Shown: positions 1 to 64,000 of the stretch, in pieces
How positions within the stretch are numbered: position 1 is the stretch's first letter
Layout: each line of letters opens with the position of its first letter
Origin: Citricoccus zhacaiensis
GTDB taxonomy: Bacteria > Actinomycetota > Actinomycetes > Actinomycetales > Micrococcaceae
Direction: 5' to 3'
DNA length: 64,000 nucleotides
NCBI RefSeq assembly: GCF_014645315.1
Contig: NZ_BMLQ01000007.1
Coordinates: 1-64,000 of the forward strand
Position numbers and translations under genes: made by a program
Notes under the pieces: generated by a model
The model's input: the letters and a program-made list of their open reading frames with translations, nothing else
Database searches by the model: none
Told to the model about the DNA's origin: nothing

Positions 1-269
1 CCCTTTACACCCAGCGGAAGGAGCCTAAGCAGGTGGCTCTGAACCAGAATAACGATGGCTCCCAAGGCGCCCAACGCATCCAGCGGTCACTGGCTCTCAA
101 ACCCAATACGGGTGGCGCTCAGAACGCCGAATATTCAATCAACGGCCGGCTCGAGCACCTCCGCGGCTCCGCCCTCGGGTTCCGAAACCTCGCCAACTAT
201 GTGGCCAGGTCCCTGCTGGAATCCGGCGGATTCAGGCCACGTCTACACCCTCGTTTGTGATGAGCCCGA
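1..269 (+). mobile_element. 3' end of an ISL3-family insertion sequence
   Basis: The frame from base 3 to the stop at 258-260 encodes the C-terminus of an ISL3-type transposase. The key stretch is [18 protein letters not shown] followed by a [14 protein letters not shown]-like tail, the usual end of these enzymes. The part upstream of that stretch looks degraded or divergent. The 5' part of the element lies before the window. The bases just after the stop (GTTTGTGATGAGCC) look like the terminal inverted repeat of ISL3 elements, which typically begin with GGCTC or GGGTC, so I place the right end at about 269. thiE-like coding sequence resumes immediately afterwards. The other terminal repeat and the target duplication cannot be seen here, so the exact boundary is inferred. 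Confidence 0.72.
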
Positions 270-537
270 TTACTTCTGCACCGGACCGCTGTGGGAGACC
301 CCCACCAAGCCCGGCCGTCCCGCCACCGGCCCGGGTTTTGTCCGGGATGTTTCCGGGCTCATGGCGGGATCGGCGGCGGCGGGCACCCCGTGGTTCGCCA
401 TCGGTGGCATCGACGTCGACCGGCTGCCCGAGGTCCTCAATGCCGGGGCGAGCCGCATCGTCGTCGTCCGCGCCATCACCAAGGCCCCCGATCCGGGCGT
501 CGCGGCCCGGCAACTGCGCGGACTGATCCGCGACTGA
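270..537 (+). pseudogene. thiE: thiE C-terminal fragment interrupted by the IS
   Basis: This frame gives [17 protein letters not shown], then PWFAIGGID and RIVVVRAIT, ending at TGA 535-537. These are the phosphate-binding and C-terminal strands of thiamine phosphate synthase, which joins the thiazole and pyrimidine phosphates. Only about the last 88 of roughly 210 residues are present. The N-terminal half is absent because the ISL3-family end abuts the fragment at about 269. The frame runs back into IS sequence without an own start, so no functional ThiE can be made from this copy. A separate, differently broken thiE copy lies at 44820-45468. Confidence 0.8.
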
Positions 538-540
538 GCC

Positions 541-1523
541 CTGGACGACGTGGTCGACGAAGTCGTCCAGGTCGTTCGGTAGCCACGGTGGCATGAGGTT
601 GAACCCGTCAGCGGCACCGCAACGGAACCACTCCTCGATCTGGTCGGCGATGTGCTCGGGGGTGCCGACCATGGTGCATTGCCCTCCTCCGGCCGCGAGA
701 CGGCCCAGCAGCTGCCGCACCGTGGGCTCCTCGACCTCCACGATCCGCAGGATCGTCGCGTAGCGGCCCTGTGGACCGCTGAACCGCTCGAGCGGGGGCA
801 GTTCGGGGACCGGGGCGTCCAGTTGCCAACCGGTGCAGTCCTGCCCGATGAAGGTGCCAGCTGGGCCAGGGGCTGCTTCGCGGGCAGCAGTGCGTCCGCC
901 CGGGACTGCTTCGCCACGGCCTCCGCCTCCGTGGAGCCGACATAGGTCACGAGTCCGGGCATCACCGCCACCGATGCTGGGTCCCGTCCGGCTGAGCCGA
1001 TGCGCTTCTTCAGGTCCGCATAGTCACTCTGGGCGGCGGGCAGGTCGTAGGCGACGGCATAGATGCCTTCGGCGTACCGGGCGGCCAGTTCGCGCCCCGG
1101 CCCGGAGGCTCCGGCATGGAACAGCACCGGGCGGCCCTGGGATGATCGCGGAACGGTCAGTGGGCCCGACACCCGGAAGTGCTCCCCGGCGTGGTCGATC
1201 GGCCGGACCAGGGCTGGGTCTGCGTACATGCCATCTGGTTCCAGGACCAGTGCCTCATCGTCCCAGGAGTCCCACAGCCGTAGCGCCACCTCGATGAACT
1301 CGGCGGCCCGCTCGTACCGCTGGCCGTGGCCGGGTAGCGCCTCCATTCCGTGATTGCGGGCCTCGGCGTCGAACATGGACGTGACCACGTTCCAGCCCAC
1401 CCGGCCGCCGCTGATGTGATCCAGTGACGCCAGCATCCGGGCCGCGAGGAACGGCTCGGAGAACGTGGTCGAGACGGTGCTGACCAGCCCCACGTGCGAC
1501 GTGGCGCGGGCCATGGCCGTCAT
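541..1523 (-). pseudogene. broken flavin-dependent monooxygenase (LLM class, NtaA/SnaA type)
   Basis: Reading the minus strand from 1523, residues such as TSHVGLVSTVSTTFSEPF, SGGRVGWNVVTS and the VLFHAGASGPGRELAARYAEG stretch identify the NtaA/SnaA/DszA type of FMNH2-dependent monooxygenase. Three defects are visible. About 100 N-terminal residues are missing. A frameshift lies at about 862-868, after which the true continuation (FIGQDCTGWQLDAPVPELPP...) is in another frame. The C-terminus stops at NDLDDFVDHVVQ and runs into antisense thiE, so the usual last 30-40 residues are gone. A GGAGG sits just before an ATG at 1523, but the product would lack the N-terminal strands of the barrel. It follows the SDR gene within 15 bases and was probably the second gene of a TPP-controlled operon. 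Confidence 0.82.
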
Positions 1524-1536
1524 GCCGGTCCTCCAC

Positions 1537-2301
1537 TCAATCCATGACCAGTCCGCCGTCGACCACCAGGTTCTGCCCGGTGACCGACCGGGCCCAGGGG
1601 CAGGCGAAGAACAGGACGGTGTCGGCGAACTCCTCCGGGGTGATGACCCGACCCAGGGGCGTGCCGGCGGCGATCGCCTCGAAGACCTCCTCGGGAGTGG
1701 CCGCGCTGGCGTCAGTGGTGCGTAACAGGCCCCCGGAGACCATGTTCACCGTGATGCCGTGCCGTCCCAGGTCCTTGGCCGTCGTGCGGGTGAGCGACAG
1801 CAGGGCCGCCTTCGCCGCTGTGTAGTCGTGGTAGGGCACCACGGGGTTCTGGAACAGGTTGGTGCCGACGTTGATGATCCGCCCGAAGCCCTTCTCCCGC
1901 AGGTACGGAAGGGCCGCCTGGATCGTGTTGAGCGCCCCCCGGACGCTGCCGGCGAACTGAGCGGCGAAGTCCTCCCAACCGATCTCCGTCACCCCCGGGC
2001 GGGCGTCGCCGTTGAAAGAGAAACCCATCAACGCACTGTTCACCACGGTCGTGACCGGGGCCCCGAAGTGCTCCCGTCCCGTAGCCAGCAAGGCGGCTAC
2101 TTGCCCCGGGTCGGTGACATCGGCGGGCAGGGCCACGGCCCGGTCCGAACCGAACCGGGAGGCCAGCTCCTCAGCGGCCTGCCGGCTGGTGTGGTAGTTG
2201 ACGAGAACCCGCGCCCCCTGACCGGCGAAGGCCTCGACGATGCTGCGGCCCAGGCCGCGACCCCCTCCGGTCACCAGGACAATCTGCTCTGCGATCTGCA
2301 C
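1537..2301 (-). CDS. SDR family oxidoreductase under TPP riboswitch control
   Basis: This 254-residue protein is a classical short-chain dehydrogenase/reductase. It has the dinucleotide motif TGGGRGLG at residues 11-18, the helix-4 region NSA at 88-90 and the catalytic Tyr160-Lys164 pair (YTAAK). The usual catalytic serine is replaced: the strand reads INVGTN, with Thr147. The GTG start at 2301 is preceded by GAGGAG at a spacing of 5. It is FabG-like by length and motif, but the control by a thiamine pyrophosphate riboswitch and the neighbouring thiE and monooxygenase remnants point to a thiamine-related rather than a lipid role. The substrate cannot be read from the sequence. Confidence 0.88.
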   Translation of the reverse strand: MQIAEQIVLVTGGGRGLGRSIVEAFAGQGARVLVNYHTSRQAAEELASRFGSDRAVALPADVTDPGQVAALLATGREHFGAPVTTVVNSALMGFSFNGDARPGVTEIGWEDFAAQFAGSVRGALNTIQAALPYLREKGFGRIINVGTNLFQNPVVPYHDYTAAKAALLSLTRTTAKDLGRHGITVNMVSGGLLRTTDASAATPEEVFEAIAAGTPLGRVITPEEFADTVLFFACPWARSVTGQNLVVDGGLVMD

Positions 2302-2304
2302 GGA

Positions 2305-2332
2305 CGCTCCTCAAGGCCGAGGCGAAGGAGCG
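2305..2332 (-). promoter_or_regulatory. Shine-Dalgarno-sequestering hairpin of the TPP riboswitch
   Basis: On the minus strand CGCTCCT (2332-2326) pairs perfectly with AGGAGCG (2311-2305). The second arm contains the GAGGAG ribosome binding site of the SDR gene that starts at 2301. The hairpin lies just 3' of the TPP aptamer, so it would hide the ribosome binding site when ligand is bound. This predicts translational rather than transcriptional control. The pairing is visible directly; the switching mechanism is inferred from known TPP riboswitches. Confidence 0.7.
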
Positions 2333-2363
2333 CAGGCCCGGAGACAACGCCAACCGGGCGGAC

Positions 2364-2446
2364 ATCCCTTCGCCAGTACGAACTGGATCAGGTTCAACGG
2401 GTCTCATCTCAGCTGGTCGCCAGGTGGGCACCAGCACCCCGTGTCA
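2364..2446 (-). promoter_or_regulatory. TPP (THI-box) riboswitch aptamer
   Basis: The minus strand contains the conserved THI-box elements in order: ACGGGGTGC, GCTGAGAT, ACCC, GAACCTGATC and a terminal CTGGCGAAGGGA. These form the P1-P5 three-way junction aptamer that binds thiamine pyrophosphate and lowers expression of the downstream gene. The downstream genes are the SDR at 1537-2301 and the broken monooxygenase, not an intact classical thiamine biosynthesis gene. Confidence 0.93.
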
Positions 2447-2611
2447 CTGGCCCCGAGCATAGCCGACCCCTTCTCAGCGGTAGGTCGTGGTGTCAGATCA
2501 GGAGCACATCACACCAAGGGCCAAGCCAGCGCGCAACATGTTCGCGATCACCCGCGCCAGACAGGTCGAGAGAACCACGAACTGACGAAAACTGCCGGAC
2601 CCACACACCGT

Positions 2612-2659
2612 TTATCGGGCAGTCCCAGTAGTAGGTTATCGGGCAGTCCCAGTAGTAGG
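2612..2659. repeat. perfect 24-bp tandem duplication
   Basis: Bases 2612-2635 are repeated exactly at 2636-2659, a unit beginning TTATCGGGCAGTCCC. There are only two copies. They lie about 70 bp before the alcohol dehydrogenase start and next to a small inverted repeat (TCGGT-TCG-ACCGA, 2661-2673), in the divergent intergenic region shared with the TPP riboswitch leader. It may affect the promoter of the dehydrogenase or be a replication slip. Confidence 0.9.
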
Positions 2660-2728
2660 GTCGGTTCGACCGAATAGATCAGCAGGCTGCCGTTCCCGGT
2701 GGGGCGGCGGCCCTGAGACGGAGGACAG

Positions 2729-3904
2729 ATGAAGGCTTTGACATGGCAGGGAAAGCGTTCGGTGAGCGTCGAGGAGGTTCCGGATCCCCGCATCCAGCAA
2801 CCCACGGACGCGATCGTGCGGATCACCTCGACCGCCATCTGCGGGTCGGACCTTCACTTGTACGAGGTGCTCACCCCGTTCATGGACAAGGGCGACATCA
2901 TCGGCCACGAGCCCATGGGGATCGTGGAGGAGGTCGGCTCCGCCGTCACCCAGATCAAGGCCGGGGACCGCGTGGTGATTCCCTTCAACGTCTCCTGCGG
3001 CCACTGCTTCATGTGCAAGCAGGGCCTGCAGTCCCAATGCGAAACGACCCAGGTTCGGGAGTACAACAGCGGTGCAGTCTTCCTGGGCTATTCCCGCCTC
3101 TACGGCTCGGTGCCCGGCGGGCAGGCCGAGTACCTGCGCGTCCCGCACGCGGACTACGGGCCCATCAAGGTCCCGAACGCCGGTGAGGACGAGCGCTACC
3201 TGTACCTCTCCGACGTGGTACCCACCGCATGGCAGGCCGTGCAGTACGCCGCGCCCCCGCAGGGCGGCTCTCTGGCCGTGCTGGGCCTGGGCCCGATCGG
3301 CCAGATGTCCGCCCGGATCGGCCGCCACCTGGGCTACCGGGTACTCGCGGTGGACCCGGTCGCCGAGCGGCGAGCCATGGCCGAGCGCCACGGCATCGAG
3401 ACCTTGGACTCCTCCGGCGAGGTGGCCGAGCAGCTGAAGGACCTCACCGACGGCCGCGGCCCGGACTCCATGGTGGACGCGGTCGGGATGGAGGCCCACG
3501 GCTCTCCCGTGGCCGGGGTAGCCCACCAGGCCGTAGGGCTGCTGCCGTCCCCGCTGGGCCGCAAGGCGATGGAGACGGCCGGGGTGGACAAGCTCGATGC
3601 CCTTTACACCGCCATCGAGGCCGTCCGGCGCGGCGGGACGATCTCGATCAGCGGCGTATACGGCGGCATGAAGGACCCCCTGCCGATGCTCACGATGTTC
3701 GACAAGCAGATCCAGTTGCGCATGGGCCAGTGCAACGTGAAACGGTGGATCGACGACCTCCTTCCGCTGGTCGATGACCCCTCGGATCCGCTCGGCGTCC
3801 TGGACCTCAAGACGCACACCGCGTCGTTGGACGAAGCCCCGGAGATGTACGAGAAGTTCCAGAAGAAGCAAGACGGCTGTATCAAGGCCGTCCTCAAGCC
3901 ATAG
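2729..3904 (+). CDS. zinc-dependent alcohol dehydrogenase, formaldehyde-dehydrogenase-like
   Basis: This 391-residue medium-chain dehydrogenase/reductase should oxidise an alcohol or aldehyde adduct with NAD(P). The catalytic zinc ligands are Cys38 (AICGSDLH) and His60-Glu61 (GHE). The structural zinc loop has the four cysteines 90, 93, 96 and 104. A Rossmann motif, LGLGPIGQM, is at about residues 186-194. The central insertion and the length match the glutathione-independent FDH-like subgroup, whose members act on varied substrates. The ATG is preceded by GGAGGA. It is a single-gene unit followed by a likely terminator and has no obvious partner. Confidence 0.9.
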   Translation: MKALTWQGKRSVSVEEVPDPRIQQPTDAIVRITSTAICGSDLHLYEVLTPFMDKGDIIGHEPMGIVEEVGSAVTQIKAGDRVVIPFNVSCGHCFMCKQGLQSQCETTQVREYNSGAVFLGYSRLYGSVPGGQAEYLRVPHADYGPIKVPNAGEDERYLYLSDVVPTAWQAVQYAAPPQGGSLAVLGLGPIGQMSARIGRHLGYRVLAVDPVAERRAMAERHGIETLDSSGEVAEQLKDLTDGRGPDSMVDAVGMEAHGSPVAGVAHQAVGLLPSPLGRKAMETAGVDKLDALYTAIEAVRRGGTISISGVYGGMKDPLPMLTMFDKQIQLRMGQCNVKRWIDDLLPLVDDPSDPLGVLDLKTHTASLDEAPEMYEKFQKKQDGCIKAVLKP

Positions 3905-3919
3905 TCGTGGACCCGCACG

Positions 3920-3948
3920 GGAGCCCGATCCCTGCGGGGCCGGGCTCC
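3920..3948. terminator. hairpin after alcohol dehydrogenase
   Basis: GGAGCCCG (3920-3927) is the exact inverse of CGGGCTCC (3941-3948), separated by 13 bases and placed 16 bases after the stop codon. No clear T-run follows, so this is a GC-rich actinobacterial-type terminator at best. Confidence 0.5.
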
Positions 3949-4021
3949 GGCGCGTCATGGACCAACGCACTCACTGGGACACAGCCGCAAGCCGCCACAA
4001 CCTCATTGAACAGTATGGGGA

Positions 4022-4531
4022 TTAGCCCAGCCGCTCCCACGACTCAATGTCGCCCGGAACGACCTCGAACGACGGGTGGACCTGCGGCACGCTGATGCCG
4101 ACCAGGCCTTCCAGCCGTTCCGGGGTCCGCTGGCCGATCTTGGCCAGGAGGTGCTTCCACTCGTAGGCGACCTGGCCTTCCGTCACCGGGATCTGGGCGA
4201 CCGGGAGTCGGGGGACACCAGAGAAGGTTCCGTCCACCGGGAGGTCCCGGCCGGCGTCGTGCGCCAGTCCCGACGCCGGATGGCCGGGTCGGTCGATCCG
4301 GGTCACGTCGAAGTTGTAGCCGCGTTCGGTGGCCTCCTCCGCCGTGACCTGGAGGAAGGCGCCGATCGCGGCGGCGGGGTCCGGGTGCGCCCGGAACCTC
4401 ACCAGCTGCGGGTGCGAACGGTAGCCCTTGGTGCGCCCGGCCAGCACTGCCTGGGCGAGCAGCGCCTCACGCCATCCGCCGGTGAGCCCCTGGCGGTCCA
4501 GGTATCGGGGATGGAGACTCCACAGGCGCAT
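4022..4531 (-). CDS. pyrimidine dimer DNA glycosylase/endonuclease V family protein
   Basis: The protein begins MRLWSLHPRYLDRQGL, the start of the family related to T4 endonuclease V. Further motifs are WREALLAQAVLAG, TKGYRSHPQL and GYNFDV. These proteins incise DNA at UV-induced pyrimidine dimers. In bacteria the family is about 140-190 residues; this one is 169. I chose the ATG at 4531 because the conserved N-terminal Met-Arg-Leu-Trp begins there; upstream in-frame sequence is not family-like. It is divergent from the tspO gene, with the two promoters in the shared interval 4532-4689. TspO-type and photorepair genes often respond to light or oxidative stress, but no such control element is visible. 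Confidence 0.85.
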   Translation of the reverse strand: MRLWSLHPRYLDRQGLTGGWREALLAQAVLAGRTKGYRSHPQLVRFRAHPDPAAAIGAFLQVTAEEATERGYNFDVTRIDRPGHPASGLAHDAGRDLPVDGTFSGVPRLPVAQIPVTEGQVAYEWKHLLAKIGQRTPERLEGLVGISVPQVHPSFEVVPGDIESWERLG

Positions 4532-4689
4532 GCACCCCATCATCCCGCACCCACCAGACCGCACGCACGCGCACCGGTTCGTCATGTCCCGCCATGTCAC
4601 CCGGCCGATCCAGCCTTTTATCTCGATGATCGAAATGGTTAGCTCGAACCACGTGCACGAGGATCGACCTACCACCCGAGGAGAGACCC

Positions 4690-5505
4690 ATGGATGCCAC
4701 TGCCCCACGGACCACCGGACTCGCGATGCCGTTGCTGGTCCTCGTCAGCGGGATCGTCGCCACGGCCGGGGCGTTCCTCGGCAGCGGGATACTCGGCGGC
4801 ACGCCGATCGCCGAGGCGGCCGGTGGGTGGCTGAATGAGGACTCCACGCCGCTGGCGCCGGCTTCCGGAGCCTTCCGCATCTGGTCCGTGATCTACCTGG
4901 GACTGCTCGCCTACTCGGTCTGGCAGCTGCTGCCCGCCCAGCGCCGGTCCGACCGGCAAGGTCTGTTGCGGCCGTGGGCCGTGGCGGCGATGCTGCTCAA
5001 CTCCGCATGGATCTGGGTGGTTCAGTTCGGCTGGCTGAACCTGAGTCTGGTGGTGATCATGGCGCTGCTCGCCGTGCTCGGCCGCATCCTGATGCTGCTG
5101 GTCAGCACCGGGAGCAGTGGCCGAATGGATGCCCTGATCGCGGACGGGACCTTCGGGCTGTACCTCGGCTGGGTCACCATCGCTACCGTGGCGAACACTT
5201 CCGCCGTGCTGGGCGCTGCCGGCTTCGACGGTTTCGGGCTTCCGGTCACGGTGCTGTCCTCGGTGGTGCTGGCCGTCGCCGCGGTCATCGGCGTGGCCAC
5301 GGCCTGGCGCAGCGGTGGGAAGGTCGCGCCCGCCCTCGCCCTGGCCTGGGGGCTGGCCTGGATCACCGTGGGCCGCCTGGACGGCGGACTGGAATCGACC
5401 GGCACCGCGGTGGCAGCGGGAGTCGCGGCAGCCGTGGTGCTGATGGCGGCAGCGGTGTTCCGGATGATGGCTACGCCGCGAGTAGACCCCGAGCGCATCC
5501 ATTGA
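4690..5505 (+). CDS. TspO/MBR-related tryptophan-rich membrane protein
   Basis: This 271-residue protein has at least six hydrophobic segments and a tryptophan-rich central part: FRIWSVIYLGLLAYSVWQLLP, then NSAWIWVVQFGW and LYLGWVTIATVANTSA. This pattern matches the TspO-related membrane proteins of actinobacteria, which are longer than the classical 160-residue TspO. Family members bind tetrapyrroles or related ligands, but the role of this longer form is not settled. Translation starts at the ATG after GAGGAG. It is a single gene divergent from the DNA glycosylase. Confidence 0.8.
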   Translation: MDATAPRTTGLAMPLLVLVSGIVATAGAFLGSGILGGTPIAEAAGGWLNEDSTPLAPASGAFRIWSVIYLGLLAYSVWQLLPAQRRSDRQGLLRPWAVAAMLLNSAWIWVVQFGWLNLSLVVIMALLAVLGRILMLLVSTGSSGRMDALIADGTFGLYLGWVTIATVANTSAVLGAAGFDGFGLPVTVLSSVVLAVAAVIGVATAWRSGGKVAPALALAWGLAWITVGRLDGGLESTGTAVAAGVAAAVVLMAAAVFRMMATPRVDPERIH

Positions 5506-5556
5506 GATGCCGTAAGGGGCCTTGCGCACCCTCCATACTTACGGTTGGTTACGTGT

Positions 5557-5588
5557 TTACCAAAGGATAAATCGGTAACCTTTGGTAA
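5557..5588. promoter_or_regulatory. palindromic operator before the Fic gene
   Basis: TTACCAAAGG (5557-5566) and CCTTTGGTAA (5579-5588) form a perfect 10-bp inverted repeat with a 12-bp spacer, ending 9 bases before the Fic start codon. A further TACGGTTGGTTACG lies just upstream. The site would overlap the promoter or leader, and the downstream protein has a C-terminal winged-helix region, so autoregulation is plausible. Confidence 0.65.
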
Positions 5589-5597
5589 GCTGGTCAC

Positions 5598-6830
5598 ATG
5601 GCCATCAAAGTGCCGACGAGAGGCACATCCCCCTGGGCGGTGGCATGGGAAGACACTGAGTGGGCCGCGCCGGCTGACCGAAGCATGTCACGGCGTCAGC
5701 AGTTGGCGAGCCGGGGCCCGTACCGCTCTGCGATTCCCCCGTTCATCGCCGAGCTTTCTCTGTCCTTGGAAGCCGAGGTGGCCACGGAGGCAACCGAGGC
5801 ATCGATGGAACTGGTTCGTTTCGATGCCGAGATCTCCCGGAGTCTGGGCGGCAACGAGGCGGAGGTCAGCCCCCTGTCCGCGGTGCTGTTGAGGACCGAG
5901 TCGGCTTCCTCGTCGCAGATAGAACAGATCACGGCCGGGGCTCGGGCTTTGGCCCTCGCCACCCTGGGTGAGTCCACCGGGCCGAACGCCGCCTTGGTGG
6001 CGGCCAACGTGCAGGCCATGCGCCGGGCAATCGCCTTGTCCGACGGGATCACTGCGGCCGGCATCGTCGAGGTGCAGGAAATCCTCCTGCACGATGGATC
6101 TCCAGCGCATGCCGGTGCCTTTCGCGGAGGGCCCGTGTGGATTGGCGGACGGGGTTCGACGCCCCACACGGCGACGTTCGTCGCTCCTCGCGCAGAACGG
6201 GTTCCAGAACTCATCGAGGACCTGGTGGCCTTCATCCACCGCACCGACATTGACCCCTTGGTGCAGACCGCGGTGGCCCATGCTCAATTCGAGACGATCC
6301 ACCCCTTTTCCGACGGCAACGGCCGAACCGGTCGGGCCTTGGCGCACGCGATGCTGCGCCAGTACGGGGTGACCCGCCGCATGACGGTGCCCGTGTCTGC
6401 AGGACTGCTGGCGAGCGTTGAGTCATATTACGAAGCTCTCGGTTCGTATCGTCAGGGCGACCTGAACCCCATTGTGGCTGAGTTCGCCGAAGCGACGTTC
6501 GTGGCGTGCGCCAACGGCCGGCTTCTGGTCCGGGAACTGGAGGAACTCCTGGCGGAATGGACGGATCGGGTCACGGCGCGATCCGATGCGGCGGTGTGGA
6601 AGGCCTTGCCGGTCGTCATCTCGCAGCCGGCCGTCACCGTCCAGTACCTGGCGGGCCACTTGGGCGTTTCTGCCCCGGCCGCCCAACATGCCGTAGACCA
6701 GATGGTGGACGCTGGGATCCTCGTCCCGGTGGGAAACCGGAAGCGCAACCGGGTGTGGACGGCGAACGCGGCCGTCCGGCTGCTGGACGATTTCGCCGAA
6801 CGGGCCGGCCGGCGTCGTCATGGCGGTTGA
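5598..6830 (+). CDS. Fic family protein with C-terminal winged-helix domain
   Basis: The 410-residue protein carries the Fic motif HPFSDGNGRTGR at residues 235-246, with the catalytic His235 and the anion-binding Asn/Gly/Arg. Fic enzymes transfer AMP or other nucleotide parts to hydroxyl groups of target proteins. The N-terminal region holds an inhibitory-helix-like motif, SSQIEQ at 105-110, with the key Glu109 but Gln in place of the usual Gly or Asn. Residues about 345-395 look like a winged helix (YLAGHLGVSAPAAQHAVDQM). The ATG at 5598 has no good ribosome binding site and lies directly beyond a perfect palindrome, so the transcript may be nearly leaderless. No antitoxin gene is adjacent. 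Confidence 0.92.
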   Translation: MAIKVPTRGTSPWAVAWEDTEWAAPADRSMSRRQQLASRGPYRSAIPPFIAELSLSLEAEVATEATEASMELVRFDAEISRSLGGNEAEVSPLSAVLLRTESASSSQIEQITAGARALALATLGESTGPNAALVAANVQAMRRAIALSDGITAAGIVEVQEILLHDGSPAHAGAFRGGPVWIGGRGSTPHTATFVAPRAERVPELIEDLVAFIHRTDIDPLVQTAVAHAQFETIHPFSDGNGRTGRALAHAMLRQYGVTRRMTVPVSAGLLASVESYYEALGSYRQGDLNPIVAEFAEATFVACANGRLLVRELEELLAEWTDRVTARSDAAVWKALPVVISQPAVTVQYLAGHLGVSAPAAQHAVDQMVDAGILVPVGNRKRNRVWTANAAVRLLDDFAERAGRRRHGG

Positions 6831-6946
6831 TGAGCAGTAGTGAAGACCCCCGGGTGAGCTGGCCCCGGAACCCACCGCACAGCTGCGCGGTACACCCAGC
6901 CAGGTCCGGACCTACGATGGAGGACCACCGCCAGAGGGAGCCCGTC

Positions 6947-8356
6947 ATGTGCGAGCAGTCCGCGTCAGCCGGAGCGGCCGGAACGGCCGGTGCACCGGCC
7001 GCCACCCACGGCAAGACCCCGAAGAAGGCGGCACTTGCCGCGTGGATCGGGTCCGCCCTGGAGTACTACGATTTCGCTGTCTATGGCACCGCCGCGGCCC
7101 TGGTGCTGAACCACCTGTTCTTCCCGGAAGATGCCTCCCCGGGCGTCGCCATCCTGTTGTCCATGGGGACCGTGGGCGTCGCCTACGTGGTCCGTCCCCT
7201 GGGCGCGCTCATCATGGGACCGCTCGGGGACCGGATGGGCCGGAAGTTCGTGCTGATGCTGACCCTGTTCATGATGGGCGGGGCCACCTTCCTCGTCGGC
7301 TGCCTGCCGACCTATGAGCAGGCCGGGCTGTGGGCACCGGCCCTACTGGTGCTCTGCCGGATCATCCAGGGGATCTCTGCCTCCGGCGAGCAGGCCAGCG
7401 CCATCTCCGTGTCCCTGGAGCACTCTGATGAGCACCGCCGGGCCTTCACCACCAGCTGGACGCTGCAGGGCACCCAGTTCGGCACGCTGCTCGCGACCGC
7501 CGTCTTCATCCCGTTCACCACGCTGCTCACCGAGGAGCAGCTGTTCTCCTGGGGATGGCGCGTCCCGTTCTGGCTCTCCGCCGTGGTGGTGGTCGTCGCC
7601 TGGGTGATCCGCCGCCGGCTGGAGGAACCGCCGGCGTTCGAGGAGACCAAGTCCCACCTGCCGGAGGAGAAGCCGGCGACCCCGCTCAGCCTGATGGTGA
7701 AGTTCCACAAGGCCGCCGTGGCCCGGATCGCCTGCGCCGCCATGATCAACACCGTCAACGTGGTGTTCCTCGTCTGGTCACTCTCCTTCGCCACCTCGGT
7801 GGTGGGCCTGGACCGCTCCACCATGCTCACCGTGGCCGTGGTGGCCAATGCCGTGGCGCTGGCGGCCATCCCACTGGGCGCACTGCTGGCGGACAAGATC
7901 GGCCGGAAACCGGTCTTCATCGCCGGCGTGGTGGGACCCGCGATGATGATGTACCCCTACCTGGGGGCCGTCGCGGCGGGGGACTGGACCCTGATCTTCG
8001 TCTACGGCGCCATCCTCTCCGGCTGCCTGTACTCGCTCTCGAACGGCATTTGGCCCTCGTTCTACGCCGAGATGTTCCCCACCCGGGTCCGCGTCACCGG
8101 CCTGGCCATGGGCACCCAGATCGGCTTCGCCGTCTCGGGCGGCCTCACCCCGATCGTCGCGTCTGCCGTGGCCGGCGCCCAGGGCACCAACTGGCTTGCT
8201 GTGTCTCTGGTGGTGAGTGGTGCCTGCCTGATCTCCGTGGCGGCAGCGCTGACGGCCAAGGAGACCAAGGACAGGACGCTGGCGGGCATCGATGAACTGC
8301 ACACCACGCGCACCGAGGCGGCGGCGCTGGCCACGCTGGACCGCACTGCCCCGTAG
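6947..8356 (+). CDS. MHS family MFS transporter
   Basis: The 469-residue product is a 12-helix major facilitator of the metabolite:H+ symporter type (ShiA/ProP/KgtP group). It opens with the family pattern AWIGSALEYYDFAVYGTAAALV, has the loop GDRMGRKFVLM between helices 2 and 3, and its mirror DKIGRKPVF in the second half. The start at 6947 is preceded by AGAGGGAG; an ATG 30 bases upstream is less well placed. Substrates of this group include shikimate, betaine and dicarboxylates; this one cannot be assigned. It is not in an obvious operon, with the Fic gene 116 bp upstream and a decayed gene downstream. Confidence 0.9.
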   Translation: MCEQSASAGAAGTAGAPAATHGKTPKKAALAAWIGSALEYYDFAVYGTAAALVLNHLFFPEDASPGVAILLSMGTVGVAYVVRPLGALIMGPLGDRMGRKFVLMLTLFMMGGATFLVGCLPTYEQAGLWAPALLVLCRIIQGISASGEQASAISVSLEHSDEHRRAFTTSWTLQGTQFGTLLATAVFIPFTTLLTEEQLFSWGWRVPFWLSAVVVVVAWVIRRRLEEPPAFEETKSHLPEEKPATPLSLMVKFHKAAVARIACAAMINTVNVVFLVWSLSFATSVVGLDRSTMLTVAVVANAVALAAIPLGALLADKIGRKPVFIAGVVGPAMMMYPYLGAVAAGDWTLIFVYGAILSGCLYSLSNGIWPSFYAEMFPTRVRVTGLAMGTQIGFAVSGGLTPIVASAVAGAQGTNWLAVSLVVSGACLISVAAALTAKETKDRTLAGIDELHTTRTEAAALATLDRTAP

Positions 8357-8373
8357 CCCGGGCCGGGACCCTG

Positions 8374-8387
8374 CGTCACATGTGACG
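8374..8387. promoter_or_regulatory. perfect 14-bp palindrome CGTCACATGTGACG
   Basis: This self-complementary site lies 18 bp after the transporter stop and about 240 bp before the amidotransferase remnant. It resembles a dimeric repressor or CRP-like half-site pair (GTCACATGTGAC). A second ATCACA occurs a few bases downstream (8396-8401). The rest of the interval up to 8626 holds a possible 45-codon frame starting GTG at 8487 after GAGGAGG, which I could not relate to any family. Confidence 0.45.
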
Positions 8388-8626
8388 TGCTCCAGATCAC
8401 ATCCTTGGTATGCTAACCGTCACTCCTTCGTGTTAACGGTCAAGCAGCGGCCGCGAACTCTTCGAACGACTCTCGAGGAGGCCCTCGTGCCCATCGCTGT
8501 GCCACTGAACACCATCCTGAGCGGTCCCGGCCGTTTGCGGGCTGAACTCACCCAGCCTGCCGCGCCCCCGTGGCCATGCCGGCCGCCGGTGCCCATGGCT
8601 GCGTCCGGCTTGCGGGGGACGTGACG

Positions 8627-9355
8627 ATGGGCATCGCTGGCGAGGTCTCCGTCCGCGGGGCGTGGGCTGATACCGCCTGTGTGGACAGGATGATCCAGGC
8701 CATGGACGCGGCGAGGGACGCGAGCGGATCAGTGGATCCGGGCATCTGTGACTGGGGTTGGGTGGCGGTGGGCCATCGCCCGCCCGAGACCGGCGATCAG
8801 GCCGGTGCCACGGCCGAGTTGATGCTCGATGAGCGGCTGGGCTGGTGCCTGGTGTTCGACGGACAGCTGGACAACGGACCGGGTCTGCGTGAGGAGCTGG
8901 ACGAATGCTTCCCGTTCCGTTCGGGATCGGACGCTGAAGTGGTGCTCGCGGCCTACCACCGGTGGGGCGAGCGCTTCGTGGACCACCTGCAGGGGGTCTT
9001 CGCCCTGGCGCTGGTGGATGCGCCGCGCGAGAAGGTGCTGTTGGCCCGCGACCGGCAGGGGAGCAGGCCGCTGTACGTGTGCGCCGGGGCCGGCCGGCTG
9101 CGTTTCGCCTCCACCCTGCCCGGCCTGCTGGCCGCGGGTGGCATCGATACCTCCGCTGACCGGACCGGATTGGGACGCCCTCTGGACCACCGCGGCATGG
9201 CTCCGGCCTCGCGGACGGTCCTCTCCGGCGTCGCACCATTGCCGGCCGCCACCCTCCGGGTGCTCGAGGCCCGCGGCCGTGCGCGAGACCGGGTCTACGG
9301 TCCGGATGGTCACATCCATCACGGGCGAGAAGGCCGAGGGTGGAGGGTCAGCTGA
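8627..9355 (+). pseudogene. remnant of asparagine-synthase-type glutamine amidotransferase
   Basis: The frame reads MGIAGEVSVRG, then LVFDGQLDN, GSDAEVVLAAYHRWGERFVDHLQGVFALALVD and VLLARDRQGSRPLY. This is the N-terminal class II glutaminase domain of asparagine-synthase relatives, closest in style to N-acetylglutaminylglutamine amidotransferase. The nucleophilic Cys that must follow the initiator Met (MCGIAGE) is missing. The frame shifts near 9170-9180, since DWDALWTTAAW fits better in another phase. The whole synthetase domain, about 350-400 residues, is absent. This family makes an osmoprotectant dipeptide amide. The remaining 122 bases before the convergent regulator show nothing recognisable. 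Confidence 0.75.
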
Positions 9356-9477
9356 TGGACCCGACCACGGGCACACCCGTCCGGCCGAGGATGTCGTCCT
9401 CCGGTTGCTCGACCACCTCCGCCCGGTACGGGCCAGGACGTCCTTCATGATGCTCAGGGCGGGATTGGTTCGGAGGC

Positions 9478-10422
9478 CTACGAGGGCGAACCGCCCGGTG
9501 AGATCAGCCGGTCCGAGGCCGCGAAGGTGTGGTGGTGCACCAGGGGCGCCAGCTCGGGCTGGTGACGTTCGATGATCCTCCGGACGGCGTTCTCCGCGGA
9601 GGGCCCCAGGCCGTCGTAGAACAGGGCGGTGGCCGCGGCGGCGCGGCGCAGCGGCGGTTCCTCGGGCAGCAGCGCGTTGGGAAGCCGGGGGTCCTGGTGG
9701 ACGAGCGGCCGCCATTCGGAGAGGACCTCCGTGCGCAGGCGCAGGGCCTCCACGCCGGTGGGCCACTGGTCTCCGAGGTCCCGGGCCCGGGCCTCCCACC
9801 GCAGGGCGAAGGACAGGTACTCCTCATCCAGGGCGTCCGCTTCGAAGGCCCGCCTCAGCTCCAGGGGCGAGACGAAGTGCGGCAGCCGGGCCCCCTCGAA
9901 CAAGGAGATGAGTGTCAGCACGGGTTCGTCGCCCTGCTTCAGGTGGGCGAACGCCTCCTCGGCGTGGCTGCCCGGCTTGATCCACACCCCGTCATTGAGG
10001 TGGCCGAACCGCAGCTGGCGCAGGGTGTCCCGCACGGCCCGGCGCAGGGGGGCTGCGGTCTCCGGCACCCGGTAGGTGATGATGGTCCACGTCCCGTCCC
10101 AGGGGCGCTCGCGGTGGGCCTGGAAGATCCGTTCGACGCGCTGGGCCTGGGTCTTCCGGCTGCCGGCGTGGACGGAGTAGGAGGTGCGCCGCCCGTCCTT
10201 GTGGGCCGCGAGGAACCCCCGCTGCGCCAGCCGCTGGATGGCCGCCCGGGCACTGGAGGGCGTGATCTCGAGTGCGCCGAGCAGCTCCACCAGGGCACTG
10301 GAGGGCAGGGGTTCGCCGCGGCCGAACCAGTAGTCGCCGAGCAGCACCGTGAGCATGCGCTGCGGTGCCACGCCGGATTGGTAGCGGGGGAGGTTCCCGC
10401 GGCTCGGATCCGTGGGGCTCAC
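9478..10422 (-). CDS. PaaX-like transcriptional regulator
   Basis: The 314-residue protein has an N-terminal winged helix (MLTVLLGDYWFGRGEPLPSSALVELLGALEITPSSARAAIQRLAQRGFL) followed by a PaaX-type middle region (WDGTWTIITYRVPE, LRQLRFGHLNDGVWIKPG) and a C-terminal helical part. PaaX represses phenylacetate catabolism in response to phenylacetyl-CoA, but many relatives control other aromatic or small-molecule pathways. The GTG start overlaps the stop of the P450 gene (GTGA), so the two are translationally coupled and the regulator is the last gene of the transporter-P450 operon. A role in autoregulating that operon is inferred. Confidence 0.88.
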   Translation of the reverse strand: MSPTDPSRGNLPRYQSGVAPQRMLTVLLGDYWFGRGEPLPSSALVELLGALEITPSSARAAIQRLAQRGFLAAHKDGRRTSYSVHAGSRKTQAQRVERIFQAHRERPWDGTWTIITYRVPETAAPLRRAVRDTLRQLRFGHLNDGVWIKPGSHAEEAFAHLKQGDEPVLTLISLFEGARLPHFVSPLELRRAFEADALDEEYLSFALRWEARARDLGDQWPTGVEALRLRTEVLSEWRPLVHQDPRLPNALLPEEPPLRRAAAATALFYDGLGPSAENAVRRIIERHQPELAPLVHHHTFAASDRLISPGGSPS

Positions 10423-11714
10423 GGCATCCTGTCAGCGGAACGCAGGGCCAGCGGAACGGAGCGGGGGCCGTATTCGAGCCAGTTCATCATCACGATGTCC
10501 CCTGCCAATGAGAAGGTCTCCGTCCGGGCGAGCAGCTCCTCTAGGGCGATGAGCAACTCGAGTCGTCCCATCGTAGCGGCCGGGCACTTGTGGGAACCGC
10601 GCCCGAAGGACAGGTGCGAGTTCTGCTTGCGCCGCAGGACGAAGGTGTCCGGGTCCTCGAAGCGGGTCTCGTCCCGGTTGGCGGAGGGGAAGATCAAGGC
10701 GATGGGCTCGTCCTGGGCCACTGCCCGCCCGTGGATCACGGTGTCCCGCTTGGCGGTCCGTGCGAATACCCGGTACGGGGCGTGCAGGCGGAGCATCTCC
10801 TCGATCGCAGAGGGCAGGTCTTCCGGGTGGGCCCGCAGGTGCGCCTGGAGGTCGAGGTCCGTGGCCAGGTGGGCGATGCAGCTGCCCAGCACGGCTTGGG
10901 GCGCTCCCATCCCGGCGACGATCAGCTGCCGGATGGTGGCGACGGCGCTGGTCTCCGTGATGGCGGTGTCCGGGTCCAGGGCCGCGCGGTGCAGGCTGGC
11001 CACCAGATCCCGGGACGGGTCCGGGTCCTCCTCCAGCCGCCGGTCGTAGATCTCGCGGGCGATCTCATACAGCCGCTTGCTGCACTCCTCAATCACGGGG
11101 TTGTCCATGTCCTGGATGGCGAAGCCGTAGCGGACGCCGATCTCCCGGATCTCCCGGGTCTGGTCCCGGGCCAGCCCGAGCAGGGAGGCGAAGCAGTCCA
11201 TGGCGAACGGCGCCGCCAGGTGACGGACCCCGTCCGGGGAGGACTCCATCAGCATGCCGTCCACCAGGCGGCGGGCGCTGTCGCGGAAGGCGCCGGCGTG
11301 CTCGGTGACCACCGAGCGGCGGAACACCGGGTCGATGGCGGTGCGGTAGTCGGTGTGCTCCGGCGGGTCGAAGTGCAGCGGCGGCCGGCGGGAGGCCCGG
11401 GGCACGTGCGGCACCACGTTCTGCTTGGCCGTGCTGAACAGCTCGTCGTCCTGGGTGATGGTCAGGATGTCCTCGTAGGTGGTGGCCGCCCAGAAGCCGC
11501 CGTAGTCCGCGCTCCAGGGGAACGGGTTCTGCTCGCGCAGGGCCGCGTAGTCCGCGTGGGCCGAGCCGAACGTCTCGTTGCGGTCCGGGGACCACTCGGA
11601 GGCACGCGCCCCGCCGACGTCGTCGGTGGCCTGCGGCTCGGTGGCGGAGTGCCCGGTGAACGGGCAGCGGCCGGTGCCGGCCGTCGTCGTGCTCGGGGGG
11701 TGTGGGGTTGCCAT
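10419..11714 (-). CDS. cytochrome P450
   Basis: This is a 431-residue soluble P450. Cys377 in SFGRGSHKCPAATMG is the axial haem ligand. The ExxR pair is Glu306-Arg309 (EEMLRLHAP). Two features are unusual. The heme loop has Pro378-Ala379 after the Cys where most members have hydrophobic-Gly/Ala. The I helix reads VAGMGAP (266-272) and lacks the conserved acid-threonine pair needed for normal proton delivery to bound oxygen. No ferredoxin or reductase gene is next to it. It follows phnE with one base between stop and start and overlaps the PaaX-like gene, so it belongs to the same transcript. The product probably oxidises the imported substrate. Confidence 0.92.
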   Translation of the reverse strand: MATPHPPSTTTAGTGRCPFTGHSATEPQATDDVGGARASEWSPDRNETFGSAHADYAALREQNPFPWSADYGGFWAATTYEDILTITQDDELFSTAKQNVVPHVPRASRRPPLHFDPPEHTDYRTAIDPVFRRSVVTEHAGAFRDSARRLVDGMLMESSPDGVRHLAAPFAMDCFASLLGLARDQTREIREIGVRYGFAIQDMDNPVIEECSKRLYEIAREIYDRRLEEDPDPSRDLVASLHRAALDPDTAITETSAVATIRQLIVAGMGAPQAVLGSCIAHLATDLDLQAHLRAHPEDLPSAIEEMLRLHAPYRVFARTAKRDTVIHGRAVAQDEPIALIFPSANRDETRFEDPDTFVLRRKQNSHLSFGRGSHKCPAATMGRLELLIALEELLARTETFSLAGDIVMMNWLEYGPRSVPLALRSADRMP

Positions 11715-11715
11715 C

Positions 11716-13359
11716 TCAGATGACCTTCCTGCGCGCCCAGCGCGCCATTTGCTCCACCGTGACCACCACGACGATGAGGCCGATGAGGATGCCGGCGGTG
11801 GACTGGTAGTCGATCGAGGTGACGGATTCGTGCAGCAGGAAACCGATGCCGCCGGCGCCGACAATCCCGAGGACCGCCGATTCGCGCAGCGCCAGGTCCG
11901 CGGTGAACAGGCTGTTGCCGATGAAGGAGGGCACGAACTGGGGCCACGCACCGGCCACGAAGGCCTGGAGCCGGCCCGCGCCCACGGCCTCGAGGGCACG
12001 GATCGGTCCCGGATCGATGTTCTGCAGCGCATCCGTGAAGAACTTGGAGGCCAGGGCCGTGCAGGAGATGGCCAGCGCCAGGAACCCGGCGAACGGGCCC
12101 AGGCCCAGGGCGGCCACGAACACGATCGCGTAGACGATGTCCGGCACGCCGCGGACCACCACGATGACACCGCGCAGCGCCCAGCCGAGCACCGGCACCT
12201 TCACGAGGTGATCCGTGGAGAACACCGCGATGACCAGTCCGATCAGCACGCCGAAGGTGGTGGCCGTCAAAGCCATCACGAGGCTCTCGAAGAGGCCCAG
12301 GGCGATCTCCGCGGTGAACACCGGCGGCACGAACCCGGTGAGCATGGCCACGGCGTTCTCCCAGCCCCGGGCTAGCCGGTCCGGGGAGATGCTCAGCGCG
12401 GACAGGGACAGGATGAAGAGCACGACGCCGGCCAGCAGCCCGGCGCTGCGGCCCACCCGGGGTGCGTTCCAGCCGGGGGAGGAGAGCTCCTTGCCCGGTG
12501 GGAACGTCATCGAGTGTTTGGTGTCCCCGGCATGCTCGGACACGGCGCGCTGCACCAGGTTCGAGATGAGCTCGAGGACGAGCAGCAGGACGATGATGAC
12601 GGCGATGATCCCGGCGGCGCGCGGGTAGTCCAGGCTGCCGATGGAGCGCTGCAGGGCCACGCCGATGCCGCCGGCGCCCACGAGGCCGAGTATGGAGGAC
12701 GCGCGGATGTTGATGTCCAGGCGGTAGAGGACGAACGAGGTCATCTGCGGCAAGGCCTGGGTGAAGGTGGTGGCGACGAAGACCTGGAAGCGGTTCGCCC
12801 CGGTGGCGTTCACGGCCTCCCGGGGTGCGGCAGAGATCTCCTCGAAGACATCCGTCATCATCTTGCCGATCATGCCCACGGAGTGGAACGCGATGGCCAG
12901 GGCTCCGGCTGCCGGGCCGAGCCCGAAGATGCGCACGAAGATGATGGCGAAGACGAGGGAGGGCACGGCGCGGCTGACCACGATCAGTGTGCGGCAGAGC
13001 CACTGGACCCAGCGCGGCCCGGTGAAGGTGTTGGCCGCGCCGGCCGCCAGCGGGATGGAGACCAAGGCGGCGATGCCGGTGCCGGCGATCGCGATCTGCA
13101 GGGTCTCGACCACGAGCGCCGCCAGCTCCGGCACGGGGCCGGTGGTGGCGGGGAACATCCGGCCCAGCAGGCGGGTGATGTCCTCGAAGCCGGCGGCGAT
13201 GGCCGCGGGGCGGACATCGATCCACCACAGGCCGAAGACCGTGACGGCGCCGAGGATCAGCGGGATCACCCAGGTGGCCGCGGGAGCCCGGGGCGGCCGG
13301 GCCGGAGCGGGAGCCGGTGTCCGGCCCCTGGTGCCCGGTGGGGTCAGGGTGGTGGGCAT
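11716..13359 (-). CDS. PhnE-type ABC permease, two fused permease domains
   Basis: The 547-residue protein contains two homologous permease halves. Each has the EAA-type signature of phosphonate permeases: the first half has REAVNATGANRFQVFVATTFTQALPQ and SSILGLVGAGGIG; the second has IRALEAVGAGRLQAFVAGAWPQFVP and SAVLGIVGAGGIGFLLHES. About twelve membrane helices are visible. Most PhnE proteins have a single domain and act as homodimers, so this tandem form would be a self-contained pair. The ATG at 13359 lies one base after the ATPase stop. The poorly conserved N-terminal 30 residues are Pro-rich and cytoplasmic. Confidence 0.93.
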   Translation of the reverse strand: MPTTLTPPGTRGRTPAPAPARPPRAPAATWVIPLILGAVTVFGLWWIDVRPAAIAAGFEDITRLLGRMFPATTGPVPELAALVVETLQIAIAGTGIAALVSIPLAAGAANTFTGPRWVQWLCRTLIVVSRAVPSLVFAIIFVRIFGLGPAAGALAIAFHSVGMIGKMMTDVFEEISAAPREAVNATGANRFQVFVATTFTQALPQMTSFVLYRLDINIRASSILGLVGAGGIGVALQRSIGSLDYPRAAGIIAVIIVLLLVLELISNLVQRAVSEHAGDTKHSMTFPPGKELSSPGWNAPRVGRSAGLLAGVVLFILSLSALSISPDRLARGWENAVAMLTGFVPPVFTAEIALGLFESLVMALTATTFGVLIGLVIAVFSTDHLVKVPVLGWALRGVIVVVRGVPDIVYAIVFVAALGLGPFAGFLALAISCTALASKFFTDALQNIDPGPIRALEAVGAGRLQAFVAGAWPQFVPSFIGNSLFTADLALRESAVLGIVGAGGIGFLLHESVTSIDYQSTAGILIGLIVVVVTVEQMARWARRKVI

Positions 13360-13360
13360 G

Positions 13361-14138
<778 letters not shown>

Positions 14139-14149
<11 letters not shown>

Positions 14150-15131
14150 CACGGCAGACCTCCGCCTGGGTGGTCTCGCAGATCTCGCGGATCGGATCGT
14201 AGTCGGCGTCCGTGGCCGGCTCGAACGCGAAGGCGCCCGTGCCGCCCCACTCGCAGGCGGGGCTGCCGGCCACGTCCTCGCCCCAGGGGGCCGGGGCCTC
14301 ACGCTGGGCGTCCTCCTCGCAGAAGCCGGCCTCCACGGCGGAGACGGCATCGTACTTCTCCATGGCGCGGACCACGCCGTCCTTGATGTCCTGGGAGAGC
14401 CAGGAGCCCACCACCATGGGCGTGCCCGGGATGGGATCGGAGGTGAAGAACGTCTCCGTGTCCCCGTCCTCGATGATGCCGCGGGCCGGCAGCAGCTCCG
14501 TCACGAAGGTCTCGGCCACGAACGCGGCATCGCAGTCGCCGGCGATCATCTGTGTGACCGCGACGTCATGGGAGCCGGCGAAGACCGGGTTCAGGTCCTC
14601 CTGCGGATCGATGCCCGCCTCCATCAGGGCGGCGGCCGCGGCCAGGTATCCGGTGGTGGAGGCCGGGTCCGTGAAGCAGACGTCCTTGCCCGTCAGGTCC
14701 TCCAGCGAGCTGATGCCGCTGCCCGGCGCGGTCACGCCGAGGGAGCTGACCGAGCCGGAGCCGGGCTCGGGCGTGAGCTGGTCCTTCGCCACCGGCTCCA
14801 CCTCCGCCACGTCTGAGGCCAGGTAGTAGGAGAACGCCCCGTAGACCGCGATGTCCACGCGCTCGGAGACCTGGGCCTCGATCACGCCGGCGTTGTTGCT
14901 GACGGCCTGGATCTCCACCGGCAGGCCGGTCTCCTCCTCGATGGCCGCGACCACCGGTTCGAAGGAGGCCAGCAGTTCCTCGCTGTTGTCCGTGGGGACC
15001 ACGGCGAAGACGAGTTCGGCGGGGGCATCACTGGTGGTGTCCGCCGGGCGGGCGTTGGGACTCTCGCCGCAGGCTGTCAGGGCGATCGCGGCTGCGGCCA
15101 GGAGGCCCAGGGTCTTGAGATGGGTGCGCAT
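14139..15131 (-). CDS. PhnD-type phosphate/phosphite/phosphonate-like binding lipoprotein
   Basis: The 330-residue protein starts with a lipoprotein signal ending LTAC at Cys21. It then has the PhnD fold markers VVPTDNSEELLASFEPVVAAIEEETG, DIAVYGAFSYYLA, SSLEDLTGKDVCFTDPASTTGYL and the Cys/Phe-rich end. It would capture an anionic substrate outside the cell and deliver it to the fused permease. The substrate need not be a phosphonate: no C-P lyase, phosphonatase or phosphite dehydrogenase gene is present in the window, and the operon continues with a P450. Confidence 0.9.
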
Positions 15132-15541
15132 GGTCTCTCCTCGGGAAAGTCCAGATGGGGGTCAGGTTGTTGTCTGGCCGGGTGAATAAGTGTGGCCAAT
15201 GAGTGCCGGTAGGGAGAAGTGCAGGGTTAACGTGTCTCGTATCACAGCAGAATCCGTTGTCGATGTCAATGAATGTCGCCCAAAGTCACGCATTGACAGG
15301 CGTGCTTAGCCGTGCCACGGTATGAGCCATCTCACGCACTTTGCCGGCGGTGGCGGCACACATGCGCCGCACTTAGCCCTTGAAGCGGCGCGAAATATGC
15401 AGTCCATGATGCTGCCTCGTGGATCCGGGGCGGTCGTCGAACCACCGTCGTGCCCGGTGTCCAGCACCTCCGGCACCCTCGTGCACCTCTCATGTTCCCT
15501 GTTCCTCCTGTCACTCCTGCACTGAAGGCGAGCCCGAAACC
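15132..15541. other. 410-bp divergent intergenic region
   Basis: This gap separates the phnD-type gene (leftward) from the secreted hydrolase gene (rightward), so it must hold both promoters. I see AT-richer sequence at 15183-15320, including TTGTCGATGTCAATG and CATTGACAGGC, but no well-formed promoter pair, riboswitch or strong palindrome. A purine-rich GGCGAG lies 8 bases before the hydrolase ATG. Confidence 0.5.
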
Positions 15542-18337
15542 ATGCCCACCACCCCTGCCGAGAACCCGGCCGAGCGACACCATGATCACGCCCGACGCCG
15601 GGCCCGCATCCCGATCACCCGTCCCTCCCGCCCGGCGCGCACCAATCCCACGGCCAGGCCCCGGCGCGCCCGCGTGCTGGCGGGGGCCACGCTGGCTACT
15701 GCCCTCGCCGCGGCGCTGCTGGTCCCGGTGCCCGCGCTGGCGGCGCCGGTGAACGCGGTCGGTGCCGCGCCGACGTCGGCCACGGCCCGCGGGGCGGGTG
15801 TCCCCGGAACCGTCCGCGGAGACCTGCCGAACGGGGGCCACTACGTGCTGACGACGCCGCAACGCTGGAACGGGACGGTGCTGGTCTGGAACCCCGGCTA
15901 CGGCGGCGGCGGTTCCAATCCCTCGGCCGGACCCAGCGCAGGACTCACCGATTGGCTCGTGGAGCGCGGATATGCCCTCGCGGGGACCTCCGCGGCAGAG
16001 GGCGGATGGGCCGTGGAGGGCCTGCTGGAGAACCAGCCGCTGGTCATGGGTGTCATCCGTGATCGGCTGGGCGAACCCGAGGACGTCATCGCCTGGGGCT
16101 CGTCCATGGGCGGATTGACCTCGGTGGCAGCCCTGGAACAGCATGCGGGCATCATCGACGCGGCCCTGCCGCTGTGCGGATCCGTGGCCGGGGCCATCCC
16201 CATGCTCAACGGCAGCCTGGACGGCACCTTCGCCCTGCGGACCCTGCTGGCCCCCGGAGACGAGCGCCTCCAGCTGGTCAACATCAGCGACGAGGCCGAG
16301 CGCCAGGCCGCCTTCCGCGAGGTGCTCGACGCGGCGCAGGCCACTCCGGAGGGACGCGCCCGCATCGCACTCGCCGCCAGCCTGGCCCAGATCCCCACCT
16401 GGACGCAGACCGGGGATGAGAAGCCCTCGGCGCGGGACTGGGCCGCCCAGCAGGACCAGCTCTACCAGGCGTTCATGTTCGGTGTGGTCTCGCCGCGGCA
16501 GCCCCTCGAGGACCGCGCCGGCGGCAACTTCTCCTGGAACACCGATGTGGACTATTCGAAGGCGCTGGCCGCGTCAGACAACGCCACGCTCGTGCGGACC
16601 CTGTACCGCCAGGCAGGACTCTCCCTGGACCGGGACCTGGAGACCCTGGCGGGCGCCGAACGGATCTCCGCCGATACGGAGGCGGTCGCCTACATGCAGC
16701 GGAACGCGACGCCGGCCGGCGAGATCGACGGCCCAGTCCTGTCCCTGCATGAGACCGGGGACACCGCGCCCACCGTCACCCAGGCCCGCACCTATGCGGA
16801 CCGCGTGCGGGAGAACGGGGACGAGTCCCTGCTGCGGCAGACCTTCGTGGACCGTCCCGGCCACTGCGACTACGCCGATGCGGAGATCGCCGCGCTTGTG
16901 GAGGCGCTGCAACAGCGGTTGGACACCGGACGCTGGGGTTCCGCAACGAAGCCCTCGCACCTGAACCGGACCGCCGACCGGATCGCGCGCCGTGCCGGAC
17001 TGGACCGGGGTGGCTCGTTCGCGGCCGCCCGCCCCGATCCCCAGAACCGCCCGGAGCGGGGCCCGGCTCCCGGGGTGGTGTCCCACCAGGGGCAACTGGA
17101 GGGAGACCGGGCGTACTCTCTGCACAAGCCGGCCGACTGGAACGGTGACCTGGTGGTGATGCCGGGCCGGGACGACCTCACGGGGACGACCGCTCAGTGG
17201 CTGGCCGAACAGGGGTACGGGGCCATCGGCTATGAGCTGAGCGACGGGTGGGACCTGGTGCTGGACGAGTCCAACGCCGGGGCAGCCGTGGAGACCTTCC
17301 AGCGGCTGGCCGGTGACGCCGATGACGTGGTGGTGGCTGGCCGGTCCCAGGGCGGGCTGACCACCAGGATCGTCGCGGATGCCGCCCCGGAGTGGCTGGC
17401 CGGCTCCCTGCCGATGTGCGGCGGTGGTGCGGGGGCCATCAGCACCTGGAACTACAAGCTGGACACGGCCTTCGCCCTGCGGGAGCTGGTGGATCCCGAC
17501 TCAGCCATGCAGATCCAGGGCATCGAAGACCGTGCGGCCGAGCTGCAGGCCATGAACGAGCTTGTGGCCCTGGCTGATTCCACCGAGCAGGGACGGGCCC
17601 GGGCCGTCCTCGCCGCCGCGCTGAGCAAGATCCCGGCCGTGGACCCGGAGACCGGGCAGGAGATCCGCCGTGGCCACCTGGACGCGCGGATCGACCGGTA
17701 CATCGAGCACCTGCCGTTCGCGATGGGCAGCCACGTGCGTGCCGGCTATGAACAGACCGTGGGTGGCACCTTCTCGTGGAACACTGGGGTGGACTATCGG
17801 CGCGAGCTCCAACGCTCGGGCCGCTGGGCCGAGGTGAAGCAGGCCTACCGGGAGGCCGGGCTGTCCCTGACCGAGGACCTGCGCACCCTGGACCGCGCCG
17901 AACGACTCTCCGCCGATCCGGAGACGGTACGGCTGGTGGAGCAGACCGCCACCTTCACCGGACGGCTGGAGTCTCCGGTGCTGTCCCTGCACACCACCGG
18001 GGACGGGGCCGGGACCATTGCCGATGACGCCGCCTACCGGTCCACCGTGACCGCCGCCGGGTCCGCGCGCCAGCTGCGCCAGACCTTCGTGGCCTCCGAG
18101 GGGCACTGTACCTTCACCCCCGCGGAGGAGGCTGCCGCCCTGACCGCCCTGTTCGACCGGATCGAGACCGGCCGGTGGCAGTCCACCTCGCCGCGGCAGC
18201 TTGACCGCCTCGCGGCCCGCGTGGACGCCGATTCAGGCCTGGACCTGGGCGCCGCGCGGTTCACCTCGGGCGATGTACCGGGCCAGCCGGCACGGATGTG
18301 GGACGTGCGGAACTGGGGTGACTACCGGGTGAAGTGA
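15542..18337 (+). CDS. secreted protein with two tandem alpha/beta-hydrolase domains
   Basis: The 931-residue product has a long basic N-terminus, a hydrophobic signal core at about 45-66 and a likely cut after PALA at about 67. Two homologous halves follow. The first has the nucleophile elbow GSSMGG (Ser188), an acid in LHETGD and a late His in RPGHCDYAD. The second has GRSQGG (Ser602), LHTTGD and SEGHCTFTP. Both halves share phrases such as GTFSWNT, VDYxR and LRTLxxAERxSAD, so the gene arose by duplication. Each half has a complete candidate triad. Relatives are annotated as esterases or prolyl-oligopeptidase-like hydrolases; the substrate is unknown. I took the ATG at 15542, since upstream in-frame codons have no signal-like sequence. 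Confidence 0.85.
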   Translation: MPTTPAENPAERHHDHARRRARIPITRPSRPARTNPTARPRRARVLAGATLATALAAALLVPVPALAAPVNAVGAAPTSATARGAGVPGTVRGDLPNGGHYVLTTPQRWNGTVLVWNPGYGGGGSNPSAGPSAGLTDWLVERGYALAGTSAAEGGWAVEGLLENQPLVMGVIRDRLGEPEDVIAWGSSMGGLTSVAALEQHAGIIDAALPLCGSVAGAIPMLNGSLDGTFALRTLLAPGDERLQLVNISDEAERQAAFREVLDAAQATPEGRARIALAASLAQIPTWTQTGDEKPSARDWAAQQDQLYQAFMFGVVSPRQPLEDRAGGNFSWNTDVDYSKALAASDNATLVRTLYRQAGLSLDRDLETLAGAERISADTEAVAYMQRNATPAGEIDGPVLSLHETGDTAPTVTQARTYADRVRENGDESLLRQTFVDRPGHCDYADAEIAALVEALQQRLDTGRWGSATKPSHLNRTADRIARRAGLDRGGSFAAARPDPQNRPERGPAPGVVSHQGQLEGDRAYSLHKPADWNGDLVVMPGRDDLTGTTAQWLAEQGYGAIGYELSDGWDLVLDESNAGAAVETFQRLAGDADDVVVAGRSQGGLTTRIVADAAPEWLAGSLPMCGGGAGAISTWNYKLDTAFALRELVDPDSAMQIQGIEDRAAELQAMNELVALADSTEQGRARAVLAAALSKIPAVDPETGQEIRRGHLDARIDRYIEHLPFAMGSHVRAGYEQTVGGTFSWNTGVDYRRELQRSGRWAEVKQAYREAGLSLTEDLRTLDRAERLSADPETVRLVEQTATFTGRLESPVLSLHTTGDGAGTIADDAAYRSTVTAAGSARQLRQTFVASEGHCTFTPAEEAAALTALFDRIETGRWQSTSPRQLDRLAARVDADSGLDLGAARFTSGDVPGQPARMWDVRNWGDYRVK

Positions 18338-18349
18338 TCATCAGGAGAT

Positions 18350-18389
18350 CCGCCGGAGGTGCCGCGCGGTGGCGTTGCACCTCTGGCGG
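18350..18389. terminator. hairpin between convergent hydrolase and IclR genes
   Basis: CCGCCGGAGGTGC (18350-18362) pairs with GCACCTCTGGCGG (18377-18389), with one G-U pair and a 14-base loop. It starts 13 bases after the hydrolase stop and could serve both convergent genes. Confidence 0.65.
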
Positions 18390-18399
18390 CCTCTCCCTG

Positions 18400-19161
18400 T
18401 CACCGGGCTGAACCCGAGGCCAGCCGCCGTTCCATCTGATCTGCGTACGGCCTCAGGCGGTGAGCCAGCGAGCGGGCGTCGTCCGACCGGCTGAGCCGCA
18501 GGTACGGGACCATGACCGTCACCGCGGCCACCGTCTGGCCGAAGCCGTCCCGCAGTGGCATGGCCAGCGCGGCCACCCCCGGCTGAGCCTCACCGACCTG
18601 GATGGCCCATCCCCGGTTCCGCACCTTCTTGATCTCCGCCTTGAGCTGGGCCCAGTCCTGGATCGTTCCCGGCTGGACCGTCTCCAGGGCGGCCCCCTGA
18701 TACCGCGCCGCCAGATCGTCGTCGGTCAGCCCCGCCAGCAGCGCCCGTCCTGCCGCCGTGGCGTGAGCCGGGGTCACGGTCCGGACCGGGCGGGCAATCC
18801 GAACCAGGTGGGTGCCCTCCTCCGTCAGGATGAACCGGATATTCCGGCCCTCCAGGACGGCGAGGCTGGTGGTTTCGAGCATTCCCTCGGCGACCTGCCG
18901 CAACACTCCGCCGAGCAGACCTGGCAAGGTCGAGCCACGGGCCACATCGGCGGTGATCTGCCGGAGCGCGGGGCCGATCGTATAAGGGCCGTGGCGCAGT
19001 TCTTGATCGAGGTAGCCGGCCTCGGCGCACGTGCGCAAGAGCCGGTGCGCCATGGAGGCGCTGATCTGGAGGGCGCCAGCCGCTTCGGTGAGGGTCATCT
19101 CGCCCCGTGAGGCCACGAGCCGGACGAGTCGGAGGGCGCGGTCAGCAGTCTGGAGCGTCAT
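18400..19161 (-). CDS. IclR family transcriptional regulator
   Basis: The 253-residue protein has an N-terminal winged helix (TADRALRLVRLVAS...MTLTEAAGALQISASMAHRLLRTCAEAGYLDQ) and a C-terminal GAF-like effector domain with HATAAGRALLAGL. The start at 19161 is the ATG directly before the conserved helix; upstream in-frame sequence is not conserved in style. It is divergent from the binding protein and FAD monooxygenase genes at 19356-21611, so it probably controls them, as IclR regulators of aromatic or acid catabolism often do. No clear operator was found in the 194-bp gap. Confidence 0.88.
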   Translation of the reverse strand: MTLQTADRALRLVRLVASRGEMTLTEAAGALQISASMAHRLLRTCAEAGYLDQELRHGPYTIGPALRQITADVARGSTLPGLLGGVLRQVAEGMLETTSLAVLEGRNIRFILTEEGTHLVRIARPVRTVTPAHATAAGRALLAGLTDDDLAARYQGAALETVQPGTIQDWAQLKAEIKKVRNRGWAIQVGEAQPGVAALAMPLRDGFGQTVAAVTVMVPYLRLSRSDDARSLAHRLRPYADQMERRLASGSAR

Positions 19162-19355
19162 CGCCGCGTTTCCACATAGAGGAAAGCGTGCCACGCGTCT
19201 GTGCCGCCATACAAGGGGGGATGTGGCTCCGCCCGAGGGTCGCCATTTTGGCTCGTTCCTCAAGGAGGAAAAGCCCCCCGATTCCATTGTCGATTCCCCG
19301 GTTCCGGTCTTTACTTCAGAAATCACCGGCTCCCGTCCCTGACTAAGGAAGCACC

Positions 19356-20390
19356 ATGACCTCCCACGCTGCATCCATCACCCCCTCGCTCCGCCGGGGC
19401 CTGGTCGCCGCCCTCGCGGCGGGCACCCTGGTCCTGGCAGGGTGCGGTTCCGGATCGCCGACGGGCACCGAGGACTCCGCCTCAGAGGCCGGCTCGAGCC
19501 CCGTGGCGGCGAGTTCCGGGGAGCTGACCAGCATCTCCGTGGGCACCATCGCCATCGCCTCCTCCACGGAGCTCCGCTACGGCGTGGCCGAGGGGATCTT
19601 CGAGGACCACGGACTGGACGTCGAGCTCATCGAGGGCCAGGGCGGCGCGGCGCTGTTGCCGGCGGTCCAGAACGGGTCCATGCAGTTCGCGGTGGGCAAT
19701 CCCATGTCCGTGCTGACCGCTGCGGACCAAGGCCTGCCCATGAAGGTGGTCTCCGGGTATTCCTGGTCCTCCGCCGAGGGTGATGACATCAATGCCGTGA
19801 TCGCTCGCAAGGACTCTGGGATCACGGGCTTCGACGACTTGGAGGGCCAGACCGTGTCCGTCAACGCCGTCCATACCTTGGGCGACCTCTCGATCATGGA
19901 GGCCGCAGAGATGGCCGGAGCTGATCCGGAGAAGATCAACTTCAACGAGATGCCCTTCCCGGACATGCTGGCCCAGCTCGAGCAGGGGAATGTGGACGCC
20001 GTGTGGTTGCCCGAGCCCTTCATGGGCCGGGCCCTGGCAGATCCGGAGAACGTGGCCGTCGGGTATCCGAACCAGGAAGTCATGGATGGTATGCCCTTGA
20101 CCATCGCCTTCACCAGCGAATCCATAGCGGAGGAGAAGCCAGAGCTCGTGACCGCCTTCCAAGAGGCGCTGACGGAATCGGCCGAGCGCGCCGCCCAGGA
20201 CGAGGAGGGCGTCCGGGCCATGCTGCCCGAGTTCCTGAAGATGGACGAGGAGACCGCTCAGTCGATCCATCTGGAGCCGGCGCACACGGACCTGCCGGTC
20301 GAGAAGATGCAGACCATCTATGACCTGATGCTCAAGTACGGCATGGCCGAGAACCCGATGGATGTCGAATCCCTCTACGTCCAGCCTTAA
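19356..20390 (+). CDS. NitT/TauT-type ABC substrate-binding lipoprotein
   Basis: The 344-residue protein begins with a signal peptide ending LVLAGC, a lipobox. The mature part has the NMT1/SsuA-type pattern: ELRYGVAEGIFEDHGLDVELIEGQGGAALLPAVQNGSMQFAVGNPMSVLTAADQGLPMKVVSGY, then FDDLEGQTVSVNAVH and an AVWLPEPF hinge strand. It should bind a small, often sulfonated, aromatic or pyrimidine compound. No permease or ATPase gene is beside it. The next gene, 45 bp downstream, is a FAD monooxygenase. A related binding protein with similar opening sequence starts at 63642. Confidence 0.9.
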   Translation: MTSHAASITPSLRRGLVAALAAGTLVLAGCGSGSPTGTEDSASEAGSSPVAASSGELTSISVGTIAIASSTELRYGVAEGIFEDHGLDVELIEGQGGAALLPAVQNGSMQFAVGNPMSVLTAADQGLPMKVVSGYSWSSAEGDDINAVIARKDSGITGFDDLEGQTVSVNAVHTLGDLSIMEAAEMAGADPEKINFNEMPFPDMLAQLEQGNVDAVWLPEPFMGRALADPENVAVGYPNQEVMDGMPLTIAFTSESIAEEKPELVTAFQEALTESAERAAQDEEGVRAMLPEFLKMDEETAQSIHLEPAHTDLPVEKMQTIYDLMLKYGMAENPMDVESLYVQP

Positions 20391-20435
20391 GGCTCGTGCC
20401 GTCCGGACCGTCATCGCCACCTTGGAGGAGTAGGA

Positions 20436-21611
20436 ATGAAAGTTGCTGTGATCGGAGCAGGCATCGGGGGATTGGCCGCGGTGGCCGCCTTGCGGCGGCG
20501 CGGTATCGAGGCCGAGGTGGTCGAACAGGCCCGGGCGCTCGGGGAGATCGGTGCCGGTATCTCGCTCGCCTCCAACGGCTGGCGATTGCTGGAGCGCCTC
20601 GGTCTGCTGGCGCAGATCGAGCAGGTCGGCTCGCACCTGGACCAGGGGTACTTCCAGCTGCGGGAGGACGGCTCCTTCATCTCCACGCTTCGCGAGCCCG
20701 GTGCCGCATGGGATCGCCGGGTCTTCGGGGTGCACCGTGCCGACCTGATCGAGGTGCTCGCCTCCGCGCTGCCGGACTCCGCGATCCATACCGGCCACCG
20801 GCTGCTCGATCTTGAGCAGGATGACTCTGGGGTGCGCCTGCGTTTTGAGAATGGCGAGACCGCCCGAGCTGATGTGGTGATCGGCGCAGACGGCATCCAC
20901 TCCGTCGTGCGCCGCCACGTCGTCGGGGAGGTCGCCGCCCCGCGCTCCTCCGGGACCGCGGCCTACCGGGCCCTGGTCCCCGTCACGGGGGCGGAGGACT
21001 GGGAATGGGGCACCTCGAAGATGTGGATCGGCCCGGGGAAGCACTTCCTGGTGTATCCGATCCGGGCGGACCGGCTGATCAACATTGTCGCGGTGGTCCC
21101 GGCCCACGGGGGAGAGCGGGACTCCTGGACGGCTCCGGGCGATCCGGCGCAGCTCGCCGCGGAGTTCACGGGCTGGGATCCCGTGGTCACTGGTCTGATC
21201 GAGCGGGTCACGGACACGTTCCAATGGGGACTGTTTGACCGCCCCCCGCTGGCGAGCTGGACCAGCGGACGGCTCGCCCTACTCGGCGACGCCGCCCACG
21301 CCATGCTGCCCCACCTCGGTCAGGGCGGCAGCCAGACCATTGAGGACGCCTTCGCCCTGGCCGCCGCGCTCGAAGGGTCCTCCGTTGCGGACGCACCCGA
21401 GGCCTTGGCGCAGTACCAGTCGTTGCGCCTGGAACGGGCGAATGCCGTGCAGCTGGCATCTCTAGAGGCAGGGCATCTCTACGATTCGGTGGTCGAAGAA
21501 GAGTACGACGCGCGGGACGAAAGGATCCGGAAAATGGCGCCGTTCTACGGGTGGCTGGCCAGCCATGACGCCGATTCGCTCGTGGCGCCGCCCCTGGCGC
21601 CCTCGCGCTGA
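20436..21611 (+). CDS. FAD-dependent aromatic-ring monooxygenase (salicylate hydroxylase type)
   Basis: The 391-residue flavoprotein has the nucleotide motif GAGIGG at residues 7-12, the DG-type motif VVIGADGIHSVVR and the GD motif GDAAHAMLPHLGQGGSQTIEDA starting at residue 284. These define the class A, single-component flavoprotein hydroxylases. Close types are salicylate and 6-hydroxynicotinate 3-monooxygenases, but the substrate is not readable. The ATG is preceded by GGAGGAG. It forms a two-gene unit with the upstream binding protein, suggesting that the imported compound is hydroxylated by this enzyme. Confidence 0.9.
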   Translation: MKVAVIGAGIGGLAAVAALRRRGIEAEVVEQARALGEIGAGISLASNGWRLLERLGLLAQIEQVGSHLDQGYFQLREDGSFISTLREPGAAWDRRVFGVHRADLIEVLASALPDSAIHTGHRLLDLEQDDSGVRLRFENGETARADVVIGADGIHSVVRRHVVGEVAAPRSSGTAAYRALVPVTGAEDWEWGTSKMWIGPGKHFLVYPIRADRLINIVAVVPAHGGERDSWTAPGDPAQLAAEFTGWDPVVTGLIERVTDTFQWGLFDRPPLASWTSGRLALLGDAAHAMLPHLGQGGSQTIEDAFALAAALEGSSVADAPEALAQYQSLRLERANAVQLASLEAGHLYDSVVEEEYDARDERIRKMAPFYGWLASHDADSLVAPPLAPSR

Positions 21612-21662
21612 CGGGCGGTGGGATCTACACCCCGACGTCAAGGATCATCCGGCCCAGGGCGC

Positions 21663-22475
21663 TCAGCAATCCGGCAACCGCACCAGCGAGACCACGGAGG
21701 CCAGGGCCCACTCGCGCCGTGACCCGGTGGGCCCGAGGAGGGGCAGCTTCATCCTGCCGCCGGCACTCCACAGCGTGTTGAGCAGTGGAGTCCTCAAAAC
21801 CAGCCGCGGTGGCCTCAAGGCGGCCGGCCAGAGCGGGTTGCACCCGCCGTCCGTGAGCATGTCACCGGCAATATGGGCCATGACGCCGGTGGCCACGGCC
21901 ACCACGAAGAGCTGACCCTGGTCGCCCAGCCCCACCGTCACCAGGGCACCCAGGGGAATGGCCACCAGCCAGGGAACCTTCCGTGCCCGGTCCGGCATGA
22001 ACTTCAGTGCCTTCACCGCGAAGGAGGCCAGTAGTACGGTCCCGAGGCCGGCGCCGATCTGCACGGTGCCAGTGGTGGTGGGCATGGCCAGCAGGGACAG
22101 CAGCCATGCGATCAGGGTGAAGGCGGCGAGGCCGAGCAGTGAGTGGGTGCCGTTGCGGTGTCCGCCGGCGATCCTGCCGACAGCCGCACAGATCCACTCG
22201 GAGACCGGTGGCAGCGAATGGGCGATCGACGCGCTGCGGTGATCGGCGTCCGGCAGCAGTGCTGCCCCGGCGGCCACGATCGCGCCGGTCAGGATGCCGA
22301 GGTCCGTGATCCCCGGGAGCAGCCCGAAGCCCAGCGGGATCGCCTCGGGCAGCACAAGTGCGGATTCCGGTCCGAAGAGCCCGACGCCGGCCAGCGGGCC
22401 CAGTGGCACCGCGGAGTCTGCGGCGATCAGCACCCAGCCTGCGGCTCCACAGGCGGCATGGTGCGGTCCCATCAT
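21663..22475 (-). CDS. YdjM-like membrane-bound metal-dependent hydrolase (DUF457)
   Basis: This 270-residue membrane protein carries the DUF457/YdjM pattern: an early His (MMGPHHAACGAAGW), LLPDADHRSASIAHSLPP, GGHRNGTHSLLGL and VMAHIAGDMLTDGGCNPLWP. These histidines and aspartates would bind a metal at the membrane. Several hydrophobic helices lie between them. Family members are described as LexA-regulated or as phospholipase-like inner-membrane proteins, without a settled reaction. The start ATG at 22475 places the conserved first His near the N-terminus. It is a monocistronic gene, convergent with the monooxygenase and divergent from the next gene. Confidence 0.88.
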   Translation of the reverse strand: MMGPHHAACGAAGWVLIAADSAVPLGPLAGVGLFGPESALVLPEAIPLGFGLLPGITDLGILTGAIVAAGAALLPDADHRSASIAHSLPPVSEWICAAVGRIAGGHRNGTHSLLGLAAFTLIAWLLSLLAMPTTTGTVQIGAGLGTVLLASFAVKALKFMPDRARKVPWLVAIPLGALVTVGLGDQGQLFVVAVATGVMAHIAGDMLTDGGCNPLWPAALRPPRLVLRTPLLNTLWSAGGRMKLPLLGPTGSRREWALASVVSLVRLPDC

Positions 22476-22709
22476 GGGCAGTGTTCCTTCCTGGCGGGCC
22501 TCCGAGAAGGCGGCGAGGGAGGGCCAGCTGTCGATTCGCCAGCGACTCAGTTAACCACGAGGTGTCCATGAACCGGTTTGCTCGCTGATCTCGCTGAGAG
22601 GGCGACGACGAGGATTGATGGCCACGGCCACAAAAGGAACATTGTGAGAATCAGTTCTTTACGTGAGGTAGGCGCGTGAAAGACCTCAGAGAAAAAACGC
22701 GTTTGGGGC

Positions 22710-22738
22710 TTACTTGTAGGTCCAAGTGCTTGTATGAT
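22710..22738 (+). promoter_or_regulatory. candidate promoter of the excalibur/HNH unit
   Basis: TTACTT (22710-22715) and TATGAT (22733-22738) are separated by 17 bases and lie 39 bases before the ATG at 22777. The surrounding 22560-22776 is AT-richer than the rest of the window. Otherwise the 300-bp gap after the YdjM-like gene shows nothing recognisable. Confidence 0.5.
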
Positions 22739-22776
22739 TTGACTATCACTCGTCTTTTTCTCATGGGGACTTCCAA

Positions 22777-23673
22777 ATGAATACTCTGCCTGGAGCGGAC
22801 TCTGCCCAGAATGCATCCGCCAACCGAAGGCGATGGCTGATCATCGGCCTGATCGCTCTTGCGGTTCTGATCTTGCTGCTCGTTTTCGCACCCGTGGTTC
22901 TGATGCTGTTGTGCATCCCCGCGTTCATCATCGCTCTCATCGCGCTGATTGCGGGTGGTCTCCGCTGGGCCCGCATCCGGAACCGACGCGTTGCCGGTGG
23001 ACTGGTGGGGGGCACCTTCGTCCTCTTCATCATCGCTGCAGTGGTCTTCAGCACGAGCCTCCCTGCCTCGACAACCGACCCCATCACAGTTTCTGAAGAA
23101 CCGACTCCGACCATTAGCACGGAGCCGGAACTGGCCAGCTTCGTCGGGGAAGCCTGCGATGCCGATCACCTCATCATGACCCAAGGCGCAGACACGCTCT
23201 ATTGCGACGACGACGGCCAGGGAGAGTTCGTGTGGTTCACCGCCGCGGACCACGAGGCAGCTGAGGTCGAAGCCCAGAAGGTTGCGGCTGAACAGGCTGC
23301 TGCAGAAAAGGAGGCGGCGGAGAAGGCCGCTGCCGAAAAGGAAGCAGCCGACAAGGCGGCCGCGGAGGAAGCGGCACAGAAGGCCGCCGCCGAGAAGGCC
23401 GCTGCTGACAAGGTAGCGGAGGAGAAGGCCGCTGCCGACCGGGCCGCTCAGGCCGAGTCTGAGCGGAAGGCCGAGGCTGAAGCTGAAAGGCAGGCCACGC
23501 GGGAACGCGAAGCGGCACCGGCACCGGCACCGGAACCAGCGCGAGCGCCGGCGTCGGCCTACTATGCCAACTGCTCCGAGGCTCGCGCCGCGGGTGCGGC
23601 ACCCGTCTACCGCGGCGACCCGGGCTACAGCAAGAAGCTGGACCGCGATGGTGATGGTGTCGGCTGCGAGTGA
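22777..23673 (+). CDS. membrane-anchored coiled-coil protein with C-terminal excalibur domain
   Basis: The 298-residue protein has two to three N-terminal membrane segments (about residues 20-60 and 75-92), an extracellular-looking stretch with CDADHLIMTQGADTLYCDDDG, and a long Ala/Lys/Glu-rich segment at about 165-245 that should form a coiled coil. It ends in an excalibur calcium-binding domain: YYANCSEARAAGAAPVYRGDPGY then DRDGDGVGCE. Excalibur domains are often found with secreted nucleases. The stop overlaps the GTG start of the HNH gene (GTGA), so the two are coupled. The exact function is unknown. Confidence 0.85.
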   Translation: MNTLPGADSAQNASANRRRWLIIGLIALAVLILLLVFAPVVLMLLCIPAFIIALIALIAGGLRWARIRNRRVAGGLVGGTFVLFIIAAVVFSTSLPASTTDPITVSEEPTPTISTEPELASFVGEACDADHLIMTQGADTLYCDDDGQGEFVWFTAADHEAAEVEAQKVAAEQAAAEKEAAEKAAAEKEAADKAAAEEAAQKAAAEKAAADKVAEEKAAADRAAQAESERKAEAEAERQATREREAAPAPAPEPARAPASAYYANCSEARAAGAAPVYRGDPGYSKKLDRDGDGVGCE

Positions 23674-24515
23674 AGACTCGTAGTGACAAGCGAGGGGTGA
23701 TCGTCCTCGGACTCCTGCTGGGGTTCGGTGTGACGGCCTGCGGCGGCCAAGACGTCGCAGCACCGTCCCCCGCCGCTCCACTGATGATCGGTTCCGAGGA
23801 GCCCACCCCGGAGCCGATCATCGTGGGGTCAGAAACCCCCGGCCTGCCTCTCACCTCGTCGTTCGGTCCCTCGCTCGTGCCGGTCGAGGAGAGTCTCGCG
23901 GCTGGAGTAGCCGTGGAGGAGTCACGTGTTGAGGCGGGCACTGTGCTAGCCCAGTTGGAGACCATCCCCGTCAAGGGGCGTGCACCCCGGACTGGGTATG
24001 ATCGCGACTTGTTCGGCAGCGGTTGGCAAGATCCTGACGGCAACGGCTGCGATGCTCGCAATGACATCCTTGGCCGCGACCTGACGGAGACGATCGCGAA
24101 ACCTGGCACCCACGGTTGCGTCATCACCTCGGGTGTTCTTCAAGACCCCTTTACGGCGGAAACGATCGACTTCGTCCGTGGACAAGACACCAGCACGCTC
24201 GTGCAGATCGACCACGTGGTGGCGCTGTCGGATGCATGGCAGAAGGGGGCCCAGCTCATGGAGCCGGACCAGCGCGCCGAGTTCGCCAATGACCCGTTGA
24301 ACCTGCTCGCCGTGGACGGCCCTTCCAACGCGGCCAAGGGTGACGGTGACGCCGCGACGTGGTTGCCCCCGAACCATGGCTATCGGTGTGACTACGTTGC
24401 CCGTCAGTCAGCGGTCAAGGCCAAGTATGACCTCTGGATGACTCAGGCGGAACATGATGCCATCCGGAGGATTGTCAGCACACAGTGTCCTGCCCAGAAA
24501 GTCTCGACGGAGTAG
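23670..24515 (+). CDS. secreted HNH endonuclease-type lipoprotein (DUF1524/GmrSD-like C-terminal domain)
   Basis: The 281-residue product has a lipoprotein signal ending VTAC at about Cys25 and a Pro/Glu-rich linker. The nuclease-like domain runs from about residue 105: YDRDLFGSGWQDPDGNGCDARNDIL, then QIDHVVALSDAWQKGAQ with the HNH-type Asp-His, and FANDPLNLLAVDGPSNAAKG with the Asn. This is the DUF1524 pattern of secreted actinobacterial nucleases. The GTG start overlaps the stop of the excalibur gene. A surface DNase used in nutrient scavenging, competition or DNA uptake is inferred; no immunity gene is apparent. Confidence 0.88.
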   Translation: MKTRSDKRGVIVLGLLLGFGVTACGGQDVAAPSPAAPLMIGSEEPTPEPIIVGSETPGLPLTSSFGPSLVPVEESLAAGVAVEESRVEAGTVLAQLETIPVKGRAPRTGYDRDLFGSGWQDPDGNGCDARNDILGRDLTETIAKPGTHGCVITSGVLQDPFTAETIDFVRGQDTSTLVQIDHVVALSDAWQKGAQLMEPDQRAEFANDPLNLLAVDGPSNAAKGDGDAATWLPPNHGYRCDYVARQSAVKAKYDLWMTQAEHDAIRRIVSTQCPAQKVSTE

Positions 24516-24527
24516 CGTCCGCACTGG

Positions 24528-24785
24528 TCAGAACATCCCGGCAATCCGACCGATGATCGCCAGGATGACGAAGACGAAGACCAGCGCGAGGATGACCACG
24601 AGCCAGGTCTTGTTCTTGGCACCCACACCGGGCCGGTCGACGTCGAGCTCGTTGTTGGTGGGCCCTACTCCCAGGCCCTCCGCGGGGGGAGTGTCGCCGT
24701 CAATGCTGTAGCCCGAGTCCTCGTGCGTCGCGTCGGCCGCCTTCTCGCGGTCGCTGCGTGCGTCGTCGGGATTGGTGTCTGTCAC
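24528..24785 (-). CDS. small C-terminally anchored membrane protein (DUF6480-like)
   Basis: The 85-residue protein starts at GTG 24785 with MTDTNPDDARSD. It has an acidic polar N-terminal part containing DTPPAEGLGVGP and a single C-terminal membrane helix (TWLVVILALVFVFVILAIIGRIAGMF). This layout fits the small actinobacterial DUF6480 group, whose function is not known. It is convergent with the HNH gene with only 12 bp between stops. No partner gene is apparent. Confidence 0.7.
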   Translation of the reverse strand: MTDTNPDDARSDREKAADATHEDSGYSIDGDTPPAEGLGVGPTNNELDVDRPGVGAKNKTWLVVILALVFVFVILAIIGRIAGMF

Positions 24786-24874
24786 GGATGCCTGCCTTCG
24801 GGCGTTGGTGGTGCGGGGCGTGCGTAGGGTCAGGCTAACAAGGCTGACGCCGGGCAGGAGCATCTGAGATCCGA

Positions 24875-25669
24875 TCAGTGCACGGGCGAGTGACCGCCCA
24901 GCTGCTCGGTGAGGTGTGCAGCGGCCTCCATCACCCGTCGGCCCAATTCTGCTTCCCTGTCGTCGTCGACCCGAGTTGCCAGCGCGGCAATGCTGAGGGA
25001 GCCGGTGACCTCACCGACGGCATCGAACACGGGTGCGGCGAAACTGACTGATTCGGCAACGCGTTCGCTGTCGGTGCGGGCGTAGCCGTGTTCCCGCACG
25101 AGGCCCAGTCGTTCCCGGATCCGTTCGGGACGGGTCTCCGTGCGTTCGTTCAGGGCCGGTACCGGCCGGTTGAGGACGTCCTCGATGTCCGCCTGCGGCA
25201 GGAAGGCGAGCATGGCGTGACCGGATGCGCCGACCGTGAGGGGAAGACTCAGTCCCACCTGCACTGAGATGCGGATGAGCTGTGAGCTCTCCACCTGCCC
25301 GATATAGGTTCTGCGGTACCCCATCCGGGCGGAGAGGGTGGTGGTCTCCCCGGTGTCCTCGGACAGTGCGGCGAGCATGGCCATGCCCTCTTTGCGAAGA
25401 CTCGATTGTGCCGAGGCTGCGTTGGACAGGGCGAAGGCGCCGTTTCCGAGGGTGTACTTGCGGCTGGCCGGATCCTGGACCACCAAGTGGTTGGTGCCCA
25501 GTTCCTGCAGGATGCGGTGGGTCACTGCCTTGCTCAGTCCGGTGGAACGCGCGATGTCGCTGACCCCCAGCAGGGACTTGCCCTGAGAGAACGCCAGGAG
25601 GACCTGCACTACCCGTCCGGTCGTGGAGTCCGGTGGGCGGTGGACGGATGGTTCTGTCATGATCCTCAT
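24875..25669 (-). CDS. IclR family transcriptional regulator
   Basis: The 264-residue protein has the IclR winged helix (RVVQVLLAFSQGKSLLGVSDIARSTGLSKAVTHRILQELGTNHLV) and the effector domain with VGASGHAMLAFLP. The start is either ATG 25669 or ATG 25660; neither has a strong ribosome binding site. It lies 68 bp downstream of the flavoprotein gene in the same direction and at the edge of the large catabolic cluster. It is therefore the likely regulator of the flavoprotein and the divergent transporter operon. Confidence 0.9.
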   Translation of the reverse strand: MRIMTEPSVHRPPDSTTGRVVQVLLAFSQGKSLLGVSDIARSTGLSKAVTHRILQELGTNHLVVQDPASRKYTLGNGAFALSNAASAQSSLRKEGMAMLAALSEDTGETTTLSARMGYRRTYIGQVESSQLIRISVQVGLSLPLTVGASGHAMLAFLPQADIEDVLNRPVPALNERTETRPERIRERLGLVREHGYARTDSERVAESVSFAAPVFDAVGEVTGSLSIAALATRVDDDREAELGRRVMEAAAHLTEQLGGHSPVH

Positions 25670-25737
25670 TATTCGACGGGTTCCTCGAGGGAACGAGGGC
25701 GATGCTGTGGTGATGGTGCCGGCCAGTGAAGAAAAGC

Positions 25738-27117
25738 CTATGACCCCCTGTCCCAGGCGGCTACATGTTCTGCTGCGAGCAGGGACAGCCCGAGAGCGGG
25801 GAGGAGGCCGTTGCCCGCGAGGTATCCGGAGGGTCCGTGACCTGAGATGCCCGTGGCTGCCCCTCCGGAAGCATAAAGCCCGGTGATCGGGGTGGAACTC
25901 TCGCTGAGGACCCGTGCATGGCCGTCCACGGCGAGGCCGCCCTGGGTGTGGAAGAGTGCCGGTTCCACGAAGACGGCACCCAGCTTTCCTTCAAGGGGTG
26001 CCTCCCATGCGGTGCGTCCCCAGGGATCGAGGCCGGCAGCGCTGGCGATCGACTGTGCCTGCCGGACGGTCTCGACGAGCCCGAGGGGCTCGATGCCGCA
26101 GGACTCGGCCAGGCTGGCAGCATCATCGGCCCAGTGGATCCCGCCGGACTCGACGACGTCCACGAAATCCTGGAAGACCAGGCAGGCATCGTAGATGCGC
26201 TGGTCGAGGATGATCCACGACCGCCCCGCGGCGTGCTCGACTGATTCTCGGGCGTACTCCGAGTAGCCCATGGTCTCGTCTCCATAGCGCTGTCCCGCCT
26301 CGTTGACCAGGAACCCTCCGTGCATGACGGTGGCCCACGTGGTGAGCATGGCGGACGGGGAGGCCAGTGCGGCATGGCCTTGGTATGAGTCCAGGAATGC
26401 GGTGGCCGCACCCAGGTCACGGCCGATCCGCAGGGCATCGCCCGTGGATTCCTCACTGCCGTAATAGGTGGCCCCGGCGATCTCGGGCAGATGCTCGTGC
26501 ACCAGCTCTCGGTTGGCGCCGTAGCCGTTGGTGGCCAGCAGGACGGCGCGGGTGGGGATCTCCTCTGTTCCGTCCGGACTGGAGACGGTCACACCGCGGA
26601 CCGAACCGTCCTCAGCGAGCAGAACGTGTTCGAGGCGTGCGGGCACGAGGACGTCGATCAACTCAGAATCACCGACCTTGGCCAGCAGCATGTCCAGCAT
26701 CGCGCTGCCGGACCGTCCCGGCACGGTGTGGCAGCGGAACTGGCTGTGACCGGGGTACGGGAAGTCGGTCACCAGGGACAGGGGCATCTGCAGGTGATCG
26801 GCCATCCACTCCACGAGCCGCGCGCTCACGCCGGCCAGTGCTTGGGCCAGTTCCTCGTCTACGGTCCCGCCGGTCTTCTTCAGCACATCGGCGAGGAAGT
26901 TCTCGGGAGAGTCGGCGACGCCGGCCTCTCTCTGCCACCGAGACCCGGCGCCGGGGATCATGGCGGTGGACATCGAGGTGTTGTTTCCCCGCTTGAAGCG
27001 CGGGTTCGCCTCCACGACGAGAACCGAGCGTCCCAGTTCGGCGGCACGGAGGGCAGCGATCAGGCCTCCGCCGGCACCGGCCACGACGAGATCGGGACCT
27101 TCGAATTCTGCGTTCAT
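25738..27117 (-). CDS. FAD-dependent oxidoreductase, fumarate reductase/succinate dehydrogenase flavoprotein-like
   Basis: The 459-residue protein has an N-terminal FAD site VVAGAGGGLIAALRAAELGRSVLVVE and the FRD-type C-terminal pattern TQGGLAVDGHARVL ... ITGLYASGGAATGISGHGPSGYLAGNGLLPALGLSLLAAEHVA. Such enzymes reduce or oxidise a C=C bond next to a carbonyl or carboxylate. Of two close ATGs I chose 27117 because GAGGAG lies six bases upstream of it. The gene is divergent from the branched-chain-type ABC transporter operon and is followed by an IclR regulator, so it belongs to the catabolic cluster. No haem or iron-sulfur partner subunit is adjacent. Confidence 0.88.
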   Translation of the reverse strand: MNAEFEGPDLVVAGAGGGLIAALRAAELGRSVLVVEANPRFKRGNNTSMSTAMIPGAGSRWQREAGVADSPENFLADVLKKTGGTVDEELAQALAGVSARLVEWMADHLQMPLSLVTDFPYPGHSQFRCHTVPGRSGSAMLDMLLAKVGDSELIDVLVPARLEHVLLAEDGSVRGVTVSSPDGTEEIPTRAVLLATNGYGANRELVHEHLPEIAGATYYGSEESTGDALRIGRDLGAATAFLDSYQGHAALASPSAMLTTWATVMHGGFLVNEAGQRYGDETMGYSEYARESVEHAAGRSWIILDQRIYDACLVFQDFVDVVESGGIHWADDAASLAESCGIEPLGLVETVRQAQSIASAAGLDPWGRTAWEAPLEGKLGAVFVEPALFHTQGGLAVDGHARVLSESSTPITGLYASGGAATGISGHGPSGYLAGNGLLPALGLSLLAAEHVAAWDRGS

Positions 27118-27362
27118 CAGCATCTCCTCGGGGAACTGTTCGAGCTTCTGTGACAGAGAATACGCTACCAGCGTTCTGATCAGTGGAACTCGAATTTTCA
27201 TGGAATTTACACAAAAGGCTAGATAATCCGTGGAAACAGCGGCAGACTATCGGCATGCTGAACCTGTGATCCCATTCACGTGGTCCGGCGGGTGGAACAC
27301 TTCAGGGATTCTCCCGGCTGATGCCCAGCACCGTTTCAATGCCGACGAAGGGTTAGAGATCA
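27118..27362. promoter_or_regulatory. divergent control region with four TGGAA copies
   Basis: The 245-bp gap between the flavoprotein and the ABC transporter operon holds TGGAA at 27184, 27201, 27231 and 27293, all in the same orientation. IclR proteins often bind TGGAA-type half sites, so these could be binding sites for the regulator at 24875-25669. AT-rich stretches at 27190-27230 may hold the promoters. The assignment is tentative. Confidence 0.35.
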
Positions 27363-28586
27363 ATGCGTAGAAAAAGCCTTGCCGCCGCTGCGGTGGCGAT
27401 GATGGTGGGACTGACGGCCTGCTCCGGTGGCGGGGCCTCCGCCGGTGCTGGGGACACGATCGCGATCGGGGCCGTCCACCCGCTCTCCGGAGGGCTGGCC
27501 GGCGTCGGCGGGATGATGAACGACGGGGCCGCCCTGGCGGTGGAGGACATCAATGAGGCCGGTGGCATCGAGGCGCTCGATGGTGCCCAGCTCGAACTGC
27601 GTGACGGGGACAGCCAGGGCTCGGCCCAGACCGGGCAGAGTGAAGCGCAGCGTCTTATCAGCGAGGGCGCTGTGGCCCTGGTGGGCACCTACCAGAGTGA
27701 CGTCACCGAGAATGTCGCCTCTGCGGCGGAGCGCGCGGACGTCCCCATGGTCATCGACGTCGCCGTTGACGACAAGATCATGGAGCAGGGCTACGAGAAC
27801 ATCTTCCGGATCCAGCCGAACGCCAGCAGCATGGGTCAGGCCGGTGCAGAGACCCTAGCGGCGATGGGCGAGACCGCCGGCGTGGACGTGGAGAAGGTGG
27901 CCTACCTCCACATCGAGGGAGCCTTCGGCACCAGCGTGTCCGAAGCCTTCACGGAGGAGGCGGAAGCCCAAGGCATCGAGGTGGTCTCCACGGTCAGTTA
28001 CCCGGCCACGAATTTCTCGGACGCCACCACCCAGGTGAAGCAGGCGTTGAGTGCGGACCCGGACGTCGTCGTGGTCACCGGGTACTACCCGGACAACGTG
28101 CTGGTCGCGGAGGCCGTCCAGGCCCTCAACCCGGACATCCTCGGGGTCTTCGGCATCGCCAGTGGCGCCTTCGACGATTCCTCGTTCCCCGCTGATGCCG
28201 GGGCGGCAGCCACCAACGTCCTCAGCGCCAATTACCACTACGCGGCCACCAGTGAGCGGAGCCAGGACATCCGAGAGCGCTTCGAGGAGAAGTATGGCCG
28301 TCCCATGGAGACTGCAGCCATGCTCTCCTACCAGGCCGTCGAGGTCATCGCCGCCGGCCTGGAGGAGTCCGGGTCAGCTGATCCGGAGGCGCTCCGGGAT
28401 GCCATCGCCAACACCAGCATCGAGGATCCACTGCTGGCCTTCGACGGACCTATCGAGTTCGACGAGACCGGGGAGAACAAGAACGCGACGGTGATCGTCA
28501 TGCAGTCCCAGGACGGGGAGATCGAACAGGTCTTCCCCGAGGAGTTCGCCACGGCGGAGCTCATCTTCCCGGCACGGGACCAGTAG
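27363..28586 (+). CDS. branched-chain-amino-acid-type ABC substrate-binding lipoprotein
   Basis: This 407-residue protein has a signal peptide ending GLTAC at Cys20. It continues with the type I periplasmic-binding fold of LivJ relatives: IAIGAVHPLSGGLAGVGGMMNDGAALAVEDINEAGGI, then RLISEGAVALVGTYQSDVTENVASAAERADVP. It is the first gene of a five-gene transporter operon with two permeases and two ATPases. In actinobacterial catabolic clusters such transporters carry varied aromatic or cyclic amides and acids, so the substrate is likely the compound degraded by the downstream enzymes rather than leucine. Confidence 0.93.
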   Translation: MRRKSLAAAAVAMMVGLTACSGGGASAGAGDTIAIGAVHPLSGGLAGVGGMMNDGAALAVEDINEAGGIEALDGAQLELRDGDSQGSAQTGQSEAQRLISEGAVALVGTYQSDVTENVASAAERADVPMVIDVAVDDKIMEQGYENIFRIQPNASSMGQAGAETLAAMGETAGVDVEKVAYLHIEGAFGTSVSEAFTEEAEAQGIEVVSTVSYPATNFSDATTQVKQALSADPDVVVVTGYYPDNVLVAEAVQALNPDILGVFGIASGAFDDSSFPADAGAAATNVLSANYHYAATSERSQDIRERFEEKYGRPMETAAMLSYQAVEVIAAGLEESGSADPEALRDAIANTSIEDPLLAFDGPIEFDETGENKNATVIVMQSQDGEIEQVFPEEFATAELIFPARDQ

Positions 28587-28664
28587 GTCCACGCGCCTCG
28601 GACCTTGGCGGGCCGGCGCAACGTCAGCATCAGGATCATGCCAGTAATGAACAGGGGTGTCAGA

Positions 28665-29672
28665 GTGACACAAACGAGTACAGAGACGAAGGAAGCTCCG
28701 GCGGCTCCGCCGCGGCTCCTCGACAACCGACAACTCAGGATCGCCGCCGGGCTCGTCGTGGTGGTCGGCGCGGCCGTGGCCCTGATGTACCTCTTCGGAG
28801 GTCAGCCGTCGGGACTGCTGACCCAGTCCTTGATCACCGGGGTCCTGTTGGGTGGGGTCTACGCCCTGGTGTCCCTCGGGCTGACGCTGATCTTCGGCGT
28901 GCTGGGCATCGTGAACTTCGCGCAGGGCGCCATGCTGACGATGTCCATGTACATCGTCTTCTTCCTGGCCACGGAGTGGGGGCTCAACCTCTACCTCGCC
29001 GCCGCCCTGACCGTTCCGGTGATGTTCGGATTCGGTTGGCTCGTCCAATCGACCGTGCTGAACCGCGTGATGGGGGACAGCACCCATGAGCGCCCCTTGC
29101 TGGTGACCCTGGGCTTGTCCCTGCTCATCATCAACGTGCTGTTGATGGTTTTCGGCGGACGCCCGGTGAGCGTGGCCTCGCCGGTCGAGGGGTCGATCAA
29201 CGTGATCGGTGCCCTCGTGGATGTCCCCCGGCTGATCGCCTTCGGAGGCGCGCTGGCCGTGGCCGTGGCGCTGACGCTCATCCTGCGCAAGACCACGCTG
29301 GGACTGGCCATCAGAGCGGTGGCCGCGAACGACGTCGGTGCCTCCTTGGTGGGCGTCAACGTCAAACGCATCTACGCCATGACCTTCGGCGTGGGCGCGA
29401 CCTGCGTGGCCGTGGCCGGCGGCCTGATGGTCTCTTTCACCTCCCTGGTGCCGTCAGCCGGCGAGCAGTTCACCACCCTGGCCTTCGTGATCGTGGTTCT
29501 GGGGGGTCTGGGCAGTATCCCCGGCGCCCTGGTGGGCGGTCTGTTCATCGGCCTGGTCCAGACGGTGGGGTCGCTGTACCTCCCCGGTAGCGGTTCACTG
29601 CTGCTCGTCTTCGGCATCTTCCTCCTCGTCCTCTTCCTCCGGCCCCAGGGTCTGTTTGGAGCCAAGTCATGA
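28665..29672 (+). CDS. LivH-type ABC permease
   Basis: The 335-residue membrane protein has the LivH pattern GVLLGGVYALVSLGLTLIFGVLGIVNFAQGAMLTMSMYI near its N-terminus, the cytoplasmic loop LAIRAVAANDVGASLVGVNVKRIYAMTF and VLGGLGSIPGALVGGLFIGL. I chose the GTG at 28665, which follows AGGGG at a spacing of about 8; in-frame ATGs at 28638 and 28647 are possible. The stop overlaps the next permease start (ATGA). It forms half of the transmembrane channel with the LivM-type protein. Confidence 0.92.
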   Translation: MTQTSTETKEAPAAPPRLLDNRQLRIAAGLVVVVGAAVALMYLFGGQPSGLLTQSLITGVLLGGVYALVSLGLTLIFGVLGIVNFAQGAMLTMSMYIVFFLATEWGLNLYLAAALTVPVMFGFGWLVQSTVLNRVMGDSTHERPLLVTLGLSLLIINVLLMVFGGRPVSVASPVEGSINVIGALVDVPRLIAFGGALAVAVALTLILRKTTLGLAIRAVAANDVGASLVGVNVKRIYAMTFGVGATCVAVAGGLMVSFTSLVPSAGEQFTTLAFVIVVLGGLGSIPGALVGGLFIGLVQTVGSLYLPGSGSLLLVFGIFLLVLFLRPQGLFGAKS

Positions 29673-30721
29673 GCGCCACCACCGAGTCACCGCGGGGCAC
29701 CAAGCTGCCCTCCGCACTGCCCCAGCGGACCCACGACGGCGCCCGGCGCCAGTACATCTACCTGGCGGTCGGGCTGGTGGTGTTGTTCTTCCTGCCCTTC
29801 GTCCTGCCGGAGTCCAGCCAGCCCGTCCTCGTCCGTACCCTGATCTACGGCATCATGGCCGTCGGCTGGAATCTGATGAGCGGCTATGGCGGCATGTTCA
29901 GCTTCGGGCACGCGGCGTTCTTCGGCGTCGGCGCCTATACAGACGCAGTCCTGCTGACCAACTTCGGCATCTCCCCGTGGATCGCCATGATCATCGGTGC
30001 GGTGTTTTCCGCCGGGGTGGGCGTGCTCATCGCTTACCTGTGCCTGCGCTACAAGCTGGCCGGCTCCTACTTCGCGCTGGCGACGTTCGCCTTCGCCCAG
30101 ATGTTCCTGCTCCTGGCCCAGAACCTGGAACTGGTCAACCGCACGGAGGGCATCAACATCCCCCTGCTCCCAGAGGACTCCTGGGCCATGCTCCAGTTCG
30201 GGCAGGACAGCTTCAACTACTACTGGATCCCTTTATTGCTCCTGGCGGCGGCCGTGGCGGTCACCATCGCCTTCGTCTACTCACGACCGGGCCGGTACAC
30301 GCAGGCCATCAGGGACGACCCGGTGGCGGCAGAATCCCTGGGCATTCCCATCATGAAGTACCGGCTGATCACGGTGGCGTTGAGCTGTGCCATCACCTCC
30401 ATCGCTGGGTCCTATTACACGCAGTACTACCTCTTCGTCGGTCCGGAGCAGGCGTTCAGCATGCATGTCTCCACGGATGCGATCGTGCCCGCCGTGATCG
30501 GCGGGGTGGGGACCATCTGGGGCCCGCTGATCGGAGCCGCCGTCGTAGGCCCCCTGTCCGAACTCGTGGCCGCGGTGGTCCGCAACCCGCCGCCGTTCCT
30601 GGAGTTCCTCCAGGGCGTCAGCGGCCTTGACGTGGCCATCTACGCGGTGCTGCTGATCGTCATCGTCGTGTTCCTGCCCAAGGGCATCTACGGAACCATC
30701 CGGGAAAGGCTTCGCAAATGA
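29669..30721 (+). CDS. LivM-type ABC permease
   Basis: The 350-residue protein has the LivM markers LIYGIMAVGWNLMSGYGGMFSFGHAAFFGVGAYTDAVL, then KLAGSYFALATFAFAQMFLLL and AIRDDPVAAESLGIPIMKYRL, ending with the GGVGTIWGPLIGAAVVGPL helix. It overlaps its upstream partner by four bases and the downstream ATPase by four bases, a tightly coupled arrangement. It completes the heterodimeric membrane part of the importer. Confidence 0.93.
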   Translation: MSATTESPRGTKLPSALPQRTHDGARRQYIYLAVGLVVLFFLPFVLPESSQPVLVRTLIYGIMAVGWNLMSGYGGMFSFGHAAFFGVGAYTDAVLLTNFGISPWIAMIIGAVFSAGVGVLIAYLCLRYKLAGSYFALATFAFAQMFLLLAQNLELVNRTEGINIPLLPEDSWAMLQFGQDSFNYYWIPLLLLAAAVAVTIAFVYSRPGRYTQAIRDDPVAAESLGIPIMKYRLITVALSCAITSIAGSYYTQYYLFVGPEQAFSMHVSTDAIVPAVIGGVGTIWGPLIGAAVVGPLSELVAAVVRNPPPFLEFLQGVSGLDVAIYAVLLIVIVVFLPKGIYGTIRERLRK

Positions 30722-31434
30722 GCATCCTGAAACTCGAGGGGCTGTCCAAGTCCTTCGGCGGCCTGCGCGCACTGCGGGACGTCACCGTGGAGATCCCGGA
30801 ACGGGAGTTCTTCGGCATCATCGGCCCCAACGGCGCCGGTAAGACCACCCTGTTCTCGGTCATCGCCGGGCAGCTCGGGCCGACGTCCGGCCGCGTCGTC
30901 TTCGATGGCCAGGACATCACGGGCTGGTCGGCGGACAAGGTCGCCGGCGCCGGACTGGTGCGGACGTTCCAGCTGATGCGTCCGTTCGAATCCATGACAG
31001 TTCTGGACAACGTCTCCATCGCTTCTCATCGCCGGTTCCGCTCCACGGCGAAGTCCCGCGACCATGCGGCCGAGGTCATCGAACGGGTGGGTTTGAGCCA
31101 GTACCTCAACAAGATGTCCGGGACGCTGCCCACCGCGGGGCTCAAGCGCCTCGAGCTGGCCCGCGCCCTGGCCCTGGAGCCAAAGATCCTGCTGCTGGAC
31201 GAGGTGCTGGCCGGGCTGGTCCCCACGGAGCGGGCGCCGATCATCGACTTGCTGCGGGACATCCACCGAGACGGGGTCACCGTCATGTTCGTGGAGCACA
31301 TCATGGCGGCCGTGATGGCGCTGTCGGAACGTCTCCTGGTCATGCATGAGGGGGCCGAACTGACCCTCGGCGTGCCAGAGGATGTCGTCCAGGACCCACG
31401 GGTCGTCGAAGCTTATCTCGGAGAGGATTTCTGA
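30718..31434 (+). CDS. LivG-type ABC ATP-binding protein
   Basis: The 238-residue ATPase has Walker A GPNGAGKTTLFS, the Q-loop GLVRTFQLMRPFESMTVLDNV and Walker B EPKILLLDEVLAGLVPTE. The signature region reads LPTAGLKRLELARALA, in which the usual LSGG/LPYG-type motif is PTAG, a mild departure. The switch His is in MFVEHIM. It is the first of two ATPases in the operon, overlapping LivM by four bases and the LivF gene by one base. Confidence 0.92.
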   Translation: MSILKLEGLSKSFGGLRALRDVTVEIPEREFFGIIGPNGAGKTTLFSVIAGQLGPTSGRVVFDGQDITGWSADKVAGAGLVRTFQLMRPFESMTVLDNVSIASHRRFRSTAKSRDHAAEVIERVGLSQYLNKMSGTLPTAGLKRLELARALALEPKILLLDEVLAGLVPTERAPIIDLLRDIHRDGVTVMFVEHIMAAVMALSERLLVMHEGAELTLGVPEDVVQDPRVVEAYLGEDF

Positions 31435-32138
31435 TGTTCCTCCAACTCGATTCGGTGACCGCCGGATACCGCCGCCTTGACATCGTCCACGATCTCAACT
31501 TCCACGTCGAGCGCGGGGAGATCGTCTCCATCATCGGGGCCAACGGGGCGGGCAAGACCACGACTCTGCGCGCCATCGCCGGGCTGATCAACACCCGCAG
31601 CGGGCGGATCCGACTGGATGGTGAAGAGGTCCAGAACCAGCGCCCCGATCAGATCGTCAAGAACGGGATGGTCCACGTGGCGCAGGACCGGGCCCTGTTC
31701 GGAGACCTGGCCGTGCACGAGAACCTCACCATGGGAGCCTTCACCCAGCCCAAGTCCACCATCCGGGAGTCGTTGGAGCAGGTGTTTGAGCTCTTTCCGA
31801 TCCTGCGGGAGCGTCGCATGCAGCGGGCCAACACCATGTCCGGCGGTCAGCAGCAGATGCTGGCCATCGGTCGGGCGCTGATGGCCCGGCCCACGTGCCT
31901 CACCCTGGATGAACCCTCCATCGGCCTGGCCCCCAACCTGGTGGCCCAAGTGCTGGAAGCCATCAAGCGCATCCGGGACGCCGGGGTGACCGTGCTGATC
32001 GTGGAGCAGAACGCCGCCCAGGCCCTGGCGATCTCGGACCGCGCCTACGTCATGGAGAGCGGATCCATCGTCCTGGAAGGGACGGGCCAGGAATTGAATG
32101 ACAGTGCCGAGGTCCGCAAGGCCTACCTGGGCATGTGA
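31434..32138 (+). CDS. LivF-type ABC ATP-binding protein
   Basis: The 234-residue ATPase has Walker A GANGAGKTTTLRAIAG, VHVAQDRALFGDLAVHENLTMGAF, the signature MSGGQQQMLAIGRALM and Walker B LTLDEPSIGLAPNLV, with a LivF-type VEQNAAQALAISDRAYVMESG end. It completes the transporter. The stop is 58 bp before the racemase-like gene, so the transcript probably continues into the enzymes. Confidence 0.93.
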   Translation: MFLQLDSVTAGYRRLDIVHDLNFHVERGEIVSIIGANGAGKTTTLRAIAGLINTRSGRIRLDGEEVQNQRPDQIVKNGMVHVAQDRALFGDLAVHENLTMGAFTQPKSTIRESLEQVFELFPILRERRMQRANTMSGGQQQMLAIGRALMARPTCLTLDEPSIGLAPNLVAQVLEAIKRIRDAGVTVLIVEQNAAQALAISDRAYVMESGSIVLEGTGQELNDSAEVRKAYLGM

Positions 32139-32196
32139 CCCGGTTGCCGAACCTGAAGCATGACCGCTCGGTGCTGCACCCTGAGATGAGGAAGAC

Positions 32197-32874
32197 ATGA
32201 AACTGCTGGCCATCACGCCGATCGCCGTATCGTCCGAGGAGCTGTCACGGCGGCAGGCCCGCTACGACCGACTGTGCCCGCCGGGGGTGACGATCCGCCT
32301 GGAGGCCCTGGGCGCCGGCTCGGACATCCCGAGGGCCTTGGACACCCCAGAGGACATCGAGGCGTCCGAGCAGGCGTTGCTGCACCGATTCCGCAACGCG
32401 GATCCCACGGGCGTGGACGCGTTCCTGCCCGACTGTGTCCTGGACCCGACGGTGGACGTGGCGGATGCCGGTCTCTCCAGGCCGGTGCTGGGGCTGCTCA
32501 AGCTGGCCGGCCACTTCCTGGCCGGTCAGGGTTTGAGCGTGGGTGCCCTGGCCCGCAACGAGGCCATCGCCTCGGAGCTGGACCGGAAGTATGCATCGTA
32601 CGGTCTAGCCCCGATCGTGGGCGGAACCCGCGTGCTGGGACTGGCGGTGGGGGACATCGCGGACGACGAGACTTGGCAATCCGCCGTCGAGAGGCGTCTG
32701 CGCGACACCGACGCGGACGTGGCCATCAACGGCTGCTCCGCGGTGGAGGTCAGCCCCAGCGGCCGCCGGCCCGTCGTGGTCGATCCGACAGCGATGGCCC
32801 TGCAGCTGCTGGGACTGAACCAGCGGGTCATGGGAGATATCCTCCCCGTTTCTGCTGACCTGTCCCATGGATAG
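32197..32874 (+). CDS. Asp/Glu/hydantoin racemase family protein
   Basis: The 225-residue protein begins MKLLAITPIAVSS and has the two-cysteine plan of this family: Cys80 in FLPDCVLDP and Cys180 in AINGCSAVE, the pair that would act as acid and base in racemisation or in maleate-type isomerisation. Family members include aspartate and hydantoin racemases, arylmalonate decarboxylase and maleate isomerase. Its stop overlaps the first MmgE/PrpD gene by eight bases, and a hydantoinase-type gene lies 6 kb downstream, so hydantoin-like stereochemistry is plausible but not shown. Confidence 0.85.
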   Translation: MKLLAITPIAVSSEELSRRQARYDRLCPPGVTIRLEALGAGSDIPRALDTPEDIEASEQALLHRFRNADPTGVDAFLPDCVLDPTVDVADAGLSRPVLGLLKLAGHFLAGQGLSVGALARNEAIASELDRKYASYGLAPIVGGTRVLGLAVGDIADDETWQSAVERRLRDTDADVAINGCSAVEVSPSGRRPVVVDPTAMALQLLGLNQRVMGDILPVSADLSHG

Positions 32875-34366
32875 CGGTTCCACAGCTCCGATGTCCGCTG
32901 AGACCAGGCATGCCTGCATCAAGGCGGTGGATGGGTTGGCAGCCTTCGCCGAAGGCCTGTCCCCTGAGGACGTGCCAGCCCGGGTCCGTGAACGGCTGCA
33001 GACCATGCTGATCGATCTGTTCGGGGTCACGGCAGCCGGACACCGCACCCCGGAGATGCGTGCCTTGATCGAAGCGTGGAAACCCGCCTCCGGCACTGTC
33101 CCCCTGATCGGCACCGGCGTGCGTGCCGACCCGGACACGGCAATGCTGCTCAACGCGACGGCGGCCTGCGCGCTGGAGTTGGACGAGGGGAACAAGCATG
33201 CCCGGGGACACCCTGCCGTGCACGTCGTCTTCGCTGCCATGGCTGCAGCGCAGACGGCCGGGGCGGCCGTCAGCGGGCAACGTTTCCTGACCGCGGTGGC
33301 TGCCGGCTACGAGGTGGCTGCACGCTTCGGAGCCGCTGTGGAACGGGACCCCCGGTGGCACACCCACGGACACTGGGGTGCCACTGGCGCGGCCTGTGCA
33401 GCAGCGCTGATCCAGGGTGCCTCGAAGGCCGAGGTCGCCGCAGCCATCGACTCCGCCGCCGGATTGGTCCATGCCACACCGTGGGAGATGGTTCTGGACG
33501 GAAACTTCACCCGGAACCTGTGGGCGGGAGGCGCCAATATCGCCGGACTGAACGCGGTCCGGCTGGCGCGGTCCGGTCTCGTCAGCAACAGCGGCGCTGC
33601 AGCGTCAACACTGGGTGGACTCGTGGGGACCCTGGATCCGTCCGGGCTGACCGCAGGACTCGGGCAGGTCTGGTTGCTGGAGCAGGGCTACAGCAAGATC
33701 CATGCCTCCTGCTCCTACACGCATGCCCCCGTCGACCTCGTCCAAGGACTGAGGCGCGAGCACTCCTTCACGGCGGCCGAGGTGACCGCCGTGGCGGTGG
33801 CAACGCATTCGCTGGCAAAGCCGCTTCTCGGGCGAGATGTCCGCAACCGTCTCTCGGCCATGTTCTCCCTGCCCTTCGTGGTGGCCACGGCGATCATGCA
33901 CGAGGTGGTGGACCCGGACACGATGGACCCGGAGTCCCCGGGTTTCGAGGCCACTCGACCGTTCATGGACAAGGTCTCTGTGCACGTGGAACCGGAGTTC
34001 GACGAGAGGCTGCCCGGCGAGCGGTGGGCCAGGGTCCGGATTGAGTTGACCGATGGAACGGTCCTGGAACGATCCCAGCCCAACCCCATCGGGGACACCG
34101 ATTTCGAACCTTTGGACCGAGCGCAGACGGTCGCCAAGATCGAGTCGTTGATCGGCGCTGAGGAGGCCGGGTGGGTCATCGACGCGGTCCACCGCCTGGC
34201 ATCGGACGCTGAGGCCCGTTCTGCCCTGGGCTCGCTGAACCGAATCGTTCCAGTGAACGAAACAATACTTGTTGTCGCCGAAGGTGACAGTGACCGCAGC
34301 ATGCGGGACGGGACCGCCCAATTGCCGTATTACCTTGACTCTACGAGAGAAGACGGCCTAGCGTGA
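32867..34366 (+). CDS. MmgE/PrpD family protein, first copy
   Basis: The 499-residue protein shows the MmgE/PrpD layout. It has an all-helical N-terminal part with LQTMLIDLFGVTAAG and an LLNATAACALELDEGNKHARGHPAVHVV active-site stretch (Asp and two His), HGHWGATGAACAAA, then KIHASCSYTHAPVD and a small C-terminal alpha/beta domain. Known members are 2-methylcitrate dehydratase, cis-aconitate decarboxylase and iminodisuccinate epimerase. The ATG overlaps the racemase gene. A second member of the same family lies at 37421-38905; the two differ clearly in sequence, so they probably act on different intermediates. Confidence 0.88.
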   Translation: MDSGSTAPMSAETRHACIKAVDGLAAFAEGLSPEDVPARVRERLQTMLIDLFGVTAAGHRTPEMRALIEAWKPASGTVPLIGTGVRADPDTAMLLNATAACALELDEGNKHARGHPAVHVVFAAMAAAQTAGAAVSGQRFLTAVAAGYEVAARFGAAVERDPRWHTHGHWGATGAACAAALIQGASKAEVAAAIDSAAGLVHATPWEMVLDGNFTRNLWAGGANIAGLNAVRLARSGLVSNSGAAASTLGGLVGTLDPSGLTAGLGQVWLLEQGYSKIHASCSYTHAPVDLVQGLRREHSFTAAEVTAVAVATHSLAKPLLGRDVRNRLSAMFSLPFVVATAIMHEVVDPDTMDPESPGFEATRPFMDKVSVHVEPEFDERLPGERWARVRIELTDGTVLERSQPNPIGDTDFEPLDRAQTVAKIESLIGAEEAGWVIDAVHRLASDAEARSALGSLNRIVPVNETILVVAEGDSDRSMRDGTAQLPYYLDSTREDGLA

Positions 34367-34429
34367 TGACTATCGCCAGTGCTTCCAATGTTCCACTTAC
34401 AGGAACGATAGCTAATGATTGGAGGTTCG

Positions 34430-35428
34430 ATGGCTCCGGACCTGAGGACAGGTATAGAAGTGAACGATGATGTGAGGCGTCAGGGGCTGGCGGATACCAC
34501 CGCGGTGGCGTGGCCGGCGTCGTGGCTCTACGTCCCGGCCAGCAAACCTTCACTCTTCACCAAAGCCGCAGGATCAGACGCCGAAGCCCTGATCCTGGAT
34601 CTCGAGGACTCGGTGCCTCATCCGGACAAGAGGCAGGCCCGCCGGGAACTGACGGCGTGGCTGACGGCCAACGCCGTGGACGCTGATGGTGGGCCCCGTG
34701 GTTCAGTCCACGGCAAGCCGGTCTGGGTCCGCATCAATGCCGAACACGTCACCGAGGATGCAGCCGCTGTGATGGGCCCGGAAAGCGAGGCCCTTTGCGC
34801 CGGCGTCATCCTGGCCAAGGCTGAACCCGCCGTCGTGGCAGAGCTGGAGGACATCACCGGCGGCCGGCTTCCGGTGATCGGCCTCGTGGAGAGTGCCACC
34901 GGACTGAAGGGACTCGATCGGATGGCTGCCTCACCGTCCGTGGTGACGTTCGGGATCGGTGAAGTGGACCTGCTGGCCGACCTCCGGATGCGGCGGAGCC
35001 CCGCGGCAGAGGCCGCCGTGGACGCCCTCCGCCTGCAGGTGGTCGTGTCCTGTGCGTCGGCCGGCCTCCGGGCCCCACTGGCCCCGACCTCCACCGATTT
35101 CCGGGACCTGGGCGCCTTCGCGGAGTCCACGCGGAAGTTCCAGGACCTGGGGTTCCGCGCCCGTACAGCCATCCACCCCGGACAGTGCCCGGTCATCAAC
35201 TCCGTCTTCACGCCCACGGCAGAGGACGTCACGGCGGCCCGGCGCATCATGGACCACTCGGCCCAGGCCTCCGGGGGCGTCACCCTGGATGACTCGGGCC
35301 GCCTCATCGATGCCGCCGTCGTCCGCGGTGCACTCGAAACCCTCGAGAGAGCCACCGCCAACCGCGAGCTCCCGGACACCACCGCCCTGCCCGCGCAGAG
35401 CCCATTTTCGTCACGAAGGAGAAACTGA
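34430..35428 (+). CDS. CoA ester lyase (HpcH/HpaI, CitE type)
   Basis: The protein of about 332 residues has the CitE/citramalyl-CoA lyase signature: SWLYVPASKPSLFTKAAGSDAEALILDLEDSVP, then VRINAEH, GVILAKAE, PVIGLVESATGL and the metal-binding FGIGEVDLLADLRM, ending with RARTAIHPGQCPVINSVF. It should cleave a 3-hydroxyacyl-CoA-type dicarboxylate, such as citramalyl- or malyl-CoA, or condense glyoxylate or acetyl-CoA. I chose ATG 34430 after GGAGG; ATG 34415 is in frame. It directly precedes a CoA transferase gene whose start overlaps its stop, so CoA activation and lyase steps are coupled. Confidence 0.9.
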   Translation: MAPDLRTGIEVNDDVRRQGLADTTAVAWPASWLYVPASKPSLFTKAAGSDAEALILDLEDSVPHPDKRQARRELTAWLTANAVDADGGPRGSVHGKPVWVRINAEHVTEDAAAVMGPESEALCAGVILAKAEPAVVAELEDITGGRLPVIGLVESATGLKGLDRMAASPSVVTFGIGEVDLLADLRMRRSPAAEAAVDALRLQVVVSCASAGLRAPLAPTSTDFRDLGAFAESTRKFQDLGFRARTAIHPGQCPVINSVFTPTAEDVTAARRIMDHSAQASGGVTLDDSGRLIDAAVVRGALETLERATANRELPDTTALPAQSPFSSRRRN

Positions 35429-36615
35429 TGCTGCCGCTCGAGGACCTGAAGGTCATTGACGCGTCGTCCATTTTGGCGGGCCCCCTGTGCTGCCAGATCC
35501 TCGGCGATTATGGTGCCGACGTCATCAAGATCGAGCACCCGGTGCTCGGCGACAGCATGCGCGGACACGGGGAGAGCAAGGACGGCATCCCGCTGTGGTG
35601 GAAGGAAGTCTCGCGCAACAAGCGCACCCTGGCCCTCAACCTCGGCAAACCCGAGGGGGGCGAGGTCTTCCGTAAGCTGGCCGCCACGGCCGACGTCGTG
35701 GTGGAGAATTTCCGGCCGGGCACCTTCGAGCGGTGGGGGATTGGCCCCGAGGTCCTGCACCAGATCAATCCTGGCCTGGTCCTGGTCCGGATGACCGGGT
35801 TCGGGCAGACCGGACCGTACTCCTCCCGGGCGGGGTTCGGCACCCTGGCGGAGGCCATGAGCGGCTTCGCTCACCTGACTGGACCCGAGGATGGTCCCCC
35901 CACCCTGCCGGCGTTCGGCCTGGCGGACAGCATCGCCGGGATCGCCGCCTCGTCGGCGGTCCTGACGGCTCTGCGCCACCGGGATCGGACCGGGGAGGGG
36001 CAGGTCGTGGACCTGTCCATCCTGGAGCCAATCATGACCGCCGTCGGCCCTGGCCCCACGGTGTACGAGCAGCTGGGCATCATCGGCCAACGCCATGGCA
36101 ACCGGTCCACCAACAACGCTCCGCGGAACACGTACCTGACGAAGGACGACAAGTGGGTGGCGGTGTCCACCAGCGCCCAGTCGATCGCGGAACGGGTCAT
36201 GCAGCTGGTGGGCCACCCGGAGGTCATCGACGAGCCGTGGTTCGCGTCCGGGCATACCAGGGTCCAGCACGTCGACGAGCTCGACGAGTACGTGGGCTCC
36301 TGGATTCGTGAGCGCAACCAGGCGGAGGTCATGGACGCCTTCAAGGAGGCCGGAGCCGCCGTCGCCGCCGTCTATGACGCCAAGGACATCGTGGAGGACG
36401 AGCACATCCGGGAGTCCGAGATGCTCATCGATGTGCCGGACGAGGACCTCGGTTCGGTGCTGCAGCACAACGTGATGTGGCGCATGAGCAAGACGCCGGG
36501 GGAGATCCGCTTCACCGGACGGCCCCTGGGGCAGGACACAGACAACATCCTGGGCGAGGTCGGATACACCGACGCAGAGATCGCCCGGCTGAGGGAAGGT
36601 GAGTTCATCAAGTGA
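35428..36615 (+). CDS. CaiB/BaiF class III CoA transferase
   Basis: The 395-residue protein has the family features: LKVIDASSILAGPLCCQILGDYGADVIKIEHP, the NKRTLALNLGKPEG strand, the catalytic Asp region around VVVENFRPGTFERWGIG and ADSIAGIAASSAV. These enzymes move CoA from a donor such as succinyl-CoA to an acid without a mixed anhydride. Here it probably activates the dicarboxylate that the adjacent CitE-like lyase cleaves. Its ATG overlaps the lyase stop and its TGA overlaps the GTG of the cyclase gene, so translation is coupled on both sides. Confidence 0.92.
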   Translation: MLPLEDLKVIDASSILAGPLCCQILGDYGADVIKIEHPVLGDSMRGHGESKDGIPLWWKEVSRNKRTLALNLGKPEGGEVFRKLAATADVVVENFRPGTFERWGIGPEVLHQINPGLVLVRMTGFGQTGPYSSRAGFGTLAEAMSGFAHLTGPEDGPPTLPAFGLADSIAGIAASSAVLTALRHRDRTGEGQVVDLSILEPIMTAVGPGPTVYEQLGIIGQRHGNRSTNNAPRNTYLTKDDKWVAVSTSAQSIAERVMQLVGHPEVIDEPWFASGHTRVQHVDELDEYVGSWIRERNQAEVMDAFKEAGAAVAAVYDAKDIVEDEHIRESEMLIDVPDEDLGSVLQHNVMWRMSKTPGEIRFTGRPLGQDTDNILGEVGYTDAEIARLREGEFIK

Positions 36616-37424
36616 ACAGTGCATTGTTGGACGTCGTGCAGTCAGGGCTGCATACGGTGGATCTGGGCCGGCAGCTGAGGGTCGGCATGCCGCAGTCCCC
36701 GAACCATCCCCAGTTCTGGCACACGCTGCCCCGTCGCCACGGTGACATGGTGCGTGCCGATGGCGGCAGCGCCGCGAATGACATGATCTCGACCGGCACC
36801 CATGTGGGCACCCACATCGACGCCTTGGCCCATGTGAGCCAGGACGGCAAGCTCCACGGCGGTGCGAACGCCGGCGACTCCTGCCTCGGTGGCAAGTACG
36901 TGGAACACGGTGTGCACACCATCGAGCCGATGCTCAAGCGGGGGCTCCTGTTGGACATTCCAGCCTACAAGGGCCTGCCGGACCTCGAGGGCGGGTACGA
37001 GATCACCGTGGAGGACCTGCAGGGGTGCATGGCCTCCCAGGACGTGGAGGTGAAGGCTGGCGACGTCGTCCTGATCCGCTCGGGCTGGGGCAAGAAATTC
37101 GCGGAGGGATCCGCCTATGTCGGCGGACCGTCCGGGGTGCCGGGCATCAGCGAGGCCGGGGCGACGTTCCTGGCCGGCCTGGGTGTCCACGCCCTCGGCG
37201 CGGACACCATCGCCTTCGAGATGCTCCCGCCGGGCGGCGGCCACGCCCAGCTGCCGGCCCACCGAATTCTCCTGGTGGAAAGCGGTATCTACATCATCGA
37301 GGCACTGGACCTGGAAGGCCTGGCTGAGCAGGGACTTCACGAGTTCCTCTTCGTCCTGGTGCCCCTGAACATCTTCGGCGCCACCGGTTCTCCGGTCCGG
37401 CCGCTGGCGGTGGTGCCAGCATGA
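36612..37424 (+). CDS. cyclase family metal-dependent hydrolase
   Basis: The 270-residue protein carries the cyclase-family motif HVGTHID at residues 64-70 (HxGTHxD), which binds Zn or Mn. The usual later His is at GGHAQLPAHRILL. The family includes kynurenine formamidase, isatin hydrolase and related enzymes that open cyclic amides or hydrolyse formamides. In this cluster it could open a ring or hydrolyse a half-amide. The GTG start overlaps the CoA transferase stop, and its own stop overlaps the second MmgE/PrpD gene. Confidence 0.9.
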   Translation: MNSALLDVVQSGLHTVDLGRQLRVGMPQSPNHPQFWHTLPRRHGDMVRADGGSAANDMISTGTHVGTHIDALAHVSQDGKLHGGANAGDSCLGGKYVEHGVHTIEPMLKRGLLLDIPAYKGLPDLEGGYEITVEDLQGCMASQDVEVKAGDVVLIRSGWGKKFAEGSAYVGGPSGVPGISEAGATFLAGLGVHALGADTIAFEMLPPGGGHAQLPAHRILLVESGIYIIEALDLEGLAEQGLHEFLFVLVPLNIFGATGSPVRPLAVVPA

Positions 37425-38905
37425 GCACCACCGCACACACCACAGGGAAAACCACATCGGGCGCGACGCCGGCCCCCGCCTCGGACGCCACGCTCGCCGA
37501 GATCGTGGCGACTTGGGCGGAGGGCGTGGCCTTCGAGGACCTCTCTCCGGCCCTGGTCGAGAACATCAACTCCCGCGTCCTGGACATCCTGGGCATCTGT
37601 GCCGCGGCGGCTCCGCTGGATACCAGCCGCGCGGTGCGCCGCTTTGCGGCATCACAAGGCGGGGCCGGCCAGGCCAGCGCCGTCGGGGTGGGCGAGCAAT
37701 TGCCGGCCGCCCAGGCGGCCTTCGTCAACGGCGTCCTCGCGCATTCCCTGGACTATGACGACACCCACTTGCCTTCGGTGCTGCACCCCAGTGCCAGTGT
37801 CATCCCGGCGGTGCTGGCCGCCGCCCAGGCCCACGGGTCAGCGGGTCAGGACGTGATTCGGGCCATCGCCATCGGCCTGGAGGTCAGTGTCCGCCTCGGC
37901 ATGGCCGGCTATGACAGCACGGCGCAGAACTCGGTGTTCTTCGAACATGGCCAACATGCCACGTCCATCTGCGGCGCCATGGGATCCGCAGCGGCCGTGG
38001 CCGCCCTGCACGGGGGTGCGGAGCTGATTCGCAACTCCCTGGGCGTGGCCGCCTCGATGACTGCCGGGATCATCGAGTCGAACCGCACCGGTGGCACGGT
38101 CAAGCGCATCCACTGCGGTTGGGCCGCGCACTCGGCCATCACCGCCGTTGAGCTGGTCCGCCATGGCTTGACCGGCCCGCCCACGGTGTTGGAGGGCCGC
38201 TTCGGGTTCTTCCAGGCCTGGCTCCACGGAGCCTTCGATCCCTCGGCCATCACCGGTGACCTGGGGGAACGGTGGTCCATTGAGGACATCTTCTTCAAGC
38301 CGTACCCGGCCAACCACTTCACCCATGCTGCCGTGGACGCAGCGGCAGCCCTGCGGAGGGCCGGCATCACCCCGGAGGACATCAGCTCCATGGTCCTTGG
38401 GGTGCCGGCACCGAACCTGCGCACGATCGGCGAGCCGATCGACGTCAAGCGGACGCCCACCACCGCCTACATGGCCCAGTTCTCCGGGCCCTACGCGGTC
38501 GCCGCCGGACTGCTCGGCGGAGGGGGCTTGGAGGTCGGCCTGGACGACTACACGGACGAACTGGCGCAGGATCCGGTCCGGCGGGCCATCATGGCCAAGG
38601 TGGATGTGGTCCCGGACCCGGAGTGCACCGCGATCTTCCCGATGCAGTTCCCGGCGGTCCTCACCGCCCACCTCACGGACGGCCGGACCATCGTGGAAAA
38701 GGTTCTGGCCAACCGCGGCGGCAACGAGAATCCCCTCAGCTTCGAGGAGCTCACCCGCAAGTTCCGGGACAACGCCCGCCGCACCATGACCACAGGGGAC
38801 ATGGCGGCACTCGAAGAGGGCTGCCGCATCCTGGAAACAGCTATAACCGTCAATGACCTGTTCACCGGCCTCACCACGGTGGATCCAGACCACCTCCAGA
38901 AGTAA
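37421..38905 (+). CDS. MmgE/PrpD family protein, second copy
   Basis: The 494-residue protein has the MmgE/PrpD pattern: INSRVLDILGICAAAAP, FVNGVLAHSLDYDDTHLPSVLHPSASVIPAVLAAAQ with the active-site Asp/His set, QHATSICGAMGSAAAVAALHGG, then KPYPANHFTHAAVDA. It is clearly different from the first copy at 32867-34366. The ATG overlaps the cyclase gene stop. Members dehydrate, isomerise or decarboxylate small hydroxy-dicarboxylates or tricarboxylates. It is followed 13 bp later by the amidohydrolase gene. Confidence 0.9.
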   Translation: MSTTAHTTGKTTSGATPAPASDATLAEIVATWAEGVAFEDLSPALVENINSRVLDILGICAAAAPLDTSRAVRRFAASQGGAGQASAVGVGEQLPAAQAAFVNGVLAHSLDYDDTHLPSVLHPSASVIPAVLAAAQAHGSAGQDVIRAIAIGLEVSVRLGMAGYDSTAQNSVFFEHGQHATSICGAMGSAAAVAALHGGAELIRNSLGVAASMTAGIIESNRTGGTVKRIHCGWAAHSAITAVELVRHGLTGPPTVLEGRFGFFQAWLHGAFDPSAITGDLGERWSIEDIFFKPYPANHFTHAAVDAAAALRRAGITPEDISSMVLGVPAPNLRTIGEPIDVKRTPTTAYMAQFSGPYAVAAGLLGGGGLEVGLDDYTDELAQDPVRRAIMAKVDVVPDPECTAIFPMQFPAVLTAHLTDGRTIVEKVLANRGGNENPLSFEELTRKFRDNARRTMTTGDMAALEEGCRILETAITVNDLFTGLTTVDPDHLQK

Positions 38906-38918
38906 GAAAGGGACCCTC

Positions 38919-40406
38919 ATGTCCAACTACGATCTGCTGATCAAGAACGCCACCGTGGTGCGCCCGGGCGAGCTCGCCCCCGAGCTGCTGGATGTTGCCG
39001 TCAAGGACGGCAAGTTCGCCGCCATCGCCGCTGACATCGACGCCTCCGAGGCCACCGAGGTGGTGGATGGCACCGGCAAGCACCTCTTCCCGGGCGTCGT
39101 GGACGTCCATCAGCACTGGGGCATCTACAACCCGCTCGAGGAGGATGCCGAGACCGAGAGCCGCGCCAGCGCCCAGGGCGGGGTGACCAGCGGCATCACC
39201 TACGTGCGCACCGGTGCCTACTACCTGAACAAGTCCGGCCCCTACAAGGACATCTATCCCGAGGTCTTGGAGGCCACTCGGGGCCGGGCCTACATCGACT
39301 ACGGCTATCACGTGGCACCCATCCTCAAGGACCACATCAACGAGATCCCCGACCTGCTGGACATGGGCGTGGCCTCGTTCAAGATCTTCATGTTCTACGG
39401 CATCCACGGACTGCACGGCCGCTCCACTGACCAGAGCAAGTTCCTGATGATCCCGGAGGACGAGTCCTACGACTACGCCCACTTCGAGTTCGTCATGCGC
39501 GGCATCGAGAAGGCCCGCCAGGACCCGCGCTACGCGGACATCAAGGACCAGATCTCCCTATCCCTGCACTGCGAGACCGCCGAGATCATGCGCGCCTACA
39601 CCAAGTTGGTGGAGGAGGAGGGCACGCTGACCGGTCTGGAGGCCTACAGCGCCTCCCGCCCGCCGCACTCGGAGGGCCTGGCCATCACCATCGCCTCCTA
39701 CCTGGCGCATGAGACCGAGCTGCCCAACATCAACCTGCTGCACCTGACGAGCCGCAAGGCCATTGAAGCGGCCATGATGATGCAGCAGACCTTCCCGCAC
39801 ATCAACTTCCGCCGCGAGGTGACCGTGGGCCATCTGCTCGCCGACTGCCACACCGCGAACATGGGCGGCAAGGTCAACCCGCCGCTGCGCCCCCGAGAGG
39901 ACGTGGAGGCCCTCTGGGACCACCTGCTGGCCGGGAACTTCTCCTGGGTCACCTCGGACCATGCCTGCTGCAAGGACGAGACCAAGTTCGGTGACCCGCG
40001 CGAGGACGTCTTCGTGGCCAAGTCCGGCTTCGGTGGCGCCGAGTACCTGCTGGCCGGGATGATCTCCGAGGGACGCAAGCGAGGCCTGTCCTACAACAAG
40101 ATCGCCGAGCTGGTCTCCAAGAACCCCGCCGAGCGCTACGGCCTCAACGGCAAGGGCGACCTGCAGGTCGGCTTCGACGCGGACTTCTGCCTGGTCGACG
40201 ATCAGACGAACTACGTGGTCCGGGCCGAGGACTCCCTATCCACGCAGGAGTACACGCCCTTCGAAGGGTTCGAACTGACCGCCAAGATCACGGACACCTA
40301 CCTGCGAGGGAACACGGTGTTCCACGATGGCGCTGTGGTCGGTACCCCGCAGGGACAGTACTTGGACCGGACCGGCCGCACATCAGAGGTGCTGACCGAG
40401 GCGTAG
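38919..40406 (+). CDS. hydantoinase/dihydropyrimidinase-type amidohydrolase
   Basis: The 495-residue protein is a cyclic-amidohydrolase of the dihydropyrimidinase, hydantoinase and allantoinase group. It has the metal ligands His64 and His66 (DVHQHWG), a lysine in SFKIFMFYG (Lys155) that would be carboxylated to bridge two metals, and further ligands in SLHCETAE, LLHLTSRKA and TSDHACCKDE. It should open a five- or six-membered cyclic amide, imide or ureide. The ATG at 38919 follows AAAGGGA. It ends the first enzyme block; a strong hairpin follows. Confidence 0.92.
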   Translation: MSNYDLLIKNATVVRPGELAPELLDVAVKDGKFAAIAADIDASEATEVVDGTGKHLFPGVVDVHQHWGIYNPLEEDAETESRASAQGGVTSGITYVRTGAYYLNKSGPYKDIYPEVLEATRGRAYIDYGYHVAPILKDHINEIPDLLDMGVASFKIFMFYGIHGLHGRSTDQSKFLMIPEDESYDYAHFEFVMRGIEKARQDPRYADIKDQISLSLHCETAEIMRAYTKLVEEEGTLTGLEAYSASRPPHSEGLAITIASYLAHETELPNINLLHLTSRKAIEAAMMMQQTFPHINFRREVTVGHLLADCHTANMGGKVNPPLRPREDVEALWDHLLAGNFSWVTSDHACCKDETKFGDPREDVFVAKSGFGGAEYLLAGMISEGRKRGLSYNKIAELVSKNPAERYGLNGKGDLQVGFDADFCLVDDQTNYVVRAEDSLSTQEYTPFEGFELTAKITDTYLRGNTVFHDGAVVGTPQGQYLDRTGRTSEVLTEA

Positions 40407-40426
40407 GAGCAGGGAGAGCCATTCAG

Positions 40427-40471
40427 GAAGCCGCCTGGGCTTGTCTCGTCGAGACGGGCCCAGGGGGCTTC
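40427..40471. terminator. terminator after the hydantoinase gene
   Basis: GAAGCCGCCTGGGC (40427-40440) pairs with GCCCAGGGGGCTTC (40458-40471), with one mismatch. The loop itself contains GTCTC-GT-CGAGAC, a second small hairpin. It stands 21 bases beyond the stop and before the convergent GntR gene. Confidence 0.75.
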
Positions 40472-40535
40472 TCGCTCCAGAGAGGCCATGACAGAGGGCC
40501 TCTGTCCCGACCCGTGGTGCAGACGGCACGTGAAC

Positions 40536-41255
40536 TTAAGCGGTACTGGTCAGGTACCCGCCGAGCTTCTCGCGAAGACGGGTCCGCTTGCTGAGGTTGC
40601 GCTGCTTCTCACGGTCGGCCAGGGCACGGACGTAGGTCTGCCCCGCCTGATCGATGTGCTGGGTCAGGACCCGGGCCACCCCCGGGGCATCGGCGGCTCG
40701 GACGAGGTCCACAATCTGCGCGTGCTCGCGCATGGACACGGCCACGGCGTCGCTTTTCCATGTGGAGAGATGGGCCCGGAGCGCGGAGACCTGGGTGGAG
40801 ATCGCACCGTACGCCTCGGCCAGGTAGCGGTTCCCGCCGACTTCGAAGGCCACGGCATGGAACCGGGCGTCGAGTCGGTTGTACGCCGCACGGTCCTCCC
40901 GGGAGATGGCGGATTCCATCTCAGCCATGACGTCCACCAGGGCGGCCCCCGTGTGCGGTGCCGCCGTTCGCAGGGCGTCCTCCATGGCCCATGATTCCAG
41001 CCGGAAGCGAAAGCCGCATAACTCAAGCACCTGTTCGGGCGAGGGATCGAAGACGAAGGTGCCGGACTTGGGGACGATCTCTACGATTCCCTCGTTCTGC
41101 AACGCTTTCAGGGCTTCGCGCACGGGTGTCCTGCTGACGGAGAAGACCTCCGCCAGGGCATCCTCGGACAACGGCTCGCCGAGTTCGAAGGCACCGTCCG
41201 TGATGGATGCGCGGAGCGATGCAACGATCCCGTAGGCCATGGATGAGGTTCTCAC
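40536..41255 (-). CDS. GntR family regulator (FadR/FCD type)
   Basis: The 239-residue protein has an N-terminal winged helix with ALAEVFSVSRTPVREALKALQNEGIVEIVPKSGTFV and a C-terminal helical FCD domain containing the metal ligands (ARFHAVAFEVGGN, REHAQIVDLV). FCD regulators respond to organic acids, often catabolic intermediates. The GTG at 41255 follows GGAGGG at a spacing of about 9; an ATG lies six codons later. It is divergent from the PEP-mutase-type gene and faces an intergenic region with two matching palindromic sites, making it the likely repressor there. Confidence 0.93.
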   Translation of the reverse strand: MRTSSMAYGIVASLRASITDGAFELGEPLSEDALAEVFSVSRTPVREALKALQNEGIVEIVPKSGTFVFDPSPEQVLELCGFRFRLESWAMEDALRTAAPHTGAALVDVMAEMESAISREDRAAYNRLDARFHAVAFEVGGNRYLAEAYGAISTQVSALRAHLSTWKSDAVAVSMREHAQIVDLVRAADAPGVARVLTQHIDQAGQTYVRALADREKQRNLSKRTRLREKLGGYLTSTA

Positions 41256-41300
41256 TGAACGGGGCCCTCCTCTGTCGCCATCATGCTATCCGGCCCAACA

Positions 41301-41335
41301 CTTGTATCCAAGTTGAGGTTCATCTAGTATCCAAG
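41301..41335 (+). promoter_or_regulatory. promoter with two GntR-type operator copies
   Basis: CTTGTATCCAAG (41301-41312) and CTAGTATCCAAG (41324-41335) are near-identical, 23 bp apart, each an inverted repeat of the CTTG-N4-CAAG type typical of FadR/GntR operators. They overlap a good promoter: TTGTAT at 41302-41307 and TAGTAT at 41325-41330 with 17 bases between. A repressor on both sites would cover the -35 and -10 boxes of the rightward operon. Confidence 0.7.
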
Positions 41336-41451
41336 TTCAACGTGAGGTGCATCACGGTGATGACTCCCTTGATCCGCCGGGCCACAACCTGGCAGACCGT
41401 CGAAGTCCCCCGCGCCCCGCAACCCTCGGAGAATCAAGGACACGGAGAATC

Positions 41452-42312
41452 ATGAACGCGGCTGCATCATTGAGAACACTGCTCGAGCCGGGGCGGCCCC
41501 TCGTGCAGGCCCCGGGGGCCTTCGATTCGCTCACCGCCCGATTGGTCGAGCAGGCAGGGTTCCCGGCCGTCTATCTCACCGGCTTCGGGGCCACAGCGTC
41601 GAGACTCGGTCAGCCGGACATCGGCCTGCTCACCGCGACCGAGATGACGGAGCATGCCAGGAACATGGTCCGGGCCGTCTCCATTCCCGTCATCGCCGAT
41701 GCTGACAACGGGTACGGTGGCCCGTCCAACATTCACCGCACGGTCCTCGAATACCAGCAAGCGGGGGTCGCAGCGATTCACCTCGAGGACCAGGTCTCTC
41801 CCAAGCGCTGCGGGCAGATGGCCGGCATCAGCCTGGTGGACGCGGAAGACTCGGCCCGTCGGGTCAAAGCCGCCGTGGCGGCCCGCGGCTCTGACGACCT
41901 CGTGGTGATCGCCCGGACTGACGCCCTGGCCGCGACCTCCCGGGAGGACGCCGTCGAACGAATCCATCGCTACCGCGATGCCGGGGCAGACCTGCTCTTC
42001 GTGGACGGGGTCAAGACCATCCGTGACGTGGAGTTCATCGCCCAGTCCGTGGATGGGCACACAGTGGTCTCCATAGTGGACGGCACCGAGGCGGCGAGCC
42101 TAGCCGGCAGTGACCTGGAAGAGCTGGGATTCCGGATGGTCCTGTACCCATTAACCGCCCTGTTCTCGGCCACCTCCGCGGTGCAGCAGAGCCTGCACTC
42201 CCTGCGCGAGGACCAATCCGTACCGGCCAGCGCGATGGACTATGCCCAGTACTCGGAGATCGTCGACCTGCCGTTCCATCAGCATCTCGATGAGACCTTC
42301 GGCCAGCTCTGA
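41452..42312 (+). CDS. isocitrate lyase/PEP mutase superfamily enzyme
   Basis: The 286-residue protein has the superfamily markers: PGAFDSLTARLVEQAGFPAVYLTGFG, the metal-binding DADNGYGG at 83-90, HLEDQVSPKRCG with the catalytic-loop Lys118-Arg-Cys120-Gly and VIARTDALA. Length and loop match the 2-methylisocitrate lyase, 2,3-dimethylmalate lyase and oxaloacetate decarboxylase branch rather than true isocitrate lyase. It should cleave a 2-hydroxy or 2-methyl-malate-type acid to pyruvate, glyoxylate or similar plus a carboxylic acid. The ATG follows GGAGA and the gene starts a GntR-controlled three-gene unit. Confidence 0.88.
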   Translation: MNAAASLRTLLEPGRPLVQAPGAFDSLTARLVEQAGFPAVYLTGFGATASRLGQPDIGLLTATEMTEHARNMVRAVSIPVIADADNGYGGPSNIHRTVLEYQQAGVAAIHLEDQVSPKRCGQMAGISLVDAEDSARRVKAAVAARGSDDLVVIARTDALAATSREDAVERIHRYRDAGADLLFVDGVKTIRDVEFIAQSVDGHTVVSIVDGTEAASLAGSDLEELGFRMVLYPLTALFSATSAVQQSLHSLREDQSVPASAMDYAQYSEIVDLPFHQHLDETFGQL

Positions 42313-42359
42313 CTCCGCGGCCACGGCACTCTCCCCAACTCCCAAGACCTGAGGTATCC

Positions 42360-43346
42360 ATGTACAAGATCGTTATCACCGACTACGAGTTCACAGACCT
42401 GGCCCCGGAACGGTCCGTCTTCGACGGACAGGACGTCATGGTCGATGCCGGCCCTTTCGCCGACGAGGCCACCTTGCGGGAGGCCTGCCGAGACGCGGAC
42501 GCCATCATCAATCAGTACGTCCAGCTGGATGCCGCCTTCATCGCCACCCTGGAACGCTGCCGCGTGATTGCCCGGTACGGAATCGGCGTCAACACCATCG
42601 ACATCGAGGCCGCCACCGCCGCCGGCATCATGGTCGCCAACGTCCCCGATGGTTCCCTGGATGATGTGTCCGACCACGCGGCAGCCATGATCCTCTCCCT
42701 CTCCCGGGGACTGGGTATCTACGACCGCGCGCTGCGGCGAGGTCAGTGGGACTATGCCCAGGCCAAGCCGCTGCACCGGCTCCGCGGAGCCACCTTGGGG
42801 CTGCTGGGCTTCGGCAACATCCCTCGGCGTCTGGCCGCGAAGATGCAGGTCTTCGGCATGAGGGTGATCGCACACGATCCGTTCGTGGACCCGGACGTCG
42901 CGTTGCGGGGGCATGACACCACGCTGGTGACGCCTGAAGAGCTCTTCGCGGCAGCGGACGTGGTCTCGATCCACCTCCCGCTGACCACCGAGACGGTCAA
43001 CTTGGTGGATTCCCGGTTGCTGGGCCTGATGAAGACCACGGCGCTGTTGCTCAACACTTCCCGCGGCGGAATCGTCCAGGAAGAGGACCTGGCGGCGGCC
43101 CTGGCCGGAGGCCAGCTGGGAGGGGCCGGATTGGACGTCTTCAGCGCGGAACCGCTCGGTCATCAGTCCCCGTTCACCGAACTCGAGAACACGGTCCTAA
43201 CGCCCCACGCGGCGTGGTACTCGGAAGAGTCCGAACAGGAGATCCGCACCAAGACCGCCCAGAACGTCCTCGACGCCCTGTTCCAGGGGCAACCCACGTA
43301 TCTGGTGAACCGCGCCGTGGTCCCGCGCGCCGCCGTCGGGACCTGA
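42360..43346 (+). CDS. D-2-hydroxyacid dehydrogenase family protein
   Basis: The 328-residue protein follows the D-isomer 2-hydroxyacid dehydrogenase plan. A cofactor domain opens with TLGLLGFGNIPRRLAAKMQVFGMRVIAHDP, and the substrate/catalytic elements are ARYGIGVNTID, LPLTTETVNLVD, LLNTSRGGIVQEEDL and the His in LTPHAAWYSEES. The catalytic Arg/Glu/His set appears present. The glycine motif is GFGNIP, with Pro where a Gly is usual (GxGxxG). It is closest in style to C-terminal-binding-protein-like dehydrogenases. The substrate is probably a 2-oxo or 2-hydroxy acid released by the neighbouring lyase. Confidence 0.9.
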   Translation: MYKIVITDYEFTDLAPERSVFDGQDVMVDAGPFADEATLREACRDADAIINQYVQLDAAFIATLERCRVIARYGIGVNTIDIEAATAAGIMVANVPDGSLDDVSDHAAAMILSLSRGLGIYDRALRRGQWDYAQAKPLHRLRGATLGLLGFGNIPRRLAAKMQVFGMRVIAHDPFVDPDVALRGHDTTLVTPEELFAAADVVSIHLPLTTETVNLVDSRLLGLMKTTALLLNTSRGGIVQEEDLAAALAGGQLGGAGLDVFSAEPLGHQSPFTELENTVLTPHAAWYSEESEQEIRTKTAQNVLDALFQGQPTYLVNRAVVPRAAVGT

Positions 43347-43414
43347 ACCACCCATCGGTAGATCTGCCCAACCCCCCCCCTCATTCGCTGCACCCCTCAG
43401 AACCAAGGAGAATC

Positions 43415-44410
43415 ATGTCTCTGCACCTGAAGACCAGAACACTGTCCCTGGCGGCTCTCGCCCTTGCCGGCACCATAATGCTGAGCGCCTGTGCCGACAA
43501 CGCCGGGAGCAAGACCGCTGACGCGGAGGACTTTCCCACTACGGACATCCGCCTCGTGGTGCCGTGGCAGCCGGGCGGCCAGGGAGACCTCACCGCCCGC
43601 ACCTTGGCCCCGCTGCTGGAGGATGAGCTGGGGGTGTCCGTGATCGTGGAGAACCGGCCCGGAGCCAACGGGTCGATCGGCTACACCTGGCTGGCCGAGC
43701 AGGACCCGAACGGCTACAACCTGTCCATGATGGGCGTGGAGGTGGCGACGCTCCAGTTCATGGACTACGACGTGAGCCCGGATGACTTCGTCCCGATAGG
43801 CCAGGCCATCGAGGGCCCGGGCGCCATTGCCGTACCGGTGGACAGCCCCTACGAGTCCCTTTCAGAGCTTATCGAGGACGCCAAGGCGAACCCGGGCAAG
43901 CTGACCTATTCCTCGCCCGGGGTCGGATCCGTGTGGGATTCCCCGGCACGGGGCCTGCAGGACCTGGCTGGCATTGAGTTGACCAGCGTGCCGTACGACG
44001 GGTCTGCACCCTCTATCGCCGCGGCCGCCGCAGGTGACGTGACCTTCTCAATCGATGCGATGGGCAGCCAGAAGGCCCAGGTAGACGGTGGCGAGATGCG
44101 CTACCTCGCCATGCTCTCCGAGGAGCGCCACCCGGACTACCCTGACGTGCCGACCGCTCAGGAGGAGGGAGTCGACCTGCAGAACGCCTCATGGGCTGGC
44201 ATCATGGCGCCGGCTGGCACCCCGGACGAGGTGGTCAAGGTCCTCTCCGACGCGATGGGTGTGGCCGTCCATGATCCCGGCTACATCAAGGTCATCGAGG
44301 ACGGTAACCAGATCCCGACGTTCCGTGACTACGAGGAGACCGCCGCCCTGATCCAGAGCGAGGCCGACCGCTACGGGCCGTGGATCGAGATGGCCCAGCA
44401 GGGCCAGTGA
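43415..44410 (+). CDS. Bug/TctC family tripartite tricarboxylate binding lipoprotein
   Basis: The 331-residue protein begins with a signal ending MLSAC, a lipobox. It then shows the Bug family pattern: IRLVVPWQPGGQGDLTARTLAPLLEDELGVSVIVENRPGANGSIG, LTYSSPGVGSVWDSPARGLQ, TSVPYDGSAPSIAAAAAGDV and WAGIMAPAGTPDEVV. Bug proteins bind carboxylates and normally work with TctA and TctB membrane proteins, which are not adjacent here. The ATG at 43415 follows AAGGAG, preceded by a run of nine C residues (43372-43380). It may serve as a solute sensor or supply an unlinked transporter. Confidence 0.92.
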   Translation: MSLHLKTRTLSLAALALAGTIMLSACADNAGSKTADAEDFPTTDIRLVVPWQPGGQGDLTARTLAPLLEDELGVSVIVENRPGANGSIGYTWLAEQDPNGYNLSMMGVEVATLQFMDYDVSPDDFVPIGQAIEGPGAIAVPVDSPYESLSELIEDAKANPGKLTYSSPGVGSVWDSPARGLQDLAGIELTSVPYDGSAPSIAAAAAGDVTFSIDAMGSQKAQVDGGEMRYLAMLSEERHPDYPDVPTAQEEGVDLQNASWAGIMAPAGTPDEVVKVLSDAMGVAVHDPGYIKVIEDGNQIPTFRDYEETAALIQSEADRYGPWIEMAQQGQ

Positions 44411-44415
44411 CCCCT

Positions 44416-44447
44416 CGCCCCCGCCCCGTGCCTCGGGGTGGGGGGCG
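44416..44447. terminator. GC-rich hairpin after the TctC gene
   Basis: CGCCCCCGCCCCG (44416-44428) faces CGGGGTGGGGGGCG (44434-44447) in a strong stem with a one-base irregularity and a five-base loop, six bases after the stop and before the convergent DUF4287 gene. Confidence 0.7.
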
Positions 44448-44482
44448 TCTGACACTGAGATGTAGCTGGAAGCGGCTGCCGG

Positions 44483-44773
44483 TCAGGCGGGCTTGGTGGC
44501 CTTGCCGTCCAGCCAGAGCACGTCCGACTCGTCGCGGTGCGAGCCGGTGGTCCCCACGTGCTTGGCGTCGATCTGCGGGCCCTTCTTGATGACATGGACC
44601 AGAGCCATCCCGTGGCCACGGCCGAGCCCGTAGTCGGCCTTGAGCCAGTCGAGGATCTCACCCGCCTTCACCGAGGCGTCGTCATAGCCGCGACTCTGCG
44701 CGATCTCGAGTAGTTGGCGCGGGGTGAGGCCGGTCTTCTCCTCAATGGTGTCGAGGTAGGCCTGGAAGGACAT
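44483..44773 (-). CDS. DUF4287 domain-containing protein
   Basis: The 96-residue protein begins MSFQAYLDTIEEKTGLTPRQLLEIAQ and continues KAGEILDWLKADYGLGRGHGMALVHVIKKGP, the complete DUF4287 domain. A short tail follows with HRDESDVLWLDG. DUF4287 proteins are small cytoplasmic helical proteins found in many actinobacteria, sometimes joined to DUF5655 or SRPBCC partners; the function is not established. The ATG at 44773 lies near the end of a decayed thiE gene on the same strand. It looks intact and of usual length. Confidence 0.93.
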   Translation of the reverse strand: MSFQAYLDTIEEKTGLTPRQLLEIAQSRGYDDASVKAGEILDWLKADYGLGRGHGMALVHVIKKGPQIDAKHVGTTGSHRDESDVLWLDGKATKPA

Positions 44774-44819
44774 GGAGGCTCCTGATGTCGGGTGTCGGCT
44801 GTGTGGTCGTCACCAGTGT

Positions 44820-45468
44820 CTACCGCGTGGGTGCCGACCGCCAGGCCCGGGCCAACTCGGCCGCAGCTCGCTGCGGATCCTCCGCGGCACAGATCCAGGA
44901 CACGACGGCGGTCCCGGCCAGTCCGGCGGTCCGCAGACCTGGGAAGGTCGTCCGGAATCACCCCGCCGATCGAGACGGCGGGTAGTGCGGTGGTGGCGGC
45001 GAGCTACCCCAGGCGCTCCGCGCCGATGGGAGCGGGCGCGTCCGCCTTGGAGAAAGTGGTGCGCAAGGTGCCGATGCCCACGTAGGTGACGTTGGCGGTG
45101 CTGGTCTCGGCGGCCCCGAGCTGGTCCGGGGTGGCGGCGCTGAGGCCGAGGACCGCCTCGGGGCCGAGCAGTCGGCGCACATCCACCGCGTCTAGGTCCG
45201 ACTGGCCCATGTGCACCCCGTGGACGCGGGCCCCACGGTGGCGGGCGGCGAGATAGACGTCCACGCGGTCGTTGACCAGCAGGGTCATGTGTGCGGGGAG
45301 CGCTGCGGACAGGGCTTCGAGCAGTTCGACCTGCTGCCGGGCCGGGGCGGTCTCCTCCCTCAGCTGAACGCTAATGACGCCACCATCGACGGCATCGAGC
45401 GCGTCGAGGAAGGCGGTGATGAAGGATCCCGGCCGGTGGGACTGTTCGGTGGCCAGCTCGGCGGCCAT
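44820..45468 (-). pseudogene. thiE: thiamine phosphate synthase pseudogene (stop plus frameshift)
   Basis: Minus-strand reading from 45468 gives AVDGGVISVQLREET, LLVNDRVDVYLAARH, GVHMGQSDLDAVDVRRLLGPEAVLGLSAATPDQL and VTYVGIGTLRTTFSKADAPAPIG: the ThiE barrel with its diphosphate and Mg sites. After GAERLG a TAG interrupts. The same frame continues LAATTALPAVSIGGVIPDDLP, then a +1 shift restores TAGLAGTAVVSWICAAEDPQRAAAELARAWRS to a stop at 44820. The extreme N-terminus is also not recognisable upstream of 45468. This is a nearly full-length but dead thiE. Its sequence overlaps in function with the fragment at 270-537 and differs from it, so two thiE genes were lost separately. Confidence 0.85.
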
Positions 45469-45951
45469 GGCGTAGACCGTGCAGGCGGTGCCCGACGGCT
45501 GTTTTTGGTGCCGATCGGGGCCAGTGCTAAGCGCACCTGGCCGACGCGGACACCTATCGGAACAGCGGCTTTGTGCGCTGGTGCGAGTAGGTGCTGCTCG
45601 GACTCCGAAATGACCTGCCCCGGGTCAAGTCACTGGGGAAAGTGGGTGTTGTCCGCGCCCGCGTGTTACTCCCGGCAATTGTCAGGTTACTGCGGTCCGC
45701 GTAGACCGGCGTCACAGAGGCAATGGCCCAGCGCACTACCGGATGCCGGTCCGTTGGTGTTGGCCGTGATCGGACAACTGGAGGAGTTGGGCTTCGTTCC
45801 CGCCACACGCGTAGGGCCATCCGACTCCTCCGTGGCCACGCGGCGGCAGCTAGTTGAGGTCGCGAGTACGTCAACTATCCGGATCTGTATGCGGGCTCGG
45901 TACTGGCTCACCAAGATGCGTCCATTACAGCCCGCGGTGATGTCGAGGTCG
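45469..45951. other. 483-bp region with unassignable coding debris
   Basis: No intact gene is visible. Short plus-strand stretches look protein-like in different frames, for example ADTYRNSGFVRWCE near 45545-45595, LAVIGQLEELGFVPATRV near 45755-45815 and VNYPDLYAGSVLAHQDASI near 45866-45930. They cannot be joined into one frame or related to a family. It is probably an eroded gene between the thiE pseudogene and the defence-like region. Confidence 0.4.
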
Positions 45952-47901
45952 TCACGTGTCTCGAAGGGGAATGGTGTCTACCGTCTTGAGTACCACCTTG
46001 TCGATCGCCCCGCGGTGTGCTTGGGGTCGATAAGTAATCCGAGGATCAGGGTTCACGAGGTAGTCGACCCCATGGATAAGCGATGTTCCCATGAACGTAG
46101 CTTCGCTAGCTCCGGACAGGATGTCAGGGAAGTAGTGATGAGCTAGGTAATTCCGCAGGGGCTCATCGCAGACGTAAAGAAACGTACCGAGGATGCCTCG
46201 AGTCAGCAGCACGTTGTAGATGTTGATCACGTACTCCCGGATCTGGTCGTCCGTGTACGTGATCCCTAACTTCCTGTTGCTCTCCATACCCTTCGTGTCG
46301 AAGTAGGACTGCCGGTTGAAGGTGACCCGGCCCGTGGACTCGTCCAATCTCAGGTCGGGGCCGATGATCACCCCCGCGTAGTTCAGGTCGTAGCCCTGGA
46401 TAGTGTGAATAGAACCGACTTCAAGCGGCGACTTTGGCGAACTGACCCAGTCTGTTGCCGTGGAATTCCATCGCAATTCCAGCCCATCGAGCTCGATGTC
46501 AAAAGCAGATCTGTTCTTCTTGCTACGCCACTTCCAGGCAAACCCTGCGAGGAGGCGGGCCAGGCCGTTTCGACCATCCAGCCGCAGAATCTCCTGTCTC
46601 ATCCGCTTGAGGTCGGTAAACATGCGCAGGTCATATTTCATGATGTCGGGAGCCGGAGGTGCCACTCCGTTGCCGGCTGAACGCAGTACCTTGCCAAAGA
46701 AGTCCACATAGTCGTCGCCCGCCCGCACTCGGAGTTGGGACTGGAGCGTGAAAAGCCGATCAGCTGCCGAGGCATCTCGGATCACAGCCTCGACGGCGTC
46801 ACGGGGCAGGTCTGCGGGCCTGACGGTCTGGTTGGGGTCAAGGATCAGAACTTGGTGTCGGCTCTTCTTGCGGATCCAGTCCAGTTGGGTCTTGGAGTAG
46901 TCATCCCCGTTGAACAGATCTTCGGTGATGTTCTGGAACTGAATGTTGAGCGGGCCGGCCGGCTGATTGGCGCGTTGGCTGAGCCGGTGGGCTTCGTCCA
47001 CGACCAGCAAGTCGTACTCAGTATCCGACTGGCCGACCTTGAACGGGTCCACCACCTGCGATGGCTTCAGCCCCGGTGCCTTCTTGAAAACCTTCTGGAT
47101 GGACTTCCGAAGAGATTGCTGGGGGATCACCAACCCGATGGACAGCCCCTGAAGCCGGTCCCTGTTCTCTCGGGTGAAAAGGTCGCTGAACGGGCGTCCC
47201 TCCTGAATCAGGTTTTCCAGTTCCGCATCTGTGGACTCCCCGATATCCGCGAGAAGCTTCATCAACACCACGGCAAGCACGGTCTTGCCGGTTCCGGGAC
47301 CGCCCTGAACCACCATCGTCTCGACGGAGGAGGGCTGACTTGTAGCGTCGTCGACGTCGGCGAGAACTGCCTCCGCCATGCGGCGCACTGACTCGTCCTG
47401 CTCGGGCGAGAGCTCCTTGAACGGAGAGAGCTTATAGAGGTCCTGATTGATGATGTCCAGCTGGGTTTGGGAGAAGAGCCCATCCGCATACAGCTGCTGG
47501 AAGATCTGCTGGAAGGTCTCCTGGTAGTACTCGCGGGCGAAGTAGTGCCCGGCAACGATCCCCTCATTCCGGTTCTGAATTTCGTGGCCGTCACCGGAAA
47601 ACATCCGGATGAGGAAGGCCTCCAAATCGAGGGTGGCGGACTTGTTGTACATATCGTGCAACACCACACGTGTTTGCGTGAGATCCCTCTTGGCCTCGCT
47701 CTGCATGTGCTGCGTGAGTCGGCGGTCCGCCTTGAGCGTTTCGCCCACATAGATTTTCTGAGCCACCCGATGGGACTTGGTGGACAGGCCCTCATGCAGG
47801 ATGTAGACCGCTGGCCAGTTCTTCAGTCGCTGCTCCTTCGAAACGGCTGCGCTGACACCCTCACTGGTCAGCGGAAAGCTCTGGATCTCAAAGTCGGTCA
47901 T
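45952..47901 (-). CDS. GIY-YIG nuclease fused to DUF2075 P-loop ATPase
   Basis: The 649-residue protein has an N-terminal GIY-YIG-type module: AVYILH at 31-36, KIYVGET at 49-55, Arg60/61 and Glu94 in LDLEAFLI. It then has a DUF2075 helicase-like ATPase with Walker A GGPGTGKT at 200-207 and Walker B VVDEAH near 300-305, motif III-like LILDPNQTV, a superfamily-1-type QGYDLNYAGVIIGPDL and the arginine-finger-like VLLTRG. DUF2075 ATPases form the bacterial group related to Schlafen proteins. The ATG overlaps the end of the MazG-like gene by 14 bases, so the two are one unit. A role in restriction of foreign nucleic acid is inferred from the domains. Confidence 0.88.
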   Translation of the reverse strand: MTDFEIQSFPLTSEGVSAAVSKEQRLKNWPAVYILHEGLSTKSHRVAQKIYVGETLKADRRLTQHMQSEAKRDLTQTRVVLHDMYNKSATLDLEAFLIRMFSGDGHEIQNRNEGIVAGHYFAREYYQETFQQIFQQLYADGLFSQTQLDIINQDLYKLSPFKELSPEQDESVRRMAEAVLADVDDATSQPSSVETMVVQGGPGTGKTVLAVVLMKLLADIGESTDAELENLIQEGRPFSDLFTRENRDRLQGLSIGLVIPQQSLRKSIQKVFKKAPGLKPSQVVDPFKVGQSDTEYDLLVVDEAHRLSQRANQPAGPLNIQFQNITEDLFNGDDYSKTQLDWIRKKSRHQVLILDPNQTVRPADLPRDAVEAVIRDASAADRLFTLQSQLRVRAGDDYVDFFGKVLRSAGNGVAPPAPDIMKYDLRMFTDLKRMRQEILRLDGRNGLARLLAGFAWKWRSKKNRSAFDIELDGLELRWNSTATDWVSSPKSPLEVGSIHTIQGYDLNYAGVIIGPDLRLDESTGRVTFNRQSYFDTKGMESNRKLGITYTDDQIREYVINIYNVLLTRGILGTFLYVCDEPLRNYLAHHYFPDILSGASEATFMGTSLIHGVDYLVNPDPRITYRPQAHRGAIDKVVLKTVDTIPLRDT

Positions 47902-48208
47902 ACTTCGTGCTCCTGCCTTTGGCGAGGTTCACGGGATACTTCTCGTGTGTCTTGCCCAACTTGGTCTGAACGATCTCGTCCACGTCTAGGCCAAGGGCAT
48001 CCGCGAGCAGGAAGCAGTACGTGAGGACGTCGGCGAGCTCCGACTGAACCTCATCGATGTCGGCCTCGCCGCCCCATTGGAAACTTTCCAGAAGTTCACC
48101 GGACTCGATGGAGATACTCTTCGCAAGGTTCTCCGGGGTGTGGAATTGACTCCACTCTCTTTCGGAGACCATCTGACGGATCAGGTCCATGGTGCGCTCA
48201 TGACTCAT
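47888..48208 (-). CDS. MazG-like nucleotide pyrophosphohydrolase
   Basis: The 106-residue protein is an all-alpha NTP pyrophosphatase of the MazG-like type. The metal-binding motif EXXE...EXXD is present: Glu35-Glu38 (SIESGELLE) and Glu57-Asp60 (SELADVLTY). These enzymes hydrolyse nucleoside triphosphates to monophosphates and pyrophosphate and can lower unusual or signalling nucleotides. It is upstream of and overlaps the GIY-YIG/DUF2075 gene, which suggests translational coupling and a joint role. Length is typical for single-domain MazG-like proteins. Confidence 0.9.
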   Translation of the reverse strand: MSHERTMDLIRQMVSEREWSQFHTPENLAKSISIESGELLESFQWGGEADIDEVQSELADVLTYCFLLADALGLDVDEIVQTKLGKTHEKYPVNLAKGRSTKYDRL

Positions 48209-48413
48209 ACATTGAAGCTATCGGATGATGGAGGCGGCTCGCCTCTGCGCATGTTGAAACCCAGTGAAGCAGTTCAGTACGGCGGCAGAACTTTTGCCCA
48301 GGCGTTGATTGACCCCATCACCGGATTGCGGCGGCAAGTAATGAATCGGTGGGCTGTCTTGACGATCGAGTGCTCGTAATCCCGATGGGTGCTGCCTGGC
48401 ACTTCAGGCCTTC

Positions 48414-51143
48414 TTACGTCGCGCAGGGACTGTCGGGAGCTTGGTAGGTGCCTCGATCGCCGAGCAACCGCTCCTGCTCCACCGCAATAACCTTCCGCGC
48501 CAGTGCCGCCTCGGACACGTCCACGGCCTCCGGCGCCGCCTCGGCCACGTCGGACTCGGCGGCGAACTGCTCGAACAGCTCCGCCTTGACCGCCAACATC
48601 TCGGTCAGGCGCTGGTCCACGCCGTCCTCGGAGAGCAGTCGGTGCACCTGCACGGTCTCCAACTGCCCCATCCGCCGGGCCCGTGCGATGGCCTGCCATT
48701 CGATCGCTGGGTTCAGCTGCGGCTCGCAGAGCACCACCACGGAGGCGGCCTGGATGTTGAGCCCGACGCCACCCGCGCTCACCTGCGCTACCAGCGCCGC
48801 CCCGCCGGGAGCAGCAGAAAAAGCGTCCACCATGGACTGCCGCTGGGTCGCCGCCACCGAGCCGGTCAGTGGCCCGAACACCGGACCGTCCAAGGCGCCC
48901 ACCACCGCGTCCAGCACGTCTCGGAAGAACGAGAACACGATCACCCGCCGCCCGTTCTCCTCGGCCTCGGACACGATCTCCACCAGCCGCTGCATCTTCT
49001 CGGACGCACCCCCAGAAGAAAACGCGGCAGTCCGCATCGCCATGAAGTTCCCCTCGGCCACGGCCTCCCGGTAGGCCAGAGAATCCGCAGCGTTCATCGG
49101 CAGCAGTTCCTCGACCTCCACCAGCTCCGGCAGCTCGGTGAGCACGTCCTCCTGGTTGCGTCGCAGATAGGCAGGGGCCACCTGCTGACGGAACCGCGCT
49201 GGCGCCAGGGCGTGTGAGTCGAGCACCAGATCCGGACGGAGATAGCCGATGAGCACCCGGAACTCCTCGAGCCGATTCATCAGCGGAGTGCCGGTCAGCA
49301 GGATCGCCCGCTCCGTCCGGTCGATCACCTCCGCCACCGCCTGGGACCGCAGCGCCTCCGGATTCTTGATGTACTGCGCCTCATCGACCACCACGCAGTC
49401 CAGCGGTATCGGCTCGGCACCCTCATCGCCGAAGGCAGCACTGCGCAGCGTGGCGAAGGTCGTCACAGCCACACCACCGGCCCGCCGCCAGGCACTCGCC
49501 GCGGCCTCCCGGTTCGCTCCGTGCAGCCGATGCGCGGGCAGCGTGGTCATCTTCTCGATCTCGCGCATCCAGTTCGTGACCACGGCCGCCGGGCACACCA
49601 CCAGGAAGTGCACCGGCTTCTTCGCCCCACCGGTCGCGGCCAGATGCGTCAGCACGGCCAGCGCCTCCACGGTCTTGCCCAGGCCCATCTCGTCGCCGAT
49701 CACCACCTTGCCCTGCACCAGCGCGAACTTCGCTCCGAAGCTCTGGTATCCGCGCAGTGACGCGGTCAGGTGCGTGGTGTCCAGACGGAAGGCCCGCACC
49801 GCCTCCACGATCTCCGCGGGCAGGTCGCCCTGCGTCTTCTCCGGGTCCTCCGTGGTGAATCCGAGCTCGGCGAACAGCGCGTAGTAGTCGGACGGCCTCG
49901 CCAGAAAGTCGTCCCAGACCTCGTCCCCGGCCCCCTCCGCACCCGGGTGCGGGCCGGCGTCGGGCCCGGTGTGCTTGTCGGTGGGCACCGTTCCGGCCAA
50001 CTGGAGCACGGAGACCACCGCCTCCCGGAACTGCGCGGCGGTCCGCGCACGCGGCGCCAGCAGCACTGGATGGCCCGGCGCCTGAGCGTGAGCCAGCGGA
50101 GCGAGGGCCTCGGCCAGCGCGACCCCGGCCGTGGCCCGCCGCAGCGGCAGCAGCTGCTCCCAGGCCCGGGTCCGGCGCAGCAGCTCAGTGGCGGATTCGG
50201 TGCGGTCGGCGGGGTCCAGCCGCAGGCCCGTGCCATCCACGGCGAGGTCCCACAGCGTGCGGGCGGCGCCGCGCAGACGGGCGGCAGTGGTCTTCCCGAC
50301 GCCGTCCAGCGCCTCGAGCTCGGCGCCACGGTCCCAGACCTGCAGCACCGTGGTGATGCCCGCCTCGAGCAGCGGGCCGATGGACAGCCGGTCGGCGGTG
50401 GCGTCCTTGAGCCGCTCCACGTCCATGGTGTCCAGCAGGGCGCGTGCCTCGCCGTCCCGGATCACGACGCCGGCCCGGTGGGCTGCCGCGCGGCGCTCGG
50501 CTTCGCGGCGCAGCGCTTCCTCGAGGGGCGCGATGGCCTGGGGGAGCAGGGCGATGTCCTCAGCCGGAATCAACTCAGGAGCGATCCCGAGCTCGGGCAG
50601 GCGGCGGAGCAGGCCGATACTCGGATGGAGGGCGTCCTCGGTGGGGATGGACGCGGCGATGGTGGGGTGCTGCTCGAGCCGGTCCAGCAGCTGCGGCAGG
50701 CCCTGGGTGTGGGCCCAGAGGCGGTAGTCGTTCAGCTGCCGGGCGGACTGCTCGGCCTGGTGGCGGACCTCGCCGAAGGTGATGAGGCGCCGCAGGCCGA
50801 GGAGCTTCCGAGCCCGGTTCATCTCCTGCTCCCGGCCGCCGGCCAGGGTTGCCAGCGCCTCCTCCTCGTGCGCCGCGATAGGCGGGAGGGCCCGTAGGCG
50901 AGCGAGAGCAGCGAGGTGGGCGCCGTCGTCGGGCCCCAGGGGGAGGACACGCCAGTACTCGGTGGTCTGGTGCTGAAGGTCTCGAGATTGGAGGTCAAGG
51001 ACGGCGGAACTGAGCCGGCGGCTCGCCTCATTGCTGTCCATCATGATCTGGGTGCGCCGCCCGAACAGGGCAGCGGCGCGCTCCATCCAGGAGGCGACCT
51101 CGCTGATGGTGCGCTGCAGGGTGGCGCGGTCGGTGCTGTTCAT
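48414..51143 (-). CDS. SNF2-type DEAD/DEAH-box helicase with long N-terminal region
   Basis: The 909-residue protein has a helical N-terminal half with a helix-hairpin-helix-like stretch (ELEALDGVGKTTAARLRGAART, about 280-300). The SNF2/Rad54-like ATPase begins LRGYQSFGAKFAL: Walker A GDEMGLGKT at 483-491, DEAQ in VVVDEAQYIKNPEA, the motif III region LTGTPLMN, then a helicase C domain with VIVFSFFRDVLD, SAGGVGLNIQAA and a QAIARARRMGQ motif VI. It is a DNA translocase. The short C-terminal end is unstructured. It is 206 bp from the MazG-like gene and 25 bp from the Fic gene, in the same direction as both. Confidence 0.92.
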   Translation of the reverse strand: MNSTDRATLQRTISEVASWMERAAALFGRRTQIMMDSNEASRRLSSAVLDLQSRDLQHQTTEYWRVLPLGPDDGAHLAALARLRALPPIAAHEEEALATLAGGREQEMNRARKLLGLRRLITFGEVRHQAEQSARQLNDYRLWAHTQGLPQLLDRLEQHPTIAASIPTEDALHPSIGLLRRLPELGIAPELIPAEDIALLPQAIAPLEEALRREAERRAAAHRAGVVIRDGEARALLDTMDVERLKDATADRLSIGPLLEAGITTVLQVWDRGAELEALDGVGKTTAARLRGAARTLWDLAVDGTGLRLDPADRTESATELLRRTRAWEQLLPLRRATAGVALAEALAPLAHAQAPGHPVLLAPRARTAAQFREAVVSVLQLAGTVPTDKHTGPDAGPHPGAEGAGDEVWDDFLARPSDYYALFAELGFTTEDPEKTQGDLPAEIVEAVRAFRLDTTHLTASLRGYQSFGAKFALVQGKVVIGDEMGLGKTVEALAVLTHLAATGGAKKPVHFLVVCPAAVVTNWMREIEKMTTLPAHRLHGANREAAASAWRRAGGVAVTTFATLRSAAFGDEGAEPIPLDCVVVDEAQYIKNPEALRSQAVAEVIDRTERAILLTGTPLMNRLEEFRVLIGYLRPDLVLDSHALAPARFRQQVAPAYLRRNQEDVLTELPELVEVEELLPMNAADSLAYREAVAEGNFMAMRTAAFSSGGASEKMQRLVEIVSEAEENGRRVIVFSFFRDVLDAVVGALDGPVFGPLTGSVAATQRQSMVDAFSAAPGGAALVAQVSAGGVGLNIQAASVVVLCEPQLNPAIEWQAIARARRMGQLETVQVHRLLSEDGVDQRLTEMLAVKAELFEQFAAESDVAEAAPEAVDVSEAALARKVIAVEQERLLGDRGTYQAPDSPCAT

Positions 51144-51167
51144 GGGATGCTTCCGAGTTGGCAGGTC

Positions 51168-52379
51168 CTAGTCATGCGGAGCAACCAGGACGTCTAGCAC
51201 GGCGGGAGCGTAATAGCGGCGTCGATAGCCAGTGGTGGATTGAAGGACGGTCAGGATCTTCAAGTCCACCAACTGCTCGATCACCCGGCGGGCACCTCCA
51301 TCGCTCAGCCCGAGCTCAGCTGCCGCCTGCTTGACGGTGAAGGTCGGACGGGCCGTCGCGAGGTCGATCAACCCGTGGGCACTGTCAGCGCGGATACGAG
51401 CATTTCTGATGGCTTCCTTCAGGCTGGCCTGAACGGAAGCCAACTCCAGCATCTGTTGACGCGTCGCTGCGGCCGCATGTTTCAAACCTCGAAGGAAGAA
51501 CTCCAAGTAACCATCCCAGTCACCTGAGGTACTGACTGCCAAGAGTCGTTGATAGTACTCGGTTCGCCGTGCTTCGAACCACGGTGAGACGGTCAGCGTC
51601 GGCTCGCTCAGAACGCCGGTGGATAGGAGATCCAGGACAATGAGATACCGTCCGAGCCGGCCGTTTCCGTCCCTGAAGGGGTGAAGAGTTTCAAACTGAT
51701 AGTGAGCCATGCCGACCTTGATGACGGGATCGATCGTGTCGGAATGGTCGTGGGACTTCCACGCCATGAGGCCGTCCACGCCGGCGTTCAACTGGTCGCC
51801 CGGCGGAACAGGAACGAACCGGGCTGCCTTGACGGGGAGATCGGTCGGTAGAAACCCTTCCCGCCGCCCGATCACCACCTGAGTTGGCCGCAGCCGCCCC
51901 GATTCTCCAGCAAGCGAGGTGCCCTTCATGAGGATGCCTTGCAAGTCCGACAAGAGGGATGTCGAAATTGGGCGCTCGCTGGCATGCCAGAAGTACCCGG
52001 TGTTTGCCATCTGCACGTAGTTCATGATCTCGCGCATTTCTGCGGAGTCCACGTCTTCTTCGTCCGCAGTGATGACCGCGGGGAGCGGTGCGTAGGTGCC
52101 CTCCAAAGCGGAGGTGCTCTGTGCTTCCGTGCGCAGAGTTGGCTGTCGCAGGAGCTGCGGGTTGGGCAATTGGCGAGCCGTATTGTCCAATGCGGCCAAA
52201 GCTGCCCGTGAATCCGCCAATGCCATGATCGTCGCCGGGGAGAGCGTTGGCATGTCATCCGGAAGGGAGTTCGGGAGAAACGCTCTGTGCTCCCAATCGC
52301 CGTGTTGTGTGGTTGAGCCACGGATGGTGATGAGCTCGCCGGTGGCCGTGCTGGAAAACTGGGAAAGTTCCACATGCAC
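51168..52379 (-). CDS. Fic family protein with winged-helix C-terminus
   Basis: The 403-residue protein has the full Fic motif HPFRDGNGRLGR at 233-244. The inhibitory helix motif STSALEG is at residues 88-94, with Glu93-Gly94, so this is a class II Fic protein expected to be self-inhibited. The C-terminal 60 residues form a winged helix (FTVKQAAAELGLSDGGARRVIEQLVDLKILTVL). It should transfer AMP or a related group to a target and may also bind its own promoter, where a large palindrome is present. The stop is 24 bases before the start of the SNF2-type gene. Confidence 0.93.
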   Translation of the reverse strand: MHVELSQFSSTATGELITIRGSTTQHGDWEHRAFLPNSLPDDMPTLSPATIMALADSRAALAALDNTARQLPNPQLLRQPTLRTEAQSTSALEGTYAPLPAVITADEEDVDSAEMREIMNYVQMANTGYFWHASERPISTSLLSDLQGILMKGTSLAGESGRLRPTQVVIGRREGFLPTDLPVKAARFVPVPPGDQLNAGVDGLMAWKSHDHSDTIDPVIKVGMAHYQFETLHPFRDGNGRLGRYLIVLDLLSTGVLSEPTLTVSPWFEARRTEYYQRLLAVSTSGDWDGYLEFFLRGLKHAAAATRQQMLELASVQASLKEAIRNARIRADSAHGLIDLATARPTFTVKQAAAELGLSDGGARRVIEQLVDLKILTVLQSTTGYRRRYYAPAVLDVLVAPHD

Positions 52380-52414
52380 ACATTACGGCTGAACTGTGGG
52401 ATTGTCGCTGTACA

Positions 52415-52443
52415 TTTACACAAAACACGGGGTTTTGTGTGAA
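52415..52443. promoter_or_regulatory. palindromic operator before the second Fic gene
   Basis: TTTACACAAAAC (52415-52426) and GTTTTGTGTGAA (52432-52443) match as an inverted repeat at 11 of 12 positions with a 5-bp spacer. It is 36 bp upstream of the Fic start at 52379. A further TTTCACACA lies at 52455-52463. It is a typical dimeric regulator site within the Fic promoter. Confidence 0.65.
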
Positions 52444-52544
52444 TGTGGCGGAACTTTCACACAGAACTGTCGATGCTGAGGCTGGTTCCAGGATCCTGCG
52501 GCCCCCTTGCCCTGCTCACTGTGATGTGGTTCACTCAACCTTGG

Positions 52545-52558
52545 TATTATTAATAATC
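52545..52558 (+). promoter_or_regulatory. AT-rich palindrome before gntP-type gene (GntR site)
   Basis: TATTAT-TA-ATAATC stands 80 bp upstream of the permease start. The same site with centre CA, TATTAT-CA-ATAATA, stands before the dehydratase gene at 54908-54921. A GntR regulator gene lies between the two targets. Confidence 0.65.
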
Positions 52559-52638
52559 TCATCGATGGCTCGCGGGTTCGTCGATGATCTCACTCGCCCA
52601 CCGCTCGCACTTGCGTGACCGAGACAGGACTTCCCGGC

Positions 52639-54093
52639 ATGAATTTCACTATCCCCCATGAGGCATGGGTGATCACGGCAGCAGTTCTCGCCGTGGCCCT
52701 GTTGCTCTTGCTCATCATCAGATTCAAGTGGCAGGAGTTCGTTGCCCTGATCTTCGTGTCGATCGTCTTCGGCATCGGGATCGGGTCGAACCCCAATGAG
52801 ATGCTCGAATTCATCGTCGGAGAGATGGGCTCATCGCTGGGGCAATTGTCCTTGGTGATCGGTCTCGGGGCCATCTTCGGCATGATGCTTCAGCGTGCTG
52901 GTGCCGCCGAGAGGATTGCCATCACCTTGGTGGAGAAATTCTCCGACAAGACCGTGGCTCTCGGCTTGAGTGCGGCCGGGTTCCTGGTCGGTACCTCGGT
53001 GTACATCGATGTCGCCATCGTCATCTTGGTCCCGATGCTCTACGGCGTTGCCCAGCGGACCGGAAAATCTCTGCTGCACTACGGCATCCCCCTCTGCGCC
53101 GGGCTCAGCACCGCCTACACCTTCATGCCGCCGGCCCCCGGTCCGCTGGCCACGGCCGGCATCATGAACGCCGACGTCGGCCTGGTGATCCTCTTTGGCG
53201 TGATCTGCGGTTTCCCAGCCGTCATCGTCGCCGGCCCCATCTTCGGGAAGTTCATCTCGCGGCGCATCTTTGTTGCCCCTCCGGTGGCAACGGACACCGA
53301 CAGCTCCGGCGGTCAGGGCTCCGGCCAGGCGAATTCCTCTCCATCACGGGGTGGCGGGGCCAACGGATATGGGGTCGCGCTCCAAGAGGGGCAGGTTCAG
53401 GTGGCAGTCGATGACCGCGGCGTTCCCCTGCCTAGCCTCGCCTCGGTGCTCGGGGCGCTGTTTCTGCCGCTCATCCTGATCGTGGTCGGCACAGTGGGGC
53501 GCCTGATCGGCGGACCCGCTGGTGAGGTCTTCCAGTTCATCGGCAACCCGGTCATTGCCATGCTGGTGACCTGCTTGTTCTCGCTCTACTTCTTCGGCAC
53601 GCGCCGGAAAATGAGCAAGGAGGACCTCCAGATGGTGGCCACGGCGGCCTTGGGGCCGGCTGGCATGATCATCCTCGTGACCGGTGCCGGAAGCGTCTTC
53701 GGCGGCGTCCTGGTGGAGTCCGGGCTGGGGGACACCCTGTCCGAGGGAATGCAGAACGCCAGTGTTCCCTTGGTTGTCTTCGGCTTCATCGTGGCCTCGG
53801 TCATGCGCATCTCCCAAGGGTCCGGGCTGGTTGCCATGGTCACTGGCGCCTCCTTCAGCGCACCGCTGGCGGAGGCGATGGGGGCGAGTCCCGCTGTGGT
53901 GGCCCTGACCTGCATTGCCATTGCTTGCGGCGGTGCCGGCTACTCGCACGTCAATGACTCGGGCTTCTGGATGGCCAACAGATACTTCGGCATGTCCGTG
54001 GCGGATACGTTGAAGTCCTGGACCATCATGAAGACCCTCGTGGCGCTGACAGGCTTCGTGATGGTCCTGATCCTCAGCATCTTCATCCACTGA
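52639..54093 (+). CDS. GntP family gluconate/sugar-acid permease
   Basis: The roughly 484-residue membrane protein has about 12 helices and GntP features: VALIFVSIVFGIGIGSNPNEML, LGAIFGMMLQRAGAAERIA, YIDVAIVILVPMLY, FMPPAPGPLATAGIMNADVG and the C-terminal ACGGAGYSHVNDSGFWM. A Ser/Gly-rich cytoplasmic loop lies at about 215-250. GntP carriers move gluconate or related sugar acids with protons. The start is uncertain: ATG 52639 fits the conserved N-terminus, GTG 52615 is in frame. It is followed by a GntR regulator and sugar-acid catabolic enzymes. Confidence 0.92.
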   Translation: MNFTIPHEAWVITAAVLAVALLLLLIIRFKWQEFVALIFVSIVFGIGIGSNPNEMLEFIVGEMGSSLGQLSLVIGLGAIFGMMLQRAGAAERIAITLVEKFSDKTVALGLSAAGFLVGTSVYIDVAIVILVPMLYGVAQRTGKSLLHYGIPLCAGLSTAYTFMPPAPGPLATAGIMNADVGLVILFGVICGFPAVIVAGPIFGKFISRRIFVAPPVATDTDSSGGQGSGQANSSPSRGGGANGYGVALQEGQVQVAVDDRGVPLPSLASVLGALFLPLILIVVGTVGRLIGGPAGEVFQFIGNPVIAMLVTCLFSLYFFGTRRKMSKEDLQMVATAALGPAGMIILVTGAGSVFGGVLVESGLGDTLSEGMQNASVPLVVFGFIVASVMRISQGSGLVAMVTGASFSAPLAEAMGASPAVVALTCIAIACGGAGYSHVNDSGFWMANRYFGMSVADTLKSWTIMKTLVALTGFVMVLILSIFIH

Positions 54094-54195
54094 TCGTGCC
54101 CGCCTACAATGACATGATCGTAAGGTGCCATCTGAAGAACGCCTGAGGTGGGGCCATCGGGCGTCGAGGCGAGCAGCAAGGAGCAGGACATCACC

Positions 54196-54855
54196 ATGGC
54201 GAGCGTCACTGCGGCTAGCACAGCGGCCAGCATTGCCGATTCCCTGGAAGAGCAGATTGTCCTGGGGCGTGTGTACCCCCGGGAGCGGCTCCTTGAGGAT
54301 GAACTCATGGCACGTTTCGACGCCAAGAGGCATGTGGTCAGGGCCGCGTTCCAGCTGTTGGAAGGGCGAGGACTCGTCGAGCGGCGCCCCAACGTGGGTG
54401 TCGCCGTCAAGTCCTTCTCCGATGCTGAGGTTGAGCAGTTGTATGAGCTGCGCATGCTGCTCGAATCCAATGCCGCTCAACTCATCCAGTTGCCGGTCTC
54501 TGACGAAGCACTGCGTCCCATTGTTGAGGCGCGTGACGAACACCGGGCAGCGGTCGAAAGCCGCGATCTTCCGGCGATCGTCCAGGCGAATGACCGGTTC
54601 CACCGCGAGATCTTCAGCCTCACAAACAATCCGTACCTGACCGATGTCATCCGCCGCCACGCCCAGATGGCCTCGCCGATCCGGTTCCTCAATGTCTCTT
54701 CCCCGGAGAAGATGCAACGCTCCATGGCGGAGCATGACCTCATTGTTGAAGCGCTCCGGGGTCAGGATTCACTCGAACTGGCTCGACTGTGCCGTGATCA
54801 CCTTTTGCCGTCGCGCAATTTCTACCTGAACCAGAAGGCGTCGAGCTCCGCTTGA
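54196..54855 (+). CDS. GntR family regulator of the sugar-acid operon
   Basis: The 219-residue protein has the GntR DNA-binding domain (TAASIADSLEEQIVLGRVYPRERLLEDELMARFDAKRHVVRAAFQLLEGRGLVERRPNVGVAVKSF) and an FCD-type effector domain with LYELRMLLE, ANDRFHREIF and the late His in SMAEHDLIVEAL. The arginine/histidine ligands suggest a metal-assisted organic-acid sensor. The ATG at 54196 follows AAGGAG at a spacing of about 12. It lies between the permease and the dehydratase gene, and the AT-rich palindromes before both of those genes are its likely operators. Confidence 0.9.
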   Translation: MASVTAASTAASIADSLEEQIVLGRVYPRERLLEDELMARFDAKRHVVRAAFQLLEGRGLVERRPNVGVAVKSFSDAEVEQLYELRMLLESNAAQLIQLPVSDEALRPIVEARDEHRAAVESRDLPAIVQANDRFHREIFSLTNNPYLTDVIRRHAQMASPIRFLNVSSPEKMQRSMAEHDLIVEALRGQDSLELARLCRDHLLPSRNFYLNQKASSSA

Positions 54856-54907
54856 TCGGTCCTGCGGCCCTGCCGGCCGTTTGCGCCAAGGGTGACGCCG
54901 ACCCTAC

Positions 54908-54921
54908 TATTATCAATAATA
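54908..54921 (+). promoter_or_regulatory. AT-rich palindrome before the dehydratase gene
   Basis: TATTAT-CA-ATAATA is a perfect inverted repeat with a 2-bp centre, 18 bp before the GTG start at 54940. It matches the site at 52545-52558 in 11 of 12 arm positions; overall the two differ at the centre and at one arm base. Confidence 0.7.
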
Positions 54922-54939
54922 TTATCGAACGGAGCTCCT

Positions 54940-56673
54940 GTGACTACACCAGCCCAAGGCCTTCAAGGTGGTCTAACGAACTACGGAGATGCCGGTTTTT
55001 CGCTCTTCCTCCGCAAGGCGTTCATCAAGGGTGCCGGCTATACGGACCATGCGCTGGACCGCCCGGTGGTGGGCATCATCAATACCACCTCCGGGTTCAA
55101 CCCCTGCCATGGGAACGTCCCGCAACTGGTGGAGGCCGTGAGCCGCGGTGTCATGTTGTCCGGCGCCTTGCCGATGGCCTTCCCGACCATCTCGATCCAT
55201 GAGTCCTTCTCGCAGCCGACGTCGATGTACCTCCGCAACCTGATGTCGATGGACACGGAGGAGATGATCCGGGCTCAGCCGATGGATGCCGTGGTTCTCA
55301 TCGGTGGGTGTGACAAGACCGTGCCGGCGCAGTTGATGGGCGCGATCTCCGCGCAGGTACCGGCCATCCAGCTGGTGACGGGCCCCATGCTGACCGGGGG
55401 GCACCGCGGAACCGTGGTCGGAGCCTGTACGGACTGCCGGATGTTCTGGGGGAAGTACCGAGCCGAGGAGATCGACGAAGAGGAGATCAGCGAGGTCAAC
55501 TCGCGACTCGTTGGTTCGGTGGGGACCTGTGGCGTGATGGGCACCGCTTCCACGATGGCGTGCATCGCCGAGGCCATGGGTGCAGCCCTCCCCGGGTCCG
55601 CCACGGCTCCGGCCGTCACGGCGGACAGGATGCGTCTGGCCGAGATGACCGGAACGCGCGCCGTGGAGATGGCGCGCGAGGGCCTGTCGCTGGACCAGGT
55701 GATTTCGCCTGCGTCAGTGACCAACGCTTTCCGCATCCTCCATGCCATCGGCGGTTCGACGAATGCAGTCGTTCATCTGGCGGCCGTTGCGGGGCGTCTG
55801 GGATACAAGCTGGACCTGGATGCCGTGGACGAGCTGGGCCGCGACACTCCCGTGCTGGTGGACCTGAAGCCCTCGGGCGACAGCTACATGCAGGACCTCC
55901 ACCGCGCTGGTGGTCTCCCCGCCGTGATGCGACGGATCCGCCATCTGCTAGACCTCGATGTCATGACGGTCAGTGGCAGGACGCTGGGCGAGGAACTCGA
56001 TGCGGCTCACGACGCGTACGACGACACGATCATCAGGGATCTGGAGCATCCTGTCTCCCCAACCGGGGGCATCGCCGTCCTTCGGGGCAACCTCGCACCG
56101 CAGGGAGCCATCCTCAAGCAATCGGCCGCATCCCCCGAGCTCGTCGAGCACACGGGGAGGGCGGTGGTCTTCGAGAACAGCAGGGACATGGCCGAACGGA
56201 TCGATTCCGATGACCTCGACGTCATGCGGGACGATGTCGTTGTGCTCAAGAGCATCGGCCCAGTGGGTGCACCGGGCATGCCGGAAGCCGGATACATCCC
56301 CATTCCCCGCAAGCTGGCTCGTCAAGGCGTCAAGGACATGGTGCGTGTTTCCGATGGGCGCATGTCCGGCACCGCCTTCGGCACGATTGTCCTGCACGTA
56401 TCGCCCGAGTCTGCCGTGGGCGGCCCCTTGGCTGCGGTTCGCAACGGTGACCGCATCCGCTTGTCTCTGAGTGAGCGATCCATCAACGTCGAGATCTCCG
56501 ATGAGGAACTGGCTGCCCGGCTTGAATCCATGGAGGTAGTTCCCCGGTCGGCCGAACGGGGATACCAGAGGCTTTACCTGGAACAGGTCACCCAGGCCGA
56601 GGATGGGCTCGACTTCGCCTTCCTTCAGCCCGCTGAGCGCGAGACCCCTGTTCCGGTCGTCAAGCGGGGCTAG
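54940..56673 (+). CDS. IlvD/Edd family dehydratase (sugar-acid dehydratase type)
   Basis: The 577-residue protein has the three cysteines that hold a [2Fe-2S] cluster in this family: Cys56 in GFNPCHGN, Cys124 in IGGCDKTVPAQ and Cys197 in GTCGVMGTASTMA, with Lys126 near the metal site. The TDCRMFWGKYRAEEI stretch and length match the L-arabonate/pentonate dehydratase branch rather than branched-chain-amino-acid IlvD. It should remove water from an aldonate to give a 2-keto-3-deoxy acid. GTG 54940 follows GGAG at a spacing of 5; upstream in-frame codons cross the palindromic operator. It lies with a GntP permease and an amidohydrolase. Confidence 0.9.
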   Translation: MTTPAQGLQGGLTNYGDAGFSLFLRKAFIKGAGYTDHALDRPVVGIINTTSGFNPCHGNVPQLVEAVSRGVMLSGALPMAFPTISIHESFSQPTSMYLRNLMSMDTEEMIRAQPMDAVVLIGGCDKTVPAQLMGAISAQVPAIQLVTGPMLTGGHRGTVVGACTDCRMFWGKYRAEEIDEEEISEVNSRLVGSVGTCGVMGTASTMACIAEAMGAALPGSATAPAVTADRMRLAEMTGTRAVEMAREGLSLDQVISPASVTNAFRILHAIGGSTNAVVHLAAVAGRLGYKLDLDAVDELGRDTPVLVDLKPSGDSYMQDLHRAGGLPAVMRRIRHLLDLDVMTVSGRTLGEELDAAHDAYDDTIIRDLEHPVSPTGGIAVLRGNLAPQGAILKQSAASPELVEHTGRAVVFENSRDMAERIDSDDLDVMRDDVVVLKSIGPVGAPGMPEAGYIPIPRKLARQGVKDMVRVSDGRMSGTAFGTIVLHVSPESAVGGPLAAVRNGDRIRLSLSERSINVEISDEELAARLESMEVVPRSAERGYQRLYLEQVTQAEDGLDFAFLQPAERETPVPVVKRG

Positions 56674-56765
56674 TAGGTTCGCTGTGGGCCCATATGGTTG
56701 CGGGCGCCGAGTCTGTGTGCTGTGCATAGGCTCGCAGGACACGATTCCGTTCAGGAGGGTCACGG

Positions 56766-57674
56766 GTGACCGAGCATTCCGAGAAGACCGCCGGCTGGCT
56801 CGACTGGGTGAAGGACCGCGGTGAACCCGCCTTCGTCCTCCCGGAGGGTGCGGTGGATGCTCACTGCCACGTCTTCGGCCCGGCAGCGGAGTTCCCGTTC
56901 TCACCGACGCGGAAGTACACGCCCGGCGATGCGGGGAAGGGTGACCTGCGGGACCTGAGGGAGCATCTGGGTGTCTCCCGGAACGTCATCGTCCAGGCGA
57001 CCTGCCACGGGCGGGACAACGCCGCGCTGCTGGACGCGCTGAACTACTTCGGGGACACCGCGCGCGGTGTGGTGTCCGTGGGTGCCGAAGTGACGATCGA
57101 GCAGCTGACCGCCATGCACGAACGTGGCGTCCGCGGCGTGCGCTTCAACTTCGTCAAGCGCCTGGTGCAGAGCCAGCCGTTCGATGAACTCGCGCTCGTA
57201 GCTGACAAGATCCGCGACTTCGGCTGGCACCTCGTCCTCTACTTCGAACCCGAGGACCTCTCCGACCTGGAGTACACATTCGCGGGTCTCGGCGTCCCCC
57301 TCGTCATCGACCACATGGGCCGGCCGGACGTGCGGAAGGGTGCGGACTCGGAGGAGTTCTCATCCTTCCTCCGATTCGTCGAGCGGACCGACGCCTGGGT
57401 CAAGGTCAGCTGCCCCGAACGGCTCACGGAAGCCGGCCCCTACGCGGTGGACGGGCAGCGTGAGGTGTACGCCGACGTCGTCCCTTTCGCCCGCCGGGTG
57501 TTGGTCGAGTTCCCCGAACGGAGCCTGTGGGGCACCGACTGGCCGCACCCGAATCTACGTTCGCACATGCCGGATGACGCGCTGCTGCTGGGGTACATCC
57601 CGCAGATCGCACCCACCGCGAGAGAACAGCAGGCCCTGCTGGTGACCAACCCGATGTCTCTGTACTGGCCCTAG
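56766..57674 (+). CDS. amidohydrolase family protein (COG3618, lactonase or PDC-hydrolase-like)
   Basis: The 302-residue protein has the metal-binding DAHCHVFGP (His33, His35), VIVQATCHGRDN, GVRGVRFNFVKR, VIDHMGRPD and the late Asp in LWGTDWPHPNLR. This is the plan of 2-pyrone-4,6-dicarboxylate hydrolase (LigI), sugar lactonases and galactarolactone isomerase. Next to a sugar-acid dehydratase and a GntP permease, a lactone hydrolase or isomerase is more likely than lignin catabolism. The GTG start lies 92 bp after the dehydratase stop. Confidence 0.88.
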   Translation: MTEHSEKTAGWLDWVKDRGEPAFVLPEGAVDAHCHVFGPAAEFPFSPTRKYTPGDAGKGDLRDLREHLGVSRNVIVQATCHGRDNAALLDALNYFGDTARGVVSVGAEVTIEQLTAMHERGVRGVRFNFVKRLVQSQPFDELALVADKIRDFGWHLVLYFEPEDLSDLEYTFAGLGVPLVIDHMGRPDVRKGADSEEFSSFLRFVERTDAWVKVSCPERLTEAGPYAVDGQREVYADVVPFARRVLVEFPERSLWGTDWPHPNLRSHMPDDALLLGYIPQIAPTAREQQALLVTNPMSLYWP

Positions 57675-57762
57675 AGAACTCGACCGCGCTGACGTGTCAC
57701 GAAAAACTCAGCGCATCGGATAGACGTGCCCAGCATCGTGGTGAAGCTCGCTGGACACAGAC

Positions 57763-57801
57763 GACCCCCTGACGTGCCGTTTGCGGCAGTGTCAGGGGGT
57801 C
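57763..57801. terminator. strong bidirectional-type terminator
   Basis: GACCCCCTGAC (57763-57773) and GTCAGGGGGTC (57791-57801) are perfect complements, and the loop holds a further TGCCG/CGGCA pairing. It lies between the convergent amidohydrolase and Ltp-repeat genes. Confidence 0.85.
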
Positions 57802-57846
57802 GATGGGCGGACTGACGGGCTCAGTCCTGGCCGGAGGTGCTGCGGG

Positions 57847-58605
57847 TTAGAGGTTGTCCACCGCGTACTGGGCCTCGTCGGCGGTGAACTGCCCGCCGTA
57901 TTCCGACACCAGCTGGTCGTAGATGGCAGCGGGAGACATGCTCATCGTCTCTTGGTAGCTACGCCCCTGCTCCAGCGCATTCTGCTGCCAGTCCGCTTCG
58001 ACGTTCTCCACCGCGTAGTCGGCGGCCTCTTCGGTGAACTGTCCCCCGTACTCCGAGGTCAGCTGGTCCCAAAGCCCGGCCTTGGAAAGGTGCATCAGGT
58101 CTGAGTAGTTCTGCGCCTGAGCCAGAGCGGACCGGTGCTCAGTCGGAACCTCCGGTTCAGCGGCGTCGCTGGTCGGGGCCGGCTCTGCGGCGTCGCTAGT
58201 CGGAGCCTCAGTGGTCGACGTTGCTGCGGGGGAGGCCGTGGTGGTAGCTTCCGCCACCGTGGATGATTCGGGCATCGACTGCAACGACTCATCAACGGCC
58301 GCCACGAACGTCGCGGTGATGGCGGTCATGATCCCCGCAATGATCAGGGACAGGGCGCCCAGAATCAGGCCAGCGATCGATGTTCCCTTCGGCAGTCCCT
58401 TCTTTCGCAGCCCGACAATACCGAGAATGACTGCCAGCGCCCCCAGAAGGAAAGATCCCATCCCGATGAAGGGAATGAAGGCGATGACGATGGCGATGAT
58501 GCCCAAGACCAGAGCAGCGACGCCAAGGCCGTTGCCTGTCTTCGGAGGCGGACCTGGTTGGCCGCCATACTGTGGTTGTTGCTGGAAATCGACAGGGTGG
58601 CTCAT
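57847..58605 (-). CDS. DUF4190-type membrane protein with two Ltp repeats
   Basis: The 252-residue protein has an N-terminal Gln/Pro-rich tail, two membrane helices at about 28-62 and 70-98 (DUF4190-like: LGVAALVLGIIAIVIAFIP, GTSIAGLILGALSLIIAGI), a Thr/Ala/Glu-rich linker and two copies of the Ltp (host cell surface-exposed lipoprotein) repeat at 159-209 and 210-252. Each copy has a LSxAGLWDQLTSEYGGQFT-like core followed by A-YAVENV. Ltp proteins of some temperate phages block DNA entry by other phages, but the repeat is also common in ordinary surface proteins. A cell-surface role is inferred. Confidence 0.85.
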   Translation of the reverse strand: MSHPVDFQQQPQYGGQPGPPPKTGNGLGVAALVLGIIAIVIAFIPFIGMGSFLLGALAVILGIVGLRKKGLPKGTSIAGLILGALSLIIAGIMTAITATFVAAVDESLQSMPESSTVAEATTTASPAATSTTEAPTSDAAEPAPTSDAAEPEVPTEHRSALAQAQNYSDLMHLSKAGLWDQLTSEYGGQFTEEAADYAVENVEADWQQNALEQGRSYQETMSMSPAAIYDQLVSEYGGQFTADEAQYAVDNL

Positions 58606-58746
58606 GGCCCCTCCAATAGGATCAAAAAGACGAGTGACCCTGACATTCTAGATGAGAACGACAGGGGAAAATCCTCCTTGATTGATGCTTTGGGGATGTC
58701 AGATTTCTCGATTGACTGAGTTTCCAGTTCAGATCGAAACAGTAAA

Positions 58747-58799
58747 GAAGGGGCCGAGGAGTCCGCTGATTGATATCAACGCACACCCCGGCCCTCTTC
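58747..58799 (-). terminator. candidate terminator of the Clp gene
   Basis: GAAGGGGCCGAGG (58747-58759) can pair with CCCCGGCCCTCTTC (58786-58799), apart from a mismatch and a bulge. The minus-strand 3' side is followed by a pyrimidine-rich tail. It stands about 40 bp after the Clp ATPase stop. Confidence 0.45.
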
Positions 58800-58841
58800 A
58801 TCGGACGCGGCTACTCACCGGCGGTAGGGCCGGTCAGCCAC

Positions 58842-61427
<2,586 letters not shown>

Positions 61428-61459
61428 AGTGTCCTCCCTGAGGTGTGTTTCCAGCGATA

Positions 61460-61480
61460 GTTGAGTGTGTTCAACTCAAG
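61460..61480 (-). promoter_or_regulatory. HAIR operator (HspR-binding)
   Basis: TTGAGT-N7-ACTCAAG (outer bases 61460-61480) matches the HspR-associated inverted repeat CTTGAGT-N7-ACTCAAG except for one outer base. It is about 33 bp upstream of the Clp ATPase start, as expected for HspR repression in actinobacteria. Confidence 0.88.
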
Positions 61481-61608
61481 TAACGACGAGTGGCGTCAGA
61501 ATGTTCCCGAATCCGGGCTGAGGATCCAAACACATGAGTGGACTTGGCTCAGGGTTGATTCCACGGTCGAGCGGGTCGCGGCGGCGGAGTCGGTTCGCGC
61601 GGTGCCGC

Positions 61609-62349
61609 TTAGAGTTTGCGGGCCTCGCGCACGTTGCGCATGCCGGCGAGGAACAGCGCGAGGGGCAGAAGGAGGAGTACGCCGGTGATGATCATGATGA
61701 TAATGACGCCCCGTGGCAGGGAGTCGGCATCCGCTTCTTTGTATTCATGGACGAGGACGAATCGCTCGGGCTTCTCGGGGTCTGTATAGAGCGCGAGCTC
61801 CTGCCCTTGAGTCCAGGCCGGTTCCGGGTACCGGTCCGGGGAACGGCGGATCCGGGTGCTCGAGGACGCAGTAATCTCCTCGCGCATCTCCTGGCCGCCC
61901 ACCGCGTACTCCACCACCGAGGTCGAACGGGTGGTGTACGAGCGGCTGGATCGCCGTGTCTGCTCCGACGTGTGCTCCACCGTCACGGGGCCAACCACGC
62001 CGGTCGTCTGCACCCCCGTCGATTTCAGGTGGTTGTACTCGATCTGTTCCCCGTACTGCACCGAGGCGAGGATGGTCCCACCGGCGATCATGATTACGGC
62101 CAGCGCCACTGCGATCCAACGCAGGACTCCGGTCCTGCGGGCGATGCGCTCGCTGTCCCAGCCAGGGGCGAAGTATCCGTTGCCCTGCCCGTCGTTGCGG
62201 TACCAGCCGGTCGTGTTACTCATCTCGAAGGCAAAGCGGCTGGTGGAGACGTTGGGCGATCTCGTCCACCCCTCGGGAGGCGTAAAGGGCGCCGGAGCGT
62301 CTCCGATCGGGCTGGGTGCGGACTCCTGGCGTTTGCTGCGTGTGATCAC
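61609..62349 (-). CDS. DUF3592-like membrane protein
   Basis: The 246-residue protein has membrane helices at about 77-97 and 213-235 with an extracytoplasmic beta-rich domain between them: SVQYGEQIEYNHLKSTGVQTTGVV, SYTTRSTSVVEYAVGGQEMREEI and EPAWTQGQELALYTDPEKPERFVLVHEY. That is the layout and style of DUF3592 proteins (Arg-rich loop, cell-surface domain). The start is uncertain: GTG 62349 gives 246 residues, while ATG 62223 (MSNTTGWYRNDG) gives about 204 and matches the conserved region better. No ribosome binding site is convincing. Function is unknown. Confidence 0.72.
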   Translation of the reverse strand: MITRSKRQESAPSPIGDAPAPFTPPEGWTRSPNVSTSRFAFEMSNTTGWYRNDGQGNGYFAPGWDSERIARRTGVLRWIAVALAVIMIAGGTILASVQYGEQIEYNHLKSTGVQTTGVVGPVTVEHTSEQTRRSSRSYTTRSTSVVEYAVGGQEMREEITASSSTRIRRSPDRYPEPAWTQGQELALYTDPEKPERFVLVHEYKEADADSLPRGVIIIMIITGVLLLLPLALFLAGMRNVREARKL

Positions 62350-62554
62350 GAATTTGAGTGTAGATCCAGGTGGGGCCGTGAATCCCTGGGGTGCTGGAAG
62401 GCCCCGTTCCTTGCGGCCGGGTCGGCCGATGGTCCCCGTGGTTCCCTGGACTGCTTTGATGCCGTACAGTTATGGGCAGAAGTAGTTGTAGTAGATGCAG
62501 TAAGTCCGTCACCACTGCGGACCGGGCGGCCTTCGGGTCGGCTGGGGCGCTGGG

Positions 62555-62578
62555 GAAGCGGTATGTACACACCGCTTC
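62555..62578 (+). promoter_or_regulatory. hairpin in the cold shock gene 5' leader
   Basis: GAAGCGGT (62555-62562) pairs exactly with ACCGCTTC (62571-62578) across an 8-base loop, in the leader 52 bp before the cspA start. Cold-shock leaders often hold structures that change with temperature; this one is a simple candidate. Confidence 0.45.
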
Positions 62579-62629
62579 GCCCCCGCTGGAAAACTGGCGG
62601 GTTTAGCACCCTAAAGAAAAGAGGCCACC

Positions 62630-62833
62630 ATGGCCACCGGTACAGTTAAGTGGTTCAACGCTGAAAAGGGCTTTGGTTTCATTGCCCCGGACGACAACTC
62701 CGCTGACATCTTCGTGCACTTCTCCGCCATCGAAGGCGGCGGCTTCCGCGAACTTCAGGAGAACCAGAAGGTCGAGTTCGAGGCGACTCAGGGCGACAAG
62801 GGCATGCAGGCCTCGTCGGTCCGCCCCCTCTGA
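62630..62833 (+). CDS. cold shock protein (CspA family)
   Basis: The 67-residue protein is a complete cold-shock domain with the RNA-binding motifs [10 protein letters not shown] (RNP1) and DIFVHFSAI (RNP2). It binds single-stranded nucleic acid and acts as an RNA chaperone. ATG 62630 follows AGAGG. The gene ends in a strong terminator and is monocistronic. Its 160-bp leader has a hairpin. Confidence 0.97.
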
Positions 62834-62849
62834 TCTGATCAGACTCTAG

Positions 62850-62888
62850 AACGGCCGCTCACCCTCCGGGGGTGGGCGGCCGTTTTGC
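62850..62888 (+). terminator. rho-independent terminator after the cold shock gene
   Basis: AACGGCCGC (62850-62858) pairs with GCGGCCGTT (62876-62884), the loop adds CACC/GGTG-type pairing, and TTTT follows. It stands 16 bases after the stop codon. Confidence 0.9.
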
Positions 62889-62979
62889 TGTCTGCACCGT
62901 CCGGCCGCTCTCCCAAGAGTTCGCGCCGGCGGCCGGTGCCATCACCGGGCGATTCCCGAGTCGTGAGACGATCAATCAC

Positions 62980-63555
62980 ATGCGCAAGGACGTCGTCAGA
63001 ATGCGGGGACAGATCCTCGAGGCCGCCCGTCGCATGCTGGAGACACAAGGGTCGGCGTTCTCCCTCCCGGACCTGGCCCGTGAGGCCGGAGTAGGCACCG
63101 CGACGATCTACCGACACTTCTCGGACGTTGACGGAGTTCTCCATGAACTGGTGCAGCAATCGCTCGGAGAACTGACCAGGCGGCTGGAAGGTCTCGAGTC
63201 GAAGTACTCGGGGCGGGAACTGTTCACGCAGGTCTGCGCAACGTGGGTGGATTCCGCGCTGACCTGGGCGTCATGGGCCGCCCGGTTCCGCTCCGGCGAA
63301 GGGTTCCTGGTGCGGAGTCAGGATGCGCTCACCAATGAGTTCCACCACCGCCAGTTCTTGGAACGTGTCCTGCGATCTCTTGAGGAGGAGGGGGTGGCGC
63401 GATTCGCCGACCCTGGCTCCTTGGTGGTCCTTTGGGTCGCTCTGTTCGACGAGCGCGTCATGCATGACCTGCAGAGCCATCGTCTGACGCAGGAGGACAT
63501 CACCCGGCGACTGACAGGGGCCATGGGCGCGCTTCTCGACCAAGAGAACAACTGA
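62980..63555 (+). CDS. TetR family transcriptional regulator
   Basis: The 191-residue protein has the TetR helix-turn-helix at its N-terminus (ILEAARRMLETQGSAFSLPDLAREAGVGTATIYRHFSD) and an all-helical C-terminal domain with a ligand pocket. I chose ATG 62980, since upstream codons are not TetR-like and partly overlap the preceding terminator. Its stop lies inside a perfect palindrome (63551-63570) that precedes the binding-protein gene in the same direction, so it may repress that downstream gene and itself. Confidence 0.92.
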   Translation: MRKDVVRMRGQILEAARRMLETQGSAFSLPDLAREAGVGTATIYRHFSDVDGVLHELVQQSLGELTRRLEGLESKYSGRELFTQVCATWVDSALTWASWAARFRSGEGFLVRSQDALTNEFHHRQFLERVLRSLEEEGVARFADPGSLVVLWVALFDERVMHDLQSHRLTQEDITRRLTGAMGALLDQENN

Positions 63556-63570
63556 GAAAAACTTCTCAGT
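63551..63570 (+). promoter_or_regulatory. perfect palindrome between tetR and the binding-protein gene
   Basis: ACTGAGAA-AAAC-TTCTCAGT is an exact 8-bp inverted repeat with a 4-bp spacer. A promoter (TTGACG at 63577-63582, TACTGT at 63601-63606, 18-base spacing) follows immediately. The likely ligand is the TetR protein encoded just upstream. Confidence 0.65.
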
Positions 63571-63641
63571 TTCTATTGACGAACTCAATCAACTGTTCCT
63601 ACTGTGATGGCAGTCACCCGCCCATTTCGGAAGGAACCCCC

Positions 63642-64000
63642 GTGAAGCGCACCCGTCTCATCGCCGTCACCCTGACCGCTTTGACCGCACTGACCGTCAC
63701 CAGCTGTTCCAGCGGCTCCATCTCCGGGGAGTCGAATGCCGGCGCCTCGGCCGATCAGGCGTCATCGGAGCTGACCCCCGTCACGTTCGGTGCCCTGCCC
63801 ATTGCCAACGTCGGCGCTCTGTTGCTGGGCGAGGAAAAGGGGTTCTTCGAAGAAGAAGGCCTGGACCTCGAGATATCGATGGGCCAAGGCGGCAATGCCC
63901 TCCTGCCGGCGGTGCACGGCGGCAACATGGAGTTCGCCCTGAGCGGTCCCGTGGTGCAGATGGTGTCCAAGGACAAGGGGTTGGACATGAAGATCGTGAG
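63642..64000 (+). CDS. NitT/TauT-type ABC substrate-binding lipoprotein, 5' part
   Basis: The coding region starts at GTG 63642 after GGAAGGA and is cut by the window end. It opens with a signal ending VTSC, a lipobox. The mature part begins TPVTFGALPIANVGALLLGEEKGFFEEEGLDLEISMGQGGNALLPAVHGGNMEFALSGPVVQMVSKDKGLDMKI, the NMT1/SsuA-type first lobe. This is close in plan to the binding protein at 19356-20390. The rest of the transporter should lie beyond the window. Its promoter region carries the TetR-type palindrome. Confidence 0.88.
   Translation, partial: MKRTRLIAVTLTALTALTVTSCSSGSISGESNAGASADQASSELTPVTFGALPIANVGALLLGEEKGFFEEEGLDLEISMGQGGNALLPAVHGGNMEFALSGPVVQMVSKDKGLDMKIV

Follow-up and report, generated by a model that had tools for sequence, protein, structure and literature searches.

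The 14 genes at positions 24875-40406 of the window (the whole 64,000-nt stretch of Citricoccus zhacaiensis DNA that was analysed) almost certainly form one catabolic unit. The chances are about even that this unit takes up and degrades a five-membered cyclic imide with a carbon branch, i.e., a substituted succinimide or maleimide, and alkylated succinimides or maleimides fit best as its substrates.

Eighteen genes were found in 24875-44410, and each gene type named in an earlier note on this DNA was present and above its Pfam cut-off. That note had described about 16 genes as one coherent set; the gene types were confirmed, the count was corrected to 18, and the coherence holds for the first 14 genes (24875-40406) and fails for the last four. 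On the reverse strand are an IclR-family regulator (25669 to 24875, i.e., 24875..25669; Pfam IclR_C and HTH_IclR), which probably controls the 14-gene unit, and an FAD-dependent dehydrogenase resembling fumarate reductase and flavocytochrome c (25738..27201; FAD_binding_2, 159 bits). The 12 forward-strand genes at 27363-40406 are separated by gaps of at most 58 bp, and seven junctions overlap by 1 to 8 bp. They encode a Liv-type ABC importer consisting of a substrate-binding lipoprotein (SBP), two permeases, and two ATPases (27363..32138; Pfam/NCBIfam), an Asp/Glu/hydantoin-racemase family protein (Race; 32197..32874; PF01177, 47.6 bits), a divergent MmgE/PrpD protein (PrpD1; 32867..34366; PF03972, 118 bits), a CitE-like CoA-ester lyase (34415..35428; HpcH_HpaI, 69.9 bits), a class III CoA-transferase (CoAT; 35428..36615; CoA_transf_3, 389 bits), a cyclase-family metallo-amidase resembling isatin hydrolase and kynurenine formamidase (Cyc; 36612..37424; PF04199, 95.5 bits), a second MmgE/PrpD protein (PrpD2; 37421..38905; PF03972, 193 bits), and a hydantoinase/dihydropyrimidinase-type cyclic amidohydrolase (Hyd; 38919..40406, with 38919 as the likely start and the longest ORF running from 38853).

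Linkage was determined in 80 loci gathered by Hyd alone, which were the best 80 of at least 417 confirmed relatives (79 actinobacterial by title; L032 and L033 near-identical; 22 shorter than 21.3 kb). Counts were made at identity cut-offs without coverage. Among these best 80 of at least 417 loci, relatives were found of CoAT in 73, PrpD2 in 65, Cyc in 63, the CitE-like lyase in 56, IclR in 54 (at a lenient 30% identity cut-off), the FAD enzyme in 31, Race in 22, SBP in 21, and PrpD1 in 20; for the 58 longer loci of the same set, the respective counts were 55, 47, 45, 44, 43, 27, 18, 14, and 13. The commonest same-strand neighbours were Cyc-PrpD2 (59), PrpD2-Hyd (44), and CoAT-Cyc (42). Of 396 actinobacterial genomes sampled, 11 carried a close Hyd relative, one of them being the genome of the window itself. 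The 10 other genomes served as a separate draw, of which one locus (L115) repeats L046 of the 80-locus set, and had CoAT in 7, PrpD2 in 6, and Cyc, CitE, and FAD in 5 each. The core enzymes were absent from seven control regions (three under 11 kb). The genes of the 14-gene core are thus found together elsewhere, which the earlier note had made its check, both in the 80 Hyd loci and in the separate draw. The transporter next to the core varied in other loci (MFS, NMT1-type ABC, EamA). Hyd stood without enzyme partners in L076, L084, L116, and L123; in L024, it was followed by malic enzyme with PrpD2 and CitE absent, and in L005, a Streptomyces NBC_01483 plasmid, it adjoined an NMT1-type ABC transporter, with all the other enzymes missing. 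Distance correlations between Hyd and its partners were moderate (Spearman 0.33-0.65) and were not counted as support. Neighbour families from the ORF script that resembled antisense shadows were removed by eye; the script misses genes in low-GC loci.

Residue conservation was read from alignments that left out rows at ≥98% identity and <70% coverage. Hyd is very probably the ring opener. It has the predicted fold and the binuclear metal site residues of cyclic amidohydrolases (HxH, carboxylated Lys, two His, Asp), with H86, H88, K177, H239, H297, D369, and Y182 (longest-ORF numbering) ≥95% conserved (n = 94). Its model (pLDDT 85) matched allantoinases and D-hydantoinases in Foldseek at a TM of about 0.8; the NCBIfam allantoinase model AllB gave 231.3 bits, under the equivalog cut-off of 357.85, and identity outside Actinobacteria was only 30-35%. 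For Race, the AlphaFold model (pLDDT 94) had allantoin racemase (TM 0.74; 15-17% identity) and hydantoin racemase as top Foldseek matches, and the two Cys of this family, C80 and C180, were invariant (n = 22); a cyclic-ureide or imide racemase is predicted. The best PDB match of Cyc was an uncharacterised protein, with isatin hydrolase and kynurenine formamidase among the next ones, and H64, H68, D70, and H74 were ≥95% conserved (n = 69).

PrpD2 is proposed to act on a substituted succinate or maleate. Its best PDB match was iminodisuccinate epimerase, and epimerase and decarboxylase structures scored 134 and 127 bits versus 35 for a dehydratase. In the available part of PMC12290011, the characterised MmgE/PrpD substrates have a 1,4-dicarboxylate in common, which is held by His, Glu, His, His, Lys, and Lys. 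The PrpD2 residues H108, D111, H122, H179, K228, and K293 (≥95% conserved, n = 70) match this set by motif and spacing rather than direct alignment, with Asp for Glu (PMC12290011, same part). Phe174 was found in 70/70 sequences where HMMER aligns the Tyr of the epimerase, at a place where the alignment is gapped. Hydration by PrpD2 would be a guess, since the protein is closer to the epimerase and decarboxylase and since the characterised MmgE/PrpD methylsuccinate isomerase is given as inactive on citraconate or mesaconate in that part of PMC12290011. The plasmid search with PrpD2 yielded, among others, two clusters with other MmgE/PrpD proteins. CoAT, with succinate-hydroxymethylglutarate CoA-transferase as its best PDB match, scored as a class III CoA-transferase and has D167, presumably the catalytic Asp, ≥95% conserved (n = 78). 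For the CitE-like enzyme (best PDB match 3qll; E64, D65, R106, E159, and D185 ≥95% conserved, n = 58), the RipC model gave 141.6 bits, under the cut-off of 375 for an itaconate C-C lyase equivalog. A 2-hydroxy-2-alkylsuccinyl-CoA (citramalyl-CoA-type) lyase is proposed, and cleavage of a malate-type CoA ester is likely.

The best PDB match of the FAD enzyme was flavocytochrome c3 fumarate reductase, and H276, R305, and H418 (≥95% conserved, n = 36) align with the fumarate reductase His/Arg/His. At the second carboxylate site, a GHGPSGY stretch takes the place of the C-terminal Arg, and the M. nodulans FAD protein has no Q-x-H motif. A desaturation step is placed outside the shared core because this enzyme was found in only 31 of the best 80 of at least 417 Hyd loci. 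PrpD1 reached the Pfam family score and has lost two of the dicarboxylate residues, with Arg216 for Lys, which characterised members have, and Cys, Val, or Ala at the first His site (21/21). In a FastTree phylogeny, it grouped (local support 0.98) with an MmgE/PrpD protein from each of six FAD clusters of alphaproteobacteria and haloarchaea, and by this grouping belongs to a divergent MmgE/PrpD subfamily found alongside the FAD enzyme in several lineages.

Relatives of the FAD enzyme were present in 42 plasmid records, of which 12, including Rhodococcus, were read, and 11 non-actinobacterial clusters were counted by the records' own annotation. In alphaproteobacteria and haloarchaea, the FAD relatives sit in parallel clusters with swapped enzymes of like chemistry: HyuAB for Hyd, isochorismatase for Cyc, LeuCD for MmgE/PrpD, and an isocitrate-lyase (ICL) or HMG-CoA-lyase type for CitE. 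The ring opener in the 11 clusters was of the hydantoinase type in four and HyuAB in six, with none in the stretch read for one; an isochorismatase or cysteine hydrolase occurred in 10, LeuCD and/or MmgE/PrpD in 10, and a C-C lyase in all 11 (ICL type in eight, CoAT with an HMG-CoA-lyase type in two, and CoAT with a CitE type in one). A LeuCD-type hydratase with an ICL-type lyase is a known pair for dimethylmaleate. The swap pattern points to a sequence of cyclic imide, half-amide, substituted maleate or succinate, substituted malate or CoA ester, and C-C cleavage.

From the gene content, linkage, conservation, catalytic-type residues, two predicted folds, and chemically equivalent enzymes of other lineages, we infer a substrate, a step order, a mode of regulation, and a reaction for each enzyme. 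The Liv importer would take up the ring, and Race would swap enantiomers at its acidic ring carbon. The FAD enzyme may bring the saturated ring or half-amide to the maleimide or maleamate level, perhaps with PrpD1 as a partner. Hyd would open the ring to the half-amide, from which Cyc would release ammonia and a substituted maleate or succinate. PrpD2 would set the stereochemistry or add water to give a substituted malate, which CoAT would convert to its CoA ester, and the CitE-like lyase would split this into a 2-oxo acid and an acyl-CoA. The route that had been suggested in outline is thereby supported: a cyclic amide-type ring would be opened, its amide hydrolysed, and the resulting C4-backbone dicarboxylate activated with CoA and cleaved at a C-C bond.

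On balance, the ring is slightly favoured to be an imide over a ureide or lactam. The closeness of the Race model to allantoin and hydantoin racemases, and the Tyr that Hyd retains in alignment with that of D-hydantoinases, would suit a cyclic ureide such as a 5-substituted hydantoin, with Cyc as the carbamoylase and the later enzymes processing the carbon skeleton after deamination. Some hydantoin pathways use HyuAB with cysteine hydrolases, and the alphaproteobacterial HyuAB with cysteine hydrolases or an isochorismatase-fold hydrolase would suit hydantoins as well. The M20-peptidase superfamily includes carbamoylases, and an M20-peptidase-family gene lies upstream in five actinobacterial loci (best NCBIfam models dipeptidase/deacylase, none above cut-off). 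However, the Pfam scan of the 18 window genes found no carbamoylase-type family, neither an aminotransferase nor a deaminase is among them, and an amino acid end product needs no CoA-transferase, CitE, LeuCD, or ICL-type lyase, which leaves a ureide unlikely.

A partly reduced N-heteroaromatic, i.e., a pyridine- or pyrimidine-type lactam opened by Hyd, is less likely again. Enamidase opens such a lactam in nicotinate fermentation, and the Sulfitobacter S190 cluster adjoins a molybdopterin hydroxylase and a 6-hydroxynicotinate reductase; S. pontiacus, however, has the same cluster without nicotinate-type genes in the 25 kb read. Haloarchaeal clusters contain LLM flavin monooxygenase-type and NTF2-like proteins, but the window has no relative of either. 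A relative of the Sulfitobacter 'tautomerase' was present in 11 of 95 loci searched, while a ring hydroxylase or reductase was absent from the 18 genes and from ten neighbour proteins scanned elsewhere.

The imide reading concerns the 14-gene core; the remainder (40536-44410) is probably an adjacent, separate unit, consisting of a reverse-strand GntR/FCD regulator (40536..41255), a PEP_mutase/ICL-type lyase (PEPM; 41347..42312), a 2-hydroxyacid dehydrogenase (42360..43346), and a TctC/Bug protein (within ORF 43214..44410), all assigned by Pfam. These four genes had been taken as pathway members, and at cut-offs none was found in the best 80 of at least 417 Hyd loci, the 58 longer ones included, or in the 10 separately drawn loci; sub-cut-off matches were GntR at 31-34% in L040 and L068 and the dehydrogenase at 32% in L024. 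As the block genes are absent at these cut-offs from the Hyd loci of relatives, the proposal that two lyases imply two cleavage steps loses its support, and the presence of an ICL-type enzyme in alphaproteobacterial counterparts, in place of the actinobacterial CoAT and CitE, suggests alternative lyases, not successive steps. A single 18-gene pathway with two cleavage steps, in which the PEP-mutase-type lyase would follow CitE, is very improbable. Core and block do share one gene order, with 94% identity, in the sole one of seven congeners having either (the other six have neither), and ICL-type lyases 35-41% identical to that of the window lie inside alphaproteobacterial FAD clusters. However, the block is missing at the cut-offs from all these Hyd loci, has its own GntR gene, and has the lyase motif KRCGQ, not the K-K/R-C-G-H of 8/8 ICL-type enzymes in the 11 non-actinobacterial clusters. 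The block was rejected as a pathway part on co-occurrence, the one congener with both notwithstanding. G001 had no match to window 21671-45393 in the 20 kb read, so that an empty site by which the two units could be told apart was not found, and a promoter/terminator scan of 40300-41400 gave nothing for or against separation. No genome of the 396 sampled was shared between the 10 other carriers of Hyd and the 6 other carriers of PEPM, which says little because only about 0.15 shared genomes were expected by chance.

The core is thus repeated across many bacteria of soil and water, and haloarchaea have similar-looking clusters. The presence of a close Hyd relative in 11 of 396 actinobacterial genomes and the alphaproteobacterial and haloarchaeal parallels point to a substrate that is common in nature, and the swap pattern narrows the chemistry enough for a short list of imides to test it. 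Solving the substrate would at once give a function to each of two MmgE/PrpD subfamilies, an FAD subfamily, and a hydantoinase subfamily. When chlorophyll, heme, and bilins are broken down oxidatively, alkylated succinimides and maleimides such as ethylmethylmaleimide and hematinic acid are left over. It is a long shot that a cross-domain, mix-and-match pathway degrades alkylated succinimides and maleimides of this origin, with the FAD dehydrogenase and often the divergent MmgE/PrpD kept and the ring opener, amidase, hydratase, and lyase swapped among actinobacteria, alphaproteobacteria, and haloarchaea; if true, tetrapyrrole recycling would gain the final stage that it has been missing.

The earlier note recognised no described pathway with this exact set, and a full-text search of open-licence papers likewise found no description of such a system. 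In a branch of nicotinate fermentation, 2,3-dimethylmaleate is converted via dimethylmalate to pyruvate and propionate. Several alphaproteobacterial counterparts resemble this branch in their LeuCD/aconitase-type hydratase and ICL-type lyase, whereas the actinobacterial form differs in using PrpD2 and CoA-transferase with CitE, and no B12 rearrangement genes of that branch were annotated in the stretches read. Microbial cyclic-imide metabolism, known from Blastobacter with an imidase and a half-amidase, is alike in leading from cyclic imide via half-amide to a hydroxy or unsaturated diacid. In the available part of PMC9304392, fungal HxnM is related to the P. putida imidase and PuuE, and HxnN has the same catalytic residues as FAAH1; the candidates here belong instead to the hydantoinase and cyclase families, and CoA-dependent cleavage is added. 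The itaconate/methylsuccinate cluster (ict-ich-ccl, mcd, and the MmgE/PrpD methylsuccinate isomerase), as described in the available part of PMC12290011, starts from the free diacid and the present system from a ring; its itaconyl-CoA hydratase and acyl-CoA dehydrogenase are not among the 18 genes, a ring opener, amidase, racemase, and Liv importer are not described for it in that part, and the CitE-like lyase here falls far under the RipC cut-off, unlike the itaconate C-C lyase. Shared by both (PMC12290011, same part) are a CoA-transferase, a CitE-like lyase, and an MmgE/PrpD protein, on branched C4-backbone dicarboxylates.

The 24875-44410 interval was screened by ORF listing and by Pfam and NCBIfam scans, which recovered every enzyme type named for it in the earlier note and gave a count of 18 genes. 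The G+C content of the window is 66.6%, and the genome size is 3.69 Mb. Twelve plus-strand genes at 27363-40406 are separated by gaps of no more than 58 bp, with seven junctions overlapping by 1-8 bp (distances computed with the hydantoinase start at 38919), and the IclR and FAD dehydrogenase genes lie upstream of this run on the opposite strand. These 14 genes (24875-40406) are referred to as the core. The GntR gene (40536-41255) is convergent with the hydantoinase gene and divergent from the PEP-mutase-type gene.

For linkage in other genomes, contigs were searched with a profile built from an alignment of the hydantoinase-type protein only (three sequences, with two sharing 69% and 66% identity with that of the window). 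The search gave 417 confirmed relatives, the best 80 of which were used for locus counts, with presence scored at fixed identity cut-offs that were lenient for IclR. Among the matches listed, the closest named hydantoinase relatives came from Micrococcaceae. At the best 80 of the 417 loci, the CoA-transferase was present in 73, the second MmgE/PrpD protein (PrpD2) in 65, the cyclase-family hydrolase in 63, the CitE-like lyase in 56, IclR in 54 (lenient cut-off), the FAD protein in 31, the racemase in 22, the Liv binding protein in 21, and the first MmgE/PrpD protein (PrpD1) in 20. The most frequent same-strand neighbor pairs at these loci were cyclase-PrpD2 (59), PrpD2-hydantoinase (44), and CoA-transferase-cyclase (42). 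In a separate set of 396 evenly sampled actinobacterial genomes, 10 further genomes had a close hydantoinase relative, and their regions carried the CoA-transferase (7/10), PrpD2 (6/10), and the cyclase, CitE-like lyase, and FAD protein (5/10 each); one of these 10 regions duplicates L046 from the 80 loci above.

The most frequent pattern, at 12 of 58 full-length loci, was the hydantoinase with CoA-transferase, cyclase, PrpD2, CitE-like lyase, and IclR, and 7 more of the 58 lacked only a recognized IclR. The FAD protein, racemase, PrpD1, and Liv importer are additions in a subset of loci. Transporter type differs, being Liv in the window, MFS on a Rhodococcus gordoniae plasmid, and NMT1-type ABC or EamA elsewhere. 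The hydantoinase stands without enzyme partners at L076, L084, L116, and L123. At L024, from an Acidimicrobiaceae MAG, PrpD2 and CitE are absent, and a malic-enzyme family gene (11476-12948) directly follows the hydantoinase, which may be another route to breaking a malate-type intermediate. On the R. gordoniae plasmid pDND3A (L004, 4133-9401), HyuA, HyuB, and an amidase adjoin the core, placing both ring-opener types close together, and the same stretch holds a second CoA-transferase, MaoC, and an MmgE/PrpD gene. An M20-peptidase-family gene was seen near the core at five actinobacterial loci (L042, L054, L061, L087, and L027), most of which also have an alpha/beta hydrolase family gene. Two loci titled Bifidobacterium breve MAGs (L038 and L065) have cluster orders resembling those of actinobacterial MAGs L041 and L075, and their organism label may be wrong.

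The core is a genuine, widespread catabolic unit. The earlier note had proposed one coherent set through 44410; recurrence near the hydantoinase elsewhere upholds this for 14 of the 18 genes and not for the last four, GntR, the PEP-mutase-type lyase, the 2-hydroxyacid dehydrogenase, and Bug (40536-44410), each found at 0 of the best 80 of 417 loci at the cut-offs and in 0 of the 10 separately drawn regions. Matches below the cut-offs were GntR at 31-34% in L040 and L068 and the dehydrogenase at 32% in L024. Seven regions around relatives of the PEP-mutase-type protein, three of them under 11 kb, lacked all the other genes of the interval at the cut-offs. The clean separation is weakened by congener G005, the sole core carrier among seven Citricoccus congeners examined, in which the four-gene block is also present, collinear, at 94% identity.

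Downstream of the unit, at 45952-52379, are a Schlafen group 3 helicase-domain protein, an SNF2-family helicase with a strong match in only two of the seven congeners, and a Fic protein. A 154-residue TMP-TENI (thiamine-phosphate-synthase-like) reading frame at 45004-45468 matches the 180-position Pfam profile over positions 20-141 and may be a remnant. At 19356-21611, an NMT1/THI5-like binding protein adjoins a FAD_binding_3 monooxygenase-type protein, possibly as a separate catabolic pair; the gene for the latter is matched at 96% in one of seven congeners and at 37-42% in two. Elsewhere in the same genome (L001, C6, about 267666), the third MmgE/PrpD lies near a PEP-mutase/methylisocitrate-lyase-like gene (36% to that of the window). 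This may represent a methylcitrate cycle capable of taking up propionyl-CoA.

The FAD protein has relatives at 39-43% identity in 42 plasmid records, and 11 non-actinobacterial records were followed using their own annotation for gene types. The Haloferax and Halorubrum clusters hold LeuCD, an HMG-CoA-lyase type, CoA-transferase, amidohydrolase, isochorismatase, LLM, NTF2, FAD, two MmgE/PrpD, IclR, and Liv-type transporter genes, the Haloferax CoA-transferase and amidohydrolase being 48% and 30% identical to those of the window. Halomarina has two amidohydrolase-isochorismatase pairs, a CitE-type lyase (29%), and a CoA-transferase (48%); LeuCD and MmgE/PrpD were not found within the stretch read. 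Clusters from two Azospirillum and two Sulfitobacter species combine an ICL-type lyase, HyuA, HyuB, a cysteine hydrolase, FAD, and LeuCD, and MmgE/PrpD replaces LeuCD in Roseomonas and Neorhizobium. Methylobacterium nodulans has an ICL-type lyase, isochorismatase, two MmgE/PrpD, FAD, a hydantoinase type, and Liv, while Tistrella has FAD, an ICL-type lyase, MmgE/PrpD, and Liv, with no ring opener or amidase found within the stretch read. All eight ICL-type lyases carry K-K/R-C-G-H. The PrpD1 clade (FastTree local support 0.98) takes one MmgE/PrpD each from Roseomonas, Tistrella, Neorhizobium, M. nodulans, Haloferax, and Halorubrum; the second haloarchaeal proteins are placed immediately outside it (0.96), with M. 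nodulans PrpDb elsewhere in the tree. On the Sulfitobacter sp. S190 plasmid (L135, 12985-21185), genes for a molybdopterin hydroxylase, 6-hydroxynicotinate reductase, and UPF0280 and amino-acid-synthesis family proteins adjoin the FAD/HyuAB/ICL cluster; these four types were absent from the 25 kb read around the related S. pontiacus cluster (L142). On a Shinella plasmid (L008), the hydantoinase-type gene clusters with two aconitases, an ICL-type lyase, and isochorismatase, and an annotated hydroxymethylbilane synthase (hemC; 19871-20803) lies about 8 kb away.

The hydratases (LeuCD, MmgE/PrpD) and the lyases look interchangeable around one conserved FAD enzyme, together with a ring opener and an amidase. 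ICL-type and CoA-ester lyases both split malate-type compounds, which makes a substituted malate the probable common intermediate. A cyclic imide would be opened to a half-amide, giving a substituted maleate or succinate and then the malate, on which the ICL type would act as the free acid and the CitE or HMG-CoA-lyase type as the CoA ester. The ring may instead be a hydantoin or a reduced pyridine. The catabolic interpretation of the earlier note holds in outline.

The individual enzymes were compared with characterized families. In the hydantoinase-type protein, the metal ligands are all kept, and one Tyr lines up with the FMAY motif found in two D-hydantoinases, a position without Tyr in the aligned allantoinases; in structure comparison, allantoinases and D-hydantoinases match its model about equally. 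The cyclase-family protein keeps HxGTHxDxxxH and has isatin hydrolase and kynurenine formamidase as distant relatives. The racemase-like protein has a predicted fold of the allantoin racemase type (TM 0.74) with two invariant cysteines. In fumarate reductase, His and Arg residues serve the active site, one Arg holding the second carboxylate. The FAD protein is fumarate reductase-like and is without this Arg, so an imide or half-amide is a plausible substrate as judged from sequence; the M. nodulans relative deviates from the motif. PrpD1 is a separate subfamily in which Arg replaces Lys and the first His is missing (21/21 sequences). PrpD2 has Phe at the position aligned with the Tyr of an IDS epimerase, and, with Asp replacing Glu, it keeps the residue set that PMC12290011 assigns to the 1,4-dicarboxylate common to MmgE/PrpD substrates.

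Full-text searches of open-licence PMC papers turned up no account of the gene set. The nearest systems there were an itaconate/methylsuccinate cluster (PMC12290011) and, for imides, the fungal HxnM/HxnN pathway (PMC9304392).
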